A program made the position numbers and the translations under genes. The notes beneath the pieces are model-generated. The model had not been told where the DNA came from. It saw only the letters and a program-made list of their open reading frames with translations, and did not search any database. A stretch of DNA of 62,877 nt from Bacteroidales bacterium (GTDB lineage Bacteria > Bacteroidota > Bacteroidia > Bacteroidales > UBA932), in assembly GCA_024401925.1 (NCBI GenBank), contig JAKSKD010000010.1:1-62877 (forward strand). Direction: 5' to 3'. Below are positions 1-62,877 of the stretch, in pieces. Position 1 is the first letter of the stretch, and each line of letters begins with the position of its first letter.

Positions 1-2
1 AG

Positions 3-1652
3 GCAACAGAAAGTGCGTCTCTCGCCAAAGGAGGCTTCGACGGCGGTGACAACAACTTCACTGCGGCACATCTGCGTATGATTACGAAGGCTCCTTCCGA
101 TATCCGGAAGACAAACGTTTCACTGAACACCTTTCTTGCCAGCGTCGGAATGGAAGGCCCGATAGGAGATAAGTTCTCATATATTCTTTCCCTGCGATAC
201 TCCCCTTTGACTTTGGAATATCGCGCTGTACACAAATTACTTCCTGATTTAATCAACGGGCTGAACAATTTCTCGACCAACGTGGGAGATATCTATGCTA
301 AAGTGAGGTGGCAGATGGGGCCCCGCAGTTTTCTGGATGCATCATTCCTCGGCAGCCTTGACAGTTACGGGTTTGATGCTCCCGGGCAAATCCGTTCCGC
401 TCACGAAGAAATGGAATGGAGCAATGTGGTGGGGCTGTTGAGATTCAGACATTACAGGGATAATTTAAGGATTGAGCTGACTGCATCTGCAAACCGATAT
501 GGAAGTAGCCAGCAGCAGGACAAGGTTTTCCGAGATGTCCGTAACTGCCTTTCCCTGCACTCCCAATTGAATGAATACACCCTTTCCGGTAACATTCAGC
601 ACACACTTCCTAAAGGGCTTTCTTTAAGTGAAGGACTGAAGGTGCGCTTTGCACAATTTGCGCCCGGACAGGTGGCGGAGGAAAACAACATTACCAACAC
701 ATTGCTTTCGACCGTATGGGCGCAAGGTGAATATTCAGCTGGAGAGAGGCTGAAAATCAAGGCCGTGGCCCGAGGGCATTATTACCGTAATATGGCCGGG
801 GATTCAGGCGGCCGCTTTAACTTTGATGGCAGCCTCCTGGCTAAAGTTAATTTTACCGACTGGCTGTCCTTGGAATTGACCGGAGACAGGATGAAACAGT
901 ATTACCACACGCTGGAGGGAATGCCGGTAGGTTGGTCTTTGGATATGGTTGTGCCATCCGGGCAAAAAGTGGCACCTGAAACCGCTCTGCAGGGAAATGC
1001 CGGTCTGACGGCCATTGTAGGAAATCATACCATATCTCTTGGCGGTTTCTACAAAGCAATGGACGGTCTGATCTACTACAAATATGCCCAGACGTTGTTC
1101 AGCGGAGCTCTTGCCAATTGGGAAGACGACGTCGATTTCGGCAAAGGCACATCTTATGGCACGGAATTTCTATATGAATATCAGGGCAAGGACTTCTATC
1201 TGCGAACCGCCTATACACTTTCCAGAACAACCAGACACGATTTTGCCCAGACCAATAATGGCCAACCTTTCCACGCCCGTTTCGATCGTACACACGTACT
1301 GAACGCAACCGCTCAATGGAAGGGCATCAACGCCAGCTTCATCCTTCAAAGCGGGAACTGGGAGAATGGTGCGGCGGAGACTTATCCTGTCCAGCTCCCG
1401 GGCAAGGAGTGGTCGGCCAAATACTTCTCCGGTGTAAACAACTACAGGATGCCTACCGTCATACGTCTGGATCTTGGTTACCAGTTTGGCTTCAATACCG
1501 GCAAAGTCAATCACAAGGTTAACCTGGGCATATGTAATGTCACAAACCACTTCAACCCGTTTATGCTCTTCTTCGACACGGAAACTGAGTCCTGGAAGGA
1601 GATTGCCATTCTTCCGATTATGCCAAATTTCAGTTGGAGAATTGAATTCTGA
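3..1652 (+). CDS. TonB-dependent outer-membrane receptor, 5'-truncated by window edge
   Basis: This frame stays open back to base 3, so the gene starts before the window; about 549 codons are visible. The first internal ATG is at 78 but is not a credible start, because homologous sequence continues upstream of it. The product is the end of a plug domain followed by a long C-terminal beta-barrel rich in alternating aromatic/polar strands, ending in W-R-I-E-F with a terminal Phe as usual for outer-membrane barrels. The segment G-P-I-G-D-K-F-S followed by D-I-Y-A-K resembles the plug-barrel junction of Bacteroidota receptors of the carboxypeptidase-like/TonB class. Such proteins import siderophores, cobamides or oligosaccharides using TonB energy. 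The substrate cannot be told. It converges on the xylanase gene across a shared terminator. Confidence 0.85.
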   Translation, partial: ATESASLAKGGFDGGDNNFTAAHLRMITKAPSDIRKTNVSLNTFLASVGMEGPIGDKFSYILSLRYSPLTLEYRAVHKLLPDLINGLNNFSTNVGDIYAKVRWQMGPRSFLDASFLGSLDSYGFDAPGQIRSAHEEMEWSNVVGLLRFRHYRDNLRIELTASANRYGSSQQQDKVFRDVRNCLSLHSQLNEYTLSGNIQHTLPKGLSLSEGLKVRFAQFAPGQVAEENNITNTLLSTVWAQGEYSAGERLKIKAVARGHYYRNMAGDSGGRFNFDGSLLAKVNFTDWLSLELTGDRMKQYYHTLEGMPVGWSLDMVVPSGQKVAPETALQGNAGLTAIVGNHTISLGGFYKAMDGLIYYKYAQTLFSGALANWEDDVDFGKGTSYGTEFLYEYQGKDFYLRTAYTLSRTTRHDFAQTNNGQPFHARFDRTHVLNATAQWKGINASFILQSGNWENGAAETYPVQLPGKEWSAKYFSGVNNYRMPTVIRLDLGYQFGFNTGKVNHKVNLGICNVTNHFNPFMLFFDTETESWKEIAILPIMPNFSWRIEF

Positions 1653-1660
1653 TAAAAAAA

Positions 1661-1687
1661 GAAGGCGGCCGAAAATCAGCCGCCTTC
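1661..1687. terminator. bidirectional intrinsic terminator between convergent genes
   Basis: A perfect 9-bp inverted repeat (gaaggcggc / gccgccttc) with a 9-nt loop lies 8 bp after the receptor stop codon. It is flanked by seven A residues on the left and a T-rich run on the right, so it can terminate both the receptor (plus) and the xylanase (minus). Confidence 0.85.
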
Positions 1688-1709
1688 TTCTATCTGTTTT
1701 CAGGTTTTC

Positions 1710-3965
1710 CTATTTGAAAAGCATTGGTGCCATTTCATAGAGGCAACGTCTCCAAGTAAGGAATTCGTGTGCTGTTCCCTCGGATACATAACCCTTTGCA
1801 TTATATCCGGCAGCCTTGAGAGCCGCAGCAGACTTGTTGATCTGATCAGGACTTTCCTTGCTTCCGCAACCGAGGAAGATTCCCTTTACATCCTTGATAT
1901 CCTTGAGTTCCTCCGGTGTGTAAACACCACCGCTGAGGAGTCCGTAGTAACCGAATACTTCCGGACGGTTAAGGGTAATGGTGTGGGTCTCCATTCCGCC
2001 CATTGACAAGCCGGCCATAGCACGATGTGCCTTGTCAGCCTTTGTGCGGTAGTGTGAGTCGATATAAGGGATAAGTTCATCAACGAGAACTGTTTCAAAT
2101 CCGTTATTCATCATACTTGCCAAAGGATTGCCAGCCGGACGACGTGGCGCCGGTGCAGGTGTGCCTTCTGCTTTTTCAGCGCCCTCTGCCTTTGCAGGAG
2201 CTGCAGGTCTTGGCATCTGGCCAGGACGGAATCCTTCATTGGTCATACCGTAGGTCATAACTACGATAAATGGTTCAATGAGGCCGTCAGCAATCATATT
2301 ATCCATAATGAGGTTGGCGTGGCCCTGATTTGACCAAGCATATTCATTCTCACCCCATCCGTGCTGCAGATAAAGAACCGGATATTTGGTCTTCTTTGAA
2401 GCATCGTAGGTAGGAGGTGTGTAAACGAATGCACGACGAAGCTGACTTGTGCTTTCTGACCAGAAGAGAACCTGCTCCACGTTTCCGTGAGGGATATTTC
2501 TTTCTGCGTAGAATGCCTGATCGTGTGCAGGAATCTCAATACCGCTCTCCCAACGGGTTGAACCGTAGTAGTTATTGGTACCCGGGTCGTTTACAACGCC
2601 ACCATCAATTGTGAGATGATAGTAATGGAAGCCCTCATCCATAGGACCGGCGGTGGTTCCTGTCCAGAAACCGTCTGCATCCTTGTGGAGAACTGTTCCA
2701 CCCTGTCCGCCAAGTCCGAGACTTACGATAACTGAAGTCGCCTTAGGAGCCTCAACGCGGAAGCGTGCATATCCCTGAGAGTTAACCATAGGATACTGCT
2801 GACCAGGCTGGTTCTTGCTTGAAGGAACGAAATCTTCCTTAATCTCGGCATTATCGAGTGCAGGATTAAATTTCTTGACTGCAGTATAAGCTCTCTTCGG
2901 CTTGAGATTAGCATCGAAAAGAAGAGGATAGTTGTTTGTACCAAGCCATGAATCAGCATCGGAAACATTCCAGAAGTTTACAAGATCAACCTTTCCTGCA
3001 CCTGTACCGCTTGCGTGTTTGCGAAGTACTTTGAAGAGGTTCTCATACTGATCCTGCTGCAGAGTCTGCTCCCAAGAAGAAACATTGGCATTTCCCTGAC
3101 GGAAACGAAGACCGCCGCCCATATCCTCATTGATACGGATGTCAAGCTCAGTGATGTGGATATGATCAACGATTGATTCGTATTTGGTGATGGCAGCATC
3201 AATGTTCTCAGCACTAGGGCTGTAAACATTGTAGTGTGCCTGCATACCGATACCGTCAACACGTGCACCAGCTTCCTTAAGTCTCTTGACAAGCTCATAA
3301 ATACGCTGGCTCTTCTCAGGCTCGGCATCATTATAGTCATTGTAGAAAAGGAGAGCGTTAGGTGCATACTTTGCAGCATACTCGAAAGCCTTTACAAGGA
3401 ATTCCTCACCGGCGATCTGGAACATAGGTGACTGACGCATAGGAGACTGTCCAGGCCAAACAGGGCTGTCCTGAACTGCCTCATTTACAACATCCCAAGC
3501 GTAAACATCAGGATAACGCTCACAGATAGCCTTGATGTGATGCTCCATATTCTCAAAGAGTTTCTCCTTTGATACAAGGTTGCCCTTCTCGTCCTGGTAC
3601 ATCCATCTGCCAATCTGGCTATGCCACATAAGGGTATGGCCGCGCATCTTGATACCGTTGTCTTTGGCGAACTGGTAGATTTTGTCTGCATTCTCCCAGT
3701 TGAAAACGCCATACTCAGGCTCTGTAGGCTGAGGTTTCATATCGTTCTCAGCAGTGATGCTGTTGAATTCTCTCTTGACAACAGCAATCTGAGCAGGATC
3801 AGAAATATTTCTCTGATTTACTGCAACTCCAATCATAAAGTAATCCTTGTAGGCGTCCTTCATACCATCAGTCGGTTCCGGCTGTGGCATAGGGCCGAAC
3901 TGAGCCCACACGGAAATAGCTCCGATCAACAGGAAGCTAAATACGGTTAAAAGTTTTTTTCTCAT
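1710..3965 (-). CDS. bifunctional GH10 endo-xylanase / CE1 feruloyl esterase, secreted
   Basis: A 751-residue exported enzyme with two catalytic modules. A signal peptide (about 1-21) precedes a GH10 barrel (about 35-370) with acid/base Glu162 in W-D-V-V-N-E and nucleophile Glu273 in I-T-E-L-D. A beta-sandwich resembling the N-terminal domain of CE1 esterases follows (about 390-480), then an alpha/beta-hydrolase (about 500-750) with Ser654 in G-L-S-M-G-G and a probable catalytic His733 in T-A-H-E-F. A Pro/Ala-rich insert (about 583-612) interrupts the esterase. GH10 cleaves the xylan backbone, and CE1 removes ferulate or acetate side groups. The same order is known from Prevotella Xyn10D-Fae1A. 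The gene lies 27 bp downstream of the M16 protease gene and may be co-transcribed with it. Periplasmic or surface location is inferred. Confidence 0.93.
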   Translation of the reverse strand: MRKKLLTVFSFLLIGAISVWAQFGPMPQPEPTDGMKDAYKDYFMIGVAVNQRNISDPAQIAVVKREFNSITAENDMKPQPTEPEYGVFNWENADKIYQFAKDNGIKMRGHTLMWHSQIGRWMYQDEKGNLVSKEKLFENMEHHIKAICERYPDVYAWDVVNEAVQDSPVWPGQSPMRQSPMFQIAGEEFLVKAFEYAAKYAPNALLFYNDYNDAEPEKSQRIYELVKRLKEAGARVDGIGMQAHYNVYSPSAENIDAAITKYESIVDHIHITELDIRINEDMGGGLRFRQGNANVSSWEQTLQQDQYENLFKVLRKHASGTGAGKVDLVNFWNVSDADSWLGTNNYPLLFDANLKPKRAYTAVKKFNPALDNAEIKEDFVPSSKNQPGQQYPMVNSQGYARFRVEAPKATSVIVSLGLGGQGGTVLHKDADGFWTGTTAGPMDEGFHYYHLTIDGGVVNDPGTNNYYGSTRWESGIEIPAHDQAFYAERNIPHGNVEQVLFWSESTSQLRRAFVYTPPTYDASKKTKYPVLYLQHGWGENEYAWSNQGHANLIMDNMIADGLIEPFIVVMTYGMTNEGFRPGQMPRPAAPAKAEGAEKAEGTPAPAPRRPAGNPLASMMNNGFETVLVDELIPYIDSHYRTKADKAHRAMAGLSMGGMETHTITLNRPEVFGYYGLLSGGVYTPEELKDIKDVKGIFLGCGSKESPDQINKSAAALKAAGYNAKGYVSEGTAHEFLTWRRCLYEMAPMLFK

Positions 3966-3992
3966 AAAAAAATAGTGTTAGGGTTAAATTGA

Positions 3993-6815
3993 TTATTCTG
4001 TGAGATCCTCAGGGAGCATCACGACCGTAGTGCGGTTGTTCTGCTTGAGGAGCACGTTGTTAACGAAGTCCTTCAGGTCATCTGAAGTGATTGACTGAAC
4101 GGTCTCGACAGCACCGGTGTGGGTGTCATAGCCCCAAAGTACCTTGCTTGCAATGGCGTTCTGCCAATACCCGTTCTTGCGGAAATTATCCTCACGCTGC
4201 TTTGCGACAAACGAACGTACCTTGCCAAGTTCTTCCTCGGTGACTCCGTCAGCCGCGATATCCTTGACACCCTTTTCCATAAGGCCGAGTACCTCGTCAC
4301 AAAGAGCAGGAGTGAACGGGCAAATCACCTGAATCATATAGTCCTCACGTGAGCCAAAGCTTGTTGAGCCCTGGGCGCTTACTGAATAAGCCATTCCGCC
4401 ATCCTCACGGATAGACTTGAGATATCTCTGATCGAGGATGCTTCCGACAGCGTTCACTACCTGAAGATTCTTCTGGCTGAACGGCAGGACTCCAGACCAA
4501 AGTTGCACGATGTAAGCCTGAGGGGTTTCCATCGAGCGGGTGAAGCGGTTTTCTACGACACCCTCGCGAGGATAAACGTTCCAATCAACGAAAGTCTCTC
4601 TCTTCTTTGCCTTCTGGAGAGGAGCGATATACTGCTCTACAAATGCCTTGAGGGTATCCTTGTCGAAACTTCCAGTGAAGAAGAAGTCAAAATCTCCGGC
4701 TGTTGAGAACCTGTCCTTGTAGATAGCCTTGATGCGGTCATAGCTGATGTTATCAAGGTCTGCAAGTTCCAGATTCTTCACACGCGGGTGGTTGTTATAA
4801 ACAGTTGTCTGGATAGAGTCGTTGAGGGCTTTTGTAGGCACCTTCTCTGCATTTTCGAGCTGGACGCGGTAGATTGACATGATGTTGTCGAATGCAGCCT
4901 GGTCGTCACGCTCCGAAGTGAAGCCAAGATAGATAAGTTCAAAGAGGGTACGGAGGTCCTTAGGTGTTGACTGACCACTTACAGTCTCTAGTGTCTGTGC
5001 AAGACCGACGCTGAGGGAAACCTGCTTGCCGGCAAGAGCTTTCTGGAGCTCTACGGAATTGAAGTTGCCGAGACCTGATGAATTGATGACGTCAGGAAGA
5101 ATCTGTGCATTGAGGAGGTCTTCCTGTGCGATGAGAGAATAACCACCTTTGCTCCTTGCGGACATAAGGATTTCAGAGTCATTGAAATCTGTCTGCTTGA
5201 AATAGACGTTTGCTCCGTTGGCAAGAGTCCACTTAGTATAGCCGAAGTCTGCAGGAGTCTCTTTCTTGATCTTTCCAGGCTTAGGAAGCTGAGCGATGAG
5301 AGGCTCATCCTTAACATTGTCAACATAAGCTTCGAGCTCAGCATTCTTGCCGGCCTCGACGGCTGCCTTAACATGCTCAACCTCAGGAACTGCCACGCCT
5401 TCCTTCTCAGGGAAGAGTGCGAGGACGATCATATTCTTCGAATAGTCCTCGGTAACCTGCTTGATTATCTCGTTGAATGTAGCTGCAGGAAGCTGCGGAG
5501 CATACATCTTATAAACATTGTACTCTGTATCGATGTCAGGTATGGCGATGTTGTCAAGGAAATGACGTACATACTGGTCTACATAGAACGAATTCCTCTG
5601 CTTGTTGCGGTTGTCGTAGATCCTCTCGATGGAACTCATGAACTCCTCGCGTGCTCGGATGACCTCGGTCTCATTGAAACCGAAACGGCGCGCCCTTTCA
5701 AGCTCGGTGACCGCAGCCTGTATAGCGGCCTCATTCTGACCAGGCTTCGGAAGCACTGCGAGTTCGAATGAATCCATAGTCTTTGAGAGGAGGAATGTTC
5801 CATAGCCGAACTGAGCTACTACGAACGGGCAGTCAGGCTTCTGGCTGAGTTCGTTGAAACGTGCGTTCATACAAGAAGATACCACATAGGTCATATAGTC
5901 GTTCACGAGACGGAGAACGGTATTGTTCATCTCGAGAGGCATAGGCTCGCTCTTGAAGAACAGCTCTATCATCACACTCTGGAGCTCAGGGTCTTTGTCA
6001 ACCACATAGATTCCTTCCTCATTGTCAGGAACCGGATAGAACTCGTATGGAGCAGGGTTCTCAGGCATCTGGATAGGGCCGAAGATATCCTTGATCTTCG
6101 ACTCGATGCTGTCCACGTCAATGTCGCCGACGATAACTATACCCTGGAGGTCCGGGCGGTACCATTTCTCATAGTAAGCACGAAGAACTTCTGGTGGAAA
6201 GTTGTCCACAACCTCCATAAGGCCGATAGGCATACGGTATCCGTACTTTGATCCAGGATAGATTTCAGGGAGACGGCGCTCGAGGATACGCTGTGTGGCG
6301 CTTGAACGCATTCTCCACTCCTCGTGTATCACACCCCTTTCCTTCTCAATCTCCGATTCCTCGAGAAGAAGGCCGTCAGCCCAATCGTGAAGAATAAGAA
6401 GGCAACTGTCGATATTGGACTCCGTTACAGGTATGTCGTCGATATTGTAAACTGTTTCATCAGTTGATGTGTAGGCATTAAGGTTCTCACCGAACTTGAC
6501 TCCGATGCTCTCGCAATACTTGATGAGCTGGCCGTCGCCAGGGAAATTCACTGATCCGTTGAAGCACATATGCTCCAGGAAATGCGCAAGTCCCCTCTGG
6601 GAATCATCCTCCTGTACGGAGCCGACTTTCTGGGCAATATAGAAATTGACCAGTCCCTTAGGTTCTTCATTGTGCCTGATGTAATATGTCAGGCCATTGT
6701 CCAGCTTGCCGTAGCGGACAGCCGGATCGATCGGAAGCTCGGGCACCTGCTGTTGTGCGTTTCCGATGAATACAGCGCAAAGGAGCGCCGAAACCAACAA
6801 TACTAATTTCTTCAT
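3993..6815 (-). CDS. M16-family (pitrilysin/insulinase) zinc peptidase, exported
   Basis: A 940-residue protein with a signal peptide (about 1-20). The inverted zinc motif H-F-L-E-H (His78, Glu81, His82) is followed by a downstream acidic region (H-E-E-W-R), as in active M16 peptidases. The length fits the two-repeat single-chain form: an active N-terminal half and a C-terminal half without the HxxEH motif. These enzymes degrade peptides in a closed chamber; in Bacteroidota they are usually periplasmic. It lies 27 bp upstream of the xylanase gene in the same direction. The natural substrate is unknown. The start is set by the signal peptide. Confidence 0.92.
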   Translation of the reverse strand: MKKLVLLVSALLCAVFIGNAQQQVPELPIDPAVRYGKLDNGLTYYIRHNEEPKGLVNFYIAQKVGSVQEDDSQRGLAHFLEHMCFNGSVNFPGDGQLIKYCESIGVKFGENLNAYTSTDETVYNIDDIPVTESNIDSCLLILHDWADGLLLEESEIEKERGVIHEEWRMRSSATQRILERRLPEIYPGSKYGYRMPIGLMEVVDNFPPEVLRAYYEKWYRPDLQGIVIVGDIDVDSIESKIKDIFGPIQMPENPAPYEFYPVPDNEEGIYVVDKDPELQSVMIELFFKSEPMPLEMNNTVLRLVNDYMTYVVSSCMNARFNELSQKPDCPFVVAQFGYGTFLLSKTMDSFELAVLPKPGQNEAAIQAAVTELERARRFGFNETEVIRAREEFMSSIERIYDNRNKQRNSFYVDQYVRHFLDNIAIPDIDTEYNVYKMYAPQLPAATFNEIIKQVTEDYSKNMIVLALFPEKEGVAVPEVEHVKAAVEAGKNAELEAYVDNVKDEPLIAQLPKPGKIKKETPADFGYTKWTLANGANVYFKQTDFNDSEILMSARSKGGYSLIAQEDLLNAQILPDVINSSGLGNFNSVELQKALAGKQVSLSVGLAQTLETVSGQSTPKDLRTLFELIYLGFTSERDDQAAFDNIMSIYRVQLENAEKVPTKALNDSIQTTVYNNHPRVKNLELADLDNISYDRIKAIYKDRFSTAGDFDFFFTGSFDKDTLKAFVEQYIAPLQKAKKRETFVDWNVYPREGVVENRFTRSMETPQAYIVQLWSGVLPFSQKNLQVVNAVGSILDQRYLKSIREDGGMAYSVSAQGSTSFGSREDYMIQVICPFTPALCDEVLGLMEKGVKDIAADGVTEEELGKVRSFVAKQREDNFRKNGYWQNAIASKVLWGYDTHTGAVETVQSITSDDLKDFVNNVLLKQNNRTTVVMLPEDLTE

Positions 6816-6884
6816 ATGTATTAGATTTGATACAATGATTAGACTCTATTTCTGATGAAGGACTACAAACTGTTTCAAAATACA

Positions 6885-6920
6885 ATGGAGGAATCGGATA
6901 CTGTGCACCGATTCCTCCAT
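6885..6920 (-). terminator. intrinsic terminator of malate dehydrogenase
   Basis: A perfect 13-bp inverted repeat (arms 6885-6897 and 6908-6920, 10-nt loop) lies 38 bp beyond the mdh stop. On the minus strand it is followed by a T-rich stretch. Confidence 0.8.
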
Positions 6921-6958
6921 CAATATTTGTTCCGATTAAGAATTTGTCAAAACAGATT

Positions 6959-7951
6959 CTAAAGATTCGGATTTGATTTTTTCCAGTCTGCGATAGGAGG
7001 AACGATTCCGAGGCTGATGATTTCTTCGCGCATCTTGCAGAGGTGCTCGTAAGAAGCCTGGAGGTCAGCCATTTCCTGTGCCGTTCCCTGAGGAGCTGTG
7101 AAATGTACACCTGAAGCGTCGATAACTGTAGGCATAGCCATCATCACATTCTTGTAGCCGCATTTGTCGCAGTTTACGTAGCAACCTGCAGGCCAGGTAA
7201 ACTTGTCACCGCCCATAGCTGCTTCGATCATCTTGACTGCCTGATATGCAGGGCTCTGGAATGAGCTGCGTCCGCGGAGTTTGATGATGTTGGAGCCACC
7301 CTGGATTGTGTTATGCTTGATCTCCGCCCATTTTTCTTCTGAGAGCTTGCAATCAGCAAGAGGCTTGCCGTCTATCTTTGCATTTGAAGCGAAAACTGCC
7401 ATTGCCTCACCGTGTCCGCCATATGTGTAAGCACCGGTAACCTTGCTCTGCTGTACTCCGAACTCAGTTGCAAGAGCCTCCTGGAGACGTGTTGAATCGA
7501 GGGCAGCAAGGGATGTGAGCTGCTCAGGTTTAAGTCCGGAATGGATGAGTGCTGTGAGTGCAGTAACGTCAGCAGGGTTGAAGATTACTACAACGTGCTT
7601 TACATCAGGACAATATTTCTTGATGAGGTCACCGAATTCAGCTGCAATCTGGCAGTTGCCTTTAAGAAGGTCTTCACGGGTCATACCATCCTTACGAGGA
7701 GCGCCACCTGAAGAAATGATATACTTCGCACCTGTGAAAGCAACCTCAGGATCAACTGTCCAAGTAACGTTTGCACCTTCAAATGCACAATGGTAGATTT
7801 CCTCTGCGACACCGTGTACGCCCGGCTCGAAAATGTCGTAAAGACAAATGTTAGGAGTAAGACCAAGCATAAGGGCTGTCTGCGCCATGTTTGAACCGAT
7901 CATTCCGCCGGCTCCGACAATTACAAGTTTTTCGTCTGTCAAATATTTCAT
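6959..7951 (-). CDS. mdh: malate dehydrogenase
   Basis: A 330-residue NAD-dependent dehydrogenase of the lactate/malate family. The N-terminal Rossmann motif is V-G-A-G-G-M-I-G, and S-S-G-G-A-P-R-K-D-G-M carries the mobile-loop Arg residues that bind the dicarboxylate. N-P-A-D-V and the G-A-Y-T-Y-G-G-H-G segment with the catalytic His match the family. It interconverts malate and oxaloacetate; in fermentative Bacteroidales it serves the reductive fumarate/succinate branch. It is a single-gene unit with its own terminator downstream and a TATCTTTG -7 box upstream. The C-terminal third differs from classical mdh, as is usual in Bacteroidales, but the motifs are intact. Confidence 0.93.
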   Translation of the reverse strand: MKYLTDEKLVIVGAGGMIGSNMAQTALMLGLTPNICLYDIFEPGVHGVAEEIYHCAFEGANVTWTVDPEVAFTGAKYIISSGGAPRKDGMTREDLLKGNCQIAAEFGDLIKKYCPDVKHVVVIFNPADVTALTALIHSGLKPEQLTSLAALDSTRLQEALATEFGVQQSKVTGAYTYGGHGEAMAVFASNAKIDGKPLADCKLSEEKWAEIKHNTIQGGSNIIKLRGRSSFQSPAYQAVKMIEAAMGGDKFTWPAGCYVNCDKCGYKNVMMAMPTVIDASGVHFTAPQGTAQEMADLQASYEHLCKMREEIISLGIVPPIADWKKSNPNL

Positions 7952-7996
7952 ATCAATAATGATTTTGGTTTACTATCAACTTTTTATGAGCGACCA

Positions 7997-8004
7997 CAAA
8001 GATA
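7997..8004 (-). promoter_or_regulatory. -7 promoter box for mdh
   Basis: The minus strand reads TATCTTTG, matching the Bacteroidota -7 consensus TAnnTTTG, 46 bp upstream of the mdh start. No convincing -33 TTTG was found at the expected distance. It lies back to back with the promoter of the phosphopantetheinyl transferase gene. Confidence 0.6.
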
Positions 8005-8016
8005 CTCCTTTTTTCT

Positions 8017-8045
8017 TTTGAATACGAAGAAATTCACTATATTTG
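8017..8045 (+). promoter_or_regulatory. -33/-7 promoter for phosphopantetheinyl transferase
   Basis: TTTG at 8017-8020 and TATATTTG at 8038-8045 with a 17-nt spacer. The -7 box covers the in-frame TTG at 8043, which rules out that codon as the start and supports ATG at 8064. Confidence 0.7.
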
Positions 8046-8063
8046 CAAAGTTATATCAATTAT

Positions 8064-8711
8064 ATGGCTTTATTTTTGACAAAAGACCTCGACGACCCCG
8101 CGCACTCGCGCTTGGGAGTGTGGCAAATTACTGAAAGCGAGGAAGAGCTTCGCAATCAAACGTCTATTCCTACCGACGAACTGGAGGAAATTTCTTATAT
8201 AAAAAGTGAATCTCTGCGCAAGCAGAAACTGGCAGTCAGGGCATTGCTGGATGCAATGTTCGAGGATAAGGTGTATCTCAGCCACCACGACAACGGCAAA
8301 CCATACATCGAGAACTGCGTCACCAACATCAGCATTACACATACGGACAAGTATGTGGCCATTATCCTGAATGACAACGAAGATGTAGGCATAGATATCG
8401 AGTCACTTGACAGGGATTTCTCCGCAGTGGAGAAGAAAGCCCTCTCGGAGGATGAGATCGATGACCTGGAAGATGACGAGAAGAGAAATGAGCAGCTAGC
8501 AATCTATTGGTGCGCAAAGGAAGCCATCTTCAAAATGATGGGGCAATACCAAGTGGATTTCGCTGAGCAGATTGAGATCGACCGCTTCCGTCCGAAGAAT
8601 GACGGGGAGCTTGAAGCCACATTCGTAGACAAGGACGGATTCGAAGAGGAGTTGAATCTGGAGTACCTCACATTCGACCGTCACGTCCTTGTATGGGTGA
8701 TTGGAGGGTAG
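8064..8711 (+). CDS. 4'-phosphopantetheinyl transferase superfamily protein
   Basis: A 215-residue Sfp-type transferase that moves 4'-phosphopantetheine from CoA to a serine of carrier proteins. Two signature motifs are present: V-G-I-D-I-E (108-113, Asp and Glu for Mg) and W-C-A-K-E-A-I-F-K (149-157). The reading frame extends upstream to a TTG at 8043, but that codon lies in the -7 box, so ATG 8064 is chosen. The gene stands alone, divergent from mdh, and ends at a strong terminator. It is the only transferase of this kind in the window and is a candidate to activate the carrier domains of the NRPS cluster 17 kb away, besides fatty-acid ACP. That link is inference. Confidence 0.9.
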   Translation: MALFLTKDLDDPAHSRLGVWQITESEEELRNQTSIPTDELEEISYIKSESLRKQKLAVRALLDAMFEDKVYLSHHDNGKPYIENCVTNISITHTDKYVAIILNDNEDVGIDIESLDRDFSAVEKKALSEDEIDDLEDDEKRNEQLAIYWCAKEAIFKMMGQYQVDFAEQIEIDRFRPKNDGELEATFVDKDGFEEELNLEYLTFDRHVLVWVIGG

Positions 8712-8783
8712 GTCCCCAACTTATCAACAGCCGTGTAACAAAATAGTTTCTATTTTGAATAATTCTAAATAAGACTACGCCAT

Positions 8784-8817
8784 AAATACCTGTTAAACAA
8801 TGATTTAACAGGTATTT
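8784..8817 (+). terminator. intrinsic terminator after phosphopantetheinyl transferase
   Basis: A perfect 14-bp inverted repeat (arms 8784-8797 and 8804-8817) with a 6-nt loop, followed by a T-rich sequence, about 70 bp beyond the stop codon. Confidence 0.8.
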
Positions 8818-8875
8818 TCGTCTATTGTTGATAACTTTTTTAGGTTTATTTCTGCAAACTAGGAAGTAAATCATT

Positions 8876-8914
8876 TATATTTGCAATCACACAGGAGGAT
8901 TATCACTCCTGTGT
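8876..8914 (+). promoter_or_regulatory. nrdD promoter with stem-loop at the predicted transcript 5' end
   Basis: A TATATTTG -7 box at 8876-8883 predicts initiation near 8889. A perfect 9-bp inverted repeat (acacaggag / ctcctgtgt, arms 8889-8897 and 8906-8914, 8-nt loop) begins exactly there and is followed by five T residues counting the last arm base. The nrdD ATG is at 8965. It may be a 5'-protective hairpin, an attenuator, or a DNA operator. I do not recognise it as a known NrdR box. Confidence 0.6.
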
Positions 8915-8964
8915 TTTTCGACACCTTGTGCCGAAATGAATTTTGCAACAAAAATTAGCTCTAT

Positions 8965-11172
8965 ATGGTAAAGTATGTATTGAAACGAGATGGCCGACGC
9001 GTTGATTTCAACAACCAGAAAATCATTTCCGCCATCCTCAAGGCGATGAACGTTACAGACGCCGGCGAAGACATTATTCTTGCAGCTCAGATTGCTGACA
9101 ACATCACACGCAACGGAAAGGAAGAAATGAGCGTGGAGGAGATTCAGGACTGCGTGGAAATGGAATTGATGAATGGCCCACGCAAGGAAGTTGCAAAAAA
9201 ATACATTGCTTACCGTAATAAGCGAAATCTCGCCAGGAAGGCCAAGAGCCAGGAAATCTTCAAGGAAATCATCGATGCCCAGGTCAACGACATCACCCGC
9301 GAAAACGCCAATATGAATGCCGACACTCCCGCCGGGATGATGATGAAGTTCGCATCCGAGTCCACCAAGTCATATGTGGACGAATGTCTGCTTTCCGATG
9401 ACGTACATGATGCAGTCAAGAATGGATACATCCATATCCACGACAAGGACTACTATCCGACGAAGAGTCTCACCTGCATCCAACACCCTCTTGACAAAAT
9501 CCTTGAGAACGGGCTCAAAGCCGGCCACGGAGAGTCACGCCCTGCAAAGAGAATCGAGACCGCTGCAGTCCTCGCCTGCATTTCTATGGAGACTGTACAG
9601 AACGAAATGCACGGAGGCCAGGCTATTCCGGCATTTGACTACTATCTTGCTCCATACGTAAGGAAAACATTCCAGGAGGAACTCAGAAGACAGGGAGAAT
9701 ATGACAACAAGGATTATTCATACCTCAACAACTTCCCTATTGACGACTATATAAAGAGGGACCTCGTAGGAAGACAGGGAGATGAAAGAATCGTCCAGTT
9801 CGCCATCAACCAGACAGTGAATCGCGTCCACCAGGCAATGGAAGCTTTTGTCCACAATATGAACACCATCCATTCACGTGGAGGAAATCAGGTCGTATTC
9901 TCATCAATCAATTACGGCACTGACGACTCTGCAGAAGGACGTTGCATCATCAGGGAAATCCTCAATACCACATATGAAGGCGTAGGAAACGGTTCTACCG
10001 CAATCTTCCCTATCCAGATATGGAAGCTCAAGAAAGGCGTCAGCTATCTTCCTACAGACCGGAACTACGACCTGTACAAGTTTGCCTGCAAGGTTACTGC
10101 AAGAAGGTTCTTCCCTAACTTCCTCAATCTCGACGCCACCTACAACATTGATGATGCGTGGAAGGCTGATGACCCAAGGAGGTTTGAGCACGAAGTTGCC
10201 ACTATGGGATGCCGCACCAGAGTATATGGCAACAAATTCGGTCCTAAGACATCCATCGGCCGAGGCAACCTCAGTTTCACCACCATCAACCTCGTGCGCC
10301 TCGCAATCGAGTGTATGGGTGAAGAGAACAAAGAACAGAAAATCGCCAAATTCTTCGCAAAGCTCGACTGGGCTCTCGATATCAGCGCAAAGCAGCTCAA
10401 TGAAAGATATGATTTCCAGAAGACTGCCCTCAAGAAACAATTTCCTCTCCTCATGAGCGGGCTCTGGCTCGGCAGCGAAAAACTTAGTCCGAATGATACA
10501 ATCGAAAGTATTTTGAACCAGGGAACCCTCTCCATCGGTTTCATAGGATTGGCTGAGGCACTCATAGCCCTTATCGGGAAACACCACGGAGAAAGTGCTG
10601 AAGCACAGGAACTCGGACTCCGCATCGTATCGCATATGAGCGAGAGAGTCAACGGATTTGCTGAGACCTTCCAGCACAATTTCACGATGCTCGCTACTCC
10701 TGCCGAGGGACTTGCCGGAAGATTCACCAAAATGGACAAGAAGAAGTTCGGTATCATCAAGGGCGTTACTGACAAGGACTACTACACGAATTCAAGCCAC
10801 ATCCCTGTATATTTCCGTTGCACGCCACAGCATAAGGCGGAGATCGAGGGGCCATACCACAAATACGAGAACGCAGGTCATATCTTCTATGTGGAGATTG
10901 ACGGAGATGCCACCCACAATCCTGAGGCCATTATGTCTATCGTAGACCTTATGGTCAAGAACGATGTCGGCTACGGAAGTGTCAACCACAACAGGAACCT
11001 CTGCCTCGACTGCGGATATGAAGATGCAACTGAAGGCCTTGAGGAATGCCCTCACTGCCACGGACACAATCTCGACACTCTTCAGAGAATCACCGGTTAC
11101 CTTGTTGGCACCACCAACCGCTGGAACAGCGGAAAACTTGCCGAACTCAAGGACAGAGTCGTTCACAAATAG
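8965..11172 (+). CDS. nrdD: anaerobic (class III) ribonucleoside-triphosphate reductase
   Basis: A 735-residue glycyl-radical enzyme that reduces NTPs to dNTPs without oxygen. It has an N-terminal ATP-cone (about 1-90, starting V-K-Y-V-L-K-R-D-G-R), a large barrel, and a C-terminal zinc site of four Cys (680, 683, 695, 698 in C-L-D-C and C-P-H-C). The glycyl-radical motif R-I-T-G-Y-L-V has Gly711 as the radical residue. The activase gene follows with an overlapping start codon, the usual nrdDG operon. The ATP-cone implies allosteric control by ATP/dATP. The start follows a clear promoter and leader. Confidence 0.97.
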   Translation: MVKYVLKRDGRRVDFNNQKIISAILKAMNVTDAGEDIILAAQIADNITRNGKEEMSVEEIQDCVEMELMNGPRKEVAKKYIAYRNKRNLARKAKSQEIFKEIIDAQVNDITRENANMNADTPAGMMMKFASESTKSYVDECLLSDDVHDAVKNGYIHIHDKDYYPTKSLTCIQHPLDKILENGLKAGHGESRPAKRIETAAVLACISMETVQNEMHGGQAIPAFDYYLAPYVRKTFQEELRRQGEYDNKDYSYLNNFPIDDYIKRDLVGRQGDERIVQFAINQTVNRVHQAMEAFVHNMNTIHSRGGNQVVFSSINYGTDDSAEGRCIIREILNTTYEGVGNGSTAIFPIQIWKLKKGVSYLPTDRNYDLYKFACKVTARRFFPNFLNLDATYNIDDAWKADDPRRFEHEVATMGCRTRVYGNKFGPKTSIGRGNLSFTTINLVRLAIECMGEENKEQKIAKFFAKLDWALDISAKQLNERYDFQKTALKKQFPLLMSGLWLGSEKLSPNDTIESILNQGTLSIGFIGLAEALIALIGKHHGESAEAQELGLRIVSHMSERVNGFAETFQHNFTMLATPAEGLAGRFTKMDKKKFGIIKGVTDKDYYTNSSHIPVYFRCTPQHKAEIEGPYHKYENAGHIFYVEIDGDATHNPEAIMSIVDLMVKNDVGYGSVNHNRNLCLDCGYEDATEGLEECPHCHGHNLDTLQRITGYLVGTTNRWNSGKLAELKDRVVHK

Positions 11173-11684
11173 TGGAGAAAGATAAAATCTGCATAATGGA
11201 AGTATTGGAGCAGACCATGGCTGACGGCCCTGGTCTGCGTACTTCTATTTACTGTGCCGGATGTTACCATCATTGTGAGGGCTGCCACAATCCTCAGTCC
11301 TGGGATATGGCAAACGGTCACTGGGTGACGGTCGATGAACTTCTTGAAATAATAAAGGCTGACGAAATCAGCAACGTCTCCTTTTCCGGAGGCGACCCAT
11401 TCTATCAGGTGGAAGCATTCACCAATCTTGCAAAAAGAATAAAGGAAGAGACAGACAAGACTATCTGGTGCTGGACCGGTTTCACCTATGAAGAAATTCT
11501 TGCAAGCGAGCAGTTGTCAATGCTTCTCCCTTATTTGGACGTGCTGGTGGACGGTCCGTTCATCCTCGCCCAGCGGGACACCCAGCTCCTGTTCAGAGGC
11601 AGTCCGAATCAGAGGATAATATATCTGACTCCGAAGGAAGAGGACGTCATAGAAGGCACCGTTCCTCTTATCAAGCTGAGATAG
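11172..11684 (+). CDS. nrdG: anaerobic ribonucleotide reductase-activating protein (radical SAM)
   Basis: The radical-SAM activase that makes the glycyl radical on NrdD. The [4Fe-4S] motif C-Y-H-H-C-E-G-C (CxxxCxxC) follows D-G-P-G-L-R, both standard for NrdG; S-F-S-G-G-D-P-F is the downstream GGD-type SAM-binding motif. The frame is open well into nrdD. I prefer GTG at 11172, which overlaps the nrdD stop and keeps the first beta strand (I-C-I-M-E-V-L) whole, giving 170 residues. ATG at 11196 (162 residues) is the alternative. The gene ends one base before the convergent EnvC-like gene. Confidence 0.93.
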   Translation: MEKDKICIMEVLEQTMADGPGLRTSIYCAGCYHHCEGCHNPQSWDMANGHWVTVDELLEIIKADEISNVSFSGGDPFYQVEAFTNLAKRIKEETDKTIWCWTGFTYEEILASEQLSMLLPYLDVLVDGPFILAQRDTQLLFRGSPNQRIIYLTPKEEDVIEGTVPLIKLR

Positions 11685-11685
11685 A

Positions 11686-12861
11686 CTATCTTGGACGCAA
11701 CCACTGCTCCGGATTCTGAGGAGCGGTTTTTTCATTCCATATCTCGAAATGGAATACGGTTTCGCCGTTGATTGTATCTACGCTGCCCAACTTCTGGCCT
11801 GTCGTAACCTTATCACCCTTCTTCACATAGACGCTCTTTATCTTGGAATACAGAGTGAAATAATTGCCGTGCTGGACAAGAATACACTGATGGTATCCGG
11901 GAAGTATGGAAATTTGTGCCACGGTCCCGTTGAATACGGACTTCACGTCAGTGTTCTCAGGAACAGCTATGGTAATACCATTGTTCTGAGGCAGGGCCAG
12001 AGACTTGAATACTGAATGATACTGTCTGCCGAAACGGGAGACTACAGACCCTTCCACTGGCCAAGGCAGCTTCCCCTTATTAGATGCAAACTGGTCTGAG
12101 AGCTGATAATCAATCGGTACTGCCGACTTGCCTTTTTTGCTGGAATTGATTGCGCTTTTTATGGCCTTTTCCAAAGTTTCCGCCTCTTTCTTTTTCGCAG
12201 CCAGCTCCTTCTGATACTTGGTTTTTTCCCTTTGCAGACGGGCAGCAAGGGATTTCGCCTCCTTTTCTTCACTTAGAATCTGTCTGAGTTCCACAGCGCG
12301 CTGGTCCCTGAGTCTCTGGGCCTCATTCTTCATCGCAACCAACGTTTCTTTCTCCATCTCAATCTCCTTCTTGGCGTCCAGGATCTTCTGCGCCTGAGAA
12401 TTCATCTCCTTTGAAAGATCGCGCAGATAACTGTATCGCCTTACCCCCTGGGAAAGACTCCCGCTCGCAAGAATATACATATACCAGACTTTTGCGTCTC
12501 TGTTTTTGTAGGCATTCTTCACAAGCCTTCCGTAATAGAAAGTCATAGTGTCGATGCGCTCCTGAAGGCGATTGATTTCCCTCTGCTTCCCGACGATTTC
12601 AGAAGCTATCTTCGCAATCTCCCTATCACTTTCTACAACGAGGGCCTGACGTGCGTTCACACGGTTCTGGACAAGCGAAAGACGCGTGAGAGCGCTTGCG
12701 CTTTTACTTGCATTATCTTTAATCTGCTTATCCAGGATAGCAATTTCCTTTTGGAGCCGGTCCCTGCGTGACTGTTGGGAAGAAACATTCTGGGCAAAGC
12801 AGAATGCCTGACCGGAGAGCAGGAAAAACAACAACAATATGTTCCGCAAGAATCTCATCAA
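11686..12861 (-). CDS. EnvC-like murein hydrolase activator (degenerate LytM/M23 domain)
   Basis: A 391-residue exported protein: signal peptide (about 1-23), a long Lys/Glu-rich coiled coil (about 28-250), then a LytM/M23 fold (about 275-391). The zinc ligands of active M23 peptidases are not intact: the first conserved His is replaced in N-N-G-I-T-I-A-V-P and the HxH motif reads H-F-E. That is the pattern of EnvC-type activators, which stimulate cell-wall amidases during division and do not cut peptidoglycan themselves. The gene starts 6 bp after the TPR gene, so the two are probably co-transcribed. Confidence 0.88.
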   Translation of the reverse strand: MMRFLRNILLLFFLLSGQAFCFAQNVSSQQSRRDRLQKEIAILDKQIKDNASKSASALTRLSLVQNRVNARQALVVESDREIAKIASEIVGKQREINRLQERIDTMTFYYGRLVKNAYKNRDAKVWYMYILASGSLSQGVRRYSYLRDLSKEMNSQAQKILDAKKEIEMEKETLVAMKNEAQRLRDQRAVELRQILSEEKEAKSLAARLQREKTKYQKELAAKKKEAETLEKAIKSAINSSKKGKSAVPIDYQLSDQFASNKGKLPWPVEGSVVSRFGRQYHSVFKSLALPQNNGITIAVPENTDVKSVFNGTVAQISILPGYHQCILVQHGNYFTLYSKIKSVYVKKGDKVTTGQKLGSVDTINGETVFHFEIWNEKTAPQNPEQWLRPR

Positions 12862-12867
12862 TGACGT

Positions 12868-14388
12868 TTAAAGTTTTTCTGCCATTCCTTCATAAACTTT
12901 GGCCAAATCATCTTCATGGAGGGCTCTCAGGACAGCAGCATAATGCTCCAGTATGACGGCGCTGTCTTTACCGCCATAGAGCATCGCATGCTTGAAAAAC
13001 GGTTTTGCCTCCACCGCTTTGCCCTGCAAGAACAGAATCCAGCCGAATGTATCAAGATATGTGGCGTTGTCTGGCTCAGCCTCGATAGTGATCTTGCTCA
13101 TCTCATAGGCTTTCTTGAGTTTCCTGCCTTCTTCACTAAGATAATAGGCGTAGTTGTTGAGCACCGGGATATAGCGGGGATTAAGTTTCAGGGCTTTGTC
13201 ATAAGCGGCATAAGCCTTTTTCCTGTCGCCCAGCATATGATATGTATCTCCGATTGTAGCAAGTGCGCTGAGTATGGAAGATGTATCGTCCGGAGCGGTG
13301 CGTAGAATACGTTCGCTCTCTTCAAGGAGCCTCGGATAGTCTTTGAGATTGTAGTATGCAAGGCTCTTCATCTCCAGAAAAGCCGTTTCCTCCGGAAAAA
13401 TTCCGAAACATTCCTCAGCCTGCTGTGCGAGCACAGGCCAGTCTTCAAGAAAATTAAGGAACTGGATATAGAAGACACGGACATCGTAATTGTCCGGGTA
13501 CTGGCGGACGCATTCGCGGATCAGAGAATCCACCCGCGTCATATTCTTTTCACGGAAATCGGGATCCATTCTCTGGATAAGGGAGGTCAGATATTGTATC
13601 TTGGCGGGCGCCGGAGAGTTCTCCCCGGTAATGAACAGCCTGATGGTCTCAAAATACTCATCATATCTCTTTGAAGTCCTGTAGACCTCTGCCTTCCCCA
13701 ATATGGCCGCAACACTGCCTTCCTCGCATGCCATTGCCTCATCATAATAAATGAGGGCAACGGAATCCCTGTCCATAGAAAGTTCATAATCCCCCATCGC
13801 TGCAAGGACTGTCGCGGAAGAAAATTCATCATTGTAGGCCTGCAGGTTGGCAAAAGCATCATCGGGACGGTTCATTCCCATCAGCACGTCATAGCGTGCG
13901 AGGGTAACCTGCTCGCTCTTCCCGGAGATGGCTTCTATTTCATCAAGCGTATCCAGCACCTTCTCAATCTCATTCTGCCGGGCGTAAAGATTTACGAGAG
14001 TGTAGTATAAATCTGTCTTCTTCGAATTCGTTTTCAGAAGATCCTCATAGATCGAAACTGCTTTGTCCACCCTGTTCGTACTGATATACAGATCAGCTAG
14101 ATTGGTCTTGTACCAATAGTTCCCTTCATCCATCTCCACAGCCTTCACAAGGAACATTTCAGCCTCCACTGTATCATTCAGCCTCAGGTCGCATAATCCT
14201 ATATAGTAGTACAATGCGTCATTGGAAGGCTCAGAGGCTGTAAGTGCAAGGAACTGCGTGCGTGCTTTACCGAACTCCCCGGCATTGTAGTCATCCATAG
14301 CGTCATTGAAATTCTGGGCTGATGCGGGTAACGAAATGAAGGCCAGCAGAACCAGTATTTCTTGAACGTATCTTCTGAAAATAAACAT
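12868..14388 (-). CDS. exported tetratricopeptide-repeat protein
   Basis: A 506-residue protein with a signal peptide (about 1-24, ending A-S-A-Q) and TPR-type helical repeats through most of its length, for example D-A-L-Y-Y-Y-I-G-L-C-D-L-R and Y-I-P-V-L-N-N-Y-A-Y-Y-L. TPR proteins are scaffolds; periplasmic or outer-membrane attachment is inferred from the signal. It lies 6 bp upstream of the EnvC-like gene, a pairing common in Bacteroidota, which suggests a role in cell-wall remodelling or assembly. No catalytic domain is visible. Confidence 0.85.
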   Translation of the reverse strand: MFIFRRYVQEILVLLAFISLPASAQNFNDAMDDYNAGEFGKARTQFLALTASEPSNDALYYYIGLCDLRLNDTVEAEMFLVKAVEMDEGNYWYKTNLADLYISTNRVDKAVSIYEDLLKTNSKKTDLYYTLVNLYARQNEIEKVLDTLDEIEAISGKSEQVTLARYDVLMGMNRPDDAFANLQAYNDEFSSATVLAAMGDYELSMDRDSVALIYYDEAMACEEGSVAAILGKAEVYRTSKRYDEYFETIRLFITGENSPAPAKIQYLTSLIQRMDPDFREKNMTRVDSLIRECVRQYPDNYDVRVFYIQFLNFLEDWPVLAQQAEECFGIFPEETAFLEMKSLAYYNLKDYPRLLEESERILRTAPDDTSSILSALATIGDTYHMLGDRKKAYAAYDKALKLNPRYIPVLNNYAYYLSEEGRKLKKAYEMSKITIEAEPDNATYLDTFGWILFLQGKAVEAKPFFKHAMLYGGKDSAVILEHYAAVLRALHEDDLAKVYEGMAEKL

Positions 14389-14408
14389 AAGTACAAATTT
14401 AACACAAT

Positions 14409-14439
14409 TTTGAAAACAATGCAGTTTTGACTATATTCG
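14409..14439 (+). promoter_or_regulatory. promoter of ECF sigma operon
   Basis: TTTG at 14409-14412, a 19-nt spacer, and TATATTCG at 14432-14439 (one mismatch to TAnnTTTG). The in-frame TTG at 14427 lies inside it, so the ORF must start later, at ATG 14472. Confidence 0.65.
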
Positions 14440-14471
14440 TCGCTCCTACAAAGAACATTTTTGTCGCATCT

Positions 14472-15044
14472 ATGCAACATTTGGACCTGGAATTGCATCT
14501 TATCACACGGAAAGGCAGTGATGAGCGACGACTTATCGAAAAATGCATGAAAAACGATAGGTCCGCTCAGCGTCAGTTGTACGAGATGCTTGCGCCCAAA
14601 ATGTTCCCTCTCTGCATACGCTACATGGGGGATCGCGACAAGGCGGAAGATGTTCTCCAGGACGGTTTCATCACATTGTTTTCCAAACTTGGCAGCTATT
14701 CTGGAGAAGGGTCGTTCGAAGGCTGGGCCAGGAAGGTGTTCGTGAACACAGCCCTGATGAGCCTGAGAAAGAATGATGTCCTGAAAGAAAGCGAAGAGAT
14801 AGATGCTGCCTGGGGAATCAGCAGTGATGAACCGGGCGTGATTGAAAAGATAGGGTACGACGAGCTTATGAAGATTATTTCAGGGCTCCCGTCCGGTTTC
14901 AGGACAGTCTTCAATATGTATGTAATTGAAGGCTACTCCCACAAGGAGATCGGAGAGGCCCTCGGAATAACGGAAAACACCTCCCGCTCCCAATTGATGA
15001 GAGCCCGGGGAATGATACAGGCAAAGATTAAGGCATTGAAATGA
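14472..15044 (+). CDS. ECF-type RNA polymerase sigma factor
   Basis: A 190-residue sigma-70 family protein. Region 2 holds the typical D-R-D-K-A-E-D-V-L-Q-D-G-F-I segment, and region 4 ends in G-Y-S-H-K-E-I-G-E-A-L-G-I, a helix-turn-helix for the -35/-33 element. It lacks region 3 and region 1.1, as expected for ECF factors. The next gene overlaps by 4 bp (ATGA) and encodes a membrane protein with an N-terminal anti-sigma-like segment, so sequestration by it is likely. The operon continues with a lipoprotein gene. The signal is unknown. The start was moved from an upstream TTG because of the promoter. Confidence 0.92.
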   Translation: MQHLDLELHLITRKGSDERRLIEKCMKNDRSAQRQLYEMLAPKMFPLCIRYMGDRDKAEDVLQDGFITLFSKLGSYSGEGSFEGWARKVFVNTALMSLRKNDVLKESEEIDAAWGISSDEPGVIEKIGYDELMKIISGLPSGFRTVFNMYVIEGYSHKEIGEALGITENTSRSQLMRARGMIQAKIKALK

Positions 15045-16300
15045 TAGAGAACAAGGAAAAGGAGTTTGACCTGATGGTCAGATCGCTGATGGCGGATGCG
15101 GAGGAAGACGTTCCTTCCCGCGTCTGGGATGCCATCGACTCCCGTCTGCCGCAGAGCAGTCCGGTTCCCGTCTGGTGGAGATGGGCCGGTGCTGCATTTG
15201 CAGCGGTAGCGGTCCTTGCCTTCGCTCTCATTCTCGGAGGCACTTTCAGCAAGCCTTCCATTGATATTTTGCCTCAATCCGGATCCGTCGTTGCCGAAAG
15301 TCTGGTATCTCCTTCCTCTGAATCCGGTATCCGGACTGCAGAGCCGGTCTATGAAGATATTCCTGCCGACGCTTCACAGCAAGTCACAGCAAGTGCAGGT
15401 CGCGGAATAGTCGTAAAGCCATCTGTGACAATAAATTCCGAACAGGCTTCCGAGAAAACCACTGAGGTTCAGAGCCAGCCGGTCAGATCAATTGAAAGAA
15501 GGTTCGACAGACCTTCCGAAAAGTCCGATGAGAAAGTGACGGAAATACAGGAAGCCAAAGAGACTCCAACCGAGAGTGCAGTTGAGGGAAAAGATATTGA
15601 CTGGGATACTTATTTCAAGGATGAGGATACCCGCAAAACAGACAGGAGCAGAACTTCGGTGGAACTCAACGGAATTCTCGGAAGCAATGACGGTGTCAGC
15701 AAATCATCAATACTCTACGGCATAGAGGCACTCCCAAGCCCTGAATCTTTCTATACGACAGGAATCACGGAAAGTTCTTCATCGTTATATGGGATTCCTC
15801 TCACCTTCGGATTCGGTTTGCGTTTCTACCTCACCGACAGATTCTCATTAGGTACCGGAATCAACTACTCACTCCTCACAAGATCCTTCAAAGGAACCTA
15901 CATACAGGCAGATAACGGAAAGTTGATCAATTCCGTGGAAAATGCGGACATCGTCAACCACATCCACTACATCGGAATCCCTGTCAATGCCTATTATGAT
16001 CTTATCCAGAATAACCTGATCCAATTCTATGCATTCGGAGGAGCCACTTTTGAGAAAGGATTGGGCAGCAATTTCAGAATCACCAAGGACGGCACACCGG
16101 TTTATTACAATGAATCCGTGCCGGGGATGCAAGTGTCTGCGGCTTTAGGTATCGGTATCCAGTTCAACGTAGCCAAGTCCTGGAGTCTCTATATCGATCC
16201 TAGCGCCAGATATTATTTCGATTGTAAGCAGCCGAAGAGTGTAAGGACTCAGAAGCCGTTTATGTTCAATTTCGAAGTCGGAATAAGGTACAATATTTAA
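15041..16300 (+). CDS. membrane anti-sigma-like protein fused to an outer-membrane beta-barrel domain
   Basis: A 419-residue protein with an unusual layout. Residues 1-45 are charged and cytoplasmic in character (V-P-S-R-V-W-D-A-I-D), like the sigma-binding end of Bacteroidota anti-sigma factors. One transmembrane helix follows (about 47-67), then a Ser/Glu/Thr-rich linker (about 70-215), and a C-terminal region (about 220-419) of amphipathic beta strands such as F-G-F-G-L-R-F-Y-L-T typical of OmpA/PorT-like barrels. The start codon overlaps the sigma stop codon, so translation is coupled. It could hold the sigma factor at the inner membrane and sense the outer membrane. The barrel assignment rests on strand pattern. 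Confidence 0.75.
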   Translation: MIENKEKEFDLMVRSLMADAEEDVPSRVWDAIDSRLPQSSPVPVWWRWAGAAFAAVAVLAFALILGGTFSKPSIDILPQSGSVVAESLVSPSSESGIRTAEPVYEDIPADASQQVTASAGRGIVVKPSVTINSEQASEKTTEVQSQPVRSIERRFDRPSEKSDEKVTEIQEAKETPTESAVEGKDIDWDTYFKDEDTRKTDRSRTSVELNGILGSNDGVSKSSILYGIEALPSPESFYTTGITESSSSLYGIPLTFGFGLRFYLTDRFSLGTGINYSLLTRSFKGTYIQADNGKLINSVENADIVNHIHYIGIPVNAYYDLIQNNLIQFYAFGGATFEKGLGSNFRITKDGTPVYYNESVPGMQVSAALGIGIQFNVAKSWSLYIDPSARYYFDCKQPKSVRTQKPFMFNFEVGIRYNI

Positions 16301-16313
16301 TTAATATCATTTT

Positions 16314-17492
16314 ATGAAAAACTTCAGTGGAAGGGTTGCACTCTGTGCAATCTGTTTTGTTTTGTCGTCCTGCAACGGTCTGGACGACCTGTTCGGATTC
16401 AGGGAAGATTTTGGGGGAACACAGGGAAAATCCTCCTCAGATTCAAGCGGTGTAAGAAAGCCGATTCCCGACATCCGGAATGTATATGTCTCCGGCATTG
16501 ACCGGCAGGATTCCTCTCTCGTACTATTCAAAAACGGGGAACAGATTCTCTCCGTTCCCTACGGGGAAGAATTCAGGGTCAGCGGGGACCCGGATATGCA
16601 CCATCTGATAAATGGAAGCCTTTTTACGGAATATCACGATGCACAGGGCACCACAATAGGCCGTGACAGCATAATCCTCTTCACCTATGACGGAGAAGAA
16701 ACGCTCAGAGGGTTGCTGACGGATGGAGATGATGTTTACACCATCGGACAGAGATGTTCCGGATGCGGATTCGTGTTCCGGAAGAATGGAGAGCCCCTAT
16801 TGGAATCGGATTATGGCCAGGTTTATGGCAGTATGTATGATGCAAGTTATATGCGTACCGGAGCATTGTACAAGGACAACGGCTCGGTCTGCTTTGCTTA
16901 TTATTCTGATAAATGTCACATTGTGACGGATGGTGTGGACAACATCATAAACACCCCGCAAAGCGTGAAGGAAATCTTCGATTTGAGAATTGTCAACGGG
17001 ACGGTCTGCTATGTCAGCAATGATAATTATTCCAGCGAACCGGTCCTGCATTTGGACAAGCAGACTTTCGATTTCACCACATCTTCATATTCTTCAGGCA
17101 GGGATTTCAGGATTTATGCCCGTGAGGACGGAATTTTCTTTTGCGGCAGCCTGAAGAACGTCAACAAATGGATTACGGCCTGCTGGTCAATGGGTGGGGA
17201 GCTTCAGACTTTTTCCGGGACAGGATGTAATTTCTACAGGGATGATGACAGTTGCGCCTTCACACAATACTCTGCCAATATCGTGCAGTGCTATACCGAA
17301 GACAAGGGCCCGGAGAGCCTGAAAGGAAGATACGAATATGTGTCCTGCTGGAACGCAGACTATACCGACGGTGTGCTCCGAGCGGTGCTGACTCCAAAGG
17401 ACAAGAACCAGAAACCCTTTATGTGGGAGAACGGAAAGAAAACATATTTCGACATCAAAGGGAGCCTGACATCCGTGTACTACGGAATCTAG
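16314..17492 (+). CDS. lipoprotein of unknown function, third gene of the sigma operon
   Basis: A 392-residue protein with a lipobox at Cys20 (V-L-S-S-C). The mature part contains recurring beta-strand units ending in phrases like L-V-L-F-K-N-G and F-V-F-R-K-N-G, which suggests a propeller-like repeat fold, but I cannot name a family. It starts 13 bp after the anti-sigma/barrel gene and its end overlaps the convergent tsaE gene by 4 bp. A role in the envelope signal sensed by the sigma system is plausible from context only. Confidence 0.75.
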   Translation: MKNFSGRVALCAICFVLSSCNGLDDLFGFREDFGGTQGKSSSDSSGVRKPIPDIRNVYVSGIDRQDSSLVLFKNGEQILSVPYGEEFRVSGDPDMHHLINGSLFTEYHDAQGTTIGRDSIILFTYDGEETLRGLLTDGDDVYTIGQRCSGCGFVFRKNGEPLLESDYGQVYGSMYDASYMRTGALYKDNGSVCFAYYSDKCHIVTDGVDNIINTPQSVKEIFDLRIVNGTVCYVSNDNYSSEPVLHLDKQTFDFTTSSYSSGRDFRIYAREDGIFFCGSLKNVNKWITACWSMGGELQTFSGTGCNFYRDDDSCAFTQYSANIVQCYTEDKGPESLKGRYEYVSCWNADYTDGVLRAVLTPKDKNQKPFMWENGKKTYFDIKGSLTSVYYGI

Positions 17493-17914
17493 TCTTCCCA
17501 GCAGATGGAGCGGCTGCCATCGGCAGACACTGAAATAGTAACCTTCAGAGTGTCTTCAGGAAGTATTTCATCTATGTTCTCCGGCCACTCCATAATGCAG
17601 AGAGAGCCACTGTCCAAATAGTCGAAGAGGCCTATGTCAAGAGCCTCGGAAATCTTGCTGATTCTGTAGAAATCAAAGTGAAAAAGAGATTCTCCCGAGG
17701 CTGTACGATATTCGTTCACAATAGAGAATGTCGGGGAACTGACAGCATCGTCGGCTACGCCGAGCACACGGCAGATTGCCGTCGTGAAAGTGGTTTTTCC
17801 TGCGCCCATAGGCGCATAGAACGCTATCAGTCTGTTCTCTCCAACCGCTGCAAGAAACTCCTTTGCAACAGAATCGATGTCTGATAAGGTCTTAATCGTC
17901 AGTTCGTGTCTCAT
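17489..17914 (-). CDS. tsaE: tRNA threonylcarbamoyladenosine biosynthesis ATPase TsaE
   Basis: A 141-residue P-loop protein. Walker A is A-P-M-G-A-G-K-T-T, followed by S-S-P-T-F-S-I-V-N-E-Y and H-F-D-F-Y-R, the standard TsaE signature segments. TsaE binds the TsaB-TsaD complex and its ATPase is needed to make t6A at position 37 of ANN-decoding tRNAs. The length is typical. It is transcribed away from the DUF4380 gene from a mirror-image promoter region. Confidence 0.95.
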   Translation of the reverse strand: MRHELTIKTLSDIDSVAKEFLAAVGENRLIAFYAPMGAGKTTFTTAICRVLGVADDAVSSPTFSIVNEYRTASGESLFHFDFYRISKISEALDIGLFDYLDSGSLCIMEWPENIDEILPEDTLKVTISVSADGSRSICWED

Positions 17915-17923
17915 AGCCCGATA

Positions 17924-17954
17924 TTTGCTCCAAAGTTAAGAATAATTAACTTTG
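17924..17954. promoter_or_regulatory. back-to-back promoters for tsaE and the DUF4380 gene
   Basis: A 9-bp inverted repeat (caaagttaa / ttaactttg, 6-nt loop, 17931-17954) places a TAACTTTG -7 box on each strand, pointing outward. For the plus-strand gene a TTTG -33 box sits at 17924-17927 with a perfect 19-nt spacer. A matching -33 for tsaE is weak. The polymerase footprints overlap. Confidence 0.65.
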
Positions 17955-17998
17955 TGGTATCCACATATGACTTAATAGTTCTGATAACAAGATAAAAA

Positions 17999-18892
17999 AT
18001 GAAAAAAAGTTTCTTAATTCTGTTTATGGCCCTGGCCGCATCGGCCATTGCAGCAAATGCTGCTCCGGGCATCAAGTCCATCGGTGAATCCAAGTACAGC
18101 ATCAGCGTCGGAAACGTTGAGATGATTGTGAACGCAGGCGAAGGTGGAAAGATTTTATCCTATATGCTTGACGGAAAGGAAGTCATTGAGACCAGACGTA
18201 TCAATCCTTTCTCCTACGGAAGCACATTCTGGAGCAGTCCCCAGAAAGAATGGAACTGGCCTCCAGTCAAAGAATATGACAGGGACCCGTATGAAATTGA
18301 AGAAAGGGAGAACTCCCTCTTCCTCACAAGTCCGGTCTCCCCGAAATACCAGTACAGGTTCACGAAGGAATTCCGCATCGACCCGGAAAAGGAAACAATA
18401 ATAATCACCTATTCCATCAAGAACGAGTCGGATGTAGAAAAGCAGGTCGCTCCTTGGGAGATCAGCCGTGTGCCGGGTGACGGAATTATGTTCTTCGAGG
18501 CTTCTGAGAGCGACATCACTCCTGCAAACGGAACACTTCCGTTTTCATTTGGAGATGGAATGGCTTGGTATGTCTATGACACCGCACCGCAGAACCGCAA
18601 GATTAATGCTGACGGCACAGGATGGATGGCATACTCCAACAACGGACTTCTCTTCATCCATCAGTATGAAGACCTTGACAAGACGCAGCCTGCCCCTGAC
18701 GAAGCGGAACTCCAGATATATGTGAATATGGGCAAAACATACATCGAGCTTGAGGGACAAGGAAAATACGAGACACTCAAACCGGGTGAGTCTCTTGAAT
18801 GGACTGTCAGATGGTATCTCGTATCAAATCCTTATCCGCTTCTTCCTTCCAAGGAATTGGCAGAACTTGCCAGGAAAGTCCTGAACAATTAA
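17999..18892 (+). CDS. DUF4380-family exported protein
   Basis: A 297-residue protein with a signal peptide (about 1-21). The segment N-P-F-S-Y-G-S-T-F-W-S-S-P-Q followed by W-N-W-P-P matches the DUF4380 family, thought to have a galactose-mutarotase-like beta-sandwich fold. Members often occur near glycoside hydrolases in Bacteroidota, and this one converges with a GH31 gene (4-bp overlap). A carbohydrate-binding or epimerising role is inferred only from fold and context. No catalytic residues were assigned. Confidence 0.8.
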   Translation: MKKSFLILFMALAASAIAANAAPGIKSIGESKYSISVGNVEMIVNAGEGGKILSYMLDGKEVIETRRINPFSYGSTFWSSPQKEWNWPPVKEYDRDPYEIEERENSLFLTSPVSPKYQYRFTKEFRIDPEKETIIITYSIKNESDVEKQVAPWEISRVPGDGIMFFEASESDITPANGTLPFSFGDGMAWYVYDTAPQNRKINADGTGWMAYSNNGLLFIHQYEDLDKTQPAPDEAELQIYVNMGKTYIELEGQGKYETLKPGESLEWTVRWYLVSNPYPLLPSKELAELARKVLNN

Positions 18893-21273
18893 TTTTCCAG
18901 AGTCAGTTTTGTACCCTTCACGCTTTCTGCAATTTTAGGTTCAACTCCGGAGCAGTCCACCTTGACGCTCTGGAGTTTGTTGTCTGAAGGAAGGCAGATG
19001 AGACCTGTACATTGCTTCTCATCAACTGAGTAAACCTTCAGGCTGATCTTCTTCCAATTAATCTTATCCGTACTCTGTGCAAGTTCAGCGTGTGGAAGGA
19101 CGGCTCCGTCACGTACCAGCATTATGATACGGAGTTCACCGTCGGCCTTGATCTCCTGCCATCCGCCATCGTAGACCTTGCCTGTCTGATAGTCTGTCCA
19201 CTTGCCCTTCGGCAGGTAGACCTGACGGCTGTCGCTTTCTTCCATCAGAGGAGCGACAAGAATCTGGGAACCGAACATATACTCGGTCTCAACCTTCCAT
19301 GCACCCGGATCGTCAGGGAATTCGATGAACAGGGCGCGAAGCATCGGAAGGCCCTTCTCCGTACATTCCTTTGCCTGTGCATAAACGTATGGCATAAGCT
19401 TGTACTTCATTTCAGCACTCTTTCTGAATGCGTTCTGAACGATTTCGCTGTCATAAAGCCAAGGCTCGGTAGGAGGCTCGCCATGCGCACGTGTGTGTGA
19501 TGTGAGGAATCCGAACGGGAGCCATCTGCTGTAGAGTTCTTCCGGGGTGGATTTTACGAATCCGCCCATATCGTGGCTCCAGAAAGCGAATCCTGAAAGT
19601 CCGAATGAGAGACCGGCGCGGACGGTTCCGAGCATACCGGTGTTGTTGGTAGCAGCATCACCTCCCCAGTGCAGAGGATAGCGTTGTGAACCTGCCCAGG
19701 CGGAACGGGCCCACATAATGTGGTCTCCGTTTGTCTTGTATGTGATTTCATTTACAGCCTTGTTGTACCTGACAGGATAGAGGTTGTGCTCATACCAGCC
19801 GCTCTTGCCGGATGCATACTGTCCATTGAGAGGAGCGCCCTCGCCGAAATCAGCCTTGATGGCACCTACGCCCATGCTGAGAAGCCCCTCAAGTTTCTCC
19901 TGATACCACTGCACAGTCTCAGGGTTTGAGAAATCAAGACATACATCCTCATAAGGGAGCTCTCCATTGCCGTTCCTTACATACATATCCTTGTCGATAA
20001 GCTCCTGGAAGTACTTGTTTTTCGGAGTGAAATAAGGAAGCTGCCACAGACAGATATGGAAGCCCTGTTTCTTCAGGTCATCAATCATCTGCTGAGGGTT
20101 CGGAAACCTGTCTGAGAATTTATAGTCACACTGCCAATCGGTCTGGAACCAACCTGTGTCGAAGTGGATGACGTCACAAGGATATTGTCCTTCGCGGATA
20201 TGCTTTGCAATATCGAGGCCTTCTTCCTGTGAAAAATATGTGATACGGCTCATCCAGGTGCCGAAAGACCAAAGCGGCGGCATTGCTGCCTTTCCTACGA
20301 GGTCTGTATATTCGTCAAGTATTTCGGCAGGCTCTCCGAAAAACAGGAACATATCGAGATTCTCATCTCCCATAAAGAGTTTGTTAAGACCGACATATGT
20401 TGCGCCGAAATCACAGGTTACAGGAGCCGAGGTGTGGAGGAACACTCCGTATCCGCGGTTGCTCATATAGAACGGAACCGGCTTGTACATCTGGTCCGTC
20501 TCAGGTCCCTGAGGATCGGTCACGAAAAGGTTCACTTTCTGGCCCACCTTGTTGAGGGATGTTGCCGATTCGCCGCAACCGAAAATCATCTCGTCAGCGG
20601 CAAGTGTGAATACTGGGTTGAAGCGGCGTGCGTTGTCGCTGGCTCTCTTCACGAAACCGAAAGGATTGTACTTCACCTGGGACATATCAGAGTCGCGAAC
20701 GTGGGCTGTCTTTGTGAGAACCTTCCCGTTCTTGTCCTTAAGGACGATGCGCCAAGGATTCTTCTCAATGACGATGGCGCCATATTCGCTCGTGTATGTG
20801 ATATCTTTCTCAGTCTCGACACATTTCCAAGAATTATCCTTTCCCGGCTCACCCGCAAGCATAACCTCATCGGAGACAGGACTTGGCTCCACAGGAGTGG
20901 TAAGCATTCTGACTCGCACCGTCTTCGGAGTGATAAAGTCAATTGTAAACTTGAGATCAGGGTCGTTGACATATGCCGGTGAAGGGAAATCAAGCATTCT
21001 CATCGGCGTAGGCTGGCGGAGATTTGTGTTGAAAGCCTGTCTGGCAACCATCCTGTAGCGTCTCCAGTTGACTGTACCCTGCCCGGCGGCAGCATCGAAT
21101 GAAGAAAGATGGTCAGCAAAGAAATAAGTGCTGGCAAGCTCCTGAAAATCAGTGCTTACGTCGACGGCGACATTCATCGTATATGAATTCGCATTGATGG
21201 CTTCCGGCTGCGCGGACATTGGCATACATACAGCAAAAGCCAGCAGATGAAACAAAAATATGTTTTTCTTCAT
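18889..21273 (-). CDS. GH31 alpha-glycosidase (probable alpha-xylosidase/alpha-glucosidase), exported
   Basis: A 794-residue enzyme with a signal peptide (about 1-21). The GH31 barrel carries the nucleophile Asp475 in A-I-K-A-D-F-G-E-G and acid/base Asp539 in H-W-G-G-D. The nucleophile context K-x-D-F-G-E is closer to YicI-type alpha-xylosidases than to classical alpha-glucosidases (W-x-D-M-N-E). With the xylanase 15 kb away and no starch genes nearby, xylosides from xyloglucan are a reasonable substrate guess, but GH31 specificity cannot be fixed from motifs. The N-terminal beta-sandwich (about 25-330) and C-terminal sheets are present, and the length is normal. Confidence 0.9.
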   Translation of the reverse strand: MKKNIFLFHLLAFAVCMPMSAQPEAINANSYTMNVAVDVSTDFQELASTYFFADHLSSFDAAAGQGTVNWRRYRMVARQAFNTNLRQPTPMRMLDFPSPAYVNDPDLKFTIDFITPKTVRVRMLTTPVEPSPVSDEVMLAGEPGKDNSWKCVETEKDITYTSEYGAIVIEKNPWRIVLKDKNGKVLTKTAHVRDSDMSQVKYNPFGFVKRASDNARRFNPVFTLAADEMIFGCGESATSLNKVGQKVNLFVTDPQGPETDQMYKPVPFYMSNRGYGVFLHTSAPVTCDFGATYVGLNKLFMGDENLDMFLFFGEPAEILDEYTDLVGKAAMPPLWSFGTWMSRITYFSQEEGLDIAKHIREGQYPCDVIHFDTGWFQTDWQCDYKFSDRFPNPQQMIDDLKKQGFHICLWQLPYFTPKNKYFQELIDKDMYVRNGNGELPYEDVCLDFSNPETVQWYQEKLEGLLSMGVGAIKADFGEGAPLNGQYASGKSGWYEHNLYPVRYNKAVNEITYKTNGDHIMWARSAWAGSQRYPLHWGGDAATNNTGMLGTVRAGLSFGLSGFAFWSHDMGGFVKSTPEELYSRWLPFGFLTSHTRAHGEPPTEPWLYDSEIVQNAFRKSAEMKYKLMPYVYAQAKECTEKGLPMLRALFIEFPDDPGAWKVETEYMFGSQILVAPLMEESDSRQVYLPKGKWTDYQTGKVYDGGWQEIKADGELRIIMLVRDGAVLPHAELAQSTDKINWKKISLKVYSVDEKQCTGLICLPSDNKLQSVKVDCSGVEPKIAESVKGTKLTLEN

Positions 21274-21339
21274 AATAAAAGGTTATTAGTCTCCTGACAT
21301 TATTTGCCTAAATTATGAAAAATAGCCTTCAGTTCCAAA

Positions 21340-22896
21340 CTAACGCAGTTTCTTGTCCAGAAAGCGATATGATGCCGCCTCCACAAGATGCCTCGATTCG
21401 ATCTCCCCTGCATTCTCCAGGTCCGCAATAGTCCTCGCCACCTTCACTATCCTGTAATATGCCCGCATCGACAGTTCCATTCTCTCCATTATCTTTCCCA
21501 TAACAGTTCTGCAATCATCCGACAGAGGACAGTACCTGTCTATCATCTTGTTGTTCATTTCTGCATTTGTGGTGATATCCTCATCTACGAAGCGTTCCAA
21601 CTGCATTTTCCTTGCGGCCTCCACTCTTTCCAACACTTTTTCACTTGTCTCCCCGCGTTGTTTCTGCATCACATTCTTAACATCGATGGAGTGCATAAAT
21701 ATCTGAAGGTCAATCCTGTCCAAAATGGGTCCCGAAAGCCTTGAGAAATAATTCATTCTCTGGGTTGGAGTACACGTGCATCTGTCTCCTTCTCCGTAAT
21801 AGCCGCACGGGCAGGGGTTCGCGGCAGCCGCAAGAATGAATGACGCAGGATACTCCACCTTCGCCTTCAGTCTCGAAATCACTACCTTCCTATCCTCCAA
21901 AGGTCCCCTGAGCGCTTCAATCACCGATTTTGGCATCATATTGAATTCGTCAAGAAAGAGGATTCCGTTCTGCGCAAGGCTGACTTCCCCCGGAACCGCA
22001 CTGTCACCGTTTCCACCACCTATTATGGCAGGAAGCGAGGCACTGTAGTGCGGAGTTCTCACTGGTCTTTCACAGATCAGGCCATATTTCAGAATTTCCT
22101 TGCCGGCTGCGGAATATATCTTGCTAGTCAGCATAGCCTCACTTCTCGTCATCGGTGGCAGGATCCCGGACATAGCCTTCACCAGAGAGCTTTTCCCGGC
22201 TCCCGGAGGGCCCATAAGCATAAGATTGTGCCCGCCTGCAGCCGCTATTTCCACTCCCCTTTTCGGCCCGTCCTGGCCTATTATTTCAGCGAAATCTATA
22301 TAAGCGGACCCGTCATCCCCGTTATGCCTGCGTCTGTCTTTCAACCTGATGTATTCATCCGAATTCCACACGAGAAGGTCTTCGCTTTCCTCACCGGAAA
22401 GGATACGGACGACATCGGCCACATTCTGCACTCCATATATTTTCAGCTCACGGAAGGCCGAAGCCTCCAGCGCAGACCTCGGCGGAAGAATACAACCGTC
22501 CAATCCCAGTTTCAAGGCCAGATCGGCAAATACAAGCGACTCAGGAATGTCCCTCACCGTCCCGTCCAGTCCCAACTCGCCCATAACAAGGTATCTGCCC
22601 AGCAAGGGCAATTCCGCCTGCGACGATGAGGCTATTATTCCCATCGCTATCGGAAGATCGTAACCGCTTCCGCTTTTGTGCACATCGGCCGGAGCAAGGT
22701 TTATGACAATCTTTTTCCCGGGTATTCTGAACTCCAGAGACTGCAGTGCAGTGATTGTCCTCAGGAGGCTTTCCTTCACCGCCGTGTCGGCCAGACCGAC
22801 AAGATGGATTCCTGTCCCCGGCATTATCTCCACCTCTACTGTGACCTTCACAGCCTCTATTCCAACGCATTTTGCGCCAATAACATTCGTCAGCAT
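21340..22896 (-). CDS. YifB/ComM-family Mg-chelatase-like AAA+ ATPase
   Basis: A 518-residue protein with a Lon-like N-terminal domain, a central AAA+ domain (Walker A G-P-P-G-A-G-K-S-S, Walker B G-I-L-F-L-D-E-F-N) and a C-terminal Mg-chelatase helical domain. A small Cys cluster (C-P-C-G-Y then C-T-C-T-P-T-Q) is typical. The homologue ComM is a hexameric helicase that promotes branch migration during natural transformation. The ORF extends to a TTG at 22926, but ATG 22896 starts at the conserved M-L-T-N-V-I-G-A. It sits 66 bp upstream of the GH31 gene and is probably a separate unit. Confidence 0.92.
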   Translation of the reverse strand: MLTNVIGAKCVGIEAVKVTVEVEIMPGTGIHLVGLADTAVKESLLRTITALQSLEFRIPGKKIVINLAPADVHKSGSGYDLPIAMGIIASSSQAELPLLGRYLVMGELGLDGTVRDIPESLVFADLALKLGLDGCILPPRSALEASAFRELKIYGVQNVADVVRILSGEESEDLLVWNSDEYIRLKDRRRHNGDDGSAYIDFAEIIGQDGPKRGVEIAAAGGHNLMLMGPPGAGKSSLVKAMSGILPPMTRSEAMLTSKIYSAAGKEILKYGLICERPVRTPHYSASLPAIIGGGNGDSAVPGEVSLAQNGILFLDEFNMMPKSVIEALRGPLEDRKVVISRLKAKVEYPASFILAAAANPCPCGYYGEGDRCTCTPTQRMNYFSRLSGPILDRIDLQIFMHSIDVKNVMQKQRGETSEKVLERVEAARKMQLERFVDEDITTNAEMNNKMIDRYCPLSDDCRTVMGKIMERMELSMRAYYRIVKVARTIADLENAGEIESRHLVEAASYRFLDKKLR

Positions 22897-22998
22897 CTTT
22901 TTTTTCACGCAAGATTGCCGAAGCAAACGTAAAAAACTAAAAAAAACATATATTTTTCTTAACTTTACTCAATTATTAAACAAATTTTTATTCCGAAA

Positions 22999-23541
22999 AT
23001 GTTAATTGCAATCATCATTATCGTTCTTCTCGTCATATGGGTAATCTCTGTCCAAAGGCGGCTCGTCAGCAAGGAAGAACTCTGCAAAAATGCACTCAGT
23101 CAGATCGGTGTCCAGCAGGCAAGCCGCTGGGATGCCCTCACAGCACTCGCTGATATGACCAAATCCTATTCCGAGTATGAGTACAAGGCTCTGCGCGACG
23201 TCATCGCACAGCGCCATCCAATCAATTCAAGCAGCACCGTAGCTGATGCAAATGCTCAGGAAGGACTTCTCACAAATGCATTGTCACGCATCATTGCCAT
23301 AGGCGAACAATATCCGGAACTCAAGGCCAGCGAGACTTACGTAAAGACTATGGACAGCATCAATCTCTATGAGAATCAGGTCCGCACAAGCCGTATGGTG
23401 TTCAACGACTCTGTCACAAATTTCAACCGTCTGGTACGCCAGTTCCCGAATTCACTCATTGCCGGATTGCTCGGCTTCAGTGTGAAGGATTATCTTGTTG
23501 AGAACCAGGGCAAAGAACAGATGCCTTCTATGAAAATTTAA
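22999..23541 (+). CDS. LemA family protein
   Basis: A 180-residue protein with one N-terminal transmembrane helix (about 2-19) and a helical-bundle domain. The motifs R-R-L-V-S-K-E-E-L, Y-E-N-Q-V-R-T-S-R and the end F-N-R-L-V-R-Q-F-P match LemA. The function of the family is unclear; it is often linked to a DUF2207/TPM-type membrane protein, and such a gene follows 1 bp downstream. It is divergent from the YifB gene. Confidence 0.9.
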   Translation: MLIAIIIIVLLVIWVISVQRRLVSKEELCKNALSQIGVQQASRWDALTALADMTKSYSEYEYKALRDVIAQRHPINSSSTVADANAQEGLLTNALSRIIAIGEQYPELKASETYVKTMDSINLYENQVRTSRMVFNDSVTNFNRLVRQFPNSLIAGLLGFSVKDYLVENQGKEQMPSMKI

Positions 23542-23542
23542 T

Positions 23543-25177
23543 TTGAAGAGGTCTATATCCATATTGGTCGCAGCATTCTGCGTTCTCTCTCTTTCCGCCC
23601 AGAGCATTGATATTACCGTCACTCTGGACAGGCTGGGCAATGCCGAAATAACTGAAATATGGGACTTCACCGCAGAACGCGGCACGGAGGTATATCTCGT
23701 CCGTGACAATCTTGACGATATCGGGATCTACGATTTAAAGGTCCGGGACGAGAATGGAATGGAATTCGTCAATGAAGGCGAATGGGATACGGACAGGTCC
23801 ATTTCTCAGAAAGCCGGGAAATGCGGAATAGTCCACAAGCGTAACGGAGTGGAGCTGTGCTGGGGTTTAGGAAGCTACGGACCGCACAGATTTACAGTTA
23901 GTTACAAGATGACAAATGTCGTCAGGTCAATGGATGATTTCGATGCATTCCATCTCCAGCTTGTATCCCCGGGAGTTCAGCCGCGTCCTAATGAAGTCAA
24001 TGTACGCATCACAGCGCCACATCAGTCCTTCGATGAGCAGAACACAGGCATCTGGGCCTTCGGATATGAAGGATCCATCAATTTCCGGGACGGGGCCATC
24101 ATCGCAGAGACTGACAGTCCGTTCACTTCTGATGAATATTCCGTCATAGTACTGGCCCGCTTCAACAAGGGAATCTTCGAACCTGCCGGCTACGATGGCG
24201 GAGCATTTCAGGAAAAACTGGATGAGGCCTTCAAGGGCAGCACATACCAGGACTACCTCGACGGGCAGAAAGAAGAGACACGAGGCATAATCGGTTTCCT
24301 GGCCAGCCTCCTTACCATCCTCGGAATCACGACGGTCACCGCAAAGCGCTCGATACGCAAGCGCAACCTCAACATGTTCGGCCTTGAGAGAATCAAGGAT
24401 ATCGGCTATGAAAGGGAACTTCCATTCGGAGGAGACCTGCTGGCCACGCGCTATATACTTTCTAAATGCGGAAGGACCGGCAGTGAAAGTGCCATCGCAA
24501 GCGCCCTCATCCTGCAGATGGTGAAGAATAAATATATTGTCCTCACCAAGACCTCGAAAGGAGAAGTCGAACTGGCTTTCAATCCGGAACGCAATATTGA
24601 CGACCTCAACCAAAGTGAGCAGGAATTCTATCTGATGCTGAAGGAAGCGAGCGGCAACGATATGGTTCTTCAGAAAAAAGAATTTCCACGCTGGTCGAGA
24701 GCCCATCAGTCCACAGTGAGCGACTGGGTAAAGAACCTTCCGCAGCAGGGTGCCGCAAACATCCGGGAGAAAGGGATGCTGAAAAAAGGTGAATATACCC
24801 CGGAAGGGCAACTGAATGCAAGGCGCGCCTTCGGATTCAAGAAATACCTTACAGATTTTACCCTGATAGCAGAAAGAGGCTCATCAGAATTACCTCTCTG
24901 GCAGGACTATCTCATATATGGCGCACTTTACGGCATCGCAGACAAGATAGCCAAGGAACTCAAGGACATAGATCCGAAAGCCCTTGAGGAAACCTTCGGA
25001 TATGATTATCCAACGCTCCACAGGGTGCTCTATCTTTCCAACAATATGTCCTCATCAATTATGAGTGCCGTTGTGCGCGAACAGAATGCACACTCGGCAG
25101 CCGGCCACGGAGGCTTCTCATCCTTCGGCGGAGGCGGTGGTTTCCACGGCGGAGGCTTCGGCGGAGGAGTCCGATGA
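23543..25177 (+). CDS. DUF2207 membrane protein with glycine-rich C-terminus
   Basis: A 544-residue protein. The start is a TTG at 23543, chosen because a clear signal peptide (K-R-S-I-S-I-L-V-A-A-F, ending S-A-Q) begins there and no ATG is near. A long extracytoplasmic beta domain (about 22-235) precedes a transmembrane helix (about 250-268), a cytoplasmic domain, and a Gly-rich tail with G-G-G-G-G-F-H-G-G-G. This is the DUF2207 layout, normally paired with LemA as here. The function is unknown. A strong terminator follows. Confidence 0.85.
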   Translation: MKRSISILVAAFCVLSLSAQSIDITVTLDRLGNAEITEIWDFTAERGTEVYLVRDNLDDIGIYDLKVRDENGMEFVNEGEWDTDRSISQKAGKCGIVHKRNGVELCWGLGSYGPHRFTVSYKMTNVVRSMDDFDAFHLQLVSPGVQPRPNEVNVRITAPHQSFDEQNTGIWAFGYEGSINFRDGAIIAETDSPFTSDEYSVIVLARFNKGIFEPAGYDGGAFQEKLDEAFKGSTYQDYLDGQKEETRGIIGFLASLLTILGITTVTAKRSIRKRNLNMFGLERIKDIGYERELPFGGDLLATRYILSKCGRTGSESAIASALILQMVKNKYIVLTKTSKGEVELAFNPERNIDDLNQSEQEFYLMLKEASGNDMVLQKKEFPRWSRAHQSTVSDWVKNLPQQGAANIREKGMLKKGEYTPEGQLNARRAFGFKKYLTDFTLIAERGSSELPLWQDYLIYGALYGIADKIAKELKDIDPKALEETFGYDYPTLHRVLYLSNNMSSSIMSAVVREQNAHSAAGHGGFSSFGGGGGFHGGGFGGGVR

Positions 25178-25214
25178 AAAGCAAAATATACACTTATAAC
25201 TAATTAATGCATAA

Positions 25215-25244
25215 AGAAGCCCTGGCCGGAAGGTCAGGGCTTCT
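25215..25244. terminator. bidirectional terminator at the left end of the NRPS cluster
   Basis: A 13-bp stem with one G-T pair (arms 25215-25227 and 25232-25244) and a 4-nt loop. It serves the DUF2207 gene from the left and the acyl carrier protein gene from the right, and marks the left edge of the biosynthetic region. Confidence 0.75.
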
Positions 25245-25261
25245 GCTTTCAGGTTCAGGTT

Positions 25262-25492
25262 CTACGCCAGTTCTCCACCGATGAACTCTATTATATCGTC
25301 AAGGGTAGCGAACTCCATCAGTTTGCTGTCGGGAATGGAGATGTTGAAATGGTCCTCTATATTAGAAACCATAGACAGCACGACGAATGAATTGATTCCC
25401 ACATACTTGAGACCGAGGGAGGTATCAATCTCCCCGACAGGTACATCCACATAATCCTTGACAATGTCCAATAATTCCTGCTTGATATCCAT
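25262..25492 (-). CDS. stand-alone acyl/peptidyl carrier protein
   Basis: A 76-residue carrier protein. Helix II begins at V-G-I-N-S-F with Ser35 as the phosphopantetheine site; the usual Asp before the Ser is replaced by Asn (GINS instead of GxDS), which is uncommon. The ORF can be read from 25534, but that part lies inside the ligase gene, and M-D-I-K-Q is a normal carrier start. It is the last gene of a three-gene operon after an acyl ligase and a condensation-like protein, so it probably carries the acyl group activated by that ligase. It is unlikely to be the housekeeping fatty-acid ACP. Confidence 0.85.
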   Translation of the reverse strand: MDIKQELLDIVKDYVDVPVGEIDTSLGLKYVGINSFVVLSMVSNIEDHFNISIPDSKLMEFATLDDIIEFIGGELA

Positions 25493-25503
25493 ATGGTTTA
25501 TTT

Positions 25504-27216
25504 TTAATACACTTTGATTCCACCTTCCGAGCAAGTCTCCGGGAGGGTTGTTCTCTTTATTTTCTTCGTCGAAGTCTTCTCATACTCCTTTTCCGGGAGT
25601 TCGACGAAATCTATTGCCTTGTATGACGGCAAAAGGGCATTCACCTTCTTGATATCTGCCAGAATCGATGCCCGGTCGGAACGTCTGACCTCATCCTCAA
25701 TAAACAGTCCTGCACACAACTTATTCTCTGCCTGATATACGACAATATCTTTCACATAGTCCAGATTGGTCTCTATGACATTCTCAATCTCCTCCGGATT
25801 TACATTTTTCCCGTTTTCAAGGACAATTGTGTTCTTTTTGCGCCCGACGAGGAAAATCCGCCCCTCAGCATCAATGCGCGCACTGTCGCCAGTATTGAAG
25901 AAGCCGTCCGCTCCGAACACCTGGGCTGTTGCCTCATCGTCCTTATAATACCCTTTCGCAACACTCTTTCCCCTTACACACAACTCTCCAAGGCCATTTT
26001 CATCGGCATTGTCTATCCTGACCTCAAGGCCGTCGCAAGGCTTTCCAACACTGAGATGTTCTTTCATGGTGTCAGCATTTATTGAGATAAGCGGGCCGCA
26101 TTCTGTGATGCCATAGCCGTTTTCCACCCTGATGCCCAGGTCATTAAGCCCTTTTACAACGACAGGATTGAGCATAGAGCCCCCGCATACAATCATATTA
26201 AGTTTACCACCGAACGGAGCGAAGACTTCCGAAAACATTTCGTGCGTCCTGTCAATCCCGAATTTTCGGAGCAGATTTGAAATTTTGATTCCCTTGCGCA
26301 GCTTATCCGCCTTGCCGGCTTGCTCCGCATTTGTCCATATCGCTTTGTAGAAAGCATTTGCAATCATCGGGACGATTGTGATGCAGGTCGGTTGGAACAA
26401 CTTGATGTTTTTCATCATATTCCTCATCGAATCATTGATGTAGGTAAGATTTCCACCCGCTACCCTCGCCATAATATGAGTATTGATTTCCGTAGCGTGA
26501 TGCATCGGGAGTACACTCATCGATGTATTTCCGACCTCGGCTCTTATTGAGCCGAGGCAATTCATAAAATTGGCGGCGAGGTTGGCGTTAGTCAGCACGA
26601 CTCCCTTGTTGGCCCCTGTGGTTCCGCTGGTGAAAAGTATCTTTGCCGGAGCATCCAGATCCAGTTGGAGATGGCGGAAAATGCTGCATTCCTTCATCTG
26701 TTTCCCCTTATCCACCAGTTCGTCGTAAAACAGGAGGCCTTCCACTTTCTTATCTATCGTGATCAAAGTCCTGAGCTTCGGACAGCCATCAACGACTGAC
26801 TGCACCCTGCTCAACACTGAAGAGCTGCATAATACCGCATCGGCATCACACTTGCCAAGCAAAGTCTTCAGAAGCTCCTTTGGCGCATCCTTGTCAATGG
26901 GGATAACAACCCCAACGCCACTTGAGATTGTCATATCTGCTATGACATAGCGGCTGGAATTCTCGGCAACGATTGCAATATGCGCCCCCTTCAGGCCCTC
27001 TGCGAACATTCCGTCACCGAGATTCATCACCTCTTCATACACGTCATGCGCGGTGTGGTAAAAAATATTACCCGCTTTGTCCAGTTCCCCGAATATCTTA
27101 TTGTCAGGGACATAGCGGTCCGTTCTCTCGACCACCTGTCTTATACTCTTGTAATCACCCTCTTTCAGAAGAGTTCCGGCAAGATTCTCCCGGTCCGACT
27201 TAAAGTTGCTTCTCAT
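25504..27216 (-). CDS. AMP-binding acyl-CoA/acyl-ACP ligase
   Basis: A 570-residue adenylate-forming enzyme. Motifs: L-F-T-S-G-T-T-G-A-N-K-G (194-205, ATP loop), G-Y-G-I-T-E-C-G-P (367-375), N-T-G-D (441-444), and a C-terminal catalytic Lys in T-S-T-K-K-I-K-R (about 551). The G-x-T-E-C-G-P signature is that of acyl ligases, not of amino-acid A domains (Y-G-P-T-E). It would activate a carboxylic acid as AMP ester and load it on CoA or on the adjacent carrier protein. The start overlaps the end of the preceding condensation-like gene by 4 bp. The acid is unknown. Confidence 0.88.
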   Translation of the reverse strand: MRSNFKSDRENLAGTLLKEGDYKSIRQVVERTDRYVPDNKIFGELDKAGNIFYHTAHDVYEEVMNLGDGMFAEGLKGAHIAIVAENSSRYVIADMTISSGVGVVIPIDKDAPKELLKTLLGKCDADAVLCSSSVLSRVQSVVDGCPKLRTLITIDKKVEGLLFYDELVDKGKQMKECSIFRHLQLDLDAPAKILFTSGTTGANKGVVLTNANLAANFMNCLGSIRAEVGNTSMSVLPMHHATEINTHIMARVAGGNLTYINDSMRNMMKNIKLFQPTCITIVPMIANAFYKAIWTNAEQAGKADKLRKGIKISNLLRKFGIDRTHEMFSEVFAPFGGKLNMIVCGGSMLNPVVVKGLNDLGIRVENGYGITECGPLISINADTMKEHLSVGKPCDGLEVRIDNADENGLGELCVRGKSVAKGYYKDDEATAQVFGADGFFNTGDSARIDAEGRIFLVGRKKNTIVLENGKNVNPEEIENVIETNLDYVKDIVVYQAENKLCAGLFIEDEVRRSDRASILADIKKVNALLPSYKAIDFVELPEKEYEKTSTKKIKRTTLPETCSEGGIKVY

Positions 27217-28556
27217 AGTATGTCGCTCAATTTTTCTGTCGGCCTGTTAAGTACCGTCTCTATCGTCTGCAGATATGCATTGTGGAATTCCATCAGTTGC
27301 CCCGCAGTAGTCATCTTGTCCTGGATGTCATATACAACGGAAATTACATTAGTATTCACATCCAGCATCAGCGCCACGTATGCCGCCAGGGCTCCTTTTC
27401 CATTACTAAGTATCTGCATCGTAACTCCCTTCGGGGCAGAGAACGGAATGAAGGAGTAACAGAAATTCGTTATCTGGCTGAGCATTGAATATCCCCACAA
27501 CTTGTGCTGGAGGTCTTCCACTTCAAGAAATGTCAGTTTGGTATGACGGAACAACTGATTCTGGTCTGCATATTCTTTCGCAATGTTCTCATTGAATGAT
27601 TTATCATAATCGACATTGACATAGATACTCAGGCTCTGCACCTTTGTGCCGGCAGCCTTTCTTTCTGCCATAGTGCCGCGACAGTCCAGAAGCATCAACG
27701 GAGCCTGGATTTTTTCCTTATTGTTAATCAATGAGGCCGTAATGCAAAAAGTGTTGAAGAAAAAGGCGGATGGAGTGATTTTATTCTCCTCGCACCAGGC
27801 AAATGCCTTCTCCGACAATGCCGCAGGAATCGTCAACTTATATCCCGTAGTATCGCACTTTACAAAGAGGTATGGTAGTGAAAAATTGCCTTTCTTCTTC
27901 AGTTTATGCCACCTTTCACTATTATTCCCGTGAATTCCGCAATAGACAGGATGTTCTTTCCCCTCATAATATTCATGGAAAAACGCTTTGTCCTTTTCTA
28001 CAGCTTCCGAATTGTCTTTATATTCAAGATCCTTTTTCAAAACCTCTTCAAAACTGCCCGGGGCAGAAGGAAGTTCGGAACCGTTCTTCAATGCTTCATA
28101 AACAGAAAAAAGGTCATTTACAAGGACTCCTATTCCATACTGGTCAGCCACATAATGACTGACTTTGAACAGAATCATATCTTTTCTATCCGGATTTACC
28201 GCATACACAGCCTTAAGCGTCTCCCCTTTGAAACAATTGAGAGCCCTGCGACGGAATGAGCGGACAAAAGAATCCTGCTGCGCCGCAGTCTCAAAAACGT
28301 ATTCCCTGATTTTTCCTATCGTTCGGCTTTCCTCGAAATACTGCATGATTTTCTTGTCCTTTTTCACAAAAGTGATGCGGAGACAATCATTTCTTTCGAA
28401 AAGTTTATTGATCGCCGCTGTCATAAGTTCGCGGTCGAACCCGTCATCAACAACTGTCGCGAAAACAATGTTGGACACCCTTGCAAAAAGGGAATATTTC
28501 GTCTGCAGATTGATTACATCCTGAGAAGAATTGAATCCGTAAAGTTTATGTTCCAT
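27213..28556 (-). CDS. stand-alone condensation-domain-like acyltransferase
   Basis: A 447-residue protein of the condensation/chloramphenicol acetyltransferase superfamily. The catalytic motif is V-S-H-Y-V-A-D (His134, Asp138), an HxxxD form with only one of the two His and without the final Gly of HHxxxDG. It would transfer an acyl group from a carrier to an amine or alcohol. The ORF extends to TTG 28580, but the operon -7 box covers that codon, so ATG 28556 is used. It is first in the operon with the ligase and carrier protein, giving a complete activate-load-transfer set. Confidence 0.8.
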   Translation of the reverse strand: MEHKLYGFNSSQDVINLQTKYSLFARVSNIVFATVVDDGFDRELMTAAINKLFERNDCLRITFVKKDKKIMQYFEESRTIGKIREYVFETAAQQDSFVRSFRRRALNCFKGETLKAVYAVNPDRKDMILFKVSHYVADQYGIGVLVNDLFSVYEALKNGSELPSAPGSFEEVLKKDLEYKDNSEAVEKDKAFFHEYYEGKEHPVYCGIHGNNSERWHKLKKKGNFSLPYLFVKCDTTGYKLTIPAALSEKAFAWCEENKITPSAFFFNTFCITASLINNKEKIQAPLMLLDCRGTMAERKAAGTKVQSLSIYVNVDYDKSFNENIAKEYADQNQLFRHTKLTFLEVEDLQHKLWGYSMLSQITNFCYSFIPFSAPKGVTMQILSNGKGALAAYVALMLDVNTNVISVVYDIQDKMTTAGQLMEFHNAYLQTIETVLNRPTEKLSDIL

Positions 28557-28577
28557 AGTATCCGTGTAAAGTTTCTT

Positions 28578-28585
28578 CAAAATTA
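28578..28585 (-). promoter_or_regulatory. -7 box of the condensation-like/ligase/carrier operon
   Basis: The minus strand reads TAATTTTG, a perfect TAnnTTTG box, 22 bp upstream of ATG 28556. The -33 region (TACTG) is poor. The nearest direct repeat ends just upstream of it, at about -41 to -48 from the predicted start. This is the arrangement expected for an activator-dependent promoter. Confidence 0.65.
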
Positions 28586-28611
28586 GCCGCTTGGCTCGTC
28601 AGTACTTTCTT

Positions 28612-28685
28612 TTTGGGATATAAAGTCGATATTTGGGACGAAAATCGGGGATTTGTGACAAAAGACCCGGAATTTGGGATTAAAT
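28612..28685. promoter_or_regulatory. four helically phased direct repeats, candidate LytTR operator
   Basis: Four copies of a 13-bp element with consensus TTTGKGAYNWAAD begin at 28612, 28632, 28652 and 28673, i.e. spaced 20, 20 and 21 bp (two DNA turns). The eight-base cores are TTTGGGAT, TTTGGGAC, TTTGTGAC and TTTGGGAT. They fill the space between a LytTR regulator gene and the divergent biosynthetic operon. LytTR proteins bind direct repeats about two turns apart. The fourth copy also supplies the -33 TTTG of the regulator promoter. Confidence 0.8.
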
Positions 28686-28704
28686 TAAATATAAACTAAT
28701 TTTG
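28673..28704 (+). promoter_or_regulatory. promoter of the LytTR regulator gene
   Basis: TTTG at 28673-28676, a 20-nt spacer, and TAATTTTG at 28697-28704. The ATG is at 28710, only 6 nt after the -7 box, so the mRNA would be leaderless or nearly so. The -33 box is part of the fourth direct repeat, which points to autoregulation. Confidence 0.7.
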
Positions 28705-28709
28705 TCCCT

Positions 28710-29516
28710 ATGAAAAACATCGCAAATAATCTATATGGGTGGCAATCGTTTGTAATACACATTTTCGTGGTCCCGTTTTTTCTTTTTGACTATATTCTCC
28801 TGTGCAGACCATTCGGAATGGACTCAGCGCTTGATATGGGACGGGGACTGTATGTATTCAACCTGACAATGCTCTGCTGCATCGTTTTGGCAGTACTGGC
28901 ACTCACCAGAGCGGCTTTTCACTTCCTGGGAAAGAAAATATCACTGAACTACTTGCTGTACAGTTTATGGTGTCTGGGAGAAGACGCCATCTTCAGTGCA
29001 TTCGGAGCAATGTACCTGTCTCTTATGGCGCGCGGGGCAATGCCGTTTTTCGACACCCTTCTTCTCTGCTTCGGATGTTCGATCTCAATCCTCATATTCC
29101 CGTACACTATCACCTGTCTTTCTTTTGTGATAAACGCATATTCCCACGGCAGTATGACGACGATGGACGAGTCCGCGGTGATAAAATTCAAGGATTACAG
29201 GAGGCAACTCAAACTCGCCATCGCATCTGACTCCATCCTCTATATTGAAGCGGACAACAATTACGTGATCATAAACTATCTGAACGCAGGACGGCTGTCA
29301 AACTACACACTGCGTTCTTCTATGAAGGATATCGAGTCCCTGGTGGCAAGCCACGGCATTGTAAGATGCCAGCGGACATATTTCATCAACCCTACTCACG
29401 TCAAGCTGCTGAGCAGAAGCCCCGAAGGGTTTATCTTCGCAGAACTGGACTGTGACGGAGCAAAACGGATTCCCGTATCAAAAACCTACTACGACAGACT
29501 ATCAACAATGCTTTAG
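28710..29516 (+). CDS. membrane-anchored LytTR-family transcriptional regulator
   Basis: A 268-residue protein: four hydrophobic segments in residues 12-145 (for example V-P-F-F-L-F-D-Y-I-L-L), then a LytTR DNA-binding domain (about 168-268) with I-L-Y-I-E-A-D-N-N-Y-V and R-C-Q-R-T-Y-F-I-N-P, which are family hallmarks. There is no receiver domain; a membrane-embedded sensor directly joined to LytTR is a one-component design. It sits between the two halves of the biosynthetic cluster, divergent from the acyl-ligase operon and convergent with the MATE gene. It is the likely cluster regulator through the direct repeats next to it. Confidence 0.9.
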   Translation: MKNIANNLYGWQSFVIHIFVVPFFLFDYILLCRPFGMDSALDMGRGLYVFNLTMLCCIVLAVLALTRAAFHFLGKKISLNYLLYSLWCLGEDAIFSAFGAMYLSLMARGAMPFFDTLLLCFGCSISILIFPYTITCLSFVINAYSHGSMTTMDESAVIKFKDYRRQLKLAIASDSILYIEADNNYVIINYLNAGRLSNYTLRSSMKDIESLVASHGIVRCQRTYFINPTHVKLLSRSPEGFIFAELDCDGAKRIPVSKTYYDRLSTML

Positions 29517-29556
29517 GACTAACTCTTTCGTAGGCCCCATCACCGTTTAGATCTTG

Positions 29557-31281
29557 TCAAAGTTCTTTGTGCCCGGACTCAAATTCGAGCACAACCATAT
29601 TCTGGTTAAATATGTATTTGTAATCGATATTCTTGCAGAACGCAGATGCCAGAGTAAGCCCCAAGCCTATTTCTGCACCGGAAGAGCGGACAGCATCAAC
29701 CGGATTGAAAGCCATACCATCATCGTGAATCGAGATTTTCACCCCATCTTCACCAGCACTGGCAGCAAGGTCTATGGAAGTGGCATGACCGTGACGGATA
29801 ATGTTGTTGATGAACTCCTCGGCACATACCGCGGCTACATAGACGGTATGAGAAGATATGCCGCGTGATGTCAAGAACCGCCGTAAGGCGGAGACGGCTT
29901 CACTGAGCGAAGAAGTTGTGGTCTGCAAAGTCATATCCAGTACTTCCGCATCATTTTTTAACGGAATAAGGAGAATGGGGCTCAAGCGACGATCCCTATG
30001 CCGGAGTACCATCGTACAGACAGCAATTGACAGACCGGTCACGACTTGACCGACAAAGAATCCAATCCAATTGCCACGCAACAATACGAAAAATACCATA
30101 GGCAGCAGGGTTTGTGCAATGGACAGCAATAACGCCAGACCCTTCCTGTCATAGAACTGGAACGGTGGGAGCAAGTTGCACAACATTGCCTGACAAACTA
30201 TATTCAAGGAGAACAGAGGTACAGCCTTTCTCACCATATCGAGTCCGCTGCCTTCCGTAACGCCAAGCAGAGAGCCTATCTGCGCGGGAAAGAACAGAAG
30301 AATGGCCGTATAAAAAGCAAAGCATACTGCCATAAAGGAATACCCTCTCTTCATCAGCATCAACATTCCACGGCTATCCTCCAAGCCTTTGAGGATTGAG
30401 CCCACGGGCTGAATAGTGCGCAGCGTTCCTGTCAGAATTATCATAGAGAAGGCAAGTAACTGGATACAAACCGCCATCGTCACAAGTCCGTCATCGCCGA
30501 GAAAACGTGAAGCCGCATAATTGTTGCCGATATATTGAACGGACATCAGCACTGTCGAGAAGAAGAGTGGCAACCCGATGGAAAAAATGCGCCCTGATTC
30601 CACTTCGCCCAATTTCATCCGGCAAAGGCGAAGGCTTCCCTTTTTACGAAAATGAGGCATCAGCATCAGGATGCATACTATATACATCACGCAGGTGGCT
30701 GATGCAGCACCTGCAATACCAAGAGAAAAGTACTTGATAAAGACTATGTCGAGCAGGATATTACAAACGTTGCCCACAATGACGGCCCTGGAGACCATTC
30801 CCGGATCACCATCAACGGTTACGAACTGATTAAGTGTCAGCATCAGAAGTTGGGGTGCCGCCGAAATCAGTGTAATACGCATAAATGGGTCAGAAAGAGG
30901 ACGCAATGTGTCGGATTGGCAGAGGAAAGCAGAGATGCTGTCGAAGAAAAGCAATCCGAAAGCCATAATCAGCAATCCAAGCAGCAACGACAATCCCATC
31001 GAAAACGAGAACAACTTATCAGCCGTTTTCCTGTCGCCTTTTCCTATTGACATCCCCGAGAGAATTGTGGAACTTGCCACATATAAGCAGGTCAATGCAA
31101 AAAAAGTCTGAAGCAGAGGTTTGCTCAAATTTACGGCGGCAAGGCCATCCGGTCCTACCAGATTACCGACTATGATGGCATCAACGATATTGGCAATCTG
31201 CGTCGCAGCAACCGTCAGGACAGAAGCCCACAAATACCGGTTGAAGGCTTTGTTTATTAGATTCGATTTCCTTTCTATCAT
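29557..31281 (-). CDS. MATE-family exporter fused to an RsbW/SpoIIAB-like serine kinase domain
   Basis: A 574-residue fusion. Residues 1-430 are a MATE/NorM multidrug exporter with 12 hydrophobic segments (start: A-N-I-V-D-A-I-I-V-G-N). Residues about 445-574 are a HATPase_c_2 domain like the anti-sigma kinases RsbW and SpoIIAB: N-box E-E-F-I-N-N-I-I-R-H-G (488-498), G1 box H-D-D-G-M-A-F (519-525), G2 box I-G-L-G-L-T-L-A (538-545). All ATP-binding residues look intact. MATE proteins exchange drugs for Na+ or H+. The kinase would phosphorylate the STAS protein encoded in the same operon. It is the last gene, 9 bp after the acyltransferase gene. It probably exports the NRPS product. Confidence 0.9.
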   Translation of the reverse strand: MIERKSNLINKAFNRYLWASVLTVAATQIANIVDAIIVGNLVGPDGLAAVNLSKPLLQTFFALTCLYVASSTILSGMSIGKGDRKTADKLFSFSMGLSLLLGLLIMAFGLLFFDSISAFLCQSDTLRPLSDPFMRITLISAAPQLLMLTLNQFVTVDGDPGMVSRAVIVGNVCNILLDIVFIKYFSLGIAGAASATCVMYIVCILMLMPHFRKKGSLRLCRMKLGEVESGRIFSIGLPLFFSTVLMSVQYIGNNYAASRFLGDDGLVTMAVCIQLLAFSMIILTGTLRTIQPVGSILKGLEDSRGMLMLMKRGYSFMAVCFAFYTAILLFFPAQIGSLLGVTEGSGLDMVRKAVPLFSLNIVCQAMLCNLLPPFQFYDRKGLALLLSIAQTLLPMVFFVLLRGNWIGFFVGQVVTGLSIAVCTMVLRHRDRRLSPILLIPLKNDAEVLDMTLQTTTSSLSEAVSALRRFLTSRGISSHTVYVAAVCAEEFINNIIRHGHATSIDLAASAGEDGVKISIHDDGMAFNPVDAVRSSGAEIGLGLTLASAFCKNIDYKYIFNQNMVVLEFESGHKEL

Positions 31282-31290
31282 TCTATACTA

Positions 31291-32553
31291 TTATTTCAGC
31301 GAAAAGGACGGGGCCTTGGCTTCTGAGCTGTAAAGCAGGTCAAAATCCAGTCCGAGATTGACTATCTCCTTGAGGAAAGCATTGAAATACACATCCTCGC
31401 GCCAATCCTGCATGAAGACTATGTAGAACCAGCCGTCAGCAGCCGTCACCTCTATCAGAATGCCTATGCCTACCGGTTCCCCCGCAGGGAACATAGCTTC
31501 TATATGTCTGTCACAGCTTCCGAATGACTTCTTACCCGAATAACTGATAGCGAAGGTGGTCTGCTGGAAGAATGTTTCCATTCCCTTCGCCACGGCAGTG
31601 AACTTATCCTGAAGCGTAGGAAGAGAATTGATAGTTTCGCAGGCTGTCTTAATACCTGTTACGGTACGAAGCAGAATGCTTGGGTCCGAAAGGTAGAGTA
31701 TATCGCCGCGCATAGAAGTATTCTGCATATCGATCGGCATATTCCTCATAGAGTGCTCATAGACAAGCGGAAGAGTCGTCACCATATTGTGATGGGATTT
31801 CTCTGCTCCCAAAACGTTGCGGTAGTCACAATATACCTGACTGATTATCGGATCTTCTGCGTCCGGATGCAGTTTATCGATAGCACGGCTCATTAGAATA
31901 GACAGAATAGTGTTTGGTGTACCGTCTGTACTTTTGCAGAGCGACATAAGGTGCTTTTCGTTGATGCGTATGTAGTGCATGTGCTGGTGTGAACGTATGA
32001 CGAGGCCCTGATCTTCCAGACGCAAAGCCTTTGCCGGAATTTCGGGCATAGGCAGCAGGTCATCGGTCTCCGGCAGGGGGCTGGTGAACGGGTCGTAGTA
32101 CTCGGCCGGATCTATCGGCGTGCCAGCCAGCCATACTCCGGGCATTTCCACCTCTTCATTGTAACGCAACTTGCAGTAGTAGTACATCAGCGTATGGAGC
32201 ACGGGACCGCGTCCGCGTCCGTCAAAAATGGCGTGGACATTATTGAAAAATATATCCTTACCGTAATATGTCAGCGCAAACAGATGATAGTTCGATTCCT
32301 GACCGCACAGAGTCATCGGCTTGTCGGACTCCTTAACTACCAGCGGAAGGTCATTGTCCATCAAGGAATACCCCTTCTCATCGGCGACAATACGCTTCTT
32401 CAGATAAGGATATCGCGTCATTGTGATATCGAGAGCCTTGCGCAGTGCTTCGCCGTCGATATTTTCCTTCATTTTTACAATGTACCTGAAAGATTTGGAT
32501 ATATTTTCGTTCAGGCAGTAGTAGTCGAGCGTGTCACAGAAAAAGCTTTGCAT
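31291..32553 (-). CDS. second stand-alone condensation-like acyltransferase
   Basis: A 420-residue protein with a weakly conserved condensation/acetyltransferase fold. The catalytic motif is V-H-A-I-F-D-G-R-G (His107, Asp111, Gly112; HxxxDG), and a C-terminal beta-rich half follows. It may be an alcohol- or amine-acetyltransferase of the AATase/PapA type that tailors or off-loads the peptide. It lies 11 bp after the serine-hydrolase gene and 9 bp before the MATE gene in the long operon. It is only distantly similar to the protein at 27213-28556. The acyl donor and acceptor are unknown. Confidence 0.75.
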   Translation of the reverse strand: MQSFFCDTLDYYCLNENISKSFRYIVKMKENIDGEALRKALDITMTRYPYLKKRIVADEKGYSLMDNDLPLVVKESDKPMTLCGQESNYHLFALTYYGKDIFFNNVHAIFDGRGRGPVLHTLMYYYCKLRYNEEVEMPGVWLAGTPIDPAEYYDPFTSPLPETDDLLPMPEIPAKALRLEDQGLVIRSHQHMHYIRINEKHLMSLCKSTDGTPNTILSILMSRAIDKLHPDAEDPIISQVYCDYRNVLGAEKSHHNMVTTLPLVYEHSMRNMPIDMQNTSMRGDILYLSDPSILLRTVTGIKTACETINSLPTLQDKFTAVAKGMETFFQQTTFAISYSGKKSFGSCDRHIEAMFPAGEPVGIGILIEVTAADGWFYIVFMQDWREDVYFNAFLKEIVNLGLDFDLLYSSEAKAPSFSLK

Positions 32554-32564
32554 AATTGCGTATT

Positions 32565-33647
32565 TTAAAGGAGGTGTGAGAAATGTTTCCAGATAAGGTC
32601 AATGTATCTCTGGTCCATATTGGAGTTGCTGGTGAAAACGAGGACTGTTTCCTTTTCCGGATTCACGAATGCATAATTGCCTAACATGCCTTCCATACGG
32701 TAGGTGCCTGACTTTCCCTGCCATACGTAGTAGCCGTAGCCCTGTGAATGGTCATTGGAGGGATCGTTCAGCACAGCAGGATCGGAAGACTTGGTGAATG
32801 CCTGTAACGGACTGGATTCGACAAGTTTGGATGTCATTGTGCCAACCCATTCAGCCGGGAGCAACTGGTTTCCGTTCCATTTTCCATGCTGAAGCAGAAA
32901 CTGTCCCAGTTTGGCAACGTCTTCAGTGCAGAGTGACATGCCCCAGCCTCCAACGCATATTCCTGCCGGACTTTTCTGCCATTCCATGTCGGTGATATGC
33001 AGCGGCTCCAACAGTCTCGGGGTAATGTAATCCATAACGCTTGTGCCGGATGTCTTCTCCAGAATTGCGGCCACTATGTACGAAGAGAAGAAATTGTAGT
33101 AGAACTTTGTGCCCGGCATAGCGGTCTGATTGGATGCGAAGAATTCACTTATCCAGTCGAAGTCTGCATCTGAATCGGTTTTGAAGACGGAAAGAAGCTT
33201 TGGAGTTTCCTCAAGACCGCATGTCATGGTCAGAAGATGGCGTATTTTCATTGCGGAGAGTGTGTCTGAGACGTGTTCCGGCAGTTGTTCCGGAAAATAG
33301 TCTATCACCCTGTCCTCTACACTGAACAGTCCTTCCTCCACGGCAAATCCCACTGCCAGTGCAAGGACGGTCTTGCTTACGGAAAAAACATCGTTTTTGC
33401 TATCGGGCATCTTTCCATCGAACCATTGCTCAAATACGACATTGCCGTGCTCCACTGCCATGATGCTGTACGGCTGCGCCCTGTCGGGGGCGGTGACGGA
33501 TATCGCCTCATTGTAAAAACTTTCTGCTGCTGCAGCCCATTCGGAAGATACTTCGCCACGTGGCAGACTCGTCAGGTCTGTAGCGTCTTTACATCCTGCG
33601 GTGAACAGAACCGTCAGGAATAGAATAACTGATAATACTCTTCTCAT
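32565..33647 (-). CDS. S12 / class C beta-lactamase-like serine hydrolase lipoprotein
   Basis: A 360-residue protein with a lipobox at Cys19 (F-T-A-G-C), so it is membrane-anchored outside the cytoplasm. The catalytic motifs of serine beta-lactamases/DD-peptidases are present: S-V-S-K (Ser89, Lys92) and Y-Y-N (183-185). Family members are DD-peptidases, esterases, beta-lactamases and prodrug-activating peptidases such as ClbP. Its start overlaps the A-T-TE gene by 4 bp, which ties it to the biosynthesis. A role in trimming the exported product, or in resistance, is inferred. Unlike ClbP it has no C-terminal transmembrane helices. Confidence 0.87.
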   Translation of the reverse strand: MRRVLSVILFLTVLFTAGCKDATDLTSLPRGEVSSEWAAAAESFYNEAISVTAPDRAQPYSIMAVEHGNVVFEQWFDGKMPDSKNDVFSVSKTVLALAVGFAVEEGLFSVEDRVIDYFPEQLPEHVSDTLSAMKIRHLLTMTCGLEETPKLLSVFKTDSDADFDWISEFFASNQTAMPGTKFYYNFFSSYIVAAILEKTSGTSVMDYITPRLLEPLHITDMEWQKSPAGICVGGWGMSLCTEDVAKLGQFLLQHGKWNGNQLLPAEWVGTMTSKLVESSPLQAFTKSSDPAVLNDPSNDHSQGYGYYVWQGKSGTYRMEGMLGNYAFVNPEKETVLVFTSNSNMDQRYIDLIWKHFSHLL

Positions 33648-36100
33648 CGTTCGTTTTTCTGCTTGTCAAACAGACGGTCTGCCTCCAGATAGAGGAGTTC
33701 TGTCTCCATAATGTTACGTATGCGGTTGCTGATGACCTTGCGCCCCGTTTCCGACATCATACCGTCGTGATGCTCGGCTATGTCATAGATGGTGAGCTGG
33801 TGGGGCGGAATGAACTTCTGAAGACCGCCGGCCAGTTCCCGCACGATATGAGCGAAATATGTTCGCTGAGATGTCTGCAAATCATCGGCTATCTTCATCG
33901 CCTTGAAATAGTGAACGCGGCCCGTGTATGGCTTGGGCACGAATTCTGCCATGTTCCGGCCTACGCGGCGCGAGTTTTCTATGATTGTCTCTATCATGCC
34001 CCGTTCGCGGAAATCGGCGAACAGAGGACTCTTCTCGTAATACTCCCTGTTGACGCGCTCCACCTGATTGGCAATGACCAGACGCTTGTCGTAGTCGCTG
34101 TTCATGATGTACGCATCGACGAGTATCAGGTTACCCATATCCTCGCCGGCCTCCTTCAGCTGACAGGCCATTTCGTAGGCAATCATGCCTCCGTAGCACC
34201 ATCCGCCCAGATTGTACGGACCGTGAGGCTGCCGTTGCTTCAATATCTCTATGTACTTGGCTGCAATAGCCGGAATTCCTTCAAGGATATCGTCAGGATG
34301 GTAGATGTTGTACTGCTCGATGACTGAGAATGAACAGCAGTCCCTGATGTCGTTCGCCAGTGCGTAATAGGCTTCACTTCCGGTACTGCCGGTATGTATG
34401 AACACGAGAGGTGCCTTGTCTTCGTGCGATGAATATACATAATCCAAAGGAGCCTCAGATGATGTATTTTCCAGAACCCTGGCCATACTGCGCACGGTTG
34501 GATTCTCGTAAATCCGGGCAGGAGGTATATCCTTGTGCAGGGACTTGCCGATTTCAGCGCAGAGACGCATAATCTGGATGGAATCGCCTCCGAGTTCGAA
34601 GAAACTGGAGTCGGCTCCGACATATTCCTTGCTGACGGAGAGCACTTTACTGAACAGTTCTGCGACTCTGTGCTCCATTTCACCTTCGAGCGGCTGCAGG
34701 TCAGAGCGGACTAATGCAGGCAGAGGCAGGTTCTTGCGGTCTATCTTGCCATTGGCATTGATAGGGAACTTGTCCAGATGTATGTATCTGAGGGGAACCA
34801 TATAGCGGGGTAGCCTCTCGTTGAGGAATCTGATGATTTCTTCCGATGCGATTTCCGTACCGTCGGAAGTGTAATAACCGCACAGATACTTGCTGCCACG
34901 ACCATTGTCAACGCCCTGGACTATTGCTCCGGTAATGCCCGGCATCCGTTTCATCATGCTCTCGATTTCGCCCGGCTCAACGCGCTGGCCGTTTATCTTG
35001 AGCATCCAGTCCTTGCGGTTGACGTAGTGGATGATGCCATCTGCATCAATGCGGGCCACATCACCGGTATGCAGCCATCCGTCTCTGTAAAGGGCTGCGG
35101 TACGTTCCGGATCCTTGAAATAGCCTTGGCAGAACGGGCCATTGAGAACCAGCTCACCATCAATATCCGGCGGAACGTCATTGCCTTTCTCGTCAACGAC
35201 ACGTGCGACAATCCTGTTGATTCCGCGTCCAAGAGGAGCCGAATCCGACATCTCAGACACTTCATAGGACATCACGGCACCACCGGTTTCACTCATTCCG
35301 AACATATTGTAAAGAGCATATCCGTCCTGAGAATGTTGTGTCGTCAATTTCTCACCTCCTGTAATTATTGCCCTAAGTGATTTGCTCCGGTTATGGAACA
35401 GTGTCAGGACTGCCGGAGCGATGTGACAGACTGTTATTCCGTGTTCTGCGATGTAATTCTCAATTTTCTCTGCATTTGACTTGCAGGAGTCGCTCAGGAT
35501 GTGGACTGTGCCGCCGCCATACATCACATCAAAATTGCCTATGATTGTAACGAAGTAGAATGGCGATGCCGCGCCGAAGCGTGTGTCCTCGTTGTGCGCA
35601 ATGACCTCCGGCACGCGGGGGTTGTTACCAATGAGCGTGGTATGATTGTGCAGTATTCCCTTAGGATTGCCTGTGCTGCCGGAAGTGTAGATGAGGATTG
35701 CACCGTCGTTTTCGTCAGGATACTGTATGGATGCATTGGCCGCAGGCATAGAGATGATTTCGGACAGGACACTACCGTCTATGTTTAGAGCGCTGTCGCA
35801 GTGCCCGACGATGAAGTCGATTCGCTCCTGCGGAAATTTGTCACCCATAGGTACAACGATACAACGCGAAATCCAGATACCGATTTCCACAGCCATATAT
35901 TCCATACAGCCGGGCAGCTTGATGGTGATGAAAGACTGCGCTCCGATGCCGTGAGCGGCGATATATGCTGCGGTTTTCCGTGCCAGGTTCAGAATTTCAC
36001 CGTAGGTAGTCTCGCGGGTTCCGTCATTATCGACCACGGCCACTCTGTCCGGAAAGTTCAGACAGTTTTCTATTATCCTTTTTATATATGTCGATTCCAT
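33644..36100 (-). CDS. NRPS-like A-T-TE protein with Cys-type thioesterase
   Basis: An 818-residue single-module protein. Adenylation domain about 1-470: L-I-Y-T-S-G-S-T-G (136-144), H-T-G-D (344-347), A10 lysine Lys452. Carrier domain about 475-545 with F-E-L-G-G-D-S (Ser507). Thioesterase about 560-800: G-W-C-Y-G-G with Cys635 in place of the usual Ser, Asp662, and His777 or His778. The region that normally provides Asp235 reads F-Y-F-V-T-I-I, and the A5-type motif is F-G-M-S-E-T-G-G, not Y-G-P-T-E, which points to a substrate without an alpha-amino group. The A-T-TE order is that of the alpha-keto-acid dimerising enzymes RalA and AtrA. It starts 12 bp after the large NRPS. Confidence 0.9.
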   Translation of the reverse strand: MESTYIKRIIENCLNFPDRVAVVDNDGTRETTYGEILNLARKTAAYIAAHGIGAQSFITIKLPGCMEYMAVEIGIWISRCIVVPMGDKFPQERIDFIVGHCDSALNIDGSVLSEIISMPAANASIQYPDENDGAILIYTSGSTGNPKGILHNHTTLIGNNPRVPEVIAHNEDTRFGAASPFYFVTIIGNFDVMYGGGTVHILSDSCKSNAEKIENYIAEHGITVCHIAPAVLTLFHNRSKSLRAIITGGEKLTTQHSQDGYALYNMFGMSETGGAVMSYEVSEMSDSAPLGRGINRIVARVVDEKGNDVPPDIDGELVLNGPFCQGYFKDPERTAALYRDGWLHTGDVARIDADGIIHYVNRKDWMLKINGQRVEPGEIESMMKRMPGITGAIVQGVDNGRGSKYLCGYYTSDGTEIASEEIIRFLNERLPRYMVPLRYIHLDKFPINANGKIDRKNLPLPALVRSDLQPLEGEMEHRVAELFSKVLSVSKEYVGADSSFFELGGDSIQIMRLCAEIGKSLHKDIPPARIYENPTVRSMARVLENTSSEAPLDYVYSSHEDKAPLVFIHTGSTGSEAYYALANDIRDCCSFSVIEQYNIYHPDDILEGIPAIAAKYIEILKQRQPHGPYNLGGWCYGGMIAYEMACQLKEAGEDMGNLILVDAYIMNSDYDKRLVIANQVERVNREYYEKSPLFADFRERGMIETIIENSRRVGRNMAEFVPKPYTGRVHYFKAMKIADDLQTSQRTYFAHIVRELAGGLQKFIPPHQLTIYDIAEHHDGMMSETGRKVISNRIRNIMETELLYLEADRLFDKQKNER

Positions 36101-36112
36101 ACTCTTTCTGTT

Positions 36113-39100
36113 TTACCGTGTAAAGTCACTGTCGAATACGCCGAGACCCTGCAGGCAGCGCAGGTATTTCTCCACATAGTCCCAGGTGGTGAATGACCAT
36201 CGGAATCCTAGCCTGAGAAGCACCTGTGCCGTATAAGCCTTGGTCTCCCATCCGTTTGCGACTCTGAAAAGGCCATCATTCTCCTCCTTGTATGCCACCA
36301 GGCTCTGGACAAGTTCGGACTTCTCCGGATCCTGCATGGCTATGGCGAGACGACGTTGGAACTCTTCGCTTTCCACTCGCTCTATCGGAATGCCGATGTG
36401 GTTCATACAGTCTATGATGTCTCCATACGGTGGCCAGTGGACATTGCCCGGCTGGAAGACAGTGCATCCGTCAGGTGTCAGCGACAGACGGACAATGGCA
36501 TCTGCAACTTCGTTGATAGGGGAGAATTCGGAATATCCGCAGTCCTTTTCATAAGGGATGCAGCCGAGTGTCTGATATGCCTTCAGGGCCGCCATCGCAT
36601 TGTTTGTACGGAAATTAATCTGGAACTCTCCATCGGTAGAACGTGCGGACAGATTGCCCAAGCGCATCACCTTGCCCTTCAGGCCACGGTTCCTGACAGC
36701 ATCCAGCACGGCGCGTTCGGCCAGGAACTTGGAAGCCGTATATTTGGACGTAAGCTGCTGACCGTAATAAAGGTCACGCTCGTTCAGGAAGTGAGGTGCG
36801 ACTGGAGTTTCGCTTACCGTAAGGCCTGCCACGCTGCCGGTCGAAGTCTGTATGAACCTCGCTCCTGTGCGTACGCATAGGTCTATGCAGTTCTGGCAGC
36901 CTTTGATGTTGATGTCCTCAATATCTGTACCGGCGGAGAAATGCTTCACGTTGGCGGCACAGTTGAACACCACATCGATATGTTTGTCAAACTTCTCAAA
37001 TGCTTCAGGATCTGTCAAATCTCCGTCAACAACCACAATTCGCTCTCCGAACTGCTCTTCATATTTCTTTCCGAAATAGTAGAACAGCAATGTGCGGACA
37101 CGGCTTTCAGCTGAAATCGACCTGCCTCCACGCACCAGACAATAAATGTGAGGCACGTCGCTGCGCTCTATGAGATTGTGCAGAACGTGAATGCCGAGGA
37201 ATCCGGTCGCACCGGTCAGGAATACGTCGCCCATACGCTCGTAGCATGTTCCCTGACGGAATGTATCCAAAATGTTGGCTGCAAGCACTGCGTCCAGCTG
37301 GCTGTAGTCGTAGTCTTCAATCTCGTCTATCATTGGCAGATTGCGGCGCCCGGCATCTTCATTACCATACAGTTCCGGCTTGAGCATCTTTGCAAGCTGT
37401 CTCGGGGTAGCATTGTCAAAGACGTTCTTATAGATTATCGCATATCCGGCCTTGGCAGCTTCGGCGATGAGTTGCATGGCGACAAGTGATGTACCGCCCA
37501 TTTCGAAGAAATTGTCTTCTGCGCCCACGCGCTCCACTTTCAGAATGCGACTGAATATGTCGCAGAAGCTCTTCTCAATATCGTTCTTAGGAACGGTATA
37601 TTCTCCGCTTCTGAACTCCGGCATAGGCAAACGCTTGACGTCGGTCTTGCCTACGGGAGTCAGCGGCATTTCATCCAAACGGACGAATATGCCCGGAACC
37701 ATATACGGCGTAAGTCTTACCGACATTTCAGCCCTGACCTTGTCTTCGTATTCCTGAACCGGAATGTCAGTGACAGTCTCGTCAACGGTGTAGTAGCCAA
37801 TCAACTTGTCTATGCTGCCGAGTTTCTTGATGACGGCCACGCACTGGCGAATTCCAGGCTGCTGGGACATCACGGTCTCGATTTCACCAAGTTCGATACG
37901 CAGGCCGTTAAGCTTCACCTGATTGTCAGTGCGGCCCATGATGATGACATTGCCGTCCTTAGTCCACATCGCATAGTCGCCGGTGCGGTAGATACGCTTG
38001 CCCTGCCATTCGATGAAGGTCTCGGCAGTGCGCTCCGGCATATTGTTGTAACCTCGTGCCAGGCCGATACCTCCGATGCAGAGTTCTCCCATCACTCCTA
38101 CAGGCAGTTCGTTGCGGTCACTGTCAAGCACTTGATAGGTGTAGTTAGTGAACGGCTTGCCCACGTGAATCTCGCGGGTGCCATTAAGAACTCCGGCACT
38201 GCTGCCCATAGTGGTTTCGGTAGGGCCGTATGTGTTGATGATATACACGTCCATCTTCTCCAACTCGTCCAGAAGTGCTCCAGGGAGTTTCTCTCCTCCG
38301 GTCACGACGCACTTCATCTGCTCTTTGACAAGTTTGTAGTATTCATCAAACTCAAGGTTCACAGCCAGACGGGAAGGAGTCCCGCTGATAGTCTGAGTAC
38401 CAGTCCGGCGGCAGAGTTTGACCATTTCCACGGGACTCATTATCTCGTCCTCATTGGCGAATACAACAGTGTCGCCATTGAACACCTGAACACCGATTTC
38501 TCCTACTGAGAGGTCGAATGAAACTGTCGATTGGCAGAGTCCGAACCGGTTGGCATTACTGTCGGAACCGAAGTTGGTGTCACTCTTATAGAAGGTGAGG
38601 AACGAAGCCGCTCCCAGATGCTCTATCATTACACCCTTCGGGCGGCCTGTCGAACCGCTCGTATAGATAAGGTATGCCAAGTCGTGCGGATCCACCTTGA
38701 TGTCCAGATTGCCGTCAGGCAGGTCTTTGGCTTCCTTCAACAGGTCATTTATATCTATGGCCCTGTCCGAATAGAATGCTGTCCTGTCCGAAGTGGTTAT
38801 TACAAAACGGCCTTCGGAATCATTCAGGATATATTCGATACGGTCTGCAGGATACTCGGGATCCATAGGGATGAACGCCGCGCCGCATTTCATCACGGCG
38901 AACATCGAGGTAAGGTAATAGCTGCGGCGCGGCAGCAGAAGCACCACGCGGTCTCCTTTCTGCAGACCTCTCGCCATAAGGGCACGACCTATACGGTTGG
39001 CCTCCGAGTTGTATTCGCGGTACGTCATATCGCGGTCGCAAGCCATTAGTGCCAACTCATCAGGGGTCCTTTCAGCCCAGCGCTCGATGCCTTCGTGGAA

Positions 39101-42100
39101 CGTGCGGACAGGGAATGACATATCTTCATTTACGCTGTGCATTCCCTCAACCTCAAGTCTCTGGCGCTCGCTCATTATGCTGACATTCTTCACTTTGGCG
39201 TTCATATCGGCTGCGAAATGCTCTGCGGTCGCCACGATACTTTCTGCAAAATGAAGAGCAAGCTCGCGACTGTACTGTGAATCATCGTATTCGGCATCGA
39301 CACTTGGAATACCCTTGACGTTCTGTATGAAGATGCTGAACGGAACCTTTGCTTTCGACAGGGACATAGTTGACTGAACCACCTCTTCCCCGCCTATGCT
39401 GTAGTTGCTGAGCACTCCCATCTGGTATGCGAAGCTGGCGCAACCCTTGAAATCGTAGTCAGAGGCGATGCGGGCAAAAGGATAATTCTCGTGCTCAAGA
39501 CTTCCAAAGAAAGCGTCGCTTACTTCCCGTAAAAATTCTGCTACAGTCTGTTCCTTGATGTGAACGGCGCAAGGCAGGGTGTTGACGAACATTCCAACAG
39601 TGTCTGCTATTTTGATCTCTTGACGTCCTGAACTGATGAATGCCGTATAAACATCCTTTGTGTTGGCGAAGCGGGACAGGGCATAGTTGAATGCTGCGAA
39701 CCAGAAGTGGGCCTGGGTCACGCCGACAGGCAGTTCAAGTTTAAGAAGCGATTCCGGAATAGGTGCGGTGATATGCTGTGGCAGTCCATCTTCGTTGGAG
39801 GACTTGTCTGCAGGCACGTTGGCTGCTGCTTCATACCCGGAGAACATTCCGTCGAAGAATGCCTTGCTGTCATTCAGCCCTCCCTGTGCTGCTTTCACGT
39901 TCTGCTCATTGGCGAACTGCAGGTAAGAACAGTTCTCTGCTTCTATATCACGGCCTTCGAGAACATCCAGAATCTGTCTGATGACGATATCAAGTGAACC
40001 GCCGTCAGCCACAAGATGATGCATATCCATCAGAAGATAGACAGGACCATCCTGTACGCAATATATTTCCGTGCGGACAAGCGGGTCCTTCTCCAGATTG
40101 AACGGGCGCACAAAGGTCTGTCTGATTCCGTCTATTTCCTCAACTGCAACCGTTCTGACTGGTGCCTCGAATCTGCTCATATCGCCTTGGCGCATCACGA
40201 TACCCTCATCGGTCTGGAAGAAATTGCAGAATAGGGCAGGATGAGCCACGATAACCTTTCTGACAGCGTTGCACAGGTCTTCGGCACTTGTTCCGCGAGG
40301 GAATTCCAGCATCTTCGGAATATTGTACATCGTAGTTTCCGGGTTCATCTGGCAGTCCATATACACACCCTGCTGAGGGAAGGTCAGAGGTGCGGAGTAT
40401 ATTGCTTCTGCTGAATTTCCCTCTGACAGGGAGTCATCTGCTGAATGCTGACCTGAGACATCACCCGGACGACCTGCACCGCCGTTCATCCATATGTGAA
40501 GTATCTCGTTCTCGATGCCCTGCAGAGTACCGGACTTGACAAGGTCTCTTGGATTGAGCGTAATGCCGTATTTCTTATATACAAGAGTTGCAAGCCTGAT
40601 GCTGGAGATGGAAGTGAGTCCCACGTATCCCAAGATGTCGGTGATGGAGAAATTCTCAGTGTTGATGACAGAGGCAATGATGGACTTGAGTTCCATTTCC
40701 AACGCATTGAGCGGGGCTGCCGGCTTTTCACTGCTGGAACCATTTGGCTTGAGTTCAGGCTTTGGAAGCGCCTTCTTATCTACTTTCTGATTGACGTTCA
40801 GCGGAATGCTTTCAATTTGCACTGTAGCAGCAGGCACCATGTACGGCGGCTTCTGCTCCAGAATGAAACTGTTCAAGGCATTGATATCGACTTCGCTGTC
40901 ACTTACAACGTATGCAGCAATGAACTTGCCTCCGTTCGGGTCATCGAATGCCTGTACGGTCACATCCTTTATGCCGTCAAACCCGCGAATAACAGCCTCC
41001 ACCTCTTTCAACTCGATGCGGAATCCGCGTATCTTCACCTGCCCGTCCTTGCGGCCAACGAACTCGATGTTGCCGTCCTGACGGTAGCGGACGATGTCTC
41101 CGCTATGGTAAGCCCGTTTCCCATTCATCGTGAAGAATACTTCCGCCGTCTTATCCGGACGGTTCAGATATCCGCGTCCTACCTGCCCGCCGACGATGAT
41201 GAGCTCACCAGCCGCACCGACAGGAAGACGATGCAGCTGTTTGTCAACTACATAGCAGTCCAGCTGGTCAGTCGGTTTGCCGATAGGAATGTTCGGCTCC
41301 TTCCTGAGTACCGGCAGTGTAGTGGAAAAGACGGTACACTCCGTCGGGCCGTAGCCATTGTGGAAAGTGTATCCTGTAGCGGGATTCACGCTTACCAGCT
41401 TCTCACCGCCTACGCTGAGATGCTTGAGCGAATGGTTCTCTGTGTTAAGAAGGAACTGGACTCCCACTTGAGTGGTGATGAAACTGTGGGTGATGCCGTT
41501 GGCTTCAAAATAGTCATTGATGGCGATAAGGTCGAGCCTGAGCTCTTCAGGTATGATGTGAACAGTAGCACCGGTTGTCAGTGCTGGATACAGATCCATC
41601 ATATTTGCGTCAAAGCCGAACGATGCGTATGCTGCCACATTATGTTCTGGCCTGAGGTCATAATAGCGGCAATACCATCTGATGAAGGCCACTAGATTCT
41701 GATGTTCCAGCATTACGCCCTTAGGTACTCCGGTGGATCCGGACGTATATAGCAGAATGAAGAGACTCTGAGGAGTGAGGCTGTCGGCTGGAATTTCCTC
41801 CATACTAATGTCAGAGAGGTTGCCCGTAAGTACAACTTCACCTTTATATTCATCAATCAGTCCGGCCAGTTCATCATCGGCAATGAGCAATGCGGCATCG
41901 GCATCCTTCACCATAAAATTCAGGCGCTCCTTTGGATAACTCGGGTCAAGGGGCTGATATGCGCAACCAGCTTTCATCGCCGCCAGAGGAAGGATGAACA
42001 TATATTCGTTCCTCGGGATGAGGATGGATACCACAGGCTCCTGTTTGCCGCAGTCCTTCACTTTCCCGTAAATCAGTCCGCCAATCCGGTCTGTCATCCC

Positions 42101-45100
42101 GTCCAGCTCGCGATATGTGTATTTCTTATCTTTAAATACGGCTGCAACATTGTCCGGATACTGCCTTGCCGCCTTGCGGAACAGCGACAGTACCGTCTCA
42201 CCGTCATTCTCCCTGACGGACACAGAACGGCCTTTTTCGTTGAAAGAATCCAGAAGGTCAATCATCTTGTCATCGCAGAGGGTCACCTCGCCCAGTCTTT
42301 CTTTAGCAAGCAACTGCTCCACCACGTGACAGACAACTTCGGCAAAGCCCGTCATCATATCCTTGGAGAAGAGACTTTCATCATACTGAACGCGGATTGT
42401 ACCGTCCTGCGCGATGCTTCCTTCCACGAATACTGCAACAGGAAACTTGGCTTTTTTATTCCCAAGTCTCTGCAATTTCATCTCGCCTCCACCGCATACA
42501 TACCGATTGAGTACACCCACCTGATAGGCATACATAATATTGGCAGCATAGCCGAATTTTTCCGCAATGTAAGCGAAAGGATAATCTTCGTTCGAGAGAG
42601 TATCCACAAAAATACCTGACAACTGATGCAAATAATCCTCCACCCTCATTTCCGGGTCAATCGTACTCACCAGCGGCAGTGTATTCACGAACATACCGAA
42701 AGTGTTGGAAAGTTTAAGATTGCTTCTTCCGTTGGAAATGGTGCAGATGCCCACGGTTTCTTCCGCGGTATATTTGCTCACGGCAAGCATCACGGCGGCA
42801 AGGTACAACGATGCCGGTGTAACACCCAGCTTCCTGCACTTTTGCTGCACAGCCTCGAGATTCGTTGATATTGTCACTTCAGCCTCTGCGTGACTGTCAT
42901 CTCCGTCATATCTGTCAGGAAGAAGAGCGGAGGCCTCATCTATCCGGCTCAGTTGCTCAGCGTAGAATTTCTCCGTGGCTGTTTCAATCTTCTGCTCAGA
43001 GACAAAGCGGTAATAGTCATATTTTTCTTCCTCCGGAGAATTCCCGTCAAGGGCATCACACAACTGTTTATAGAATATGTCGATTGACCCACCATCCATT
43101 ATCAGGTGATGGAAATCCGCAAGAAGATGAACGGCAGAAGGAGTCTCAACAATCTCAAACCGGTAGAGAGGACCTTCTTTCAATGCGAACGGACGCACGA
43201 AAGACTTCTTTTCACGCTCCAGGTCATCGTCAGTCATCTTCAGTACCGGAATCTCCGGCACCTTATCGTCCATAGGACATTGGTGAACGTTCCCGTCTTC
43301 ATCATTCTGGAAACGGTTGTTGATATAAGGATGGGCCTTCACAACCTTTTCAAGAGCATCTCTCAACTGAAGGGCTGTGATTCCCTGAGGCATAGTCTGG
43401 CATTCCGGAATATTGTATTGGATGTCTTCCGGATTAGCAGCGCACTCGGAATAAATGCCGAGTTGCGAGAAGGAAAGGGGTGCTGACTTTATTGTCGCCC
43501 CTGTTTTTCCAGACTTATCTTCCACCACTTGCAGCCTTACTGCAAGCTCTCGGATGGTCGGGAAACGCAATATATCACGGACAGGAAGTTCAGCATTCAT
43601 CCTTTCTTTCACGAAAACGGAAAAACGGATGGAAAGCAAGGAAGTCAGACCGATGCTTATCAGGTTTGTCGTTACTCCGAAACCCGTACTTCCCACAATC
43701 TCCGCTACGATATCATAGAGGGCCTGCTCCTTGGCATCGGCAGGCATTATTTTCTCTTCAGCAGCAAGGTCAAAGGCCGGCTCCGGTAGAGATTTCAGGT
43801 CCGTCTTCCCATTTGGGGATACGGGCATTTTCTCCATAGCCACGAAAATGGTAGGCACCATATAGTGTGTGAGGCTCCTGCCCATCTGCTCCTTGAGGGT
43901 CGCAGTGAGTTCTGCTCCCGGTTCCGCTCCGGCATCAGGTACATAATACGCCACCAAATGATCGTGTCCCTCAACGCTCTTTATCATAACCACACCTTCC
44001 CTGACCTGAGGCTGCCTGTTCAGAACGGCCTCAACCTCACCGAGTTCGATACGCAAGCCGTTAAGTTTTATCTGATTGTCCTTTCGCCCGAGAATGATGA
44101 CTTCTCCATCCTCGTTCCAATATGAATAATCCCCCGACTTGTAGCATCGCTCCCCGTGGTAATCAATGAACGCCTCCATCGTCTTGTCCGGAAGGTCGTT
44201 ATATCCGGCCGCCACACCGAGTCCGCCGATGAGGAGTTCCCCTGTCACTCCGACAGGCAGTTCATTGAGATCTTCATCCACGACATATTCCCGGACATTC
44301 AGCAAAGGCCTTCCGATGGTAATATGCTCCGAATGTGTCAATTCTTTGCCGTTACAGCTGACGCTTATCTCCGTAGGTCCATAAGTGTTGAACAGACGGG
44401 CACCTGGAGCCAGTTCCTTGATCTGCGGCAGGAGGGTCGGCGGATATTTTTCACCGCCGAGCACAATGAACTTGCACTTTGAAAGTGCCGTCCTGAAATC
44501 CGGAAGGTCGAGGAACATCTTGAGACGGGAAGGGGTGCCGCTGAAGGCGTCCACACCGGTTCTGAGCATCAGTTCGGCAAGAGCGGACGGATCATTTACT
44601 TGCGACTCGTCGGCAAACACAAGAGTCATTCCATTGAAAAGAGAAGACCCTATCTCCTTGAGCGAAAGGTCGAAACTGACAGTAGTGATGCAGAGCATCG
44701 TCCTGCATTCGTTAACCAAAGCGTGGAAATGCCGATTCTCTTTGTGATCGGTCAGGTAGTTGCAGATACCGATATGACGGAGCATAACCCCTTTGGGACG
44801 TCCTGTGGAACCGGATGTGTAGATGAGGTAGGCAAGGGAATCACTGTCCTGACAGATATTCGGATTCTCCTCACCGTAGCCGGATGCAAGCAAATCCTCG
44901 ATATCGAGGGCACGGTCACCATACTCCGACATCTTGTCCGCAGTGGTGATGACAAATCGTGCGTGGCTGTCTTCGGTGATGAGTTTAATACGCTCTGCAG
45001 GATATTCGGGGTCGCAAGGGATATAGGCCGCACCAGTTTTCATCACGCCGAACATAGCGATAAGATGCCAGCTCTTACGAGGAAGCAGCAGGCAAATACG

Positions 45101-46546
45101 GTCACCTGGTGTCACGCCTTTTCCTATCAGCGCGTGAGCAAGTTTGTTGGCATTCGCATTGAGCTCGCGGTAACTGAGAGTCTCGTTGCAGGCTATGACG
45201 GCAGTTGCGTCAGGAGTCTGTTCTGCCCAGTATTCTACACTCTTGTGGAACAGAGGGAAACGTACGGCGGAAGCATCGAGACAAGTCTGGCGCATTGCCG
45301 CGACCTCTTTCTTCTGGCGCTCGCTCATTATCGACACGGCAAGCAGTCTCCCGTCAGGATCTTCGAGGAAATGTGAAATAACGGCATCCATTGACTCCGC
45401 AAAGCGCCCGACCAGTCCGGCGGAATACCTGGCTGCGTCGTAGTTGATGACAATTGCGGGTTTGCCTTCCACGTTGTGTATCGTAATGGTCAAAGGGAAC
45501 GAGTGACTGTTCCTCCGCATCGGTTCCGCCTTCACTTCAGTGCCGCGCACCTGAAATGTATTGCCCAACGTTCCGTACTGATAAACGAAACGGACATTCT
45601 GCTCTATCCCATAATCGCGAGACAGCGAAGCAAAAGAATACTCCTCGTGCTCACGGGTTTTCATAAACATCTCGCGAACACCGTATATGAACTCCCGGAC
45701 ACAAACGTCTTCAAGCTTGCAAACAAGAGGGAGGGTGTTGATGAACATTCCCACAACTCCCCGGCTCAAAGGATTGAGACGACCGTTACTGATGGTCGTC
45801 ATAAACAGTTCCTTAGTGTTGGCAAAGCGTCCCAAAGTGTAGAACGAGGCCGCCATAAACAGCGCGGACGGTGCGGTGCCAAGCGCTTTGGCCTTAGCCA
45901 ATACATCAGTCGCAGTCACAGGCTGCACCAATTCTGCGTGGGGCCCATTTTCTCCACTGAGATCCGATGGGAGCGACGTTGACGTGACTCCGCCACCCAG
46001 CATCTTGTCAAAATATGCTTTGTGATCTGTCTTATCCGCATGCTGCGCATCTGAAAAATCCCTGTAGGAATGTGGCTCTGCAGACGGACGGATGCCTTCA
46101 ATGGCCGCGCATATCTCATTCATCAGAATATTAAGGGAGGCACCGTCATACACAAGATGGTGGAAATCCAGCAAAAGTGAGACGCAGGAAGGGGCCGCAA
46201 GTACCTGAGCCCTGTAAAGCGGACCGCAGCTGATGTCGAACACGCGAATGAAATTCTGTTTTACGGTCTCAATATCATCGTCTCCAACATTCAGTACTTC
46301 AACCACTGCTTTGCATTCATCTGCATAGACCTGCATCGGGCTGCCGTCCCTGTCCTCAAAATGTGAGAACAGCACAGGATGGCACTCCAAAACGCTACAC
46401 ACCGCTTCAGCTACATCTTCAGGGGCGAAGGAAACAGGGAAAGAAATAATTTTTGGATTGTTGTATCGAAGATTTTCAGGGTCAATGATACAATCAAAAT
46501 AAACCCCCTGTTGCTCGCAGGTGATCGGAAACATTCTTTTGCTCAT
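36113..46546 (-). CDS. three-module NRPS: C-A-T-C-A-T-C-A-T-reductase
   Basis: A 3477-residue synthetase. C1 H-H-L-V-Y-D-G (129-135); A1 (573-586 ATP loop, F-D-L-S-L-K at 625); T1 Ser969. C2 H-H at 1146; A2 (about 1599; F-D-A-N-M-M at 1645); T2 Ser1979. C3 H-H at 2176; A3 (2625; F-D-L-S-V-G at 2677); T3 M-G-G-T-S with Ser3020. Terminal reductase about 3100-3477: T-G-A-T-G-F-L-G (3111-3118) and Y-T-A-S-K (Tyr3269, Lys3273). No epimerase or thioesterase is present. The product would be released by NAD(P)H reduction as an aldehyde, alcohol or cyclic imine. A condensation domain at the N-terminus implies an N-acyl or aminoacyl starter delivered in trans. My pocket readings are DLKSILTVSK, DAMFLVGVFK and DLGSVTTMGK; I do not assign amino acids. 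Confidence 0.95.
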   Translation of the reverse strand: MSKRMFPITCEQQGVYFDCIIDPENLRYNNPKIISFPVSFAPEDVAEAVCSVLECHPVLFSHFEDRDGSPMQVYADECKAVVEVLNVGDDDIETVKQNFIRVFDISCGPLYRAQVLAAPSCVSLLLDFHHLVYDGASLNILMNEICAAIEGIRPSAEPHSYRDFSDAQHADKTDHKAYFDKMLGGGVTSTSLPSDLSGENGPHAELVQPVTATDVLAKAKALGTAPSALFMAASFYTLGRFANTKELFMTTISNGRLNPLSRGVVGMFINTLPLVCKLEDVCVREFIYGVREMFMKTREHEEYSFASLSRDYGIEQNVRFVYQYGTLGNTFQVRGTEVKAEPMRRNSHSFPLTITIHNVEGKPAIVINYDAARYSAGLVGRFAESMDAVISHFLEDPDGRLLAVSIMSERQKKEVAAMRQTCLDASAVRFPLFHKSVEYWAEQTPDATAVIACNETLSYRELNANANKLAHALIGKGVTPGDRICLLLPRKSWHLIAMFGVMKTGAAYIPCDPEYPAERIKLITEDSHARFVITTADKMSEYGDRALDIEDLLASGYGEENPNICQDSDSLAYLIYTSGSTGRPKGVMLRHIGICNYLTDHKENRHFHALVNECRTMLCITTVSFDLSLKEIGSSLFNGMTLVFADESQVNDPSALAELMLRTGVDAFSGTPSRLKMFLDLPDFRTALSKCKFIVLGGEKYPPTLLPQIKELAPGARLFNTYGPTEISVSCNGKELTHSEHITIGRPLLNVREYVVDEDLNELPVGVTGELLIGGLGVAAGYNDLPDKTMEAFIDYHGERCYKSGDYSYWNEDGEVIILGRKDNQIKLNGLRIELGEVEAVLNRQPQVREGVVMIKSVEGHDHLVAYYVPDAGAEPGAELTATLKEQMGRSLTHYMVPTIFVAMEKMPVSPNGKTDLKSLPEPAFDLAAEEKIMPADAKEQALYDIVAEIVGSTGFGVTTNLISIGLTSLLSIRFSVFVKERMNAELPVRDILRFPTIRELAVRLQVVEDKSGKTGATIKSAPLSFSQLGIYSECAANPEDIQYNIPECQTMPQGITALQLRDALEKVVKAHPYINNRFQNDEDGNVHQCPMDDKVPEIPVLKMTDDDLEREKKSFVRPFALKEGPLYRFEIVETPSAVHLLADFHHLIMDGGSIDIFYKQLCDALDGNSPEEEKYDYYRFVSEQKIETATEKFYAEQLSRIDEASALLPDRYDGDDSHAEAEVTISTNLEAVQQKCRKLGVTPASLYLAAVMLAVSKYTAEETVGICTISNGRSNLKLSNTFGMFVNTLPLVSTIDPEMRVEDYLHQLSGIFVDTLSNEDYPFAYIAEKFGYAANIMYAYQVGVLNRYVCGGGEMKLQRLGNKKAKFPVAVFVEGSIAQDGTIRVQYDESLFSKDMMTGFAEVVCHVVEQLLAKERLGEVTLCDDKMIDLLDSFNEKGRSVSVRENDGETVLSLFRKAARQYPDNVAAVFKDKKYTYRELDGMTDRIGGLIYGKVKDCGKQEPVVSILIPRNEYMFILPLAAMKAGCAYQPLDPSYPKERLNFMVKDADAALLIADDELAGLIDEYKGEVVLTGNLSDISMEEIPADSLTPQSLFILLYTSGSTGVPKGVMLEHQNLVAFIRWYCRYYDLRPEHNVAAYASFGFDANMMDLYPALTTGATVHIIPEELRLDLIAINDYFEANGITHSFITTQVGVQFLLNTENHSLKHLSVGGEKLVSVNPATGYTFHNGYGPTECTVFSTTLPVLRKEPNIPIGKPTDQLDCYVVDKQLHRLPVGAAGELIIVGGQVGRGYLNRPDKTAEVFFTMNGKRAYHSGDIVRYRQDGNIEFVGRKDGQVKIRGFRIELKEVEAVIRGFDGIKDVTVQAFDDPNGGKFIAAYVVSDSEVDINALNSFILEQKPPYMVPAATVQIESIPLNVNQKVDKKALPKPELKPNGSSSEKPAAPLNALEMELKSIIASVINTENFSITDILGYVGLTSISSIRLATLVYKKYGITLNPRDLVKSGTLQGIENEILHIWMNGGAGRPGDVSGQHSADDSLSEGNSAEAIYSAPLTFPQQGVYMDCQMNPETTMYNIPKMLEFPRGTSAEDLCNAVRKVIVAHPALFCNFFQTDEGIVMRQGDMSRFEAPVRTVAVEEIDGIRQTFVRPFNLEKDPLVRTEIYCVQDGPVYLLMDMHHLVADGGSLDIVIRQILDVLEGRDIEAENCSYLQFANEQNVKAAQGGLNDSKAFFDGMFSGYEAAANVPADKSSNEDGLPQHITAPIPESLLKLELPVGVTQAHFWFAAFNYALSRFANTKDVYTAFISSGRQEIKIADTVGMFVNTLPCAVHIKEQTVAEFLREVSDAFFGSLEHENYPFARIASDYDFKGCASFAYQMGVLSNYSIGGEEVVQSTMSLSKAKVPFSIFIQNVKGIPSVDAEYDDSQYSRELALHFAESIVATAEHFAADMNAKVKNVSIMSERQRLEVEGMHSVNEDMSFPVRTFHEGIERWAERTPDELALMACDRDMTYREYNSEANRIGRALMARGLQKGDRVVLLLPRRSYYLTSMFAVMKCGAAFIPMDPEYPADRIEYILNDSEGRFVITTSDRTAFYSDRAIDINDLLKEAKDLPDGNLDIKVDPHDLAYLIYTSGSTGRPKGVMIEHLGAASFLTFYKSDTNFGSDSNANRFGLCQSTVSFDLSVGEIGVQVFNGDTVVFANEDEIMSPVEMVKLCRRTGTQTISGTPSRLAVNLEFDEYYKLVKEQMKCVVTGGEKLPGALLDELEKMDVYIINTYGPTETTMGSSAGVLNGTREIHVGKPFTNYTYQVLDSDRNELPVGVMGELCIGGIGLARGYNNMPERTAETFIEWQGKRIYRTGDYAMWTKDGNVIIMGRTDNQVKLNGLRIELGEIETVMSQQPGIRQCVAVIKKLGSIDKLIGYYTVDETVTDIPVQEYEDKVRAEMSVRLTPYMVPGIFVRLDEMPLTPVGKTDVKRLPMPEFRSGEYTVPKNDIEKSFCDIFSRILKVERVGAEDNFFEMGGTSLVAMQLIAEAAKAGYAIIYKNVFDNATPRQLAKMLKPELYGNEDAGRRNLPMIDEIEDYDYSQLDAVLAANILDTFRQGTCYERMGDVFLTGATGFLGIHVLHNLIERSDVPHIYCLVRGGRSISAESRVRTLLFYYFGKKYEEQFGERIVVVDGDLTDPEAFEKFDKHIDVVFNCAANVKHFSAGTDIEDINIKGCQNCIDLCVRTGARFIQTSTGSVAGLTVSETPVAPHFLNERDLYYGQQLTSKYTASKFLAERAVLDAVRNRGLKGKVMRLGNLSARSTDGEFQINFRTNNAMAALKAYQTLGCIPYEKDCGYSEFSPINEVADAIVRLSLTPDGCTVFQPGNVHWPPYGDIIDCMNHIGIPIERVESEEFQRRLAIAMQDPEKSELVQSLVAYKEENDGLFRVANGWETKAYTAQVLLRLGFRWSFTTWDYVEKYLRCLQGLGVFDSDFTR

Positions 46547-46566
46547 ACGTTGGGTTTGTACAATAA

Positions 46567-46869
46567 TTATTTGATTATGAACATCCTGTCGAAATGCGTA
46601 ACCTTGAGTACCTCCATAATGTTCTCATTCACACCGAGCAAAGTTATCTGCTGTCCTTGTGCCGCGCTTGCCTTGCGCAAACGCAGGAACACACGCAAAC
46701 CGGAACTGGCTACATAATCAAGCGCCGTGCAATCGATTGTTATCGGCTTTGAAGCGAGCGCCTCGAGCTCAATAATAGAAGGTTCGGCATTCTCAGCTGC
46801 CTGTGTGTCAAAACTGCCGCACATAGTGACGACAACTGCTTCAGTGTTGTTTTGAATCTTAATTTCCAT
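46567..46869 (-). CDS. STAS-domain anti-sigma-factor-antagonist-like protein
   Basis: A 100-residue single STAS domain. The phosphorylation loop reads D-Y-V-A-S-S-G-L-R (51-59), with Ser55/Ser56 in the place of the SpoIIAA/RsbV phosphoserine. Such proteins are phosphorylated by RsbW-like kinases and dephosphorylated by SpoIIE/RsbU phosphatases. A phosphatase gene lies 11 bp upstream, and a matching kinase domain is fused to the MATE exporter at the end of the same operon. The NRPS gene starts 20 bp downstream. No sigma factor gene is in the cluster, so the target is unknown. Confidence 0.92.
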   Translation of the reverse strand: MEIKIQNNTEAVVVTMCGSFDTQAAENAEPSIIELEALASKPITIDCTALDYVASSGLRVFLRLRKASAAQGQQITLLGVNENIMEVLKVTHFDRMFIIK

Positions 46870-46880
46870 ATTTCTATAAA

Positions 46881-48566
46881 TTAATTATTATCATTTTTTA
46901 TATATCTCAAACACAGCATAGTAATATCATCACTCTGCCCGCTTCCGCTTGAATGACGCTGCAGACAAGCCAGAACGTCATTTACCAGAGCCGCCGCGTT
47001 CTCGCACGAAGACTTCCCGGCAAAGTCCAGGAGACGCCCCTTCCCGAATTCGTGACCCTGTGCATCCATAGCTTCCGTCACCCCGTCCGTAAATAAAAGC
47101 AGGTAGTCTCCGGGGTTTAAGACAGTTGATACAGTAACGAATTCCTCCCCTTCGTATATGCCGAGGGCTATATTCTCAGAATCTTGGAAAAACTCCGCCC
47201 GGCCATCACGAAGCAATATGGGAGCATCGTGGCCGGCATTGATATATTCCAGTTTTCCATTTTTCAAATCGAGACAGCCGAGCCATAATGTCACGAAACG
47301 GCACTGTGCGTTGTCGGTGCACAAAGAAATATTCATCTGCCGTGCGGCATCCGCCAGAGGCATCTCCGCCGCCATACTGCGGAACAGATAATGTGTAGCG
47401 GCCATAAACAAGGATGCCTGCACACCCTTGCCGCTGACATCCCCTATGCAGAAGAATAATTTGTCTTCACGGGTGAAATAGTCATACAAATCCCCTCCCA
47501 CCTTTCTTGCCGGATGCAGGCAAGCCGCTATATCAATGCCATTCCGCTCGGGGAAAGGAGGAAAAATATGTGGAACAAGCTCGTTCTGAGCTCTTTCAGC
47601 GAGAGACATCTCATTTTCCAAAACGGCTTTCTCCTTCTCGACCCGCTGCTGTTCCCTAACAAAAGGACTTGCAACATAACGAACAGAATACCTGATGGCC
47701 AAATATACTGTCACGAACATCAGAATAAGAATCAGTGCCATAGATATCAATGCCTGACGGACTTTCCTTCTGATAATCCTTTTGTCTGCGGAAATGACTA
47801 CATCCCAGCCTATATTATCAATTACGTCTTCTTGCACGATCATATCCTCAGGAGATAGTTCCAGAATATAAGCATCAGGGGCAACGACCATTGTTCCGTC
47901 GGGCTTGTAGATGCTGATATCGGCATCTTGTCTCAATTTGTACCCCTTGACAAATGATGTAAGTTCCTGTTCAAGGACAATGGAATAAGCCATCCCGAAT
48001 ATTCCTCCCTCACTGTCGGCCAGCGGCACAAAATAACATATTGCCCTTTGGCCATCGGTATATTCCGTGGAAAGAGAGCCCCAGAACGATTCACCTTTAA
48101 CGTAGCAGTTCACCCAATCGGCATCGCTATCCAGTTCTTTGCCATTGATATACGTTTCCAATAATAAGCCGCTGCTATCAACATAAGCCCCACGTTCGTA
48201 ATAACCGTCCGCGCAAGGAATCCTTTCGTTATCAAAAATCGCATAGACTCCCCAAACATCCCCGACGGATTCAAGATAGTTAATGAACAGGGTATCGAGA
48301 GCTGCCTGGCCCTCTTCATTGAACTGTGACACAACTTCCGCCAGAATTCTGGTAGTAGACTCCACCCTCAGCAATTTCTGCTCCATAATGCGCGTGATGG
48401 CGGTGAGATCATCGGAAAATCTGTCATTGATCAGTTCCTCATAATCATTCCGGATGCGGAAGGCAACCATCAGCATTACAACGGAAGAAATAAGAATGAC
48501 CACGGAAGAGATAATCGTTGTCATCCTGATTTGAAGCTGAGTCCTTGAAGTACTATCTTTTTTCAT
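46881..48566 (-). CDS. membrane dCache-type sensor with SpoIIE/RsbU PP2C phosphatase domain
   Basis: A 561-residue protein: transmembrane helix (about 16-36), extracytoplasmic double-Cache-like sensor (about 40-262), second helix (271-291), short coiled coil (305-330), and a SpoIIE phosphatase domain (about 340-556). Metal-binding motifs are intact: G-G-D-L-Y-D-Y (357-363), G-D-V-S-G-K-G (375-381), F-T-D-G-V-T-E-A (492-499), Q-S-D-D-I-T (544-549). It would dephosphorylate the STAS protein encoded 11 bp downstream when its sensor binds a ligand. It follows the receptor gene by 15 bp in the NRPS operon. Confidence 0.92.
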   Translation of the reverse strand: MKKDSTSRTQLQIRMTTIISSVVILISSVVMLMVAFRIRNDYEELINDRFSDDLTAITRIMEQKLLRVESTTRILAEVVSQFNEEGQAALDTLFINYLESVGDVWGVYAIFDNERIPCADGYYERGAYVDSSGLLLETYINGKELDSDADWVNCYVKGESFWGSLSTEYTDGQRAICYFVPLADSEGGIFGMAYSIVLEQELTSFVKGYKLRQDADISIYKPDGTMVVAPDAYILELSPEDMIVQEDVIDNIGWDVVISADKRIIRRKVRQALISMALILILMFVTVYLAIRYSVRYVASPFVREQQRVEKEKAVLENEMSLAERAQNELVPHIFPPFPERNGIDIAACLHPARKVGGDLYDYFTREDKLFFCIGDVSGKGVQASLFMAATHYLFRSMAAEMPLADAARQMNISLCTDNAQCRFVTLWLGCLDLKNGKLEYINAGHDAPILLRDGRAEFFQDSENIALGIYEGEEFVTVSTVLNPGDYLLLFTDGVTEAMDAQGHEFGKGRLLDFAGKSSCENAAALVNDVLACLQRHSSGSGQSDDITMLCLRYIKNDNN

Positions 48567-48581
48567 TGGGACGATATCAAA

Positions 48582-50501
48582 TTAAAAATGAAAGCTGGCT
48601 CCTAATTCAAAGGCTCTCAGATAAGGGTCATAAGTTTTGTAAAGAGTCTCGTTCTCTGCATATTCCACGTCTGTGGAAATACCGTCGAACACGTCGCGGA
48701 GCGAAGCGAACAGAGTCCATTTCTTCAGAACCTTGCTCACGCGCAACGTCAGCAGGGAGCAATCTCCCAAAATAATATTATCCTTATACATTTTGCTGTT
48801 ATACAAGAAGTGGGCATTTATAAGCCAATTCTTCCTCAATTGCACGGATGGAGCGAACATTACATTGAAATAACTTGCCTGATTTCTGTTGAATAAGGAA
48901 TATTTCGTATTGTAGAACAGGTTACCGCCGAACGACATTGAAAAAGGCCCGTATGAATAGTTCAGCATTGCCGTCAAGCCCAGAATATTCCCGTATGAAG
49001 TATTCCGGGGATACACATATGCTACCTTTTTTTCCCCATCGAACAATATGCTGTTTTCTACCACCCTGTCCTGCATATTCAGTTCGGCGCTGATATCAAA
49101 GACTATATGATGCATATCTTTGGACCAATCCGTAATGTATTCCAGATTTGCGGAACCGGTCATCGGTCCCTTGAGATCAGGGTTGCCTTTTCTCCATACT
49201 TGAGCCCCCTCGTCAAATGCCAATTCCGGATAGACGAGATTGTTGGATACCACACCGGCACTTCTTATAAGTTTCAGCCTGACAGCATGATGCTTCACAA
49301 TCTGCCAGAGGATGTCTCCTTCGGCTGTCCAGTCTTGCGACCAACCATTGAACGGCCTCCCGCCGGCAACGCAATAGTTTCTCGAATATCCCTTGTACCT
49401 TCCGTTGAGAATGGCTTTGATATGTTCGCTATTGTAGTCCAGCTTGAGAAAAGGAGAGAAATACAGCATACTGTTCTGCTGATGCCTGTTTGAGATGGAG
49501 CTGAAATTGATTACGGCATCCAGATTCAATTTCCTGTCGGGAATCCTGAATTTTGTCACTGATTTCAACTCCATATTGAATTCATCCTTCTGCCCCGGAT
49601 AATCAGAACTGCCGTGGTAATTCGCATTAACATTGAGTTCTCCCGTCTCAATCGTTCGCGTATAATCCACCATTGCATTGAAAGTCAGCTGTTTCTGATG
49701 ACTTTCAGAGAACGTTCTTTCTGAAGTGCGAAACATCCACCCCGGACCCATTGTCCCTGACATATCTTCAAGTTTGGAAGAGAAGGATTTCGTGGTGTAA
49801 TTTACCTGCATATAGTTCTGCCATACCCACAGTTTGAGAACGTCCTTGTCGCTTATTTTCCACTTCGCATATACTCGCGCCATTTGCCCCAGATAGTTCT
49901 CCCTTGTAGTGTCGGTGCCTGACATAGTGAACGTTTCGGCCATTTTCTCCTGATAAGCCAACTTTGTAGGATAGTATATGTCGAAATTGATATCGGCTCT
50001 CATTTCGAAGCGCTTTCCGTCCGAATAACGGAGGTTTGCCGTAGGCATTACTCCCGTAAAGAGAGAAGACTGCACTGTTGCATCCCCACTGAAGCCTTTT
50101 TCCATCGGACGCGGAACGATGTTGACGGATCCGGAAATTCCGTTTTTAATATGCGCATCGGAAGGTGATGTGCTTATTACAATCTTCTCGATTTCCCTCA
50201 AAAAAGTATTATGCAGGAAGGCATCCTTGGAATCCCCTATCAGCTTGCCGTCCAGTTTTATGTCGAAACGCTCCAAAAAAGTATCGGCATTCCTGTCCAC
50301 CAGTTCAGGAAGCGTCAGGAGATAATCAAGCAAGGCCATATCGGATGGCAGAGAAAGTTTCGATACCCAAATGGTTTTGTTACTGGCCGTTACCTCAACT
50401 TCGTACTCCTGGGCTTGCAGAAGAACGGGAAAAACGGACAAAAAGACAGAAATAAACAGGATGCAAGAGTTTCTCATTAAGTCATTCTTAAAAAAAGACA
50501 T
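48582..50501 (-). CDS. TonB-dependent receptor-like outer-membrane protein, first gene of the NRPS operon
   Basis: A 639-residue protein with a signal peptide (ending L-L-Q-A-Q), a compact plug-like domain (about 40-140, with S-G-S-V-N-I-V-P-R at its end) and a long beta-barrel ending in F-E-L-G-A-S-F-H-F. It lacks the carboxypeptidase-like N-terminal extension of SusC proteins. ATG 50501 is used; ATG 50477 (M-R-N-S-C-I-L-F) is also possible and gives a shorter signal peptide. A receptor at the head of an NRPS operon could take up the secreted product or a metal complex of it, or pass it outward with the MATE pump. The substrate is unknown. Confidence 0.85.
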   Translation of the reverse strand: MSFFKNDLMRNSCILFISVFLSVFPVLLQAQEYEVEVTASNKTIWVSKLSLPSDMALLDYLLTLPELVDRNADTFLERFDIKLDGKLIGDSKDAFLHNTFLREIEKIVISTSPSDAHIKNGISGSVNIVPRPMEKGFSGDATVQSSLFTGVMPTANLRYSDGKRFEMRADINFDIYYPTKLAYQEKMAETFTMSGTDTTRENYLGQMARVYAKWKISDKDVLKLWVWQNYMQVNYTTKSFSSKLEDMSGTMGPGWMFRTSERTFSESHQKQLTFNAMVDYTRTIETGELNVNANYHGSSDYPGQKDEFNMELKSVTKFRIPDRKLNLDAVINFSSISNRHQQNSMLYFSPFLKLDYNSEHIKAILNGRYKGYSRNYCVAGGRPFNGWSQDWTAEGDILWQIVKHHAVRLKLIRSAGVVSNNLVYPELAFDEGAQVWRKGNPDLKGPMTGSANLEYITDWSKDMHHIVFDISAELNMQDRVVENSILFDGEKKVAYVYPRNTSYGNILGLTAMLNYSYGPFSMSFGGNLFYNTKYSLFNRNQASYFNVMFAPSVQLRKNWLINAHFLYNSKMYKDNIILGDCSLLTLRVSKVLKKWTLFASLRDVFDGISTDVEYAENETLYKTYDPYLRAFELGASFHF

Positions 50502-50510
50502 CTTTCAGGT

Positions 50511-50541
50511 TGCCACCTCTCCGACTGCTCTTCTGGTGGCA
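50511..50541 (-). promoter_or_regulatory. inverted repeat in the leader of the NRPS operon
   Basis: A perfect 7-bp inverted repeat (tgccacc / ggtggca, 17-nt loop) sits in the predicted leader between the -7 box and ATG 50501. A second small hairpin (tggt...acca) uses the same right-hand arm, so the two folds exclude each other. I found no match to a riboswitch class I know. Confidence 0.4.
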
Positions 50542-50554
50542 CACCACTACGGTT

Positions 50555-50562
50555 CAAAGATA
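50555..50562 (-). promoter_or_regulatory. -7 box of the NRPS operon
   Basis: The minus strand reads TATCTTTG, a match to TAnnTTTG, 53 bp upstream of ATG 50501. The -33 box is weak (a TTG 25 nt upstream). This is the only good promoter I see before the eight-gene run down to 29557. Confidence 0.6.
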
Positions 50563-50627
50563 GTGTTTTTTTCGGCTCATACTGTCGCAATATAAGTCCA
50601 TATCACACAATTGAGCGGAATATTTTA

Positions 50628-50635
50628 TAATTTTG
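50628..50635 (+). promoter_or_regulatory. -7 box of the cstA-like gene
   Basis: TAATTTTG, a perfect TAnnTTTG box, 23 bp before ATG 50659. It lies inside the open frame that extends to TTG 50611 and so excludes that start. Confidence 0.6.
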
Positions 50636-50658
50636 TGAGGTTTTTGGTGCATCAGATA

Positions 50659-52143
50659 ATGTATTCGTTTATTATCAGCCTTATTGTCCTGGTTCTGGGC
50701 TATTTCCTGTATGGAAAATTTGTGGACAAAGTATTTGGTCCCGACAGTAAAAAAGTAACCCCGGCGATTTCGAAAGCCGATGGAGTTGACTACGTTATTC
50801 TCCCCAAATGGAAGTTGTTTATGATCCAGTTCCTCAACATTGCAGGGACAGGTCCTATTTTCGGTGCGATAATGGGAGCCAAGTTCGGGCCTTCAGCATA
50901 TTTGTGGATTGTGCTGGGAAGCATATTTGCAGGCGGAGTCCACGACTACTTCAGCGGAATGCTCAGCGTACGTCACAACGGGGCATCACTGCCGGACATA
51001 ATGGGAATCTACGTAGGGAAACGCACAAAAAGCCTGATGCTCGTTTTCTCTCTCCTGCTCCTGCTTCTTGTAGGAACCGTATTCGTTTACAGTCCGGCTC
51101 TGATTTTTGGAGAAATGGCCGGTGACGGCAGCCAGAAAGCCATATTGATTTGGGTGTGCATTATATTCGGATACTACATTCTCGCAACGCTGCTTCCTAT
51201 CGACAAACTGATAGGCAAGTTCTATCCGATCTTCGCCGCCTGCCTGCTGTTTATGGCAATAGCCCTTATGGTATGCCTTTTCATCCACTGGCCTGATATC
51301 CCTGAATTCTGGCAGGGGCTTGGTAATAAAGGAGCAGCCGTCGGACTGACAGGGATGGACAAACAGCCAATCTTCCCTTGTCTCTTCATTACAATTGCGT
51401 GCGGAGCCCTCAGCGGATTCCACTCCACCCAGAGCCCGCTTATGGCGCGTTGTATGGAAAATGAAAATGAAGGTCGCGAGACATTCTACGGAGCGATGAT
51501 TTCCGAAGGCATTGTAGCTCTGATATGGGCGGCCGTAGCATCATACTTCTTCTTTGACGGAGGAGCCGAAGCATCCGGGTCGAGTCTTTCAGCATCCGCA
51601 CCTGAGGTAGTAACCAAAATTTCAAAATACTGGCTCGGTTCAATAGGAAGCATCCTCGCCGTCATTGGAGTTGCTATCGCCCCGATTACGAGTGGAGATA
51701 CAGCCTTCCGTAGCGCCCGGCTGGTTATTGCCGACGCATTTAATATCGACCAGAAGCCAAAGAAAAACAGGCTCTTCATCGCCATCCCGATTTTTGCAAT
51801 CACCTTAGCTCTCCTCGCATTCAACATCAAGAATGAAGACGGGTTCAACATCATCTGGAGATATTTCGGATGGGCGAATCTGGCACTTGCCTGCTTCACA
51901 CTCTGGGCAGCTGTGGAATTCCTGCTGACCAAGAAGAGAGGCGCTGTAATACTTGTTGCTCTGATTCCGGCTATGACAATGACGTCAATATGCTTTGCAT
52001 ATATCGCCACCGCCAAGATTGGATTCGGTCTCCCTATTAAATGGGCCTGGCCTGTTGCCGACATCACATTCATTGTATGTCTGATGAATTCTATTATCCG
52101 AAGAGTCAGATTACGCCACCAGGAGCAAAAAAACAGGTCCTAA
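50659..52143 (+). CDS. CstA-family carbon starvation/peptide transporter
   Basis: A 494-residue polytopic membrane protein. The segments F-N-I-A-G-T-G-P-I-F-G-A-I near the N-terminus (there L-N-I-A), G-G-V-H-D-Y-F-S-G and S-G-F-H-S-T-Q-S-P are CstA hallmarks. It is shorter than E. coli CstA (about 700 residues), as is usual for the Bacteroidota form. CstA-type carriers take up peptides or pyruvate. The ORF extends to TTG 50611, but the -7 box there makes ATG 50659 the likely start. It is divergent from the NRPS operon and overlaps the chromate-transporter gene end by 4 bp. Confidence 0.88.
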   Translation: MYSFIISLIVLVLGYFLYGKFVDKVFGPDSKKVTPAISKADGVDYVILPKWKLFMIQFLNIAGTGPIFGAIMGAKFGPSAYLWIVLGSIFAGGVHDYFSGMLSVRHNGASLPDIMGIYVGKRTKSLMLVFSLLLLLLVGTVFVYSPALIFGEMAGDGSQKAILIWVCIIFGYYILATLLPIDKLIGKFYPIFAACLLFMAIALMVCLFIHWPDIPEFWQGLGNKGAAVGLTGMDKQPIFPCLFITIACGALSGFHSTQSPLMARCMENENEGRETFYGAMISEGIVALIWAAVASYFFFDGGAEASGSSLSASAPEVVTKISKYWLGSIGSILAVIGVAIAPITSGDTAFRSARLVIADAFNIDQKPKKNRLFIAIPIFAITLALLAFNIKNEDGFNIIWRYFGWANLALACFTLWAAVEFLLTKKRGAVILVALIPAMTMTSICFAYIATAKIGFGLPIKWAWPVADITFIVCLMNSIIRRVRLRHQEQKNRS

Positions 52144-52721
52144 TAGATTAATAGACCAATAAGGGCTCCCGCTGCAAGGATGACCATAGGCCCGCGCTTG
52201 AAGAAATGGTAGGCGATAAATGCCCCGGCAGCCAGCGCCCAAGCTTTCCAGTCCGGGAAATTGCCGGTAATAATTCTGAATCCACCGTCGAAGGAGAACA
52301 TCAGCACAAGCGCAGATGCGCCGATCAAGCCAGCTACAGCCGGCTTCAAGCCACTCAGCATATTCCTGGCAACAGCAGTCTCGTGGAATTTTGCGTACAT
52401 CCTGACTATCAACAACATAATAAGAAAACTCGGAAGTACGACAGCGAGCGAGGCCACCAGAGATCCGGTGCAGGCGAGAAGTTCCGAGGCTCCTGCCTCT
52501 TTCAGTACTTCGTAGCCTACATAGGTCGAGCAGTTGAGACCGATAGGTCCCGGAGTCATCTGGGAAATGGCCACTATATCCGTGAATACCGACTCCGTAA
52601 TCCATCCCTTGGCCACGACTATCTCACTTTGGATAATGCCGATTACGGCATAGCCTCCGCCGAAGGTGAAGAGACCGATCGTAAAGAACGTGATGAATAA
52701 TTGCAAAAGCAGTTCCGTCAT
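52140..52721 (-). CDS. chromate transporter family protein, half-size subunit
   Basis: A 193-residue membrane protein of the short (single-domain) CHR family. F-T-F-G-G-G-Y-A-V and S-Q-M-T-P-G-P-I-G are the conserved motifs. Short CHR proteins work as a pair of two homologous subunits with opposite topology; the partner gene is next, overlapping by 4 bp. The substrate in anaerobes is not established; chromate or another oxyanion is assumed from the family name. Confidence 0.88.
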   Translation of the reverse strand: MTELLLQLFITFFTIGLFTFGGGYAVIGIIQSEIVVAKGWITESVFTDIVAISQMTPGPIGLNCSTYVGYEVLKEAGASELLACTGSLVASLAVVLPSFLIMLLIVRMYAKFHETAVARNMLSGLKPAVAGLIGASALVLMFSFDGGFRIITGNFPDWKAWALAAGAFIAYHFFKRGPMVILAAGALIGLLIY

Positions 52722-53275
52722 TTCCCAGCCCTCCTTTCATTGTAGGCTGAGACAGCCAATGACAGAACAATAATCACCAGAAGGATATACACAGCGGAAA
52801 TCCTCAAAAAGACAATTCCGCACAAAGTCAGAAGGGAGATTGCCCAATGCCACCATTCCGCATTCTTTAAGAACAGTTTGAAGGCATATGCGGCAACGAT
52901 TCCGACAGCCACCGGCCTGACCCCTTTGAAAATGCTGACCACCACAGGATTGCTGCTGAACGAACTGAAGAACATCGCAATCAGCAATATCATTATGAAC
53001 GGGACAAGGATGCAGCCGAGTGTTGCGACCAGTCCTCCTTTGAAGCCCCTGAGCCGGTATCCGCAGAATATCGCCATGTTGACGGTAAGCAGGCCGGGAG
53101 CACTTTGCGAGACTGCGACGATATCAGGCATCTCACTCTCCGCTATCCACCCGCGCTTGATGATCTCTTCCTGAATGGCCGGGACCATCATATATCCGCC
53201 ACCAATCGTGAATGCTCCAATTTTGCTGAACACAGCAAAGATATCCCACAATGATATTTTTTCTTCGTGATCCAT
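52718..53275 (-). CDS. chromate transporter family protein, half-size subunit
   Basis: A 185-residue partner of the protein at 52140-52721. The motifs F-T-I-G-G-G-Y-M-M-V and S-Q-S-A-P-G-L-L-T-V-N match the other class of short CHR subunits. It is the first gene of the pair. It is divergent from the aquaporin remnant. Confidence 0.88.
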   Translation of the reverse strand: MDHEEKISLWDIFAVFSKIGAFTIGGGYMMVPAIQEEIIKRGWIAESEMPDIVAVSQSAPGLLTVNMAIFCGYRLRGFKGGLVATLGCILVPFIMILLIAMFFSSFSSNPVVVSIFKGVRPVAVGIVAAYAFKLFLKNAEWWHWAISLLTLCGIVFLRISAVYILLVIIVLSLAVSAYNERRAGK

Positions 53276-53300
53276 TATGCGAAATTAATCAGTTTTCTGC

Positions 53301-53430
53301 TATTTTTGTACATAACGGTTTGAATATTCCAATCCAATATGCATATGAAAAAGTATTTTGCAGAATTCATCGGCACAATGGTGCTGACACTTCTCGGCTG
53401 CGGAACAGCTGTTTTCGTTGGATGCGGTGA
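53301..53430 (+). pseudogene. aquaporin (AqpZ-like) remnant: promoter and first ~28 codons only
   Basis: From ATG 53345 the frame reads M-K-K-Y-F-A-E-F-I-G-T-M-V-L-T-L-L-G-C-G, the N-terminal membrane helix of bacterial AqpZ-type aquaporins, then loses similarity after V-G-C-G at about 53430 and runs into the end of the phosphatase gene (stop at 53467). The NPA boxes and the other five helices are absent. A TATTTTTG -7 box at 53301-53308 is still intact upstream. The break lies close to the 3' end of the phosphatase gene, so a deletion or insertion joined the two. The exact fusion point is an estimate. Confidence 0.75.
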
Positions 53431-53447
53431 GTTTTATCATTCGATCT

Positions 53448-55316
53448 TTATACCCTTACGGACATAATCGTGATGTCGTCATTCTGGTCATTATCCTTCG
53501 TGAATGCCTTCATTGACTGCGTAAGTTTCTCAACGAACTCTTCAGAAGGAGTGTCAGGGCTCTGCTCGTTGCAGAAGTATATAAGCCTGTCCTCACCATA
53601 TTGGTTCTTGTAAGCATCCTCCGCCTCCGTGACACCATCAGTGTAAATAAGCAGACGGGAGCCCTTCTCGATAATCATACTCTCCTTCTCATATGGGAAC
53701 TGGTCGAACACGCCGGCAGCCAGGTTGGACTTGGCGTGGATATACTCGGCCTTCCCTTCCGGAGAGATTATCACGATAGGATTATGTCCCGCATTACAGA
53801 ATACCAGTTCACGCGTGTCAAGGTCCAAACGGCCCACGAACATGGTAATGAACATATTATTGTCATTGCCGGAGCAGAATGAACTGTTGATGCAGGATAC
53901 GATATTGCTGGTGCTGAGCGACATCTCTGACACATAATGGAAGAGGGATCTGGAAATAGCCATATACAGAGCAGCAGGAACACCCTTTCCTGAAACGTCT
54001 CCGACCGCAAAATAGATAGTTCTGCCGGCCCTGAGGAAGTCATACATATCACCTCCAACCTCCTTTGCCGGTTTCAGCGTTGCATAAAGGTCCACTTCCT
54101 CATCATTGATGAAGTCTGTCCTCAACATCTGCTGCTGGATATTACGGGCAACGGACAATTCACTTTCGAAACGTTCATTTGCTGCCGTAGTGGCCCTGAG
54201 CTGTTTGATATAGTCATTGATCGACCTCAACATATTCCTGAGAGCCTCGTGCAGATGAAACATCTCATTGTTTCCCTCAACCTGAGGGATCTCTGCCTTG
54301 AAGTTACCTTTCGCAACATTCTTTGCGAGATATGTAACCTCGGTCAGAGGAAGCAATGTACGGTTTATCAAGGTGCGGGTGACGAGATAAATCGCCAACA
54401 GGTCACCGAGAGCAATCAAAAGGATAAGAAGCTGGAACTTTATGGTAGCGCCAAAGATTGCCTTCGCCGGACTGATCAGGGCTGTTGACCAGCCGTTCCT
54501 TACCGGGCCATAAATCGCTGCAGCGCGTTCGGAACGGACCTCGCCTATTCCCGTTTCGCCGGCTATCATCTTGCTTGCAAACTCTTCGAACTTTTTGTCA
54601 TCCTTGCTTTGTGCGAAAGCCATAACTCCATTCAGGATGATACTCTCGTCCGGATGACTGAGGATTGTTCCTTTCTGGCTAAGGATTACGGCATAGGAAC
54701 CTTCATAAAAATGTTCTCTCGCGAGCCTTTTATTGATTCCCGGAATTGAAATATCCAGTGAAAGTATAGCATATACTTCACCTTTCTCATTCCGCAACGG
54801 AGTGGAATAGGAAGTAATCAGGCCAGCATCAACAGTTTCACAAGGCTCACCCCATACTCCGGCGCCCTTGCTCATTGCATCTTCGAACCACGGCTCGGTC
54901 ACATAGTTGTTCCGGACGCTATGGACGATAATTCCGGATTCGGGATCCTTGACTGTGCGGAGTGCGTAATATTCGCCCTTGTTTTTGTAAAAGCCCTTGG
55001 TGAATGCAATCGTCACTCCTGACAGCATCTCACCATACTGCATCACCTTTTCATTGACCGTAGTCAGATAATCCGGATCGCCGATATGGTCTACGACCTG
55101 CCAGTTGACGAAAGATTCCATCGTTTCCACCTCGCCCAACATACCCTCGATATCCTTGACATAAGTATCGAGAGAACCTTCCGCCGTCTTCTTTACGGAC
55201 TCTGTCACCACCCTGCCTGAAAATTCGATGATACCGAAGATTCCTCCGAGTACCAGAATGGCAACCGTAATAATAATCTTATGGCTGAGTTCGCCTGAAA
55301 TCGATCTGCTGCTCAT
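53448..55316 (-). CDS. dCache-HAMP sensor with SpoIIE/RsbU PP2C phosphatase domain
   Basis: A 622-residue protein: transmembrane helix (13-33), double Cache sensor (about 40-285), helix (292-313), HAMP (about 313-370), coiled coil (370-398), SpoIIE phosphatase (410-622). Metal-site motifs are complete: G-G-D-M-Y-D-F (421-427), G-D-V-S-G-K-G (439-445), Y-T-D-G-V-T-E-A (558-565), N-D-D-I-T (612-616). It is longer than the NRPS-operon phosphatase and has a HAMP domain the other lacks. It follows the lipid-kinase gene by 3 bp. No STAS or kinase gene is next to it, so its partner could be elsewhere or could be the STAS protein at 46567. Confidence 0.93.
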   Translation of the reverse strand: MSSRSISGELSHKIIITVAILVLGGIFGIIEFSGRVVTESVKKTAEGSLDTYVKDIEGMLGEVETMESFVNWQVVDHIGDPDYLTTVNEKVMQYGEMLSGVTIAFTKGFYKNKGEYYALRTVKDPESGIIVHSVRNNYVTEPWFEDAMSKGAGVWGEPCETVDAGLITSYSTPLRNEKGEVYAILSLDISIPGINKRLAREHFYEGSYAVILSQKGTILSHPDESIILNGVMAFAQSKDDKKFEEFASKMIAGETGIGEVRSERAAAIYGPVRNGWSTALISPAKAIFGATIKFQLLILLIALGDLLAIYLVTRTLINRTLLPLTEVTYLAKNVAKGNFKAEIPQVEGNNEMFHLHEALRNMLRSINDYIKQLRATTAANERFESELSVARNIQQQMLRTDFINDEEVDLYATLKPAKEVGGDMYDFLRAGRTIYFAVGDVSGKGVPAALYMAISRSLFHYVSEMSLSTSNIVSCINSSFCSGNDNNMFITMFVGRLDLDTRELVFCNAGHNPIVIISPEGKAEYIHAKSNLAAGVFDQFPYEKESMIIEKGSRLLIYTDGVTEAEDAYKNQYGEDRLIYFCNEQSPDTPSEEFVEKLTQSMKAFTKDNDQNDDITIMSVRV

Positions 55317-55319
55317 CTC

Positions 55320-56219
55320 TTAATCCTCCTTTCTGAGTGCAGGCAGCTGGAGTGTCACCGCCTTTTCAATAATATCAATAACAAAATGTCGTGATGCCAC
55401 AATCTCACCATCTACACACAGGTAAATCAATGACTTGGAAGAAATATCCACGTGTTTTGCCTTCATGAACTTCATACGCCTGCGGCAGAATGCATTTGTA
55501 ACGTGATGACCGTCCTTGAAATGCCTGTACATCAGAACAAATGTAAGGAGAGTGGTACTTCTGTTCACCTCCACATTCATAATACCGTCATCGATCACTG
55601 CATCCGGTGCGCATTTGTAATTCTGTCCGTAATAGGAAGCATTGGCGATGGTACAGAACATTGTAGTTCCGCGCGTGAGACGCTCTCCATCCACAACTAT
55701 CCGGTAGTTGTTGAACCTGTTCAAGAAGATCGACCTTACCGTTCCGCGTAAGTACGGTTTATCCTTTCCCTTCAGGATATACTGTGCGCCATAATGCGCG
55801 GCCATGGAGTCGAATCCGAGGTTGATGACATTGATCGAATAGTCGTTGTTGCACTTCAACACATCGGAGACCTGGGTCTCACCCTCGATGATGTCTTTCA
55901 GAGACCTGAAATTACGTCCAGGGAAATGAAGCGTGAAATTGTTTCCCGAGCCGTACGCCATCAAAGCTACTCTCTTGTTCTCGAATCCGACGACTCCGTT
56001 TACGACCTCGCTGAGCGTTCCTGTGCCGCCGCAGGCCACAAAGCAGACCTCATCCGCCTGATGGAAATCACAATAGATCCTGACAAAACGGGTAGCATCG
56101 CCCTCTCCGGTTGTCTTGTATATCTCATATTTGATGGGCGCACTTTTCAATTGAGGTTCCAGGTCCTCCATAATGAAAGCCTTATCCTCACGCCCGTTTA
56201 CCACAAAAATGTAATACAT
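55320..56219 (-). CDS. diacylglycerol kinase family lipid kinase
   Basis: A 299-residue protein with the DAGK catalytic motif C-G-G-T-G-T-L-S-E-V-V-N-G, a variant of the usual GGDGTxxEV (Thr in place of Asp). G-S-G-N-N-F is the second conserved motif, and Y-G-Q-N-Y-K-C-A-P-D-A fits the C-terminal beta domain. It would phosphorylate diacylglycerol or a related lipid at the membrane. The gene sits 3 bp upstream of the dCache phosphatase gene, so the two form a signalling operon. The Asp-to-Thr change in the motif may affect activity. Confidence 0.85.
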   Translation of the reverse strand: MYYIFVVNGREDKAFIMEDLEPQLKSAPIKYEIYKTTGEGDATRFVRIYCDFHQADEVCFVACGGTGTLSEVVNGVVGFENKRVALMAYGSGNNFTLHFPGRNFRSLKDIIEGETQVSDVLKCNNDYSINVINLGFDSMAAHYGAQYILKGKDKPYLRGTVRSIFLNRFNNYRIVVDGERLTRGTTMFCTIANASYYGQNYKCAPDAVIDDGIMNVEVNRSTTLLTFVLMYRHFKDGHHVTNAFCRRRMKFMKAKHVDISSKSLIYLCVDGEIVASRHFVIDIIEKAVTLQLPALRKED

Positions 56220-56257
56220 ACTCTATCTTTCTTACTTTCTTGCAAAAAACTTATCCG

Positions 56258-56977
56258 TTAGAAAATCCATTTCAAACCGAGGCATGGACGGCACTTCCAG
56301 CCGACAATCCCGGCAAAATTGTTGGAGATCTCCACCTCCCCGCCAAGATTGAGGTTAGGACATTTGAAAAACTGTCCCACAGCATACCAAAGTTGCGGCT
56401 CTGAAAAAAAGATGCATTTGTTTCCTTCCCACCAGACATCAAAAAAGCCGCAGAATCTCAGGCCTCGGGTCCCGAACAGGTCCTGAAGGCCCCAGACACC
56501 CGTGAACTGCATCGGCAGGCACTGGTCCAACCCGACGAATTTCTTAAACAGGACTTCAACATTGAAGGTGTTCCTGTAGTCTTCACTGTGTATCAGATAA
56601 TTTGCTCCAACGAGGAATGCGTGGTTGACGGTATAGCCTCCGAACATTGAGCCGAGTCCGCCGTCATATTCCACTTGGAGGCTCAGGTCCTTCAATTTCG
56701 AGTCCTGCCAGAAATTGAGGCAGCGGGCGATTTCGGTGTATGCGCCGCTGGGACCTATGTTCTTTCCTTCCGTATTATGAAAATTGTAATCTACATCTAT
56801 GAAGAAAAAAGTATTGCCCCATGAATCGCCATGGAACATTTCGTATGTGGAAGTAACGTGGTGACGGTCATATCCGAAATCCCAGAAAAGTTGGAGATTG
56901 GTGTCAGTAAGAGGAGTCTGGGCGGCAGCCAGACGGCATATCGTCAGAGTCGCAATGATTATTGAAGCCTTTTTCAT
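56258..56977 (-). CDS. DUF5020-family outer-membrane/exported protein
   Basis: A 239-residue protein from M-K-K-A-S-I-I-I-A-T-L, with a signal peptide ending A-A-A-Q. The ORF is open a further 34 codons upstream to 57079, but the -7 box at 57002-57009 lies in that part. The aromatic strand-like sequence (L-Q-L-F-W-D-F-G-Y-D-R) matches the DUF5020 family of Bacteroidales, probably a small beta-barrel related to nucleoside-channel Tsx-like proteins. The function is unknown. It is divergent from the acetyltransferase gene. Confidence 0.82.
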   Translation of the reverse strand: MKKASIIIATLTICRLAAAQTPLTDTNLQLFWDFGYDRHHVTSTYEMFHGDSWGNTFFFIDVDYNFHNTEGKNIGPSGAYTEIARCLNFWQDSKLKDLSLQVEYDGGLGSMFGGYTVNHAFLVGANYLIHSEDYRNTFNVEVLFKKFVGLDQCLPMQFTGVWGLQDLFGTRGLRFCGFFDVWWEGNKCIFFSEPQLWYAVGQFFKCPNLNLGGEVEISNNFAGIVGWKCRPCLGLKWIF

Positions 56978-57001
56978 ATCACATCTTAATTTATTGACAA
57001 A

Positions 57002-57009
57002 CAAAATTA
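57002..57009 (-). promoter_or_regulatory. -7 box of the DUF5020 gene
   Basis: The minus strand reads TAATTTTG, a perfect TAnnTTTG, 24 bp before ATG 56977. Confidence 0.6.
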
Positions 57010-57054
57010 GCCATTTATTTTTTATCTTCGCGTAAACGAATGATTTTCTGAAAT

Positions 57055-57621
57055 ATGACGATTGAAGAACAACTTGCACTTATGCATTCCGGACAGCATT
57101 ATGATGCCCACACTCCGGAAATGAGGGCATACCGCAGCGAAGTGAAGAAGAAGTTGCACATGCTCAATGTGACCGAATATCACACAGACAAGATGCAGGA
57201 GATAATCCGCTCACTCTGTCCCAACAGCGCTCCGGACCTCTATCTCGAACCTCCGTTCTACTGCGATTACGGGGAAGGCATCATTGCTGGAGAAGGCGTG
57301 TTCGTCAATTTCGGAGCAGTCATCCTCGACGGCGGCACTGTAACTATCGGGAAGAAAACACTTATTGCGCCGGGAGTCCACATTTACACCGCAGAGCATC
57401 CACTTGATGCGGATGAACGCGATGAATGGGAGGGCTGCCGTCCTGTCAAAATCGGGGAAAGATGCTGGATAGGCGGCCACTCGACCATCTGTCCGGGTGT
57501 AACCATCGGGGACAGATGCGTGATCGGTGCAGGTGCAGTCGTCGCAAACGACATTCCCGACGACTCCCTTGCTGTCGGCGTCCCGGCCCGCGTCATCAGG
57601 AAACTCAATCGGAAGAAATAA
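57055..57621 (+). CDS. maltose/galactoside O-acetyltransferase family (hexapeptide repeat)
   Basis: A 188-residue protein of the LacA/Maa family. The left-handed beta-helix is made of hexapeptide repeats such as I-G-E-R-C-W-I-G-G and V-T-I-G-D-R-C-V-I-G, and the catalytic His lies in T-A-E-H-P-L. It acetylates a sugar or related acceptor from acetyl-CoA; the name does not fix the substrate. The length is typical. It is a single-gene unit; a TATCTTCG sequence at 57023-57030 may be its -7 box. Confidence 0.92.
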   Translation: MTIEEQLALMHSGQHYDAHTPEMRAYRSEVKKKLHMLNVTEYHTDKMQEIIRSLCPNSAPDLYLEPPFYCDYGEGIIAGEGVFVNFGAVILDGGTVTIGKKTLIAPGVHIYTAEHPLDADERDEWEGCRPVKIGERCWIGGHSTICPGVTIGDRCVIGAGAVVANDIPDDSLAVGVPARVIRKLNRKK

Positions 57622-57659
57622 ATAATTGAATTATATTATGCATCCTTGCTCCAAGATGG

Positions 57660-60584
57660 TTACCGGCGAGTGAGTTTTTGGTACATCTTGAAAAGCTCGG
57701 CGACACAGTCGGATTCGGTCATTGTGCGCCAGTTGAAACCGTAGGACTCCATTACTGCCTTGTCGTTTTCCTGATGGGCCTTGCGGAGCTCGACAGGCAT
57801 TGTCAGTTCGTCATAGAGGTCGGCAAGGGAGCAGTCGGGATATTTGGCACGGGCATCGAGGATTGCCTGGGCGGTCTGCTTGATCTTGACTTTCTGGGCC
57901 TCAGTAGGTGTCGGCCAAGGGAAGTTGTTGTAAACGATATCTTTCGAATAACGGTAATCACTTTTGAGTCTGCCGCATACAACACGCATCCAGGCATTGT
58001 GGACATTGGATGTGAGAATTCCGAAATGATATAGCGTTGCATCCGGAATCATTTGTGCCGAATCACTTGCTATTATGTCAGGAGAAACAAAGCCAATAGG
58101 GATATATCTTCTATTCTCAGACGACACTCTCGGCACAATTATATAATCCGAATCGGGCTGGCGTACCTCTTGGAATAGGTTTGACCACTCTGCGCTCTTG
58201 CGCGTCGCCTCTTTGGGGCTGGATAAACGGAATTCTCTTACAAGATTGATTCTGTTCATAATAAAAGAAATTGACCGTATATCCGCTGGAGACGCGCCAA
58301 CAAGCCAGAGGCAATATCTTTCTTTATTGTTTATGTATTCTTCAGAACCATAAATTTTTCTGATGAATTTTTCCACACGGGGGTCATTGCTGACAATATC
58401 TTTTCTGGTCTTATCATCCAAGAACAAGAAGCCTCCATCTGTCGGCTTGTTTCCATAGACCATCTTCGGCACATCACATAAAGGCTTGTTCCGGCTTTCC
58501 ACAAAAACATTTTCAGCGTCAATGAGATACGGATTGATTTTTGAGACAGCCGTTTGAACCTTCCCCGTAAAAATCCGCTTATGTTCAGAAGGAACGCAAC
58601 TGAACCCGATAATGACACAATGCACGTGAGCCTTGAGGGAACTCTCACTGTCCCAGCGGAATGTACGCCATGCAAAGTCAATTTGAACACCGAACCTTTC
58701 AAACAGAGGTTTCCATACTCCGGCCACCTGTTCGCCCTGCGTGATGGAATTGGTTGACACCAGAGCGGTACGGACAGGAGTTGCCGCCTCTGACATATAC
58801 TCGGCGGCCTTCCAGAACCAACCGGACACATAGTCAATCTTGCCGGCAGTAGGATAGGGCTTTCCGTTTGTGTCTGTATAAATGGCAAGTATATCGTCCT
58901 TTTGCTCCTTACTTTGCATCGAATACCCCACAAAAGGCGGGTTGCCGATGATGTAATCGAAATCTATGCTTTTCTCTACAGTTGTTCTGGGAGCGAAGTC
59001 AATTTCCTTTGTATAAAGATTTATCTCTCCGTACTTAATGACGGGTTCCTGCAACAAATTATCTTCCTCTCTGATCGGTGACAAGTGTGTCTTCTCCGCT
59101 ATGATTGTAGTCGTTTCTTCCTTGAAAGGAAGATGATTCCAATCCATCCGTAGCGCATTCCCCTCTATTATATTGTGATAACTCTTGAGAGGCAGGAAAT
59201 CCAGATTGACGTGCATCAGTCTTTCAGTTTCGGCCATCATCTGGGCCTCGGCTATCCAAAGAGCAGTCGTTGCGGTGGCCACTGCGAAGTCGTTTATCTC
59301 GATGCCGTAGAACTGGTGGATATCAACCTTGATAGGGTTGAATATATCACCGATTACAAACATAGCCTCGTTCTCTAGACGCCTGAGTGACAGGTAGGTC
59401 TCGGTAAGGAAGTTTCCACTTCCGCAGGCCGGGTCAAGGAACTTCAGCGATGCGAGTTTGTCCTGATACTCTCGGGCCTTTTGAATTCTTTTCTTTTCAA
59501 TTGGCTCGTCCTTTATTTCTGTAAGTTCCGCTTTCAGTTCATCAAAGAACAGCGGGTCAATCACCTTGTGAATGTTCTCGATACTGGTGTAGTGCATTCC
59601 TCCGCTGCGGCGGGTTTCGGGATTCAGAGTGCTCTCGAATACGGCCCCGAATATGGTCGGGCTTATCTGGCTCCAGTCGAAGTCGTCGCTGGCGTGCTTG
59701 AGAATAAGATTGGCCAGAGTCTCGTTGAAGAAAGGTATTTCAATGTCTCTGTCGGAGAACAGGCCGCCGTTGCAGTACGGGAAGGCTTTGAGGCTCGGTT
59801 TAAGGTAAGGACTACGCTGGTCAACCGGAGTGTTCAGGGTCTCAAAGAGTTTGATAAGACCATCCCGCATATCACCTTCACCCGGCTTGAACTGTGAGAG
59901 GTAGTCGTGGAACATACAGCGTTTCTCTCCGAACAGTCCGGCATCCTCGGCATAGAGGCAGAATACCAGACGGACGCAAAGGACATTGAGGCTCTTGAGG
60001 GTATGAGGGTCGTCAGGATTGATGTACTGCTTCAGGAATTCATCGTAAATCTGGCCGATGATTTCTCCCGCCTGCAGGGAGACCTCCATTTCTTTCTTGA
60101 GGTGTTCGTTACCCTGCTCGACAAGAAACTGGAGGCGGTAGTATTCTGTTTCAAGATTCTCCAGCAGGATGACCTCAGGCTCACCCTGAGGATTTTCCAT
60201 ATCATAGACGTGGAATTCCTTGAAATTGCATATTACCATCCAGCGTGGACGCTTGGAATACGGCAGTTCTGCGGCATAGCGCTTAGCCTGCTGAAAGGGT
60301 GTCAAAAGAGTACCGTCACTTTGAGGGATGGCTTTGCGGAGATCCTTGTCGATGGACTTCTGCTCGATGAGGGTATGCGTAGGCTCGATATAGGCGTCAA
60401 TGAAACTGGTGGTGCTGAGTTTGACCTGGTTCTCGAATGAGATGATGTCGTAGGGGCGTTCCACACCCAGCACCGTCTGGATGAGTTCCATCCAGAATGG
60501 CTGGCTTTCTCCTTTTTCGTATCCTTTTCCGGCCCACCTTTCGGCAAATGCCTTGGCCGCTATTGATTGAGCACTCTTTTGCAT
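57660..60584 (-). CDS. MmeI-like type IIG/IIL restriction-modification enzyme
   Basis: A 974-residue single-chain enzyme. The N-terminal nuclease has the PD-ExK-type pair Asp63-x10-Glu74-Gln-Lys76 (motif D...E-Q-K), as in MmeI. A helical linker follows, then the gamma-class adenine methyltransferase: motif I D-P-A-C-G-S-G-N-F (384-392) and motif IV G-N-P-P-F-V-G-Y (547-554), and a C-terminal target-recognition region (about 640-900). One polypeptide both methylates and cuts, so no partner gene is needed. The C-terminal part sets the recognition sequence, which I cannot predict. All key residues look intact. It stands alone upstream of a toxin-antitoxin region. Confidence 0.88.
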   Translation of the reverse strand: MQKSAQSIAAKAFAERWAGKGYEKGESQPFWMELIQTVLGVERPYDIISFENQVKLSTTSFIDAYIEPTHTLIEQKSIDKDLRKAIPQSDGTLLTPFQQAKRYAAELPYSKRPRWMVICNFKEFHVYDMENPQGEPEVILLENLETEYYRLQFLVEQGNEHLKKEMEVSLQAGEIIGQIYDEFLKQYINPDDPHTLKSLNVLCVRLVFCLYAEDAGLFGEKRCMFHDYLSQFKPGEGDMRDGLIKLFETLNTPVDQRSPYLKPSLKAFPYCNGGLFSDRDIEIPFFNETLANLILKHASDDFDWSQISPTIFGAVFESTLNPETRRSGGMHYTSIENIHKVIDPLFFDELKAELTEIKDEPIEKKRIQKAREYQDKLASLKFLDPACGSGNFLTETYLSLRRLENEAMFVIGDIFNPIKVDIHQFYGIEINDFAVATATTALWIAEAQMMAETERLMHVNLDFLPLKSYHNIIEGNALRMDWNHLPFKEETTTIIAEKTHLSPIREEDNLLQEPVIKYGEINLYTKEIDFAPRTTVEKSIDFDYIIGNPPFVGYSMQSKEQKDDILAIYTDTNGKPYPTAGKIDYVSGWFWKAAEYMSEAATPVRTALVSTNSITQGEQVAGVWKPLFERFGVQIDFAWRTFRWDSESSLKAHVHCVIIGFSCVPSEHKRIFTGKVQTAVSKINPYLIDAENVFVESRNKPLCDVPKMVYGNKPTDGGFLFLDDKTRKDIVSNDPRVEKFIRKIYGSEEYINNKERYCLWLVGASPADIRSISFIMNRINLVREFRLSSPKEATRKSAEWSNLFQEVRQPDSDYIIVPRVSSENRRYIPIGFVSPDIIASDSAQMIPDATLYHFGILTSNVHNAWMRVVCGRLKSDYRYSKDIVYNNFPWPTPTEAQKVKIKQTAQAILDARAKYPDCSLADLYDELTMPVELRKAHQENDKAVMESYGFNWRTMTESDCVAELFKMYQKLTRR

Positions 60585-60590
60585 AGCAGT

Positions 60591-60616
60591 TTCCTTAAGT
60601 TTTCAAATTTAAGGAA
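60591..60616 (-). promoter_or_regulatory. promoter of the restriction enzyme with overlapping inverted repeat
   Basis: An 8-bp inverted repeat (ttccttaa / ttaaggaa, 10-nt loop) overlaps a TAAATTTG -7 box (minus strand, 60611-60604), 20 bp before ATG 60584. It could be an operator for restriction control. No controller gene is nearby. Confidence 0.5.
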
Positions 60617-60670
60617 AACTTTTGGAGTTGGCTACAGAGATGCTTGAAAATGGTTCTATTATGAATTATT

Positions 60671-60748
60671 TATTTCATCCGCACATACAAATGAATTGGT
60701 ACAAACGCGAATGATTCGCGTTTGTACGAAAATCACCCGCACATACAA
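60671..60748. repeat. 27-bp palindrome between 12-bp direct repeats; one copy of a dispersed repeat
   Basis: The sequence ccgcacatacaa occurs at 60679-60690 and 60737-60748. Between them lies a perfect palindrome with 13-bp arms and a 1-nt centre (60700-60726, tacaaacgcgaat / attcgcgtttgta). The left part (60671-60718) resembles 62705-62745 at about three quarters of the bases, including catccgc, atgaattg and acgcgaatg. Confidence 0.75.
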
Positions 60749-60784
60749 TTGTAGTTAACGTGCCCATAAACATATTCTTTATCA

Positions 60785-60813
60785 GCCTTTGAAACTATGT
60801 ATGTTTCAAAGGC
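60785..60813 (-). terminator. terminator of the 67-residue protein / toxin-antitoxin unit
   Basis: A perfect 11-bp inverted repeat (gcctttgaaac / gtttcaaaggc, 7-nt loop), 43 bp beyond the stop of the 60856 gene on the minus strand. The T-run is poor. Confidence 0.55.
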
Positions 60814-60855
60814 ATTAATTTGATAGGCGAATTAAGCTGGGGCCGATTTAAATCT

Positions 60856-61059
60856 TTATGATTGCAAAGAAACAGGCAGGTCATCTTTGTTGATACCTGC
60901 CTGTTTCAGACGCTTTCGGTCATAGACCTTCTTTGATTTCTGAGTGCATGTGCGAAATAGAATCTGTTTGCCGTGCTTTGCAATCTCCTCTTTCCTTGAA
61001 GCCTTCCGGTTGGCAAGGAGAAAGTCTTTCTCGGTAATCCGGAACTTATTCTTTGCCAT
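60856..61059 (-). CDS. small basic conserved protein of unknown function
   Basis: A 67-residue, Lys/Arg-rich protein (M-A-K-N-K-F-R-I-T-E-K-D-F-L). Similar short proteins with a K-A-S-R-x-E-E-I core followed by K-S-K-K-x-Y-D-R-K-R are common in Bacteroidales, often near toxin-antitoxin genes. It has no signal peptide or membrane helix. It starts 20 bp after the toxin gene and may be co-transcribed. The high charge suggests nucleic-acid binding; that is a guess. Confidence 0.6.
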   Translation of the reverse strand: MAKNKFRITEKDFLLANRKASRKEEIAKHGKQILFRTCTQKSKKVYDRKRLKQAGINKDDLPVSLQS

Positions 61060-61079
61060 ATATCTTTTTATAGAATGAG

Positions 61080-61352
61080 CTATTTTGAATAATGGTACCG
61101 CATAGCAAGGACGAAAACAGTCACAATCTCACCGTTGACCTGATAGATAAGCCTGTCCTTGTGATTGATCCTTCTGGACCATGCGCCACTGAACTGATAC
61201 TTGAGAGCCTCTGGCTTGCCGGTACCCGTAAAAGGATGCTCCTGCAATTCTCGCAAAAGGCTTTTAATCTTCTCTACTGTCTTAGGATCCGTTGTCTTCC
61301 AATAATTGAAGTCATCTTTCGCCCGAGGGGTGAATGCAATCTTATAGCTCAT
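61080..61352 (-). CDS. yoeB: YoeB/Txe-family mRNA interferase toxin
   Basis: A 90-residue RelE-fold toxin. The W-S-R-R-I-N-H-K-D-R-L-I-Y segment and the C-terminal R-Y-H-Y are the YoeB signature, with the catalytic Glu (K-P-E-A-L), Arg and His present. YoeB binds the ribosome and cuts mRNA at the start of translation. ATG 61352 (M-S-Y-K-I-A-F) is chosen over the extra upstream codons because of homology. The start overlaps the antitoxin gene by 11 bp, so expression is coupled. Confidence 0.93.
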   Translation of the reverse strand: MSYKIAFTPRAKDDFNYWKTTDPKTVEKIKSLLRELQEHPFTGTGKPEALKYQFSGAWSRRINHKDRLIYQVNGEIVTVFVLAMRYHYSK

Positions 61353-61593
61353 CGATATCCACCTCTTCAAAGTTGCCTTTTCTGATATCCTCCATTCCTG
61401 TCAGGATTGTTGTCTCCATCTCCTTTGAAGACATCAGGTACTCTGTTTCCTTAATTGCATTGTACTGGTCCATCGGTATAAGGACGGCTGCTTCATTGCC
61501 TCTGTTGATGATTACTTCCTGGCTGTCTCGAATAACCAAATCCATATAGTGCTTGATGTTGGACCTGAAATTTGTAGCTGTCACTGATGTCAT
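61342..61593 (-). CDS. yefM: YefM/Phd-family antitoxin
   Basis: An 83-residue antitoxin. The N-terminal DNA-binding part (T-A-T-N-F-R-S-N-I-K-H-Y-M-D) and R-G-N-E-A-A-V-L-I-P-M match YefM, and the acidic C-terminus (E-E-V-D-I-D-E-L) is the toxin-wrapping tail. It neutralises YoeB and represses its own operon together with it. The operator with two TGTACA cores lies just upstream. Confidence 0.93.
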   Translation of the reverse strand: MTSVTATNFRSNIKHYMDLVIRDSQEVIINRGNEAAVLIPMDQYNAIKETEYLMSSKEMETTILTGMEDIRKGNFEEVDIDEL

Positions 61594-61614
61594 GATTCAA
61601 TTCTTTTTTCCTTG

Positions 61615-61642
61615 CAAATATATGTACATTATTCTGTACATA
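61615..61642 (-). promoter_or_regulatory. yefM-yoeB operator and -7 box
   Basis: Two TGTACA hexamers at 61623-61628 and 61635-61640 are 12 bp apart centre to centre, the spacing known for the E. coli YefM operator, within an 8-bp inverted repeat (tatgtaca / tgtacata). A TATATTTG -7 box (minus strand, 61622-61615) abuts them, so repressor binding would block the promoter. Confidence 0.85.
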
Positions 61643-62033
61643 CAAGGGTTTCATATATTTCTTTTTTAATTGATGTCAAGACTTATGCTTTATCATTTCT
61701 CTATCCGATGTTTTGCCGGTCAGACAAAAAGATGGACCGTATAGACTTTGGGGCGTTAAACGAATATGTTTGCCCCCGCAGTTCCATCCGGGTGAATCAA
61801 GGCAAATATTCCCCAGAAACACATCATTTTATGTAGAACGGGGTGATTTTTGCCGTTTTCTCCCCCGAAACAGCTTCAAATGGACGATACGGGATGATTT
61901 TCTTGATTTATTACCCCGTTTGACAAGTCAGGCCTTCAGCAGAACTTACATGTATAGGCGGCTAAAGCCTATCGGGTCTTCAGGTATGGGGAGGACCGTA
62001 AAACAGATAAATGGGAATTCACCCCATTGTCAG
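61643..62033. other. intergenic region between antitoxin and lipoprotein genes
   Basis: About 390 bp without a gene I can support. An open frame on the plus strand (61713-62258) contains the 17-residue repeat unit described in the next entry, but it runs antisense into the lipoprotein gene and has no clear start signal. Confidence 0.5.
61811..61917. repeat. imperfect tandem repeat of about 51 bp
   Basis: Two units begin CCCC(A)GAAACA at 61811 and 61863, each containing CGGGRTGATTTT, and a third CCCCG begins at 61914. The period is 52 and 51 bp. In one plus-strand frame they translate as F-P-R-N-T-S-F... and L-P-R-N-S-F-K-W..., a 17-residue period. CCCC and GGG(G) within each unit can pair as a hairpin. 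Confidence 0.65.
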
Positions 62034-62573
62034 CTAGTAATATCCATCATACGGGGTCAAGCCAGAATAGATAATCGAGATTGTTTGATTGTCCTTCAAA
62101 GTTATATTGATGTTGATCTGGGAGTCCTCTTTCTGGCACACTCCTTTGTCATCATATTTACCCAAAGAGTATTTGACAATACTCACGGAAGATACCTGTT
62201 CATTGCCTCCCTCATACTTTCCTTGATTCATAGGAATCTTAATATTGCCTATGGATGACAAACCATTCAGCACTATTCCGTCAATGAATTCGTCGGCGCT
62301 GCTGTACTCCTTCCCGTTATGGTAGAATCCATATATCCACACTCTTTCCTTGACTTCTTTCCAACTAGGGCCTGCCGAATAGTAATCTTCATATATATGC
62401 ATTCTGCTGCTGTGTCCCTCGTCCGGGTCAGCAGTTCCACCACCGACGAACGCGGACTTCAGCTCACACTCCAACTTATCATTAACATATATGCCATTGT
62501 TTCCGGATGGCTGCATTTTTTCACATCCGAAGAATATCGGGATTGTCGCCAATAATAAAAGAATCCTTTTCAT
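62034..62573 (-). CDS. small lipoprotein of unknown function
   Basis: A 179-residue protein with a lipobox at Cys17 (I-F-F-G-C-E-K). The mature sequence is polar and probably beta-rich (S-I-V-K-Y-S-L-G-K-Y, N-I-N-I-T-L-K-D-N-Q). I do not recognise a family. It stands alone next to repeats and the toxin-antitoxin pair. Confidence 0.7.
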   Translation of the reverse strand: MKRILLLLATIPIFFGCEKMQPSGNNGIYVNDKLECELKSAFVGGGTADPDEGHSSRMHIYEDYYSAGPSWKEVKERVWIYGFYHNGKEYSSADEFIDGIVLNGLSSIGNIKIPMNQGKYEGGNEQVSSVSIVKYSLGKYDDKGVCQKEDSQININITLKDNQTISIIYSGLTPYDGYY

Positions 62574-62877
62574 TTTCTATATTTTGACACTTATACTCTT
62601 TAAACGCGATTATCTCACAAATACTGCCTTGCAAATTGCAATTTATCGGGGGATAAAGGTAGCAAATAATCCTCAAACGTTTATGTAGAGGTGAAGCATA
62701 TCTGTATTCATCCGCGCAGACGGATGAATTGAAAGACGCGAATGGTATGTAGGTGATCCCTGGAAAATTCAGGAATGTCCGTGAGGTCAGAAAATTCCGG
62801 CTTGCGAGGGCATTTTCTTGCCTAAATGATCTTCTTCCGGTCAGGGAATACCGAATCCAGAGCACCTGATATCTTTT
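62574..62877. other. right end of window; repeat copy, no gene seen
   Basis: About 300 bp upstream of the lipoprotein gene. It holds the second copy of the dispersed repeat (62705-62745) with an 8-bp inverted repeat (ttcatccg / cggatgaa, 62707-62728). The only open frame (minus, 62521-62865) overlaps the lipoprotein gene and has no coding character. Confidence 0.5.

Follow-up and report, generated by a model that had tools for sequence, protein, structure and literature searches.

A nonribosomal peptide synthetase (NRPS) operon of a Bacteroidales bacterium carries, among its closely packed genes, the three parts of a partner switch. As read from domain matches, motifs, and a predicted fold, these are a sensor phosphatase in the membrane, a STAS protein carrying a phospho-acceptor serine, and a Bergerat-fold kinase on the C-terminus of a MATE exporter. 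The gene grouping is real and conserved in relatives; its role is probably regulatory. The window, that is, the whole stretch of 62,877 nucleotides that was analyzed, is the complete contig C2 of a metagenome-assembled genome (MAG) of 1.86 Mb that is 89% complete. The closest named relatives, judged by the exporter, are Bacteroidales MAGs from horse faeces.

Organization of the operon

The operon consists of eight open reading frames, all on the minus strand and running from 50501 to 29557 (Table 1). The intergenic gaps are, in operon order, 15, 11, 20, 12, −4, 11, and 9 bp, which bears out the first-pass annotation of a tight minus-strand run with gaps of at most 20 bp or overlaps. Its placement of a phosphatase, a STAS protein, and an RsbW-like kinase within the close-packed NRPS run was likewise correct, this triad being kept in close relatives, and, in line with its statement, none of the eight genes was found to encode a sigma factor.

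Table 1. Features of the NRPS operon in operon order, preceded by a candidate promoter element (positions in the window)
Feature	Position	Strand	Basis or detail
Possible −7 promoter element TATCTTTG	50555..50562	−	Consensus match only; upstream of first gene
First gene by position; barrel-like protein, hydrophobic stretch at the N-terminus	48582..50501	−	Barrel inferred from sequence; no family match
Sensor phosphatase, RsbU role	46881..48566	−	SpoIIE/PP2C domain 367–555; hydrophobic spans 18–36 and 273–291; dCache-like part
STAS protein, RsbV role	46567..46869	−	Ser55 at phosphorylation position
NRPS, (C-A-T)x3 and terminal NAD-binding reductase	36113..46546	−	Domain matches
A-T-TE protein	33644..36100	−	Pfam
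Beta-lactamase-fold protein	32565..33647	−	Related to 3-succinylated cholic acid synthase; 222 bits, below the cut-off of 800
Condensation-like protein	31291..32553	−	HxxxDG at 107–112; no Pfam match
MATE exporter (residues 3–445) with RsbW/SpoIIAB-like kinase domain (about 447–569), RsbW role	29557..31281	−	Pfam, profiles, fold

The NRPS features the modular C, A, and T domains and the release domain of such enzymes in the arrangement (C-A-T)x3-R. The product is probably a nonribosomal peptide that is released by the reductase and is made and exported via the operon. All five small candidate genes scanned for in the compared clusters are PPTases, four of them in clusters with the module (L013, L040, L041, and L055) and one in a cluster without it (L052).

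The protein of the first gene, previously called a receptor, has no match in Pfam or NCBIfam, its profile finds no other match among the comparison loci, and no such gene stands in front of SpoIIE in L010, L038, L072, and L074. It therefore belongs to the operon by its position alone. Another barrel-like protein of about 440–450 residues follows the STAS gene in L013, L018, L019, L041, and L057, with Pfam Alginate_exp over its cut-off in L013, L018, and L057 only.

A single transcript across the eight genes is likely because of the close gene spacing. The first-pass annotation had named strong internal promoters or terminators as evidence against its reading. The operon gaps are free of terminator-like sites on the minus strand, but promoter-like sites overlap three gaps (minus-strand matches, 9 of 12, to an E. 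coli-type consensus; 48580–48552, 46592–46563, and 32591–32562). The sigma-70-type scan covered two stretches and exceeded the number from shuffled sequence in one of them, with 15 sites observed at 46400–50900 versus 7.9 (sd 2.6) expected and 12 at 29300–36200 versus 8.9 (sd 3.2). The full Bacteroides-type promoter pattern has two matches in the window, neither at the NRPS operon. The −7-like element of Table 1 lies approximately 53 bp upstream of the first gene, and the operon itself contains four further minus-strand matches of the −7 type; the window holds 38 such matches versus 29 expected.

The switch proteins

The phosphatase features a SpoIIE-type PP2C domain (PF07228; 162.7 bits at a cut-off of 25; E 1.3e-47, Pfam) as in partner-switching systems. 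Two hydrophobic spans flank a part of about 235 residues, and a dCache_1 match on the protein falls below its cut-off. The STAS domain exceeds the cut-offs of both PF01740 (E 4.9e-15) and TIGR00377, and its profile matches known antagonist structures of partner switches on the RsbV/SpoIIAA side. The phospho-acceptor position, Ser55, is a serine in 20 of 20 aligned sequences. The last protein, with 574 residues, combines MatE (2e-21) and HATPase_c_2 (5.4e-12) on a single chain (Pfam). The exporter part agrees with MatE in family and fold. The kinase domain scores over the cut-off of PF13581, its profile matches SpoIIAB and RsbW structures, with histidine kinases scoring close behind, and, among the matches listed, the predicted fold supports the Bergerat fold of RsbW/SpoIIAB-type kinases. 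From these domains and motifs, a cycle is predicted in which phosphatase and kinase would act on the STAS protein.

The cognate sigma factor of a sigma-B/F-type switch was not found in the same genome: The SigB/F/G-type family (TIGR02980) has 11 matches, none over the cut-off, in this genome of 89% completeness, and a sigma factor is possibly missing from the assembly because of that incompleteness. Sigma70_r2 has 11 matches in the genome, one of which lies in the window at 14577–14777; this ECF sigma gene is 14.5 kb away from the cluster.

Co-location with NRPS genes

In a family sample of 159 genomes, matches occur in 76 genomes for SpoIIE, in 25 for the condensation domain, in 113 for STAS, and in 137 for HATPase_c_2 (95 over the cut-off). 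Proximity was evaluated in the 18 genomes, the present one included, that have SpoIIE and an NRPS frame of 900 residues or more. This excludes G002, G080, G106, G117, G124, and G134, which have free-standing condensation proteins with a frame under 900 residues, and G142, which has an NRPS and no SpoIIE match. A co-occurrence test of the kind suggested by the first-pass annotation, here for SpoIIE and the NRPS, yields an enrichment, with 10 of 38 SpoIIE genes within 5 kb of an NRPS versus 0.40 expected—approximately 25 times the expected number. A near pair occurs in 8 of the 18 genomes versus 0.39 expected, namely in 1/1 of genus g1, 2/2 of g2, 1/2 of g4, 4/4 of g16, 0/1 of g15, and 0/8 of g22. 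Any P value from this test is too small because it treats genomes as independent that are in fact related.

In an order sample, a condensation match is present in 34 of 393 genomes, and SpoIIE lies within 5 kb of an NRPS in at least 3 of 33 genomes besides the present one (G410, G421, and G511, the last counted through a SpoIIE tail cut at the contig end). In G475 (L056), a cassette stands about 6 kb from the NRPS beside other genes. The pairing is rare, and a cassette universal among NRPSs was therefore rejected. A plasmid-borne mobile element was rejected as well, since a tblastn search with the fused exporter found no single place covering 80% of it in any of 49 plasmid records; in the best 20 of the 49, coverage does not exceed 65% and is confined to the MATE part.

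Comparison of related clusters

The comparison covered twenty clusters in which both SpoIIE and STAS lie no more than 5 kb from an NRPS. The kinase is carried by the exporter only in seven, by the phosphatase only in eight, by both in two, and is not found nearby in three—a hand tally that is no frequency, many of the clusters having been chosen by this same proximity or by the MATE protein. The tally includes L018, in which a STAS gene is present, and takes the exporters of L072–L074 from the overlapping loci L006, L007, and L011. The clusters with two kinases, one on each carrier, are L040 and L054; those without a nearby kinase are L042–L044, in which SpoIIE-STAS is divergent from the NRPS. 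A MATE gene was not seen within the stretch examined in 6 of the 20 (L035, L041, L042, L043, L044, and L055). The STAS protein and SpoIIE are the constant parts of the tally, an arrangement resembling SypE/SypA, and the kinase carrier changes.

Gene order varies between clusters while the parts remain linked: L010 has SpoIIE-STAS-MATE/kinase ahead of the NRPS, and L045 has STAS ahead and SpoIIE at the end of the run. Random loss of the regulatory genes from homologous clusters, which the earlier annotation held to be incompatible with its reading, is not the pattern among the five close relatives with readable flanks (L010, L038, L072, L073, and L074), all of which retain SpoIIE and STAS beside the NRPS; the more distant L009, with STAS and a fused exporter, is without a local SpoIIE. 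Partial sets also occur as a fused exporter alone on its contig (L012), SpoIIE without STAS (L015), STAS alone (L047), and a fused exporter with no NRPS nearby (L046). The last is the one exception among 14 distinct fused exporters, the other 13 of which adjoin NRPS-cluster genes; for L036, whose contig ends there, the neighbour is a carrier/thioesterase fragment.

Exporter-fused kinase domains form one clade (support 97/97), apart from the SpoIIE-fused ones (89/74). The MATE tree places nine plain exporters among fused ones, which requires two changes; no NRPS was seen with one of the nine, L014. One fusion and one loss is a possible history, but the root of this tree is uncertain. The tree of reductase domains has 23 rows labelled as having the module—including the partial cases as well as L005, with a cut contig, and L056, with its distant cassette and a very long branch—and nine labelled as none found. 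Six of the nine form a single NRPS clade (100/99), in which L048, L052, and L053 only have full 20-kb flanks. Flanks are cut in the remaining three (L016, L017, and L020): A SpoIIE-kinase gene and STAS adjoin the NRPS of L020 according to locus L069, and for L016 and L017 a SpoIIE-kinase gene is found on another contig only (L070 and L071). Clusters of the module-free clade carry an ECF sigma gene close to the NRPS, on its PPTase side, as identified by Pfam in L052 and L048 and by sequence likeness in L053; the neighbour of the L052 gene, about 400 residues in length, has no Pfam match. The presence of another regulator at this place fits a regulatory role of the cassette.

Proposed mechanism and alternative explanations

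The preferred reading, tentative and given nearly an even chance, is that the operon makes and exports a peptide under its own partner switch, with the STAS output acting in the operon and not via a sigma factor. Control would be post-translational and centred on the exporter or the NRPS, which is proposed with slightly less than even confidence. The periplasmic sensor would detect a signal, upon which SpoIIE would strip the phosphate from STAS, and the exporter-borne kinase would re-phosphorylate it. Free STAS would be the output and would most likely dock on the exporter-borne kinase domain, thereby setting peptide export (and synthesis), rather than free a sigma factor. The exporter as target had been offered as a guess, which is favoured here by the predicted covalent joining of kinase and exporter but does not hold in general, considering the clusters with the kinase on the phosphatase only or with none nearby. 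Exporter gating cannot be the universal output because the kinase carrier changes and some clusters have no MATE gene in view. In relatives with a phosphatase-borne kinase, STAS would have to work through a different part of the exporter, through the NRPS, or on some other target. It is conceivable, if rather doubtful, that partner switching gates the MATE exporter of a nonribosomal peptide without a sigma factor, in a cassette that occurs in gut Bacteroidales and, going by the literature, also in archaea, with the kinase domain having changed its carrier between exporter and phosphatase.

A switch that acts on the exporter would mean that an anti-sigma kinase is employed post-translationally on a transporter, a use that was not found described. 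Even if the target is transcription, the module would give a handle on the timing of NRPS products in uncultured gut and rumen bacteria. The joining of kinase and exporter makes the targets of non-sigma STAS proteins directly testable.

Transcription as the target corresponds to a classical switch, in which the exporter-borne kinase would hold a transcription factor at the membrane—an ECF sigma factor or the LytTR protein at 28710–29516—and unphosphorylated STAS would free it for transcription of the cluster. This is unlikely as a whole. The resemblance of the kinase to RsbW/SpoIIAB and the Sigma70_r2 matches in the genome, one of them in the window, speak for it, and the ECF sigma gene of the sister NRPS clade (L048 and L052) hints that the slot of the cassette is a transcriptional one. 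However, no SigB/F/G-type sigma factor exceeds its cut-off, none is encoded by the eight genes, the ECF gene of the window is distant from the cluster, and the kinase is joined to the exporter instead of being free.

The same joining would suit an exporter that serves as the input, by analogy with flux-sensing resistance transporters: Transport or its blockage would alter kinase activity, and STAS phosphorylation would report export capacity to an output elsewhere. The kinase indeed sits on a transporter, the phosphatase being driven by a periplasmic sensor of its own, and L040 and L054 carry a kinase on each carrier, but the exporter is not the carrier in 11 of the 20 clusters (SpoIIE in eight, none nearby in three), and this version is improbable. 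It is most improbable that a cassette common in these genomes landed in the operon by chance. Such cassettes do adjoin other kinds of genes (L033, L075, L077, L078, and L079), and of the 38 SpoIIE genes counted in the 18 genomes, 28 lie more than 5 kb away from an NRPS. Chance co-location was nevertheless rejected on the basis of the proximity excess and of the linkage kept despite altered order (L010 and L045); the retention of SpoIIE and STAS in the five close relatives, qualified by the more distant L009, and the confinement of six module-free clusters to one NRPS clade speak against it as well.

Comparison with known systems

The switch proteins share domains and motifs with RsbU/RsbV/RsbW and SpoIIE/SpoIIAA/SpoIIAB, whose structures the kinase and STAS profiles match. 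Unlike in these systems, no SigB/F/G-type sigma factor over the cut-off accompanies them in the genome, and the kinase is on a MATE exporter. Among the MATE exporters of natural products, the matched chain of ClbM (PDB 4z3n), which is linked to colibactin, has 431 residues and is too short for an extra kinase domain.

Searches of open-licence papers gave no mention of a kinase fused to a MATE exporter, nor of this gene grouping in Bacteroidales, and the consulted text of PMC9248904, PMC8241843, and PMC8256260 mentions neither. In Vogesella indigofera, the RsbW-like protein of TciK/TciR affects production of an NRPS pigment (PMC12826045), and in Streptomyces the HATPase-only protein SspH affects natural-product production (PMC9137472). 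The former differs in being a REC-RsbW protein without RsbV and the latter in being a single-domain global regulator; embedding in an NRPS operon is described for neither in the text consulted.

The claim of the first-pass annotation that no case of the triad in a natural-product operon is known is not supported, in view of Leahy et al. 2010 (PMC2812497) and the syp locus (PMC4517449). Around the NRPS mru_0068 of Methanobrevibacter ruminantium M1 (mru_0066–0071) lie genes for MatE, an anti-sigma factor antagonist, and two serine phosphatases, and the separate locus mru_0513–0516 encodes a PPTase together with STAS, a phosphatase, and an anti-sigma kinase; the authors proposed roles in sensing, in export, and in controlling expression of the NRPS, and a full-length relative of the NRPS exists in Syntrophomonas wolfei (PMC2812497). 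In the transcriptome of M. ruminantium under lauric acid, both MatE genes, the PPTase, and the NRPS mru_0351 have positive values (PMC5816558). The present operon matches the description of this NRPS/SpoIIE/STAS/MatE locus in gene content and in having the NRPS, serine phosphatase, anti-sigma antagonist, and MatE exporter side by side, as compared with the published text only. M. ruminantium is, in contrast, an archaeon, its NRPS has two modules versus three and an A-T-TE protein here, and for its NRPS locus the text consulted names no kinase and none fused to the exporter. The grouping is thus already in print for an archaeon, the regulatory guess included, and the present case is not the first.

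In Vibrio fischeri, the syp locus serves polysaccharide biosynthesis and export and contains an embedded STAS/kinase-phosphatase pair, SypA/SypE, in which SypA acts by a mechanism not yet known (PMC4517449). It differs in its product, in having kinase and phosphatase in one response regulator, and in that no exporter fusion is described in the text consulted. Like SypA, the STAS protein of the NRPS operon would be under kinase and phosphatase control inside a biosynthesis-and-export locus.

Regulatory genes in related clusters and beyond the operon

The NRPS clusters of the sister clade, which have no partner-switch module, look as if one regulator had been swapped for another, with an ECF sigma gene in place of the module. 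In L052, L048, and L053 (the last assigned by likeness only), three such loci, the sigma gene lies close to the PPTase side of the NRPS and is neighbored by a gene for a protein of approximately 400 aa. No NRPS was seen near the complete kinase–SpoIIE–STAS module of L033. Judged by eye only, L042 and L078 have an NMT1-like gene similar to that of L033 before SpoIIE. In L056, permease-like genes are close to the STAS and SpoIIE-kinase set, as judged by eye.

The second sensor phosphatase of the window adjoins a gene for a YegS-like lipid kinase; among the matches to STAS and HATPase_c_2 in its own genome, none adjoins this phosphatase.

Coordinates of regulatory and biosynthetic features
Feature	Location	Remarks
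Second sensor phosphatase (dCache, weak HAMP, SpoIIE)	window 53448-55316	3 kb past operon
ECF sigma gene	L052:5736-6254	near NRPS
ECF sigma gene	L048:12679-13197	near NRPS
ECF sigma gene	L053:13507-14025	near NRPS; by likeness only
Complete module (kinase, SpoIIE, STAS)	L033:13318-19138	with NMT1-like protein, tyrosine-phosphatase-family protein, acyltransferase
SpoIIE-kinase gene flanked by two STAS genes	L056:3267-6346	
Second NRPS with STAS and SpoIIE-kinase	G000:C25 (L035)	own genome
Second MATE-kinase fusion	G000:C67 (L036)	own genome; adjoins carrier/thioesterase fragment, contig end
Consecutive genes for carrier, adenylation, and condensation proteins, each free-standing; divergent LytTR regulator	window 25262-29516	immediately downstream of operon
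Beta-lactamase-fold protein	window 32565-33647	in operon
Phosphopantetheinyl transferase gene	window 8064-8711	same contig, farther along
ECF sigma gene	window 14472-15044	same contig, farther along; overlaps next gene
MmeI-type combined restriction-modification protein	window 57660-60584	

Biosynthetic genes

Free-standing condensation proteins of approximately 450 aa, a type also encoded downstream of the operon, were found repeatedly in other genomes of the family. The beta-lactamase-fold protein of the operon resembles 3-succinylated cholic acid synthase, although its score of 222 bits against that model falls short of the 800 cut-off; its activity may therefore be acyl transfer and not hydrolysis.
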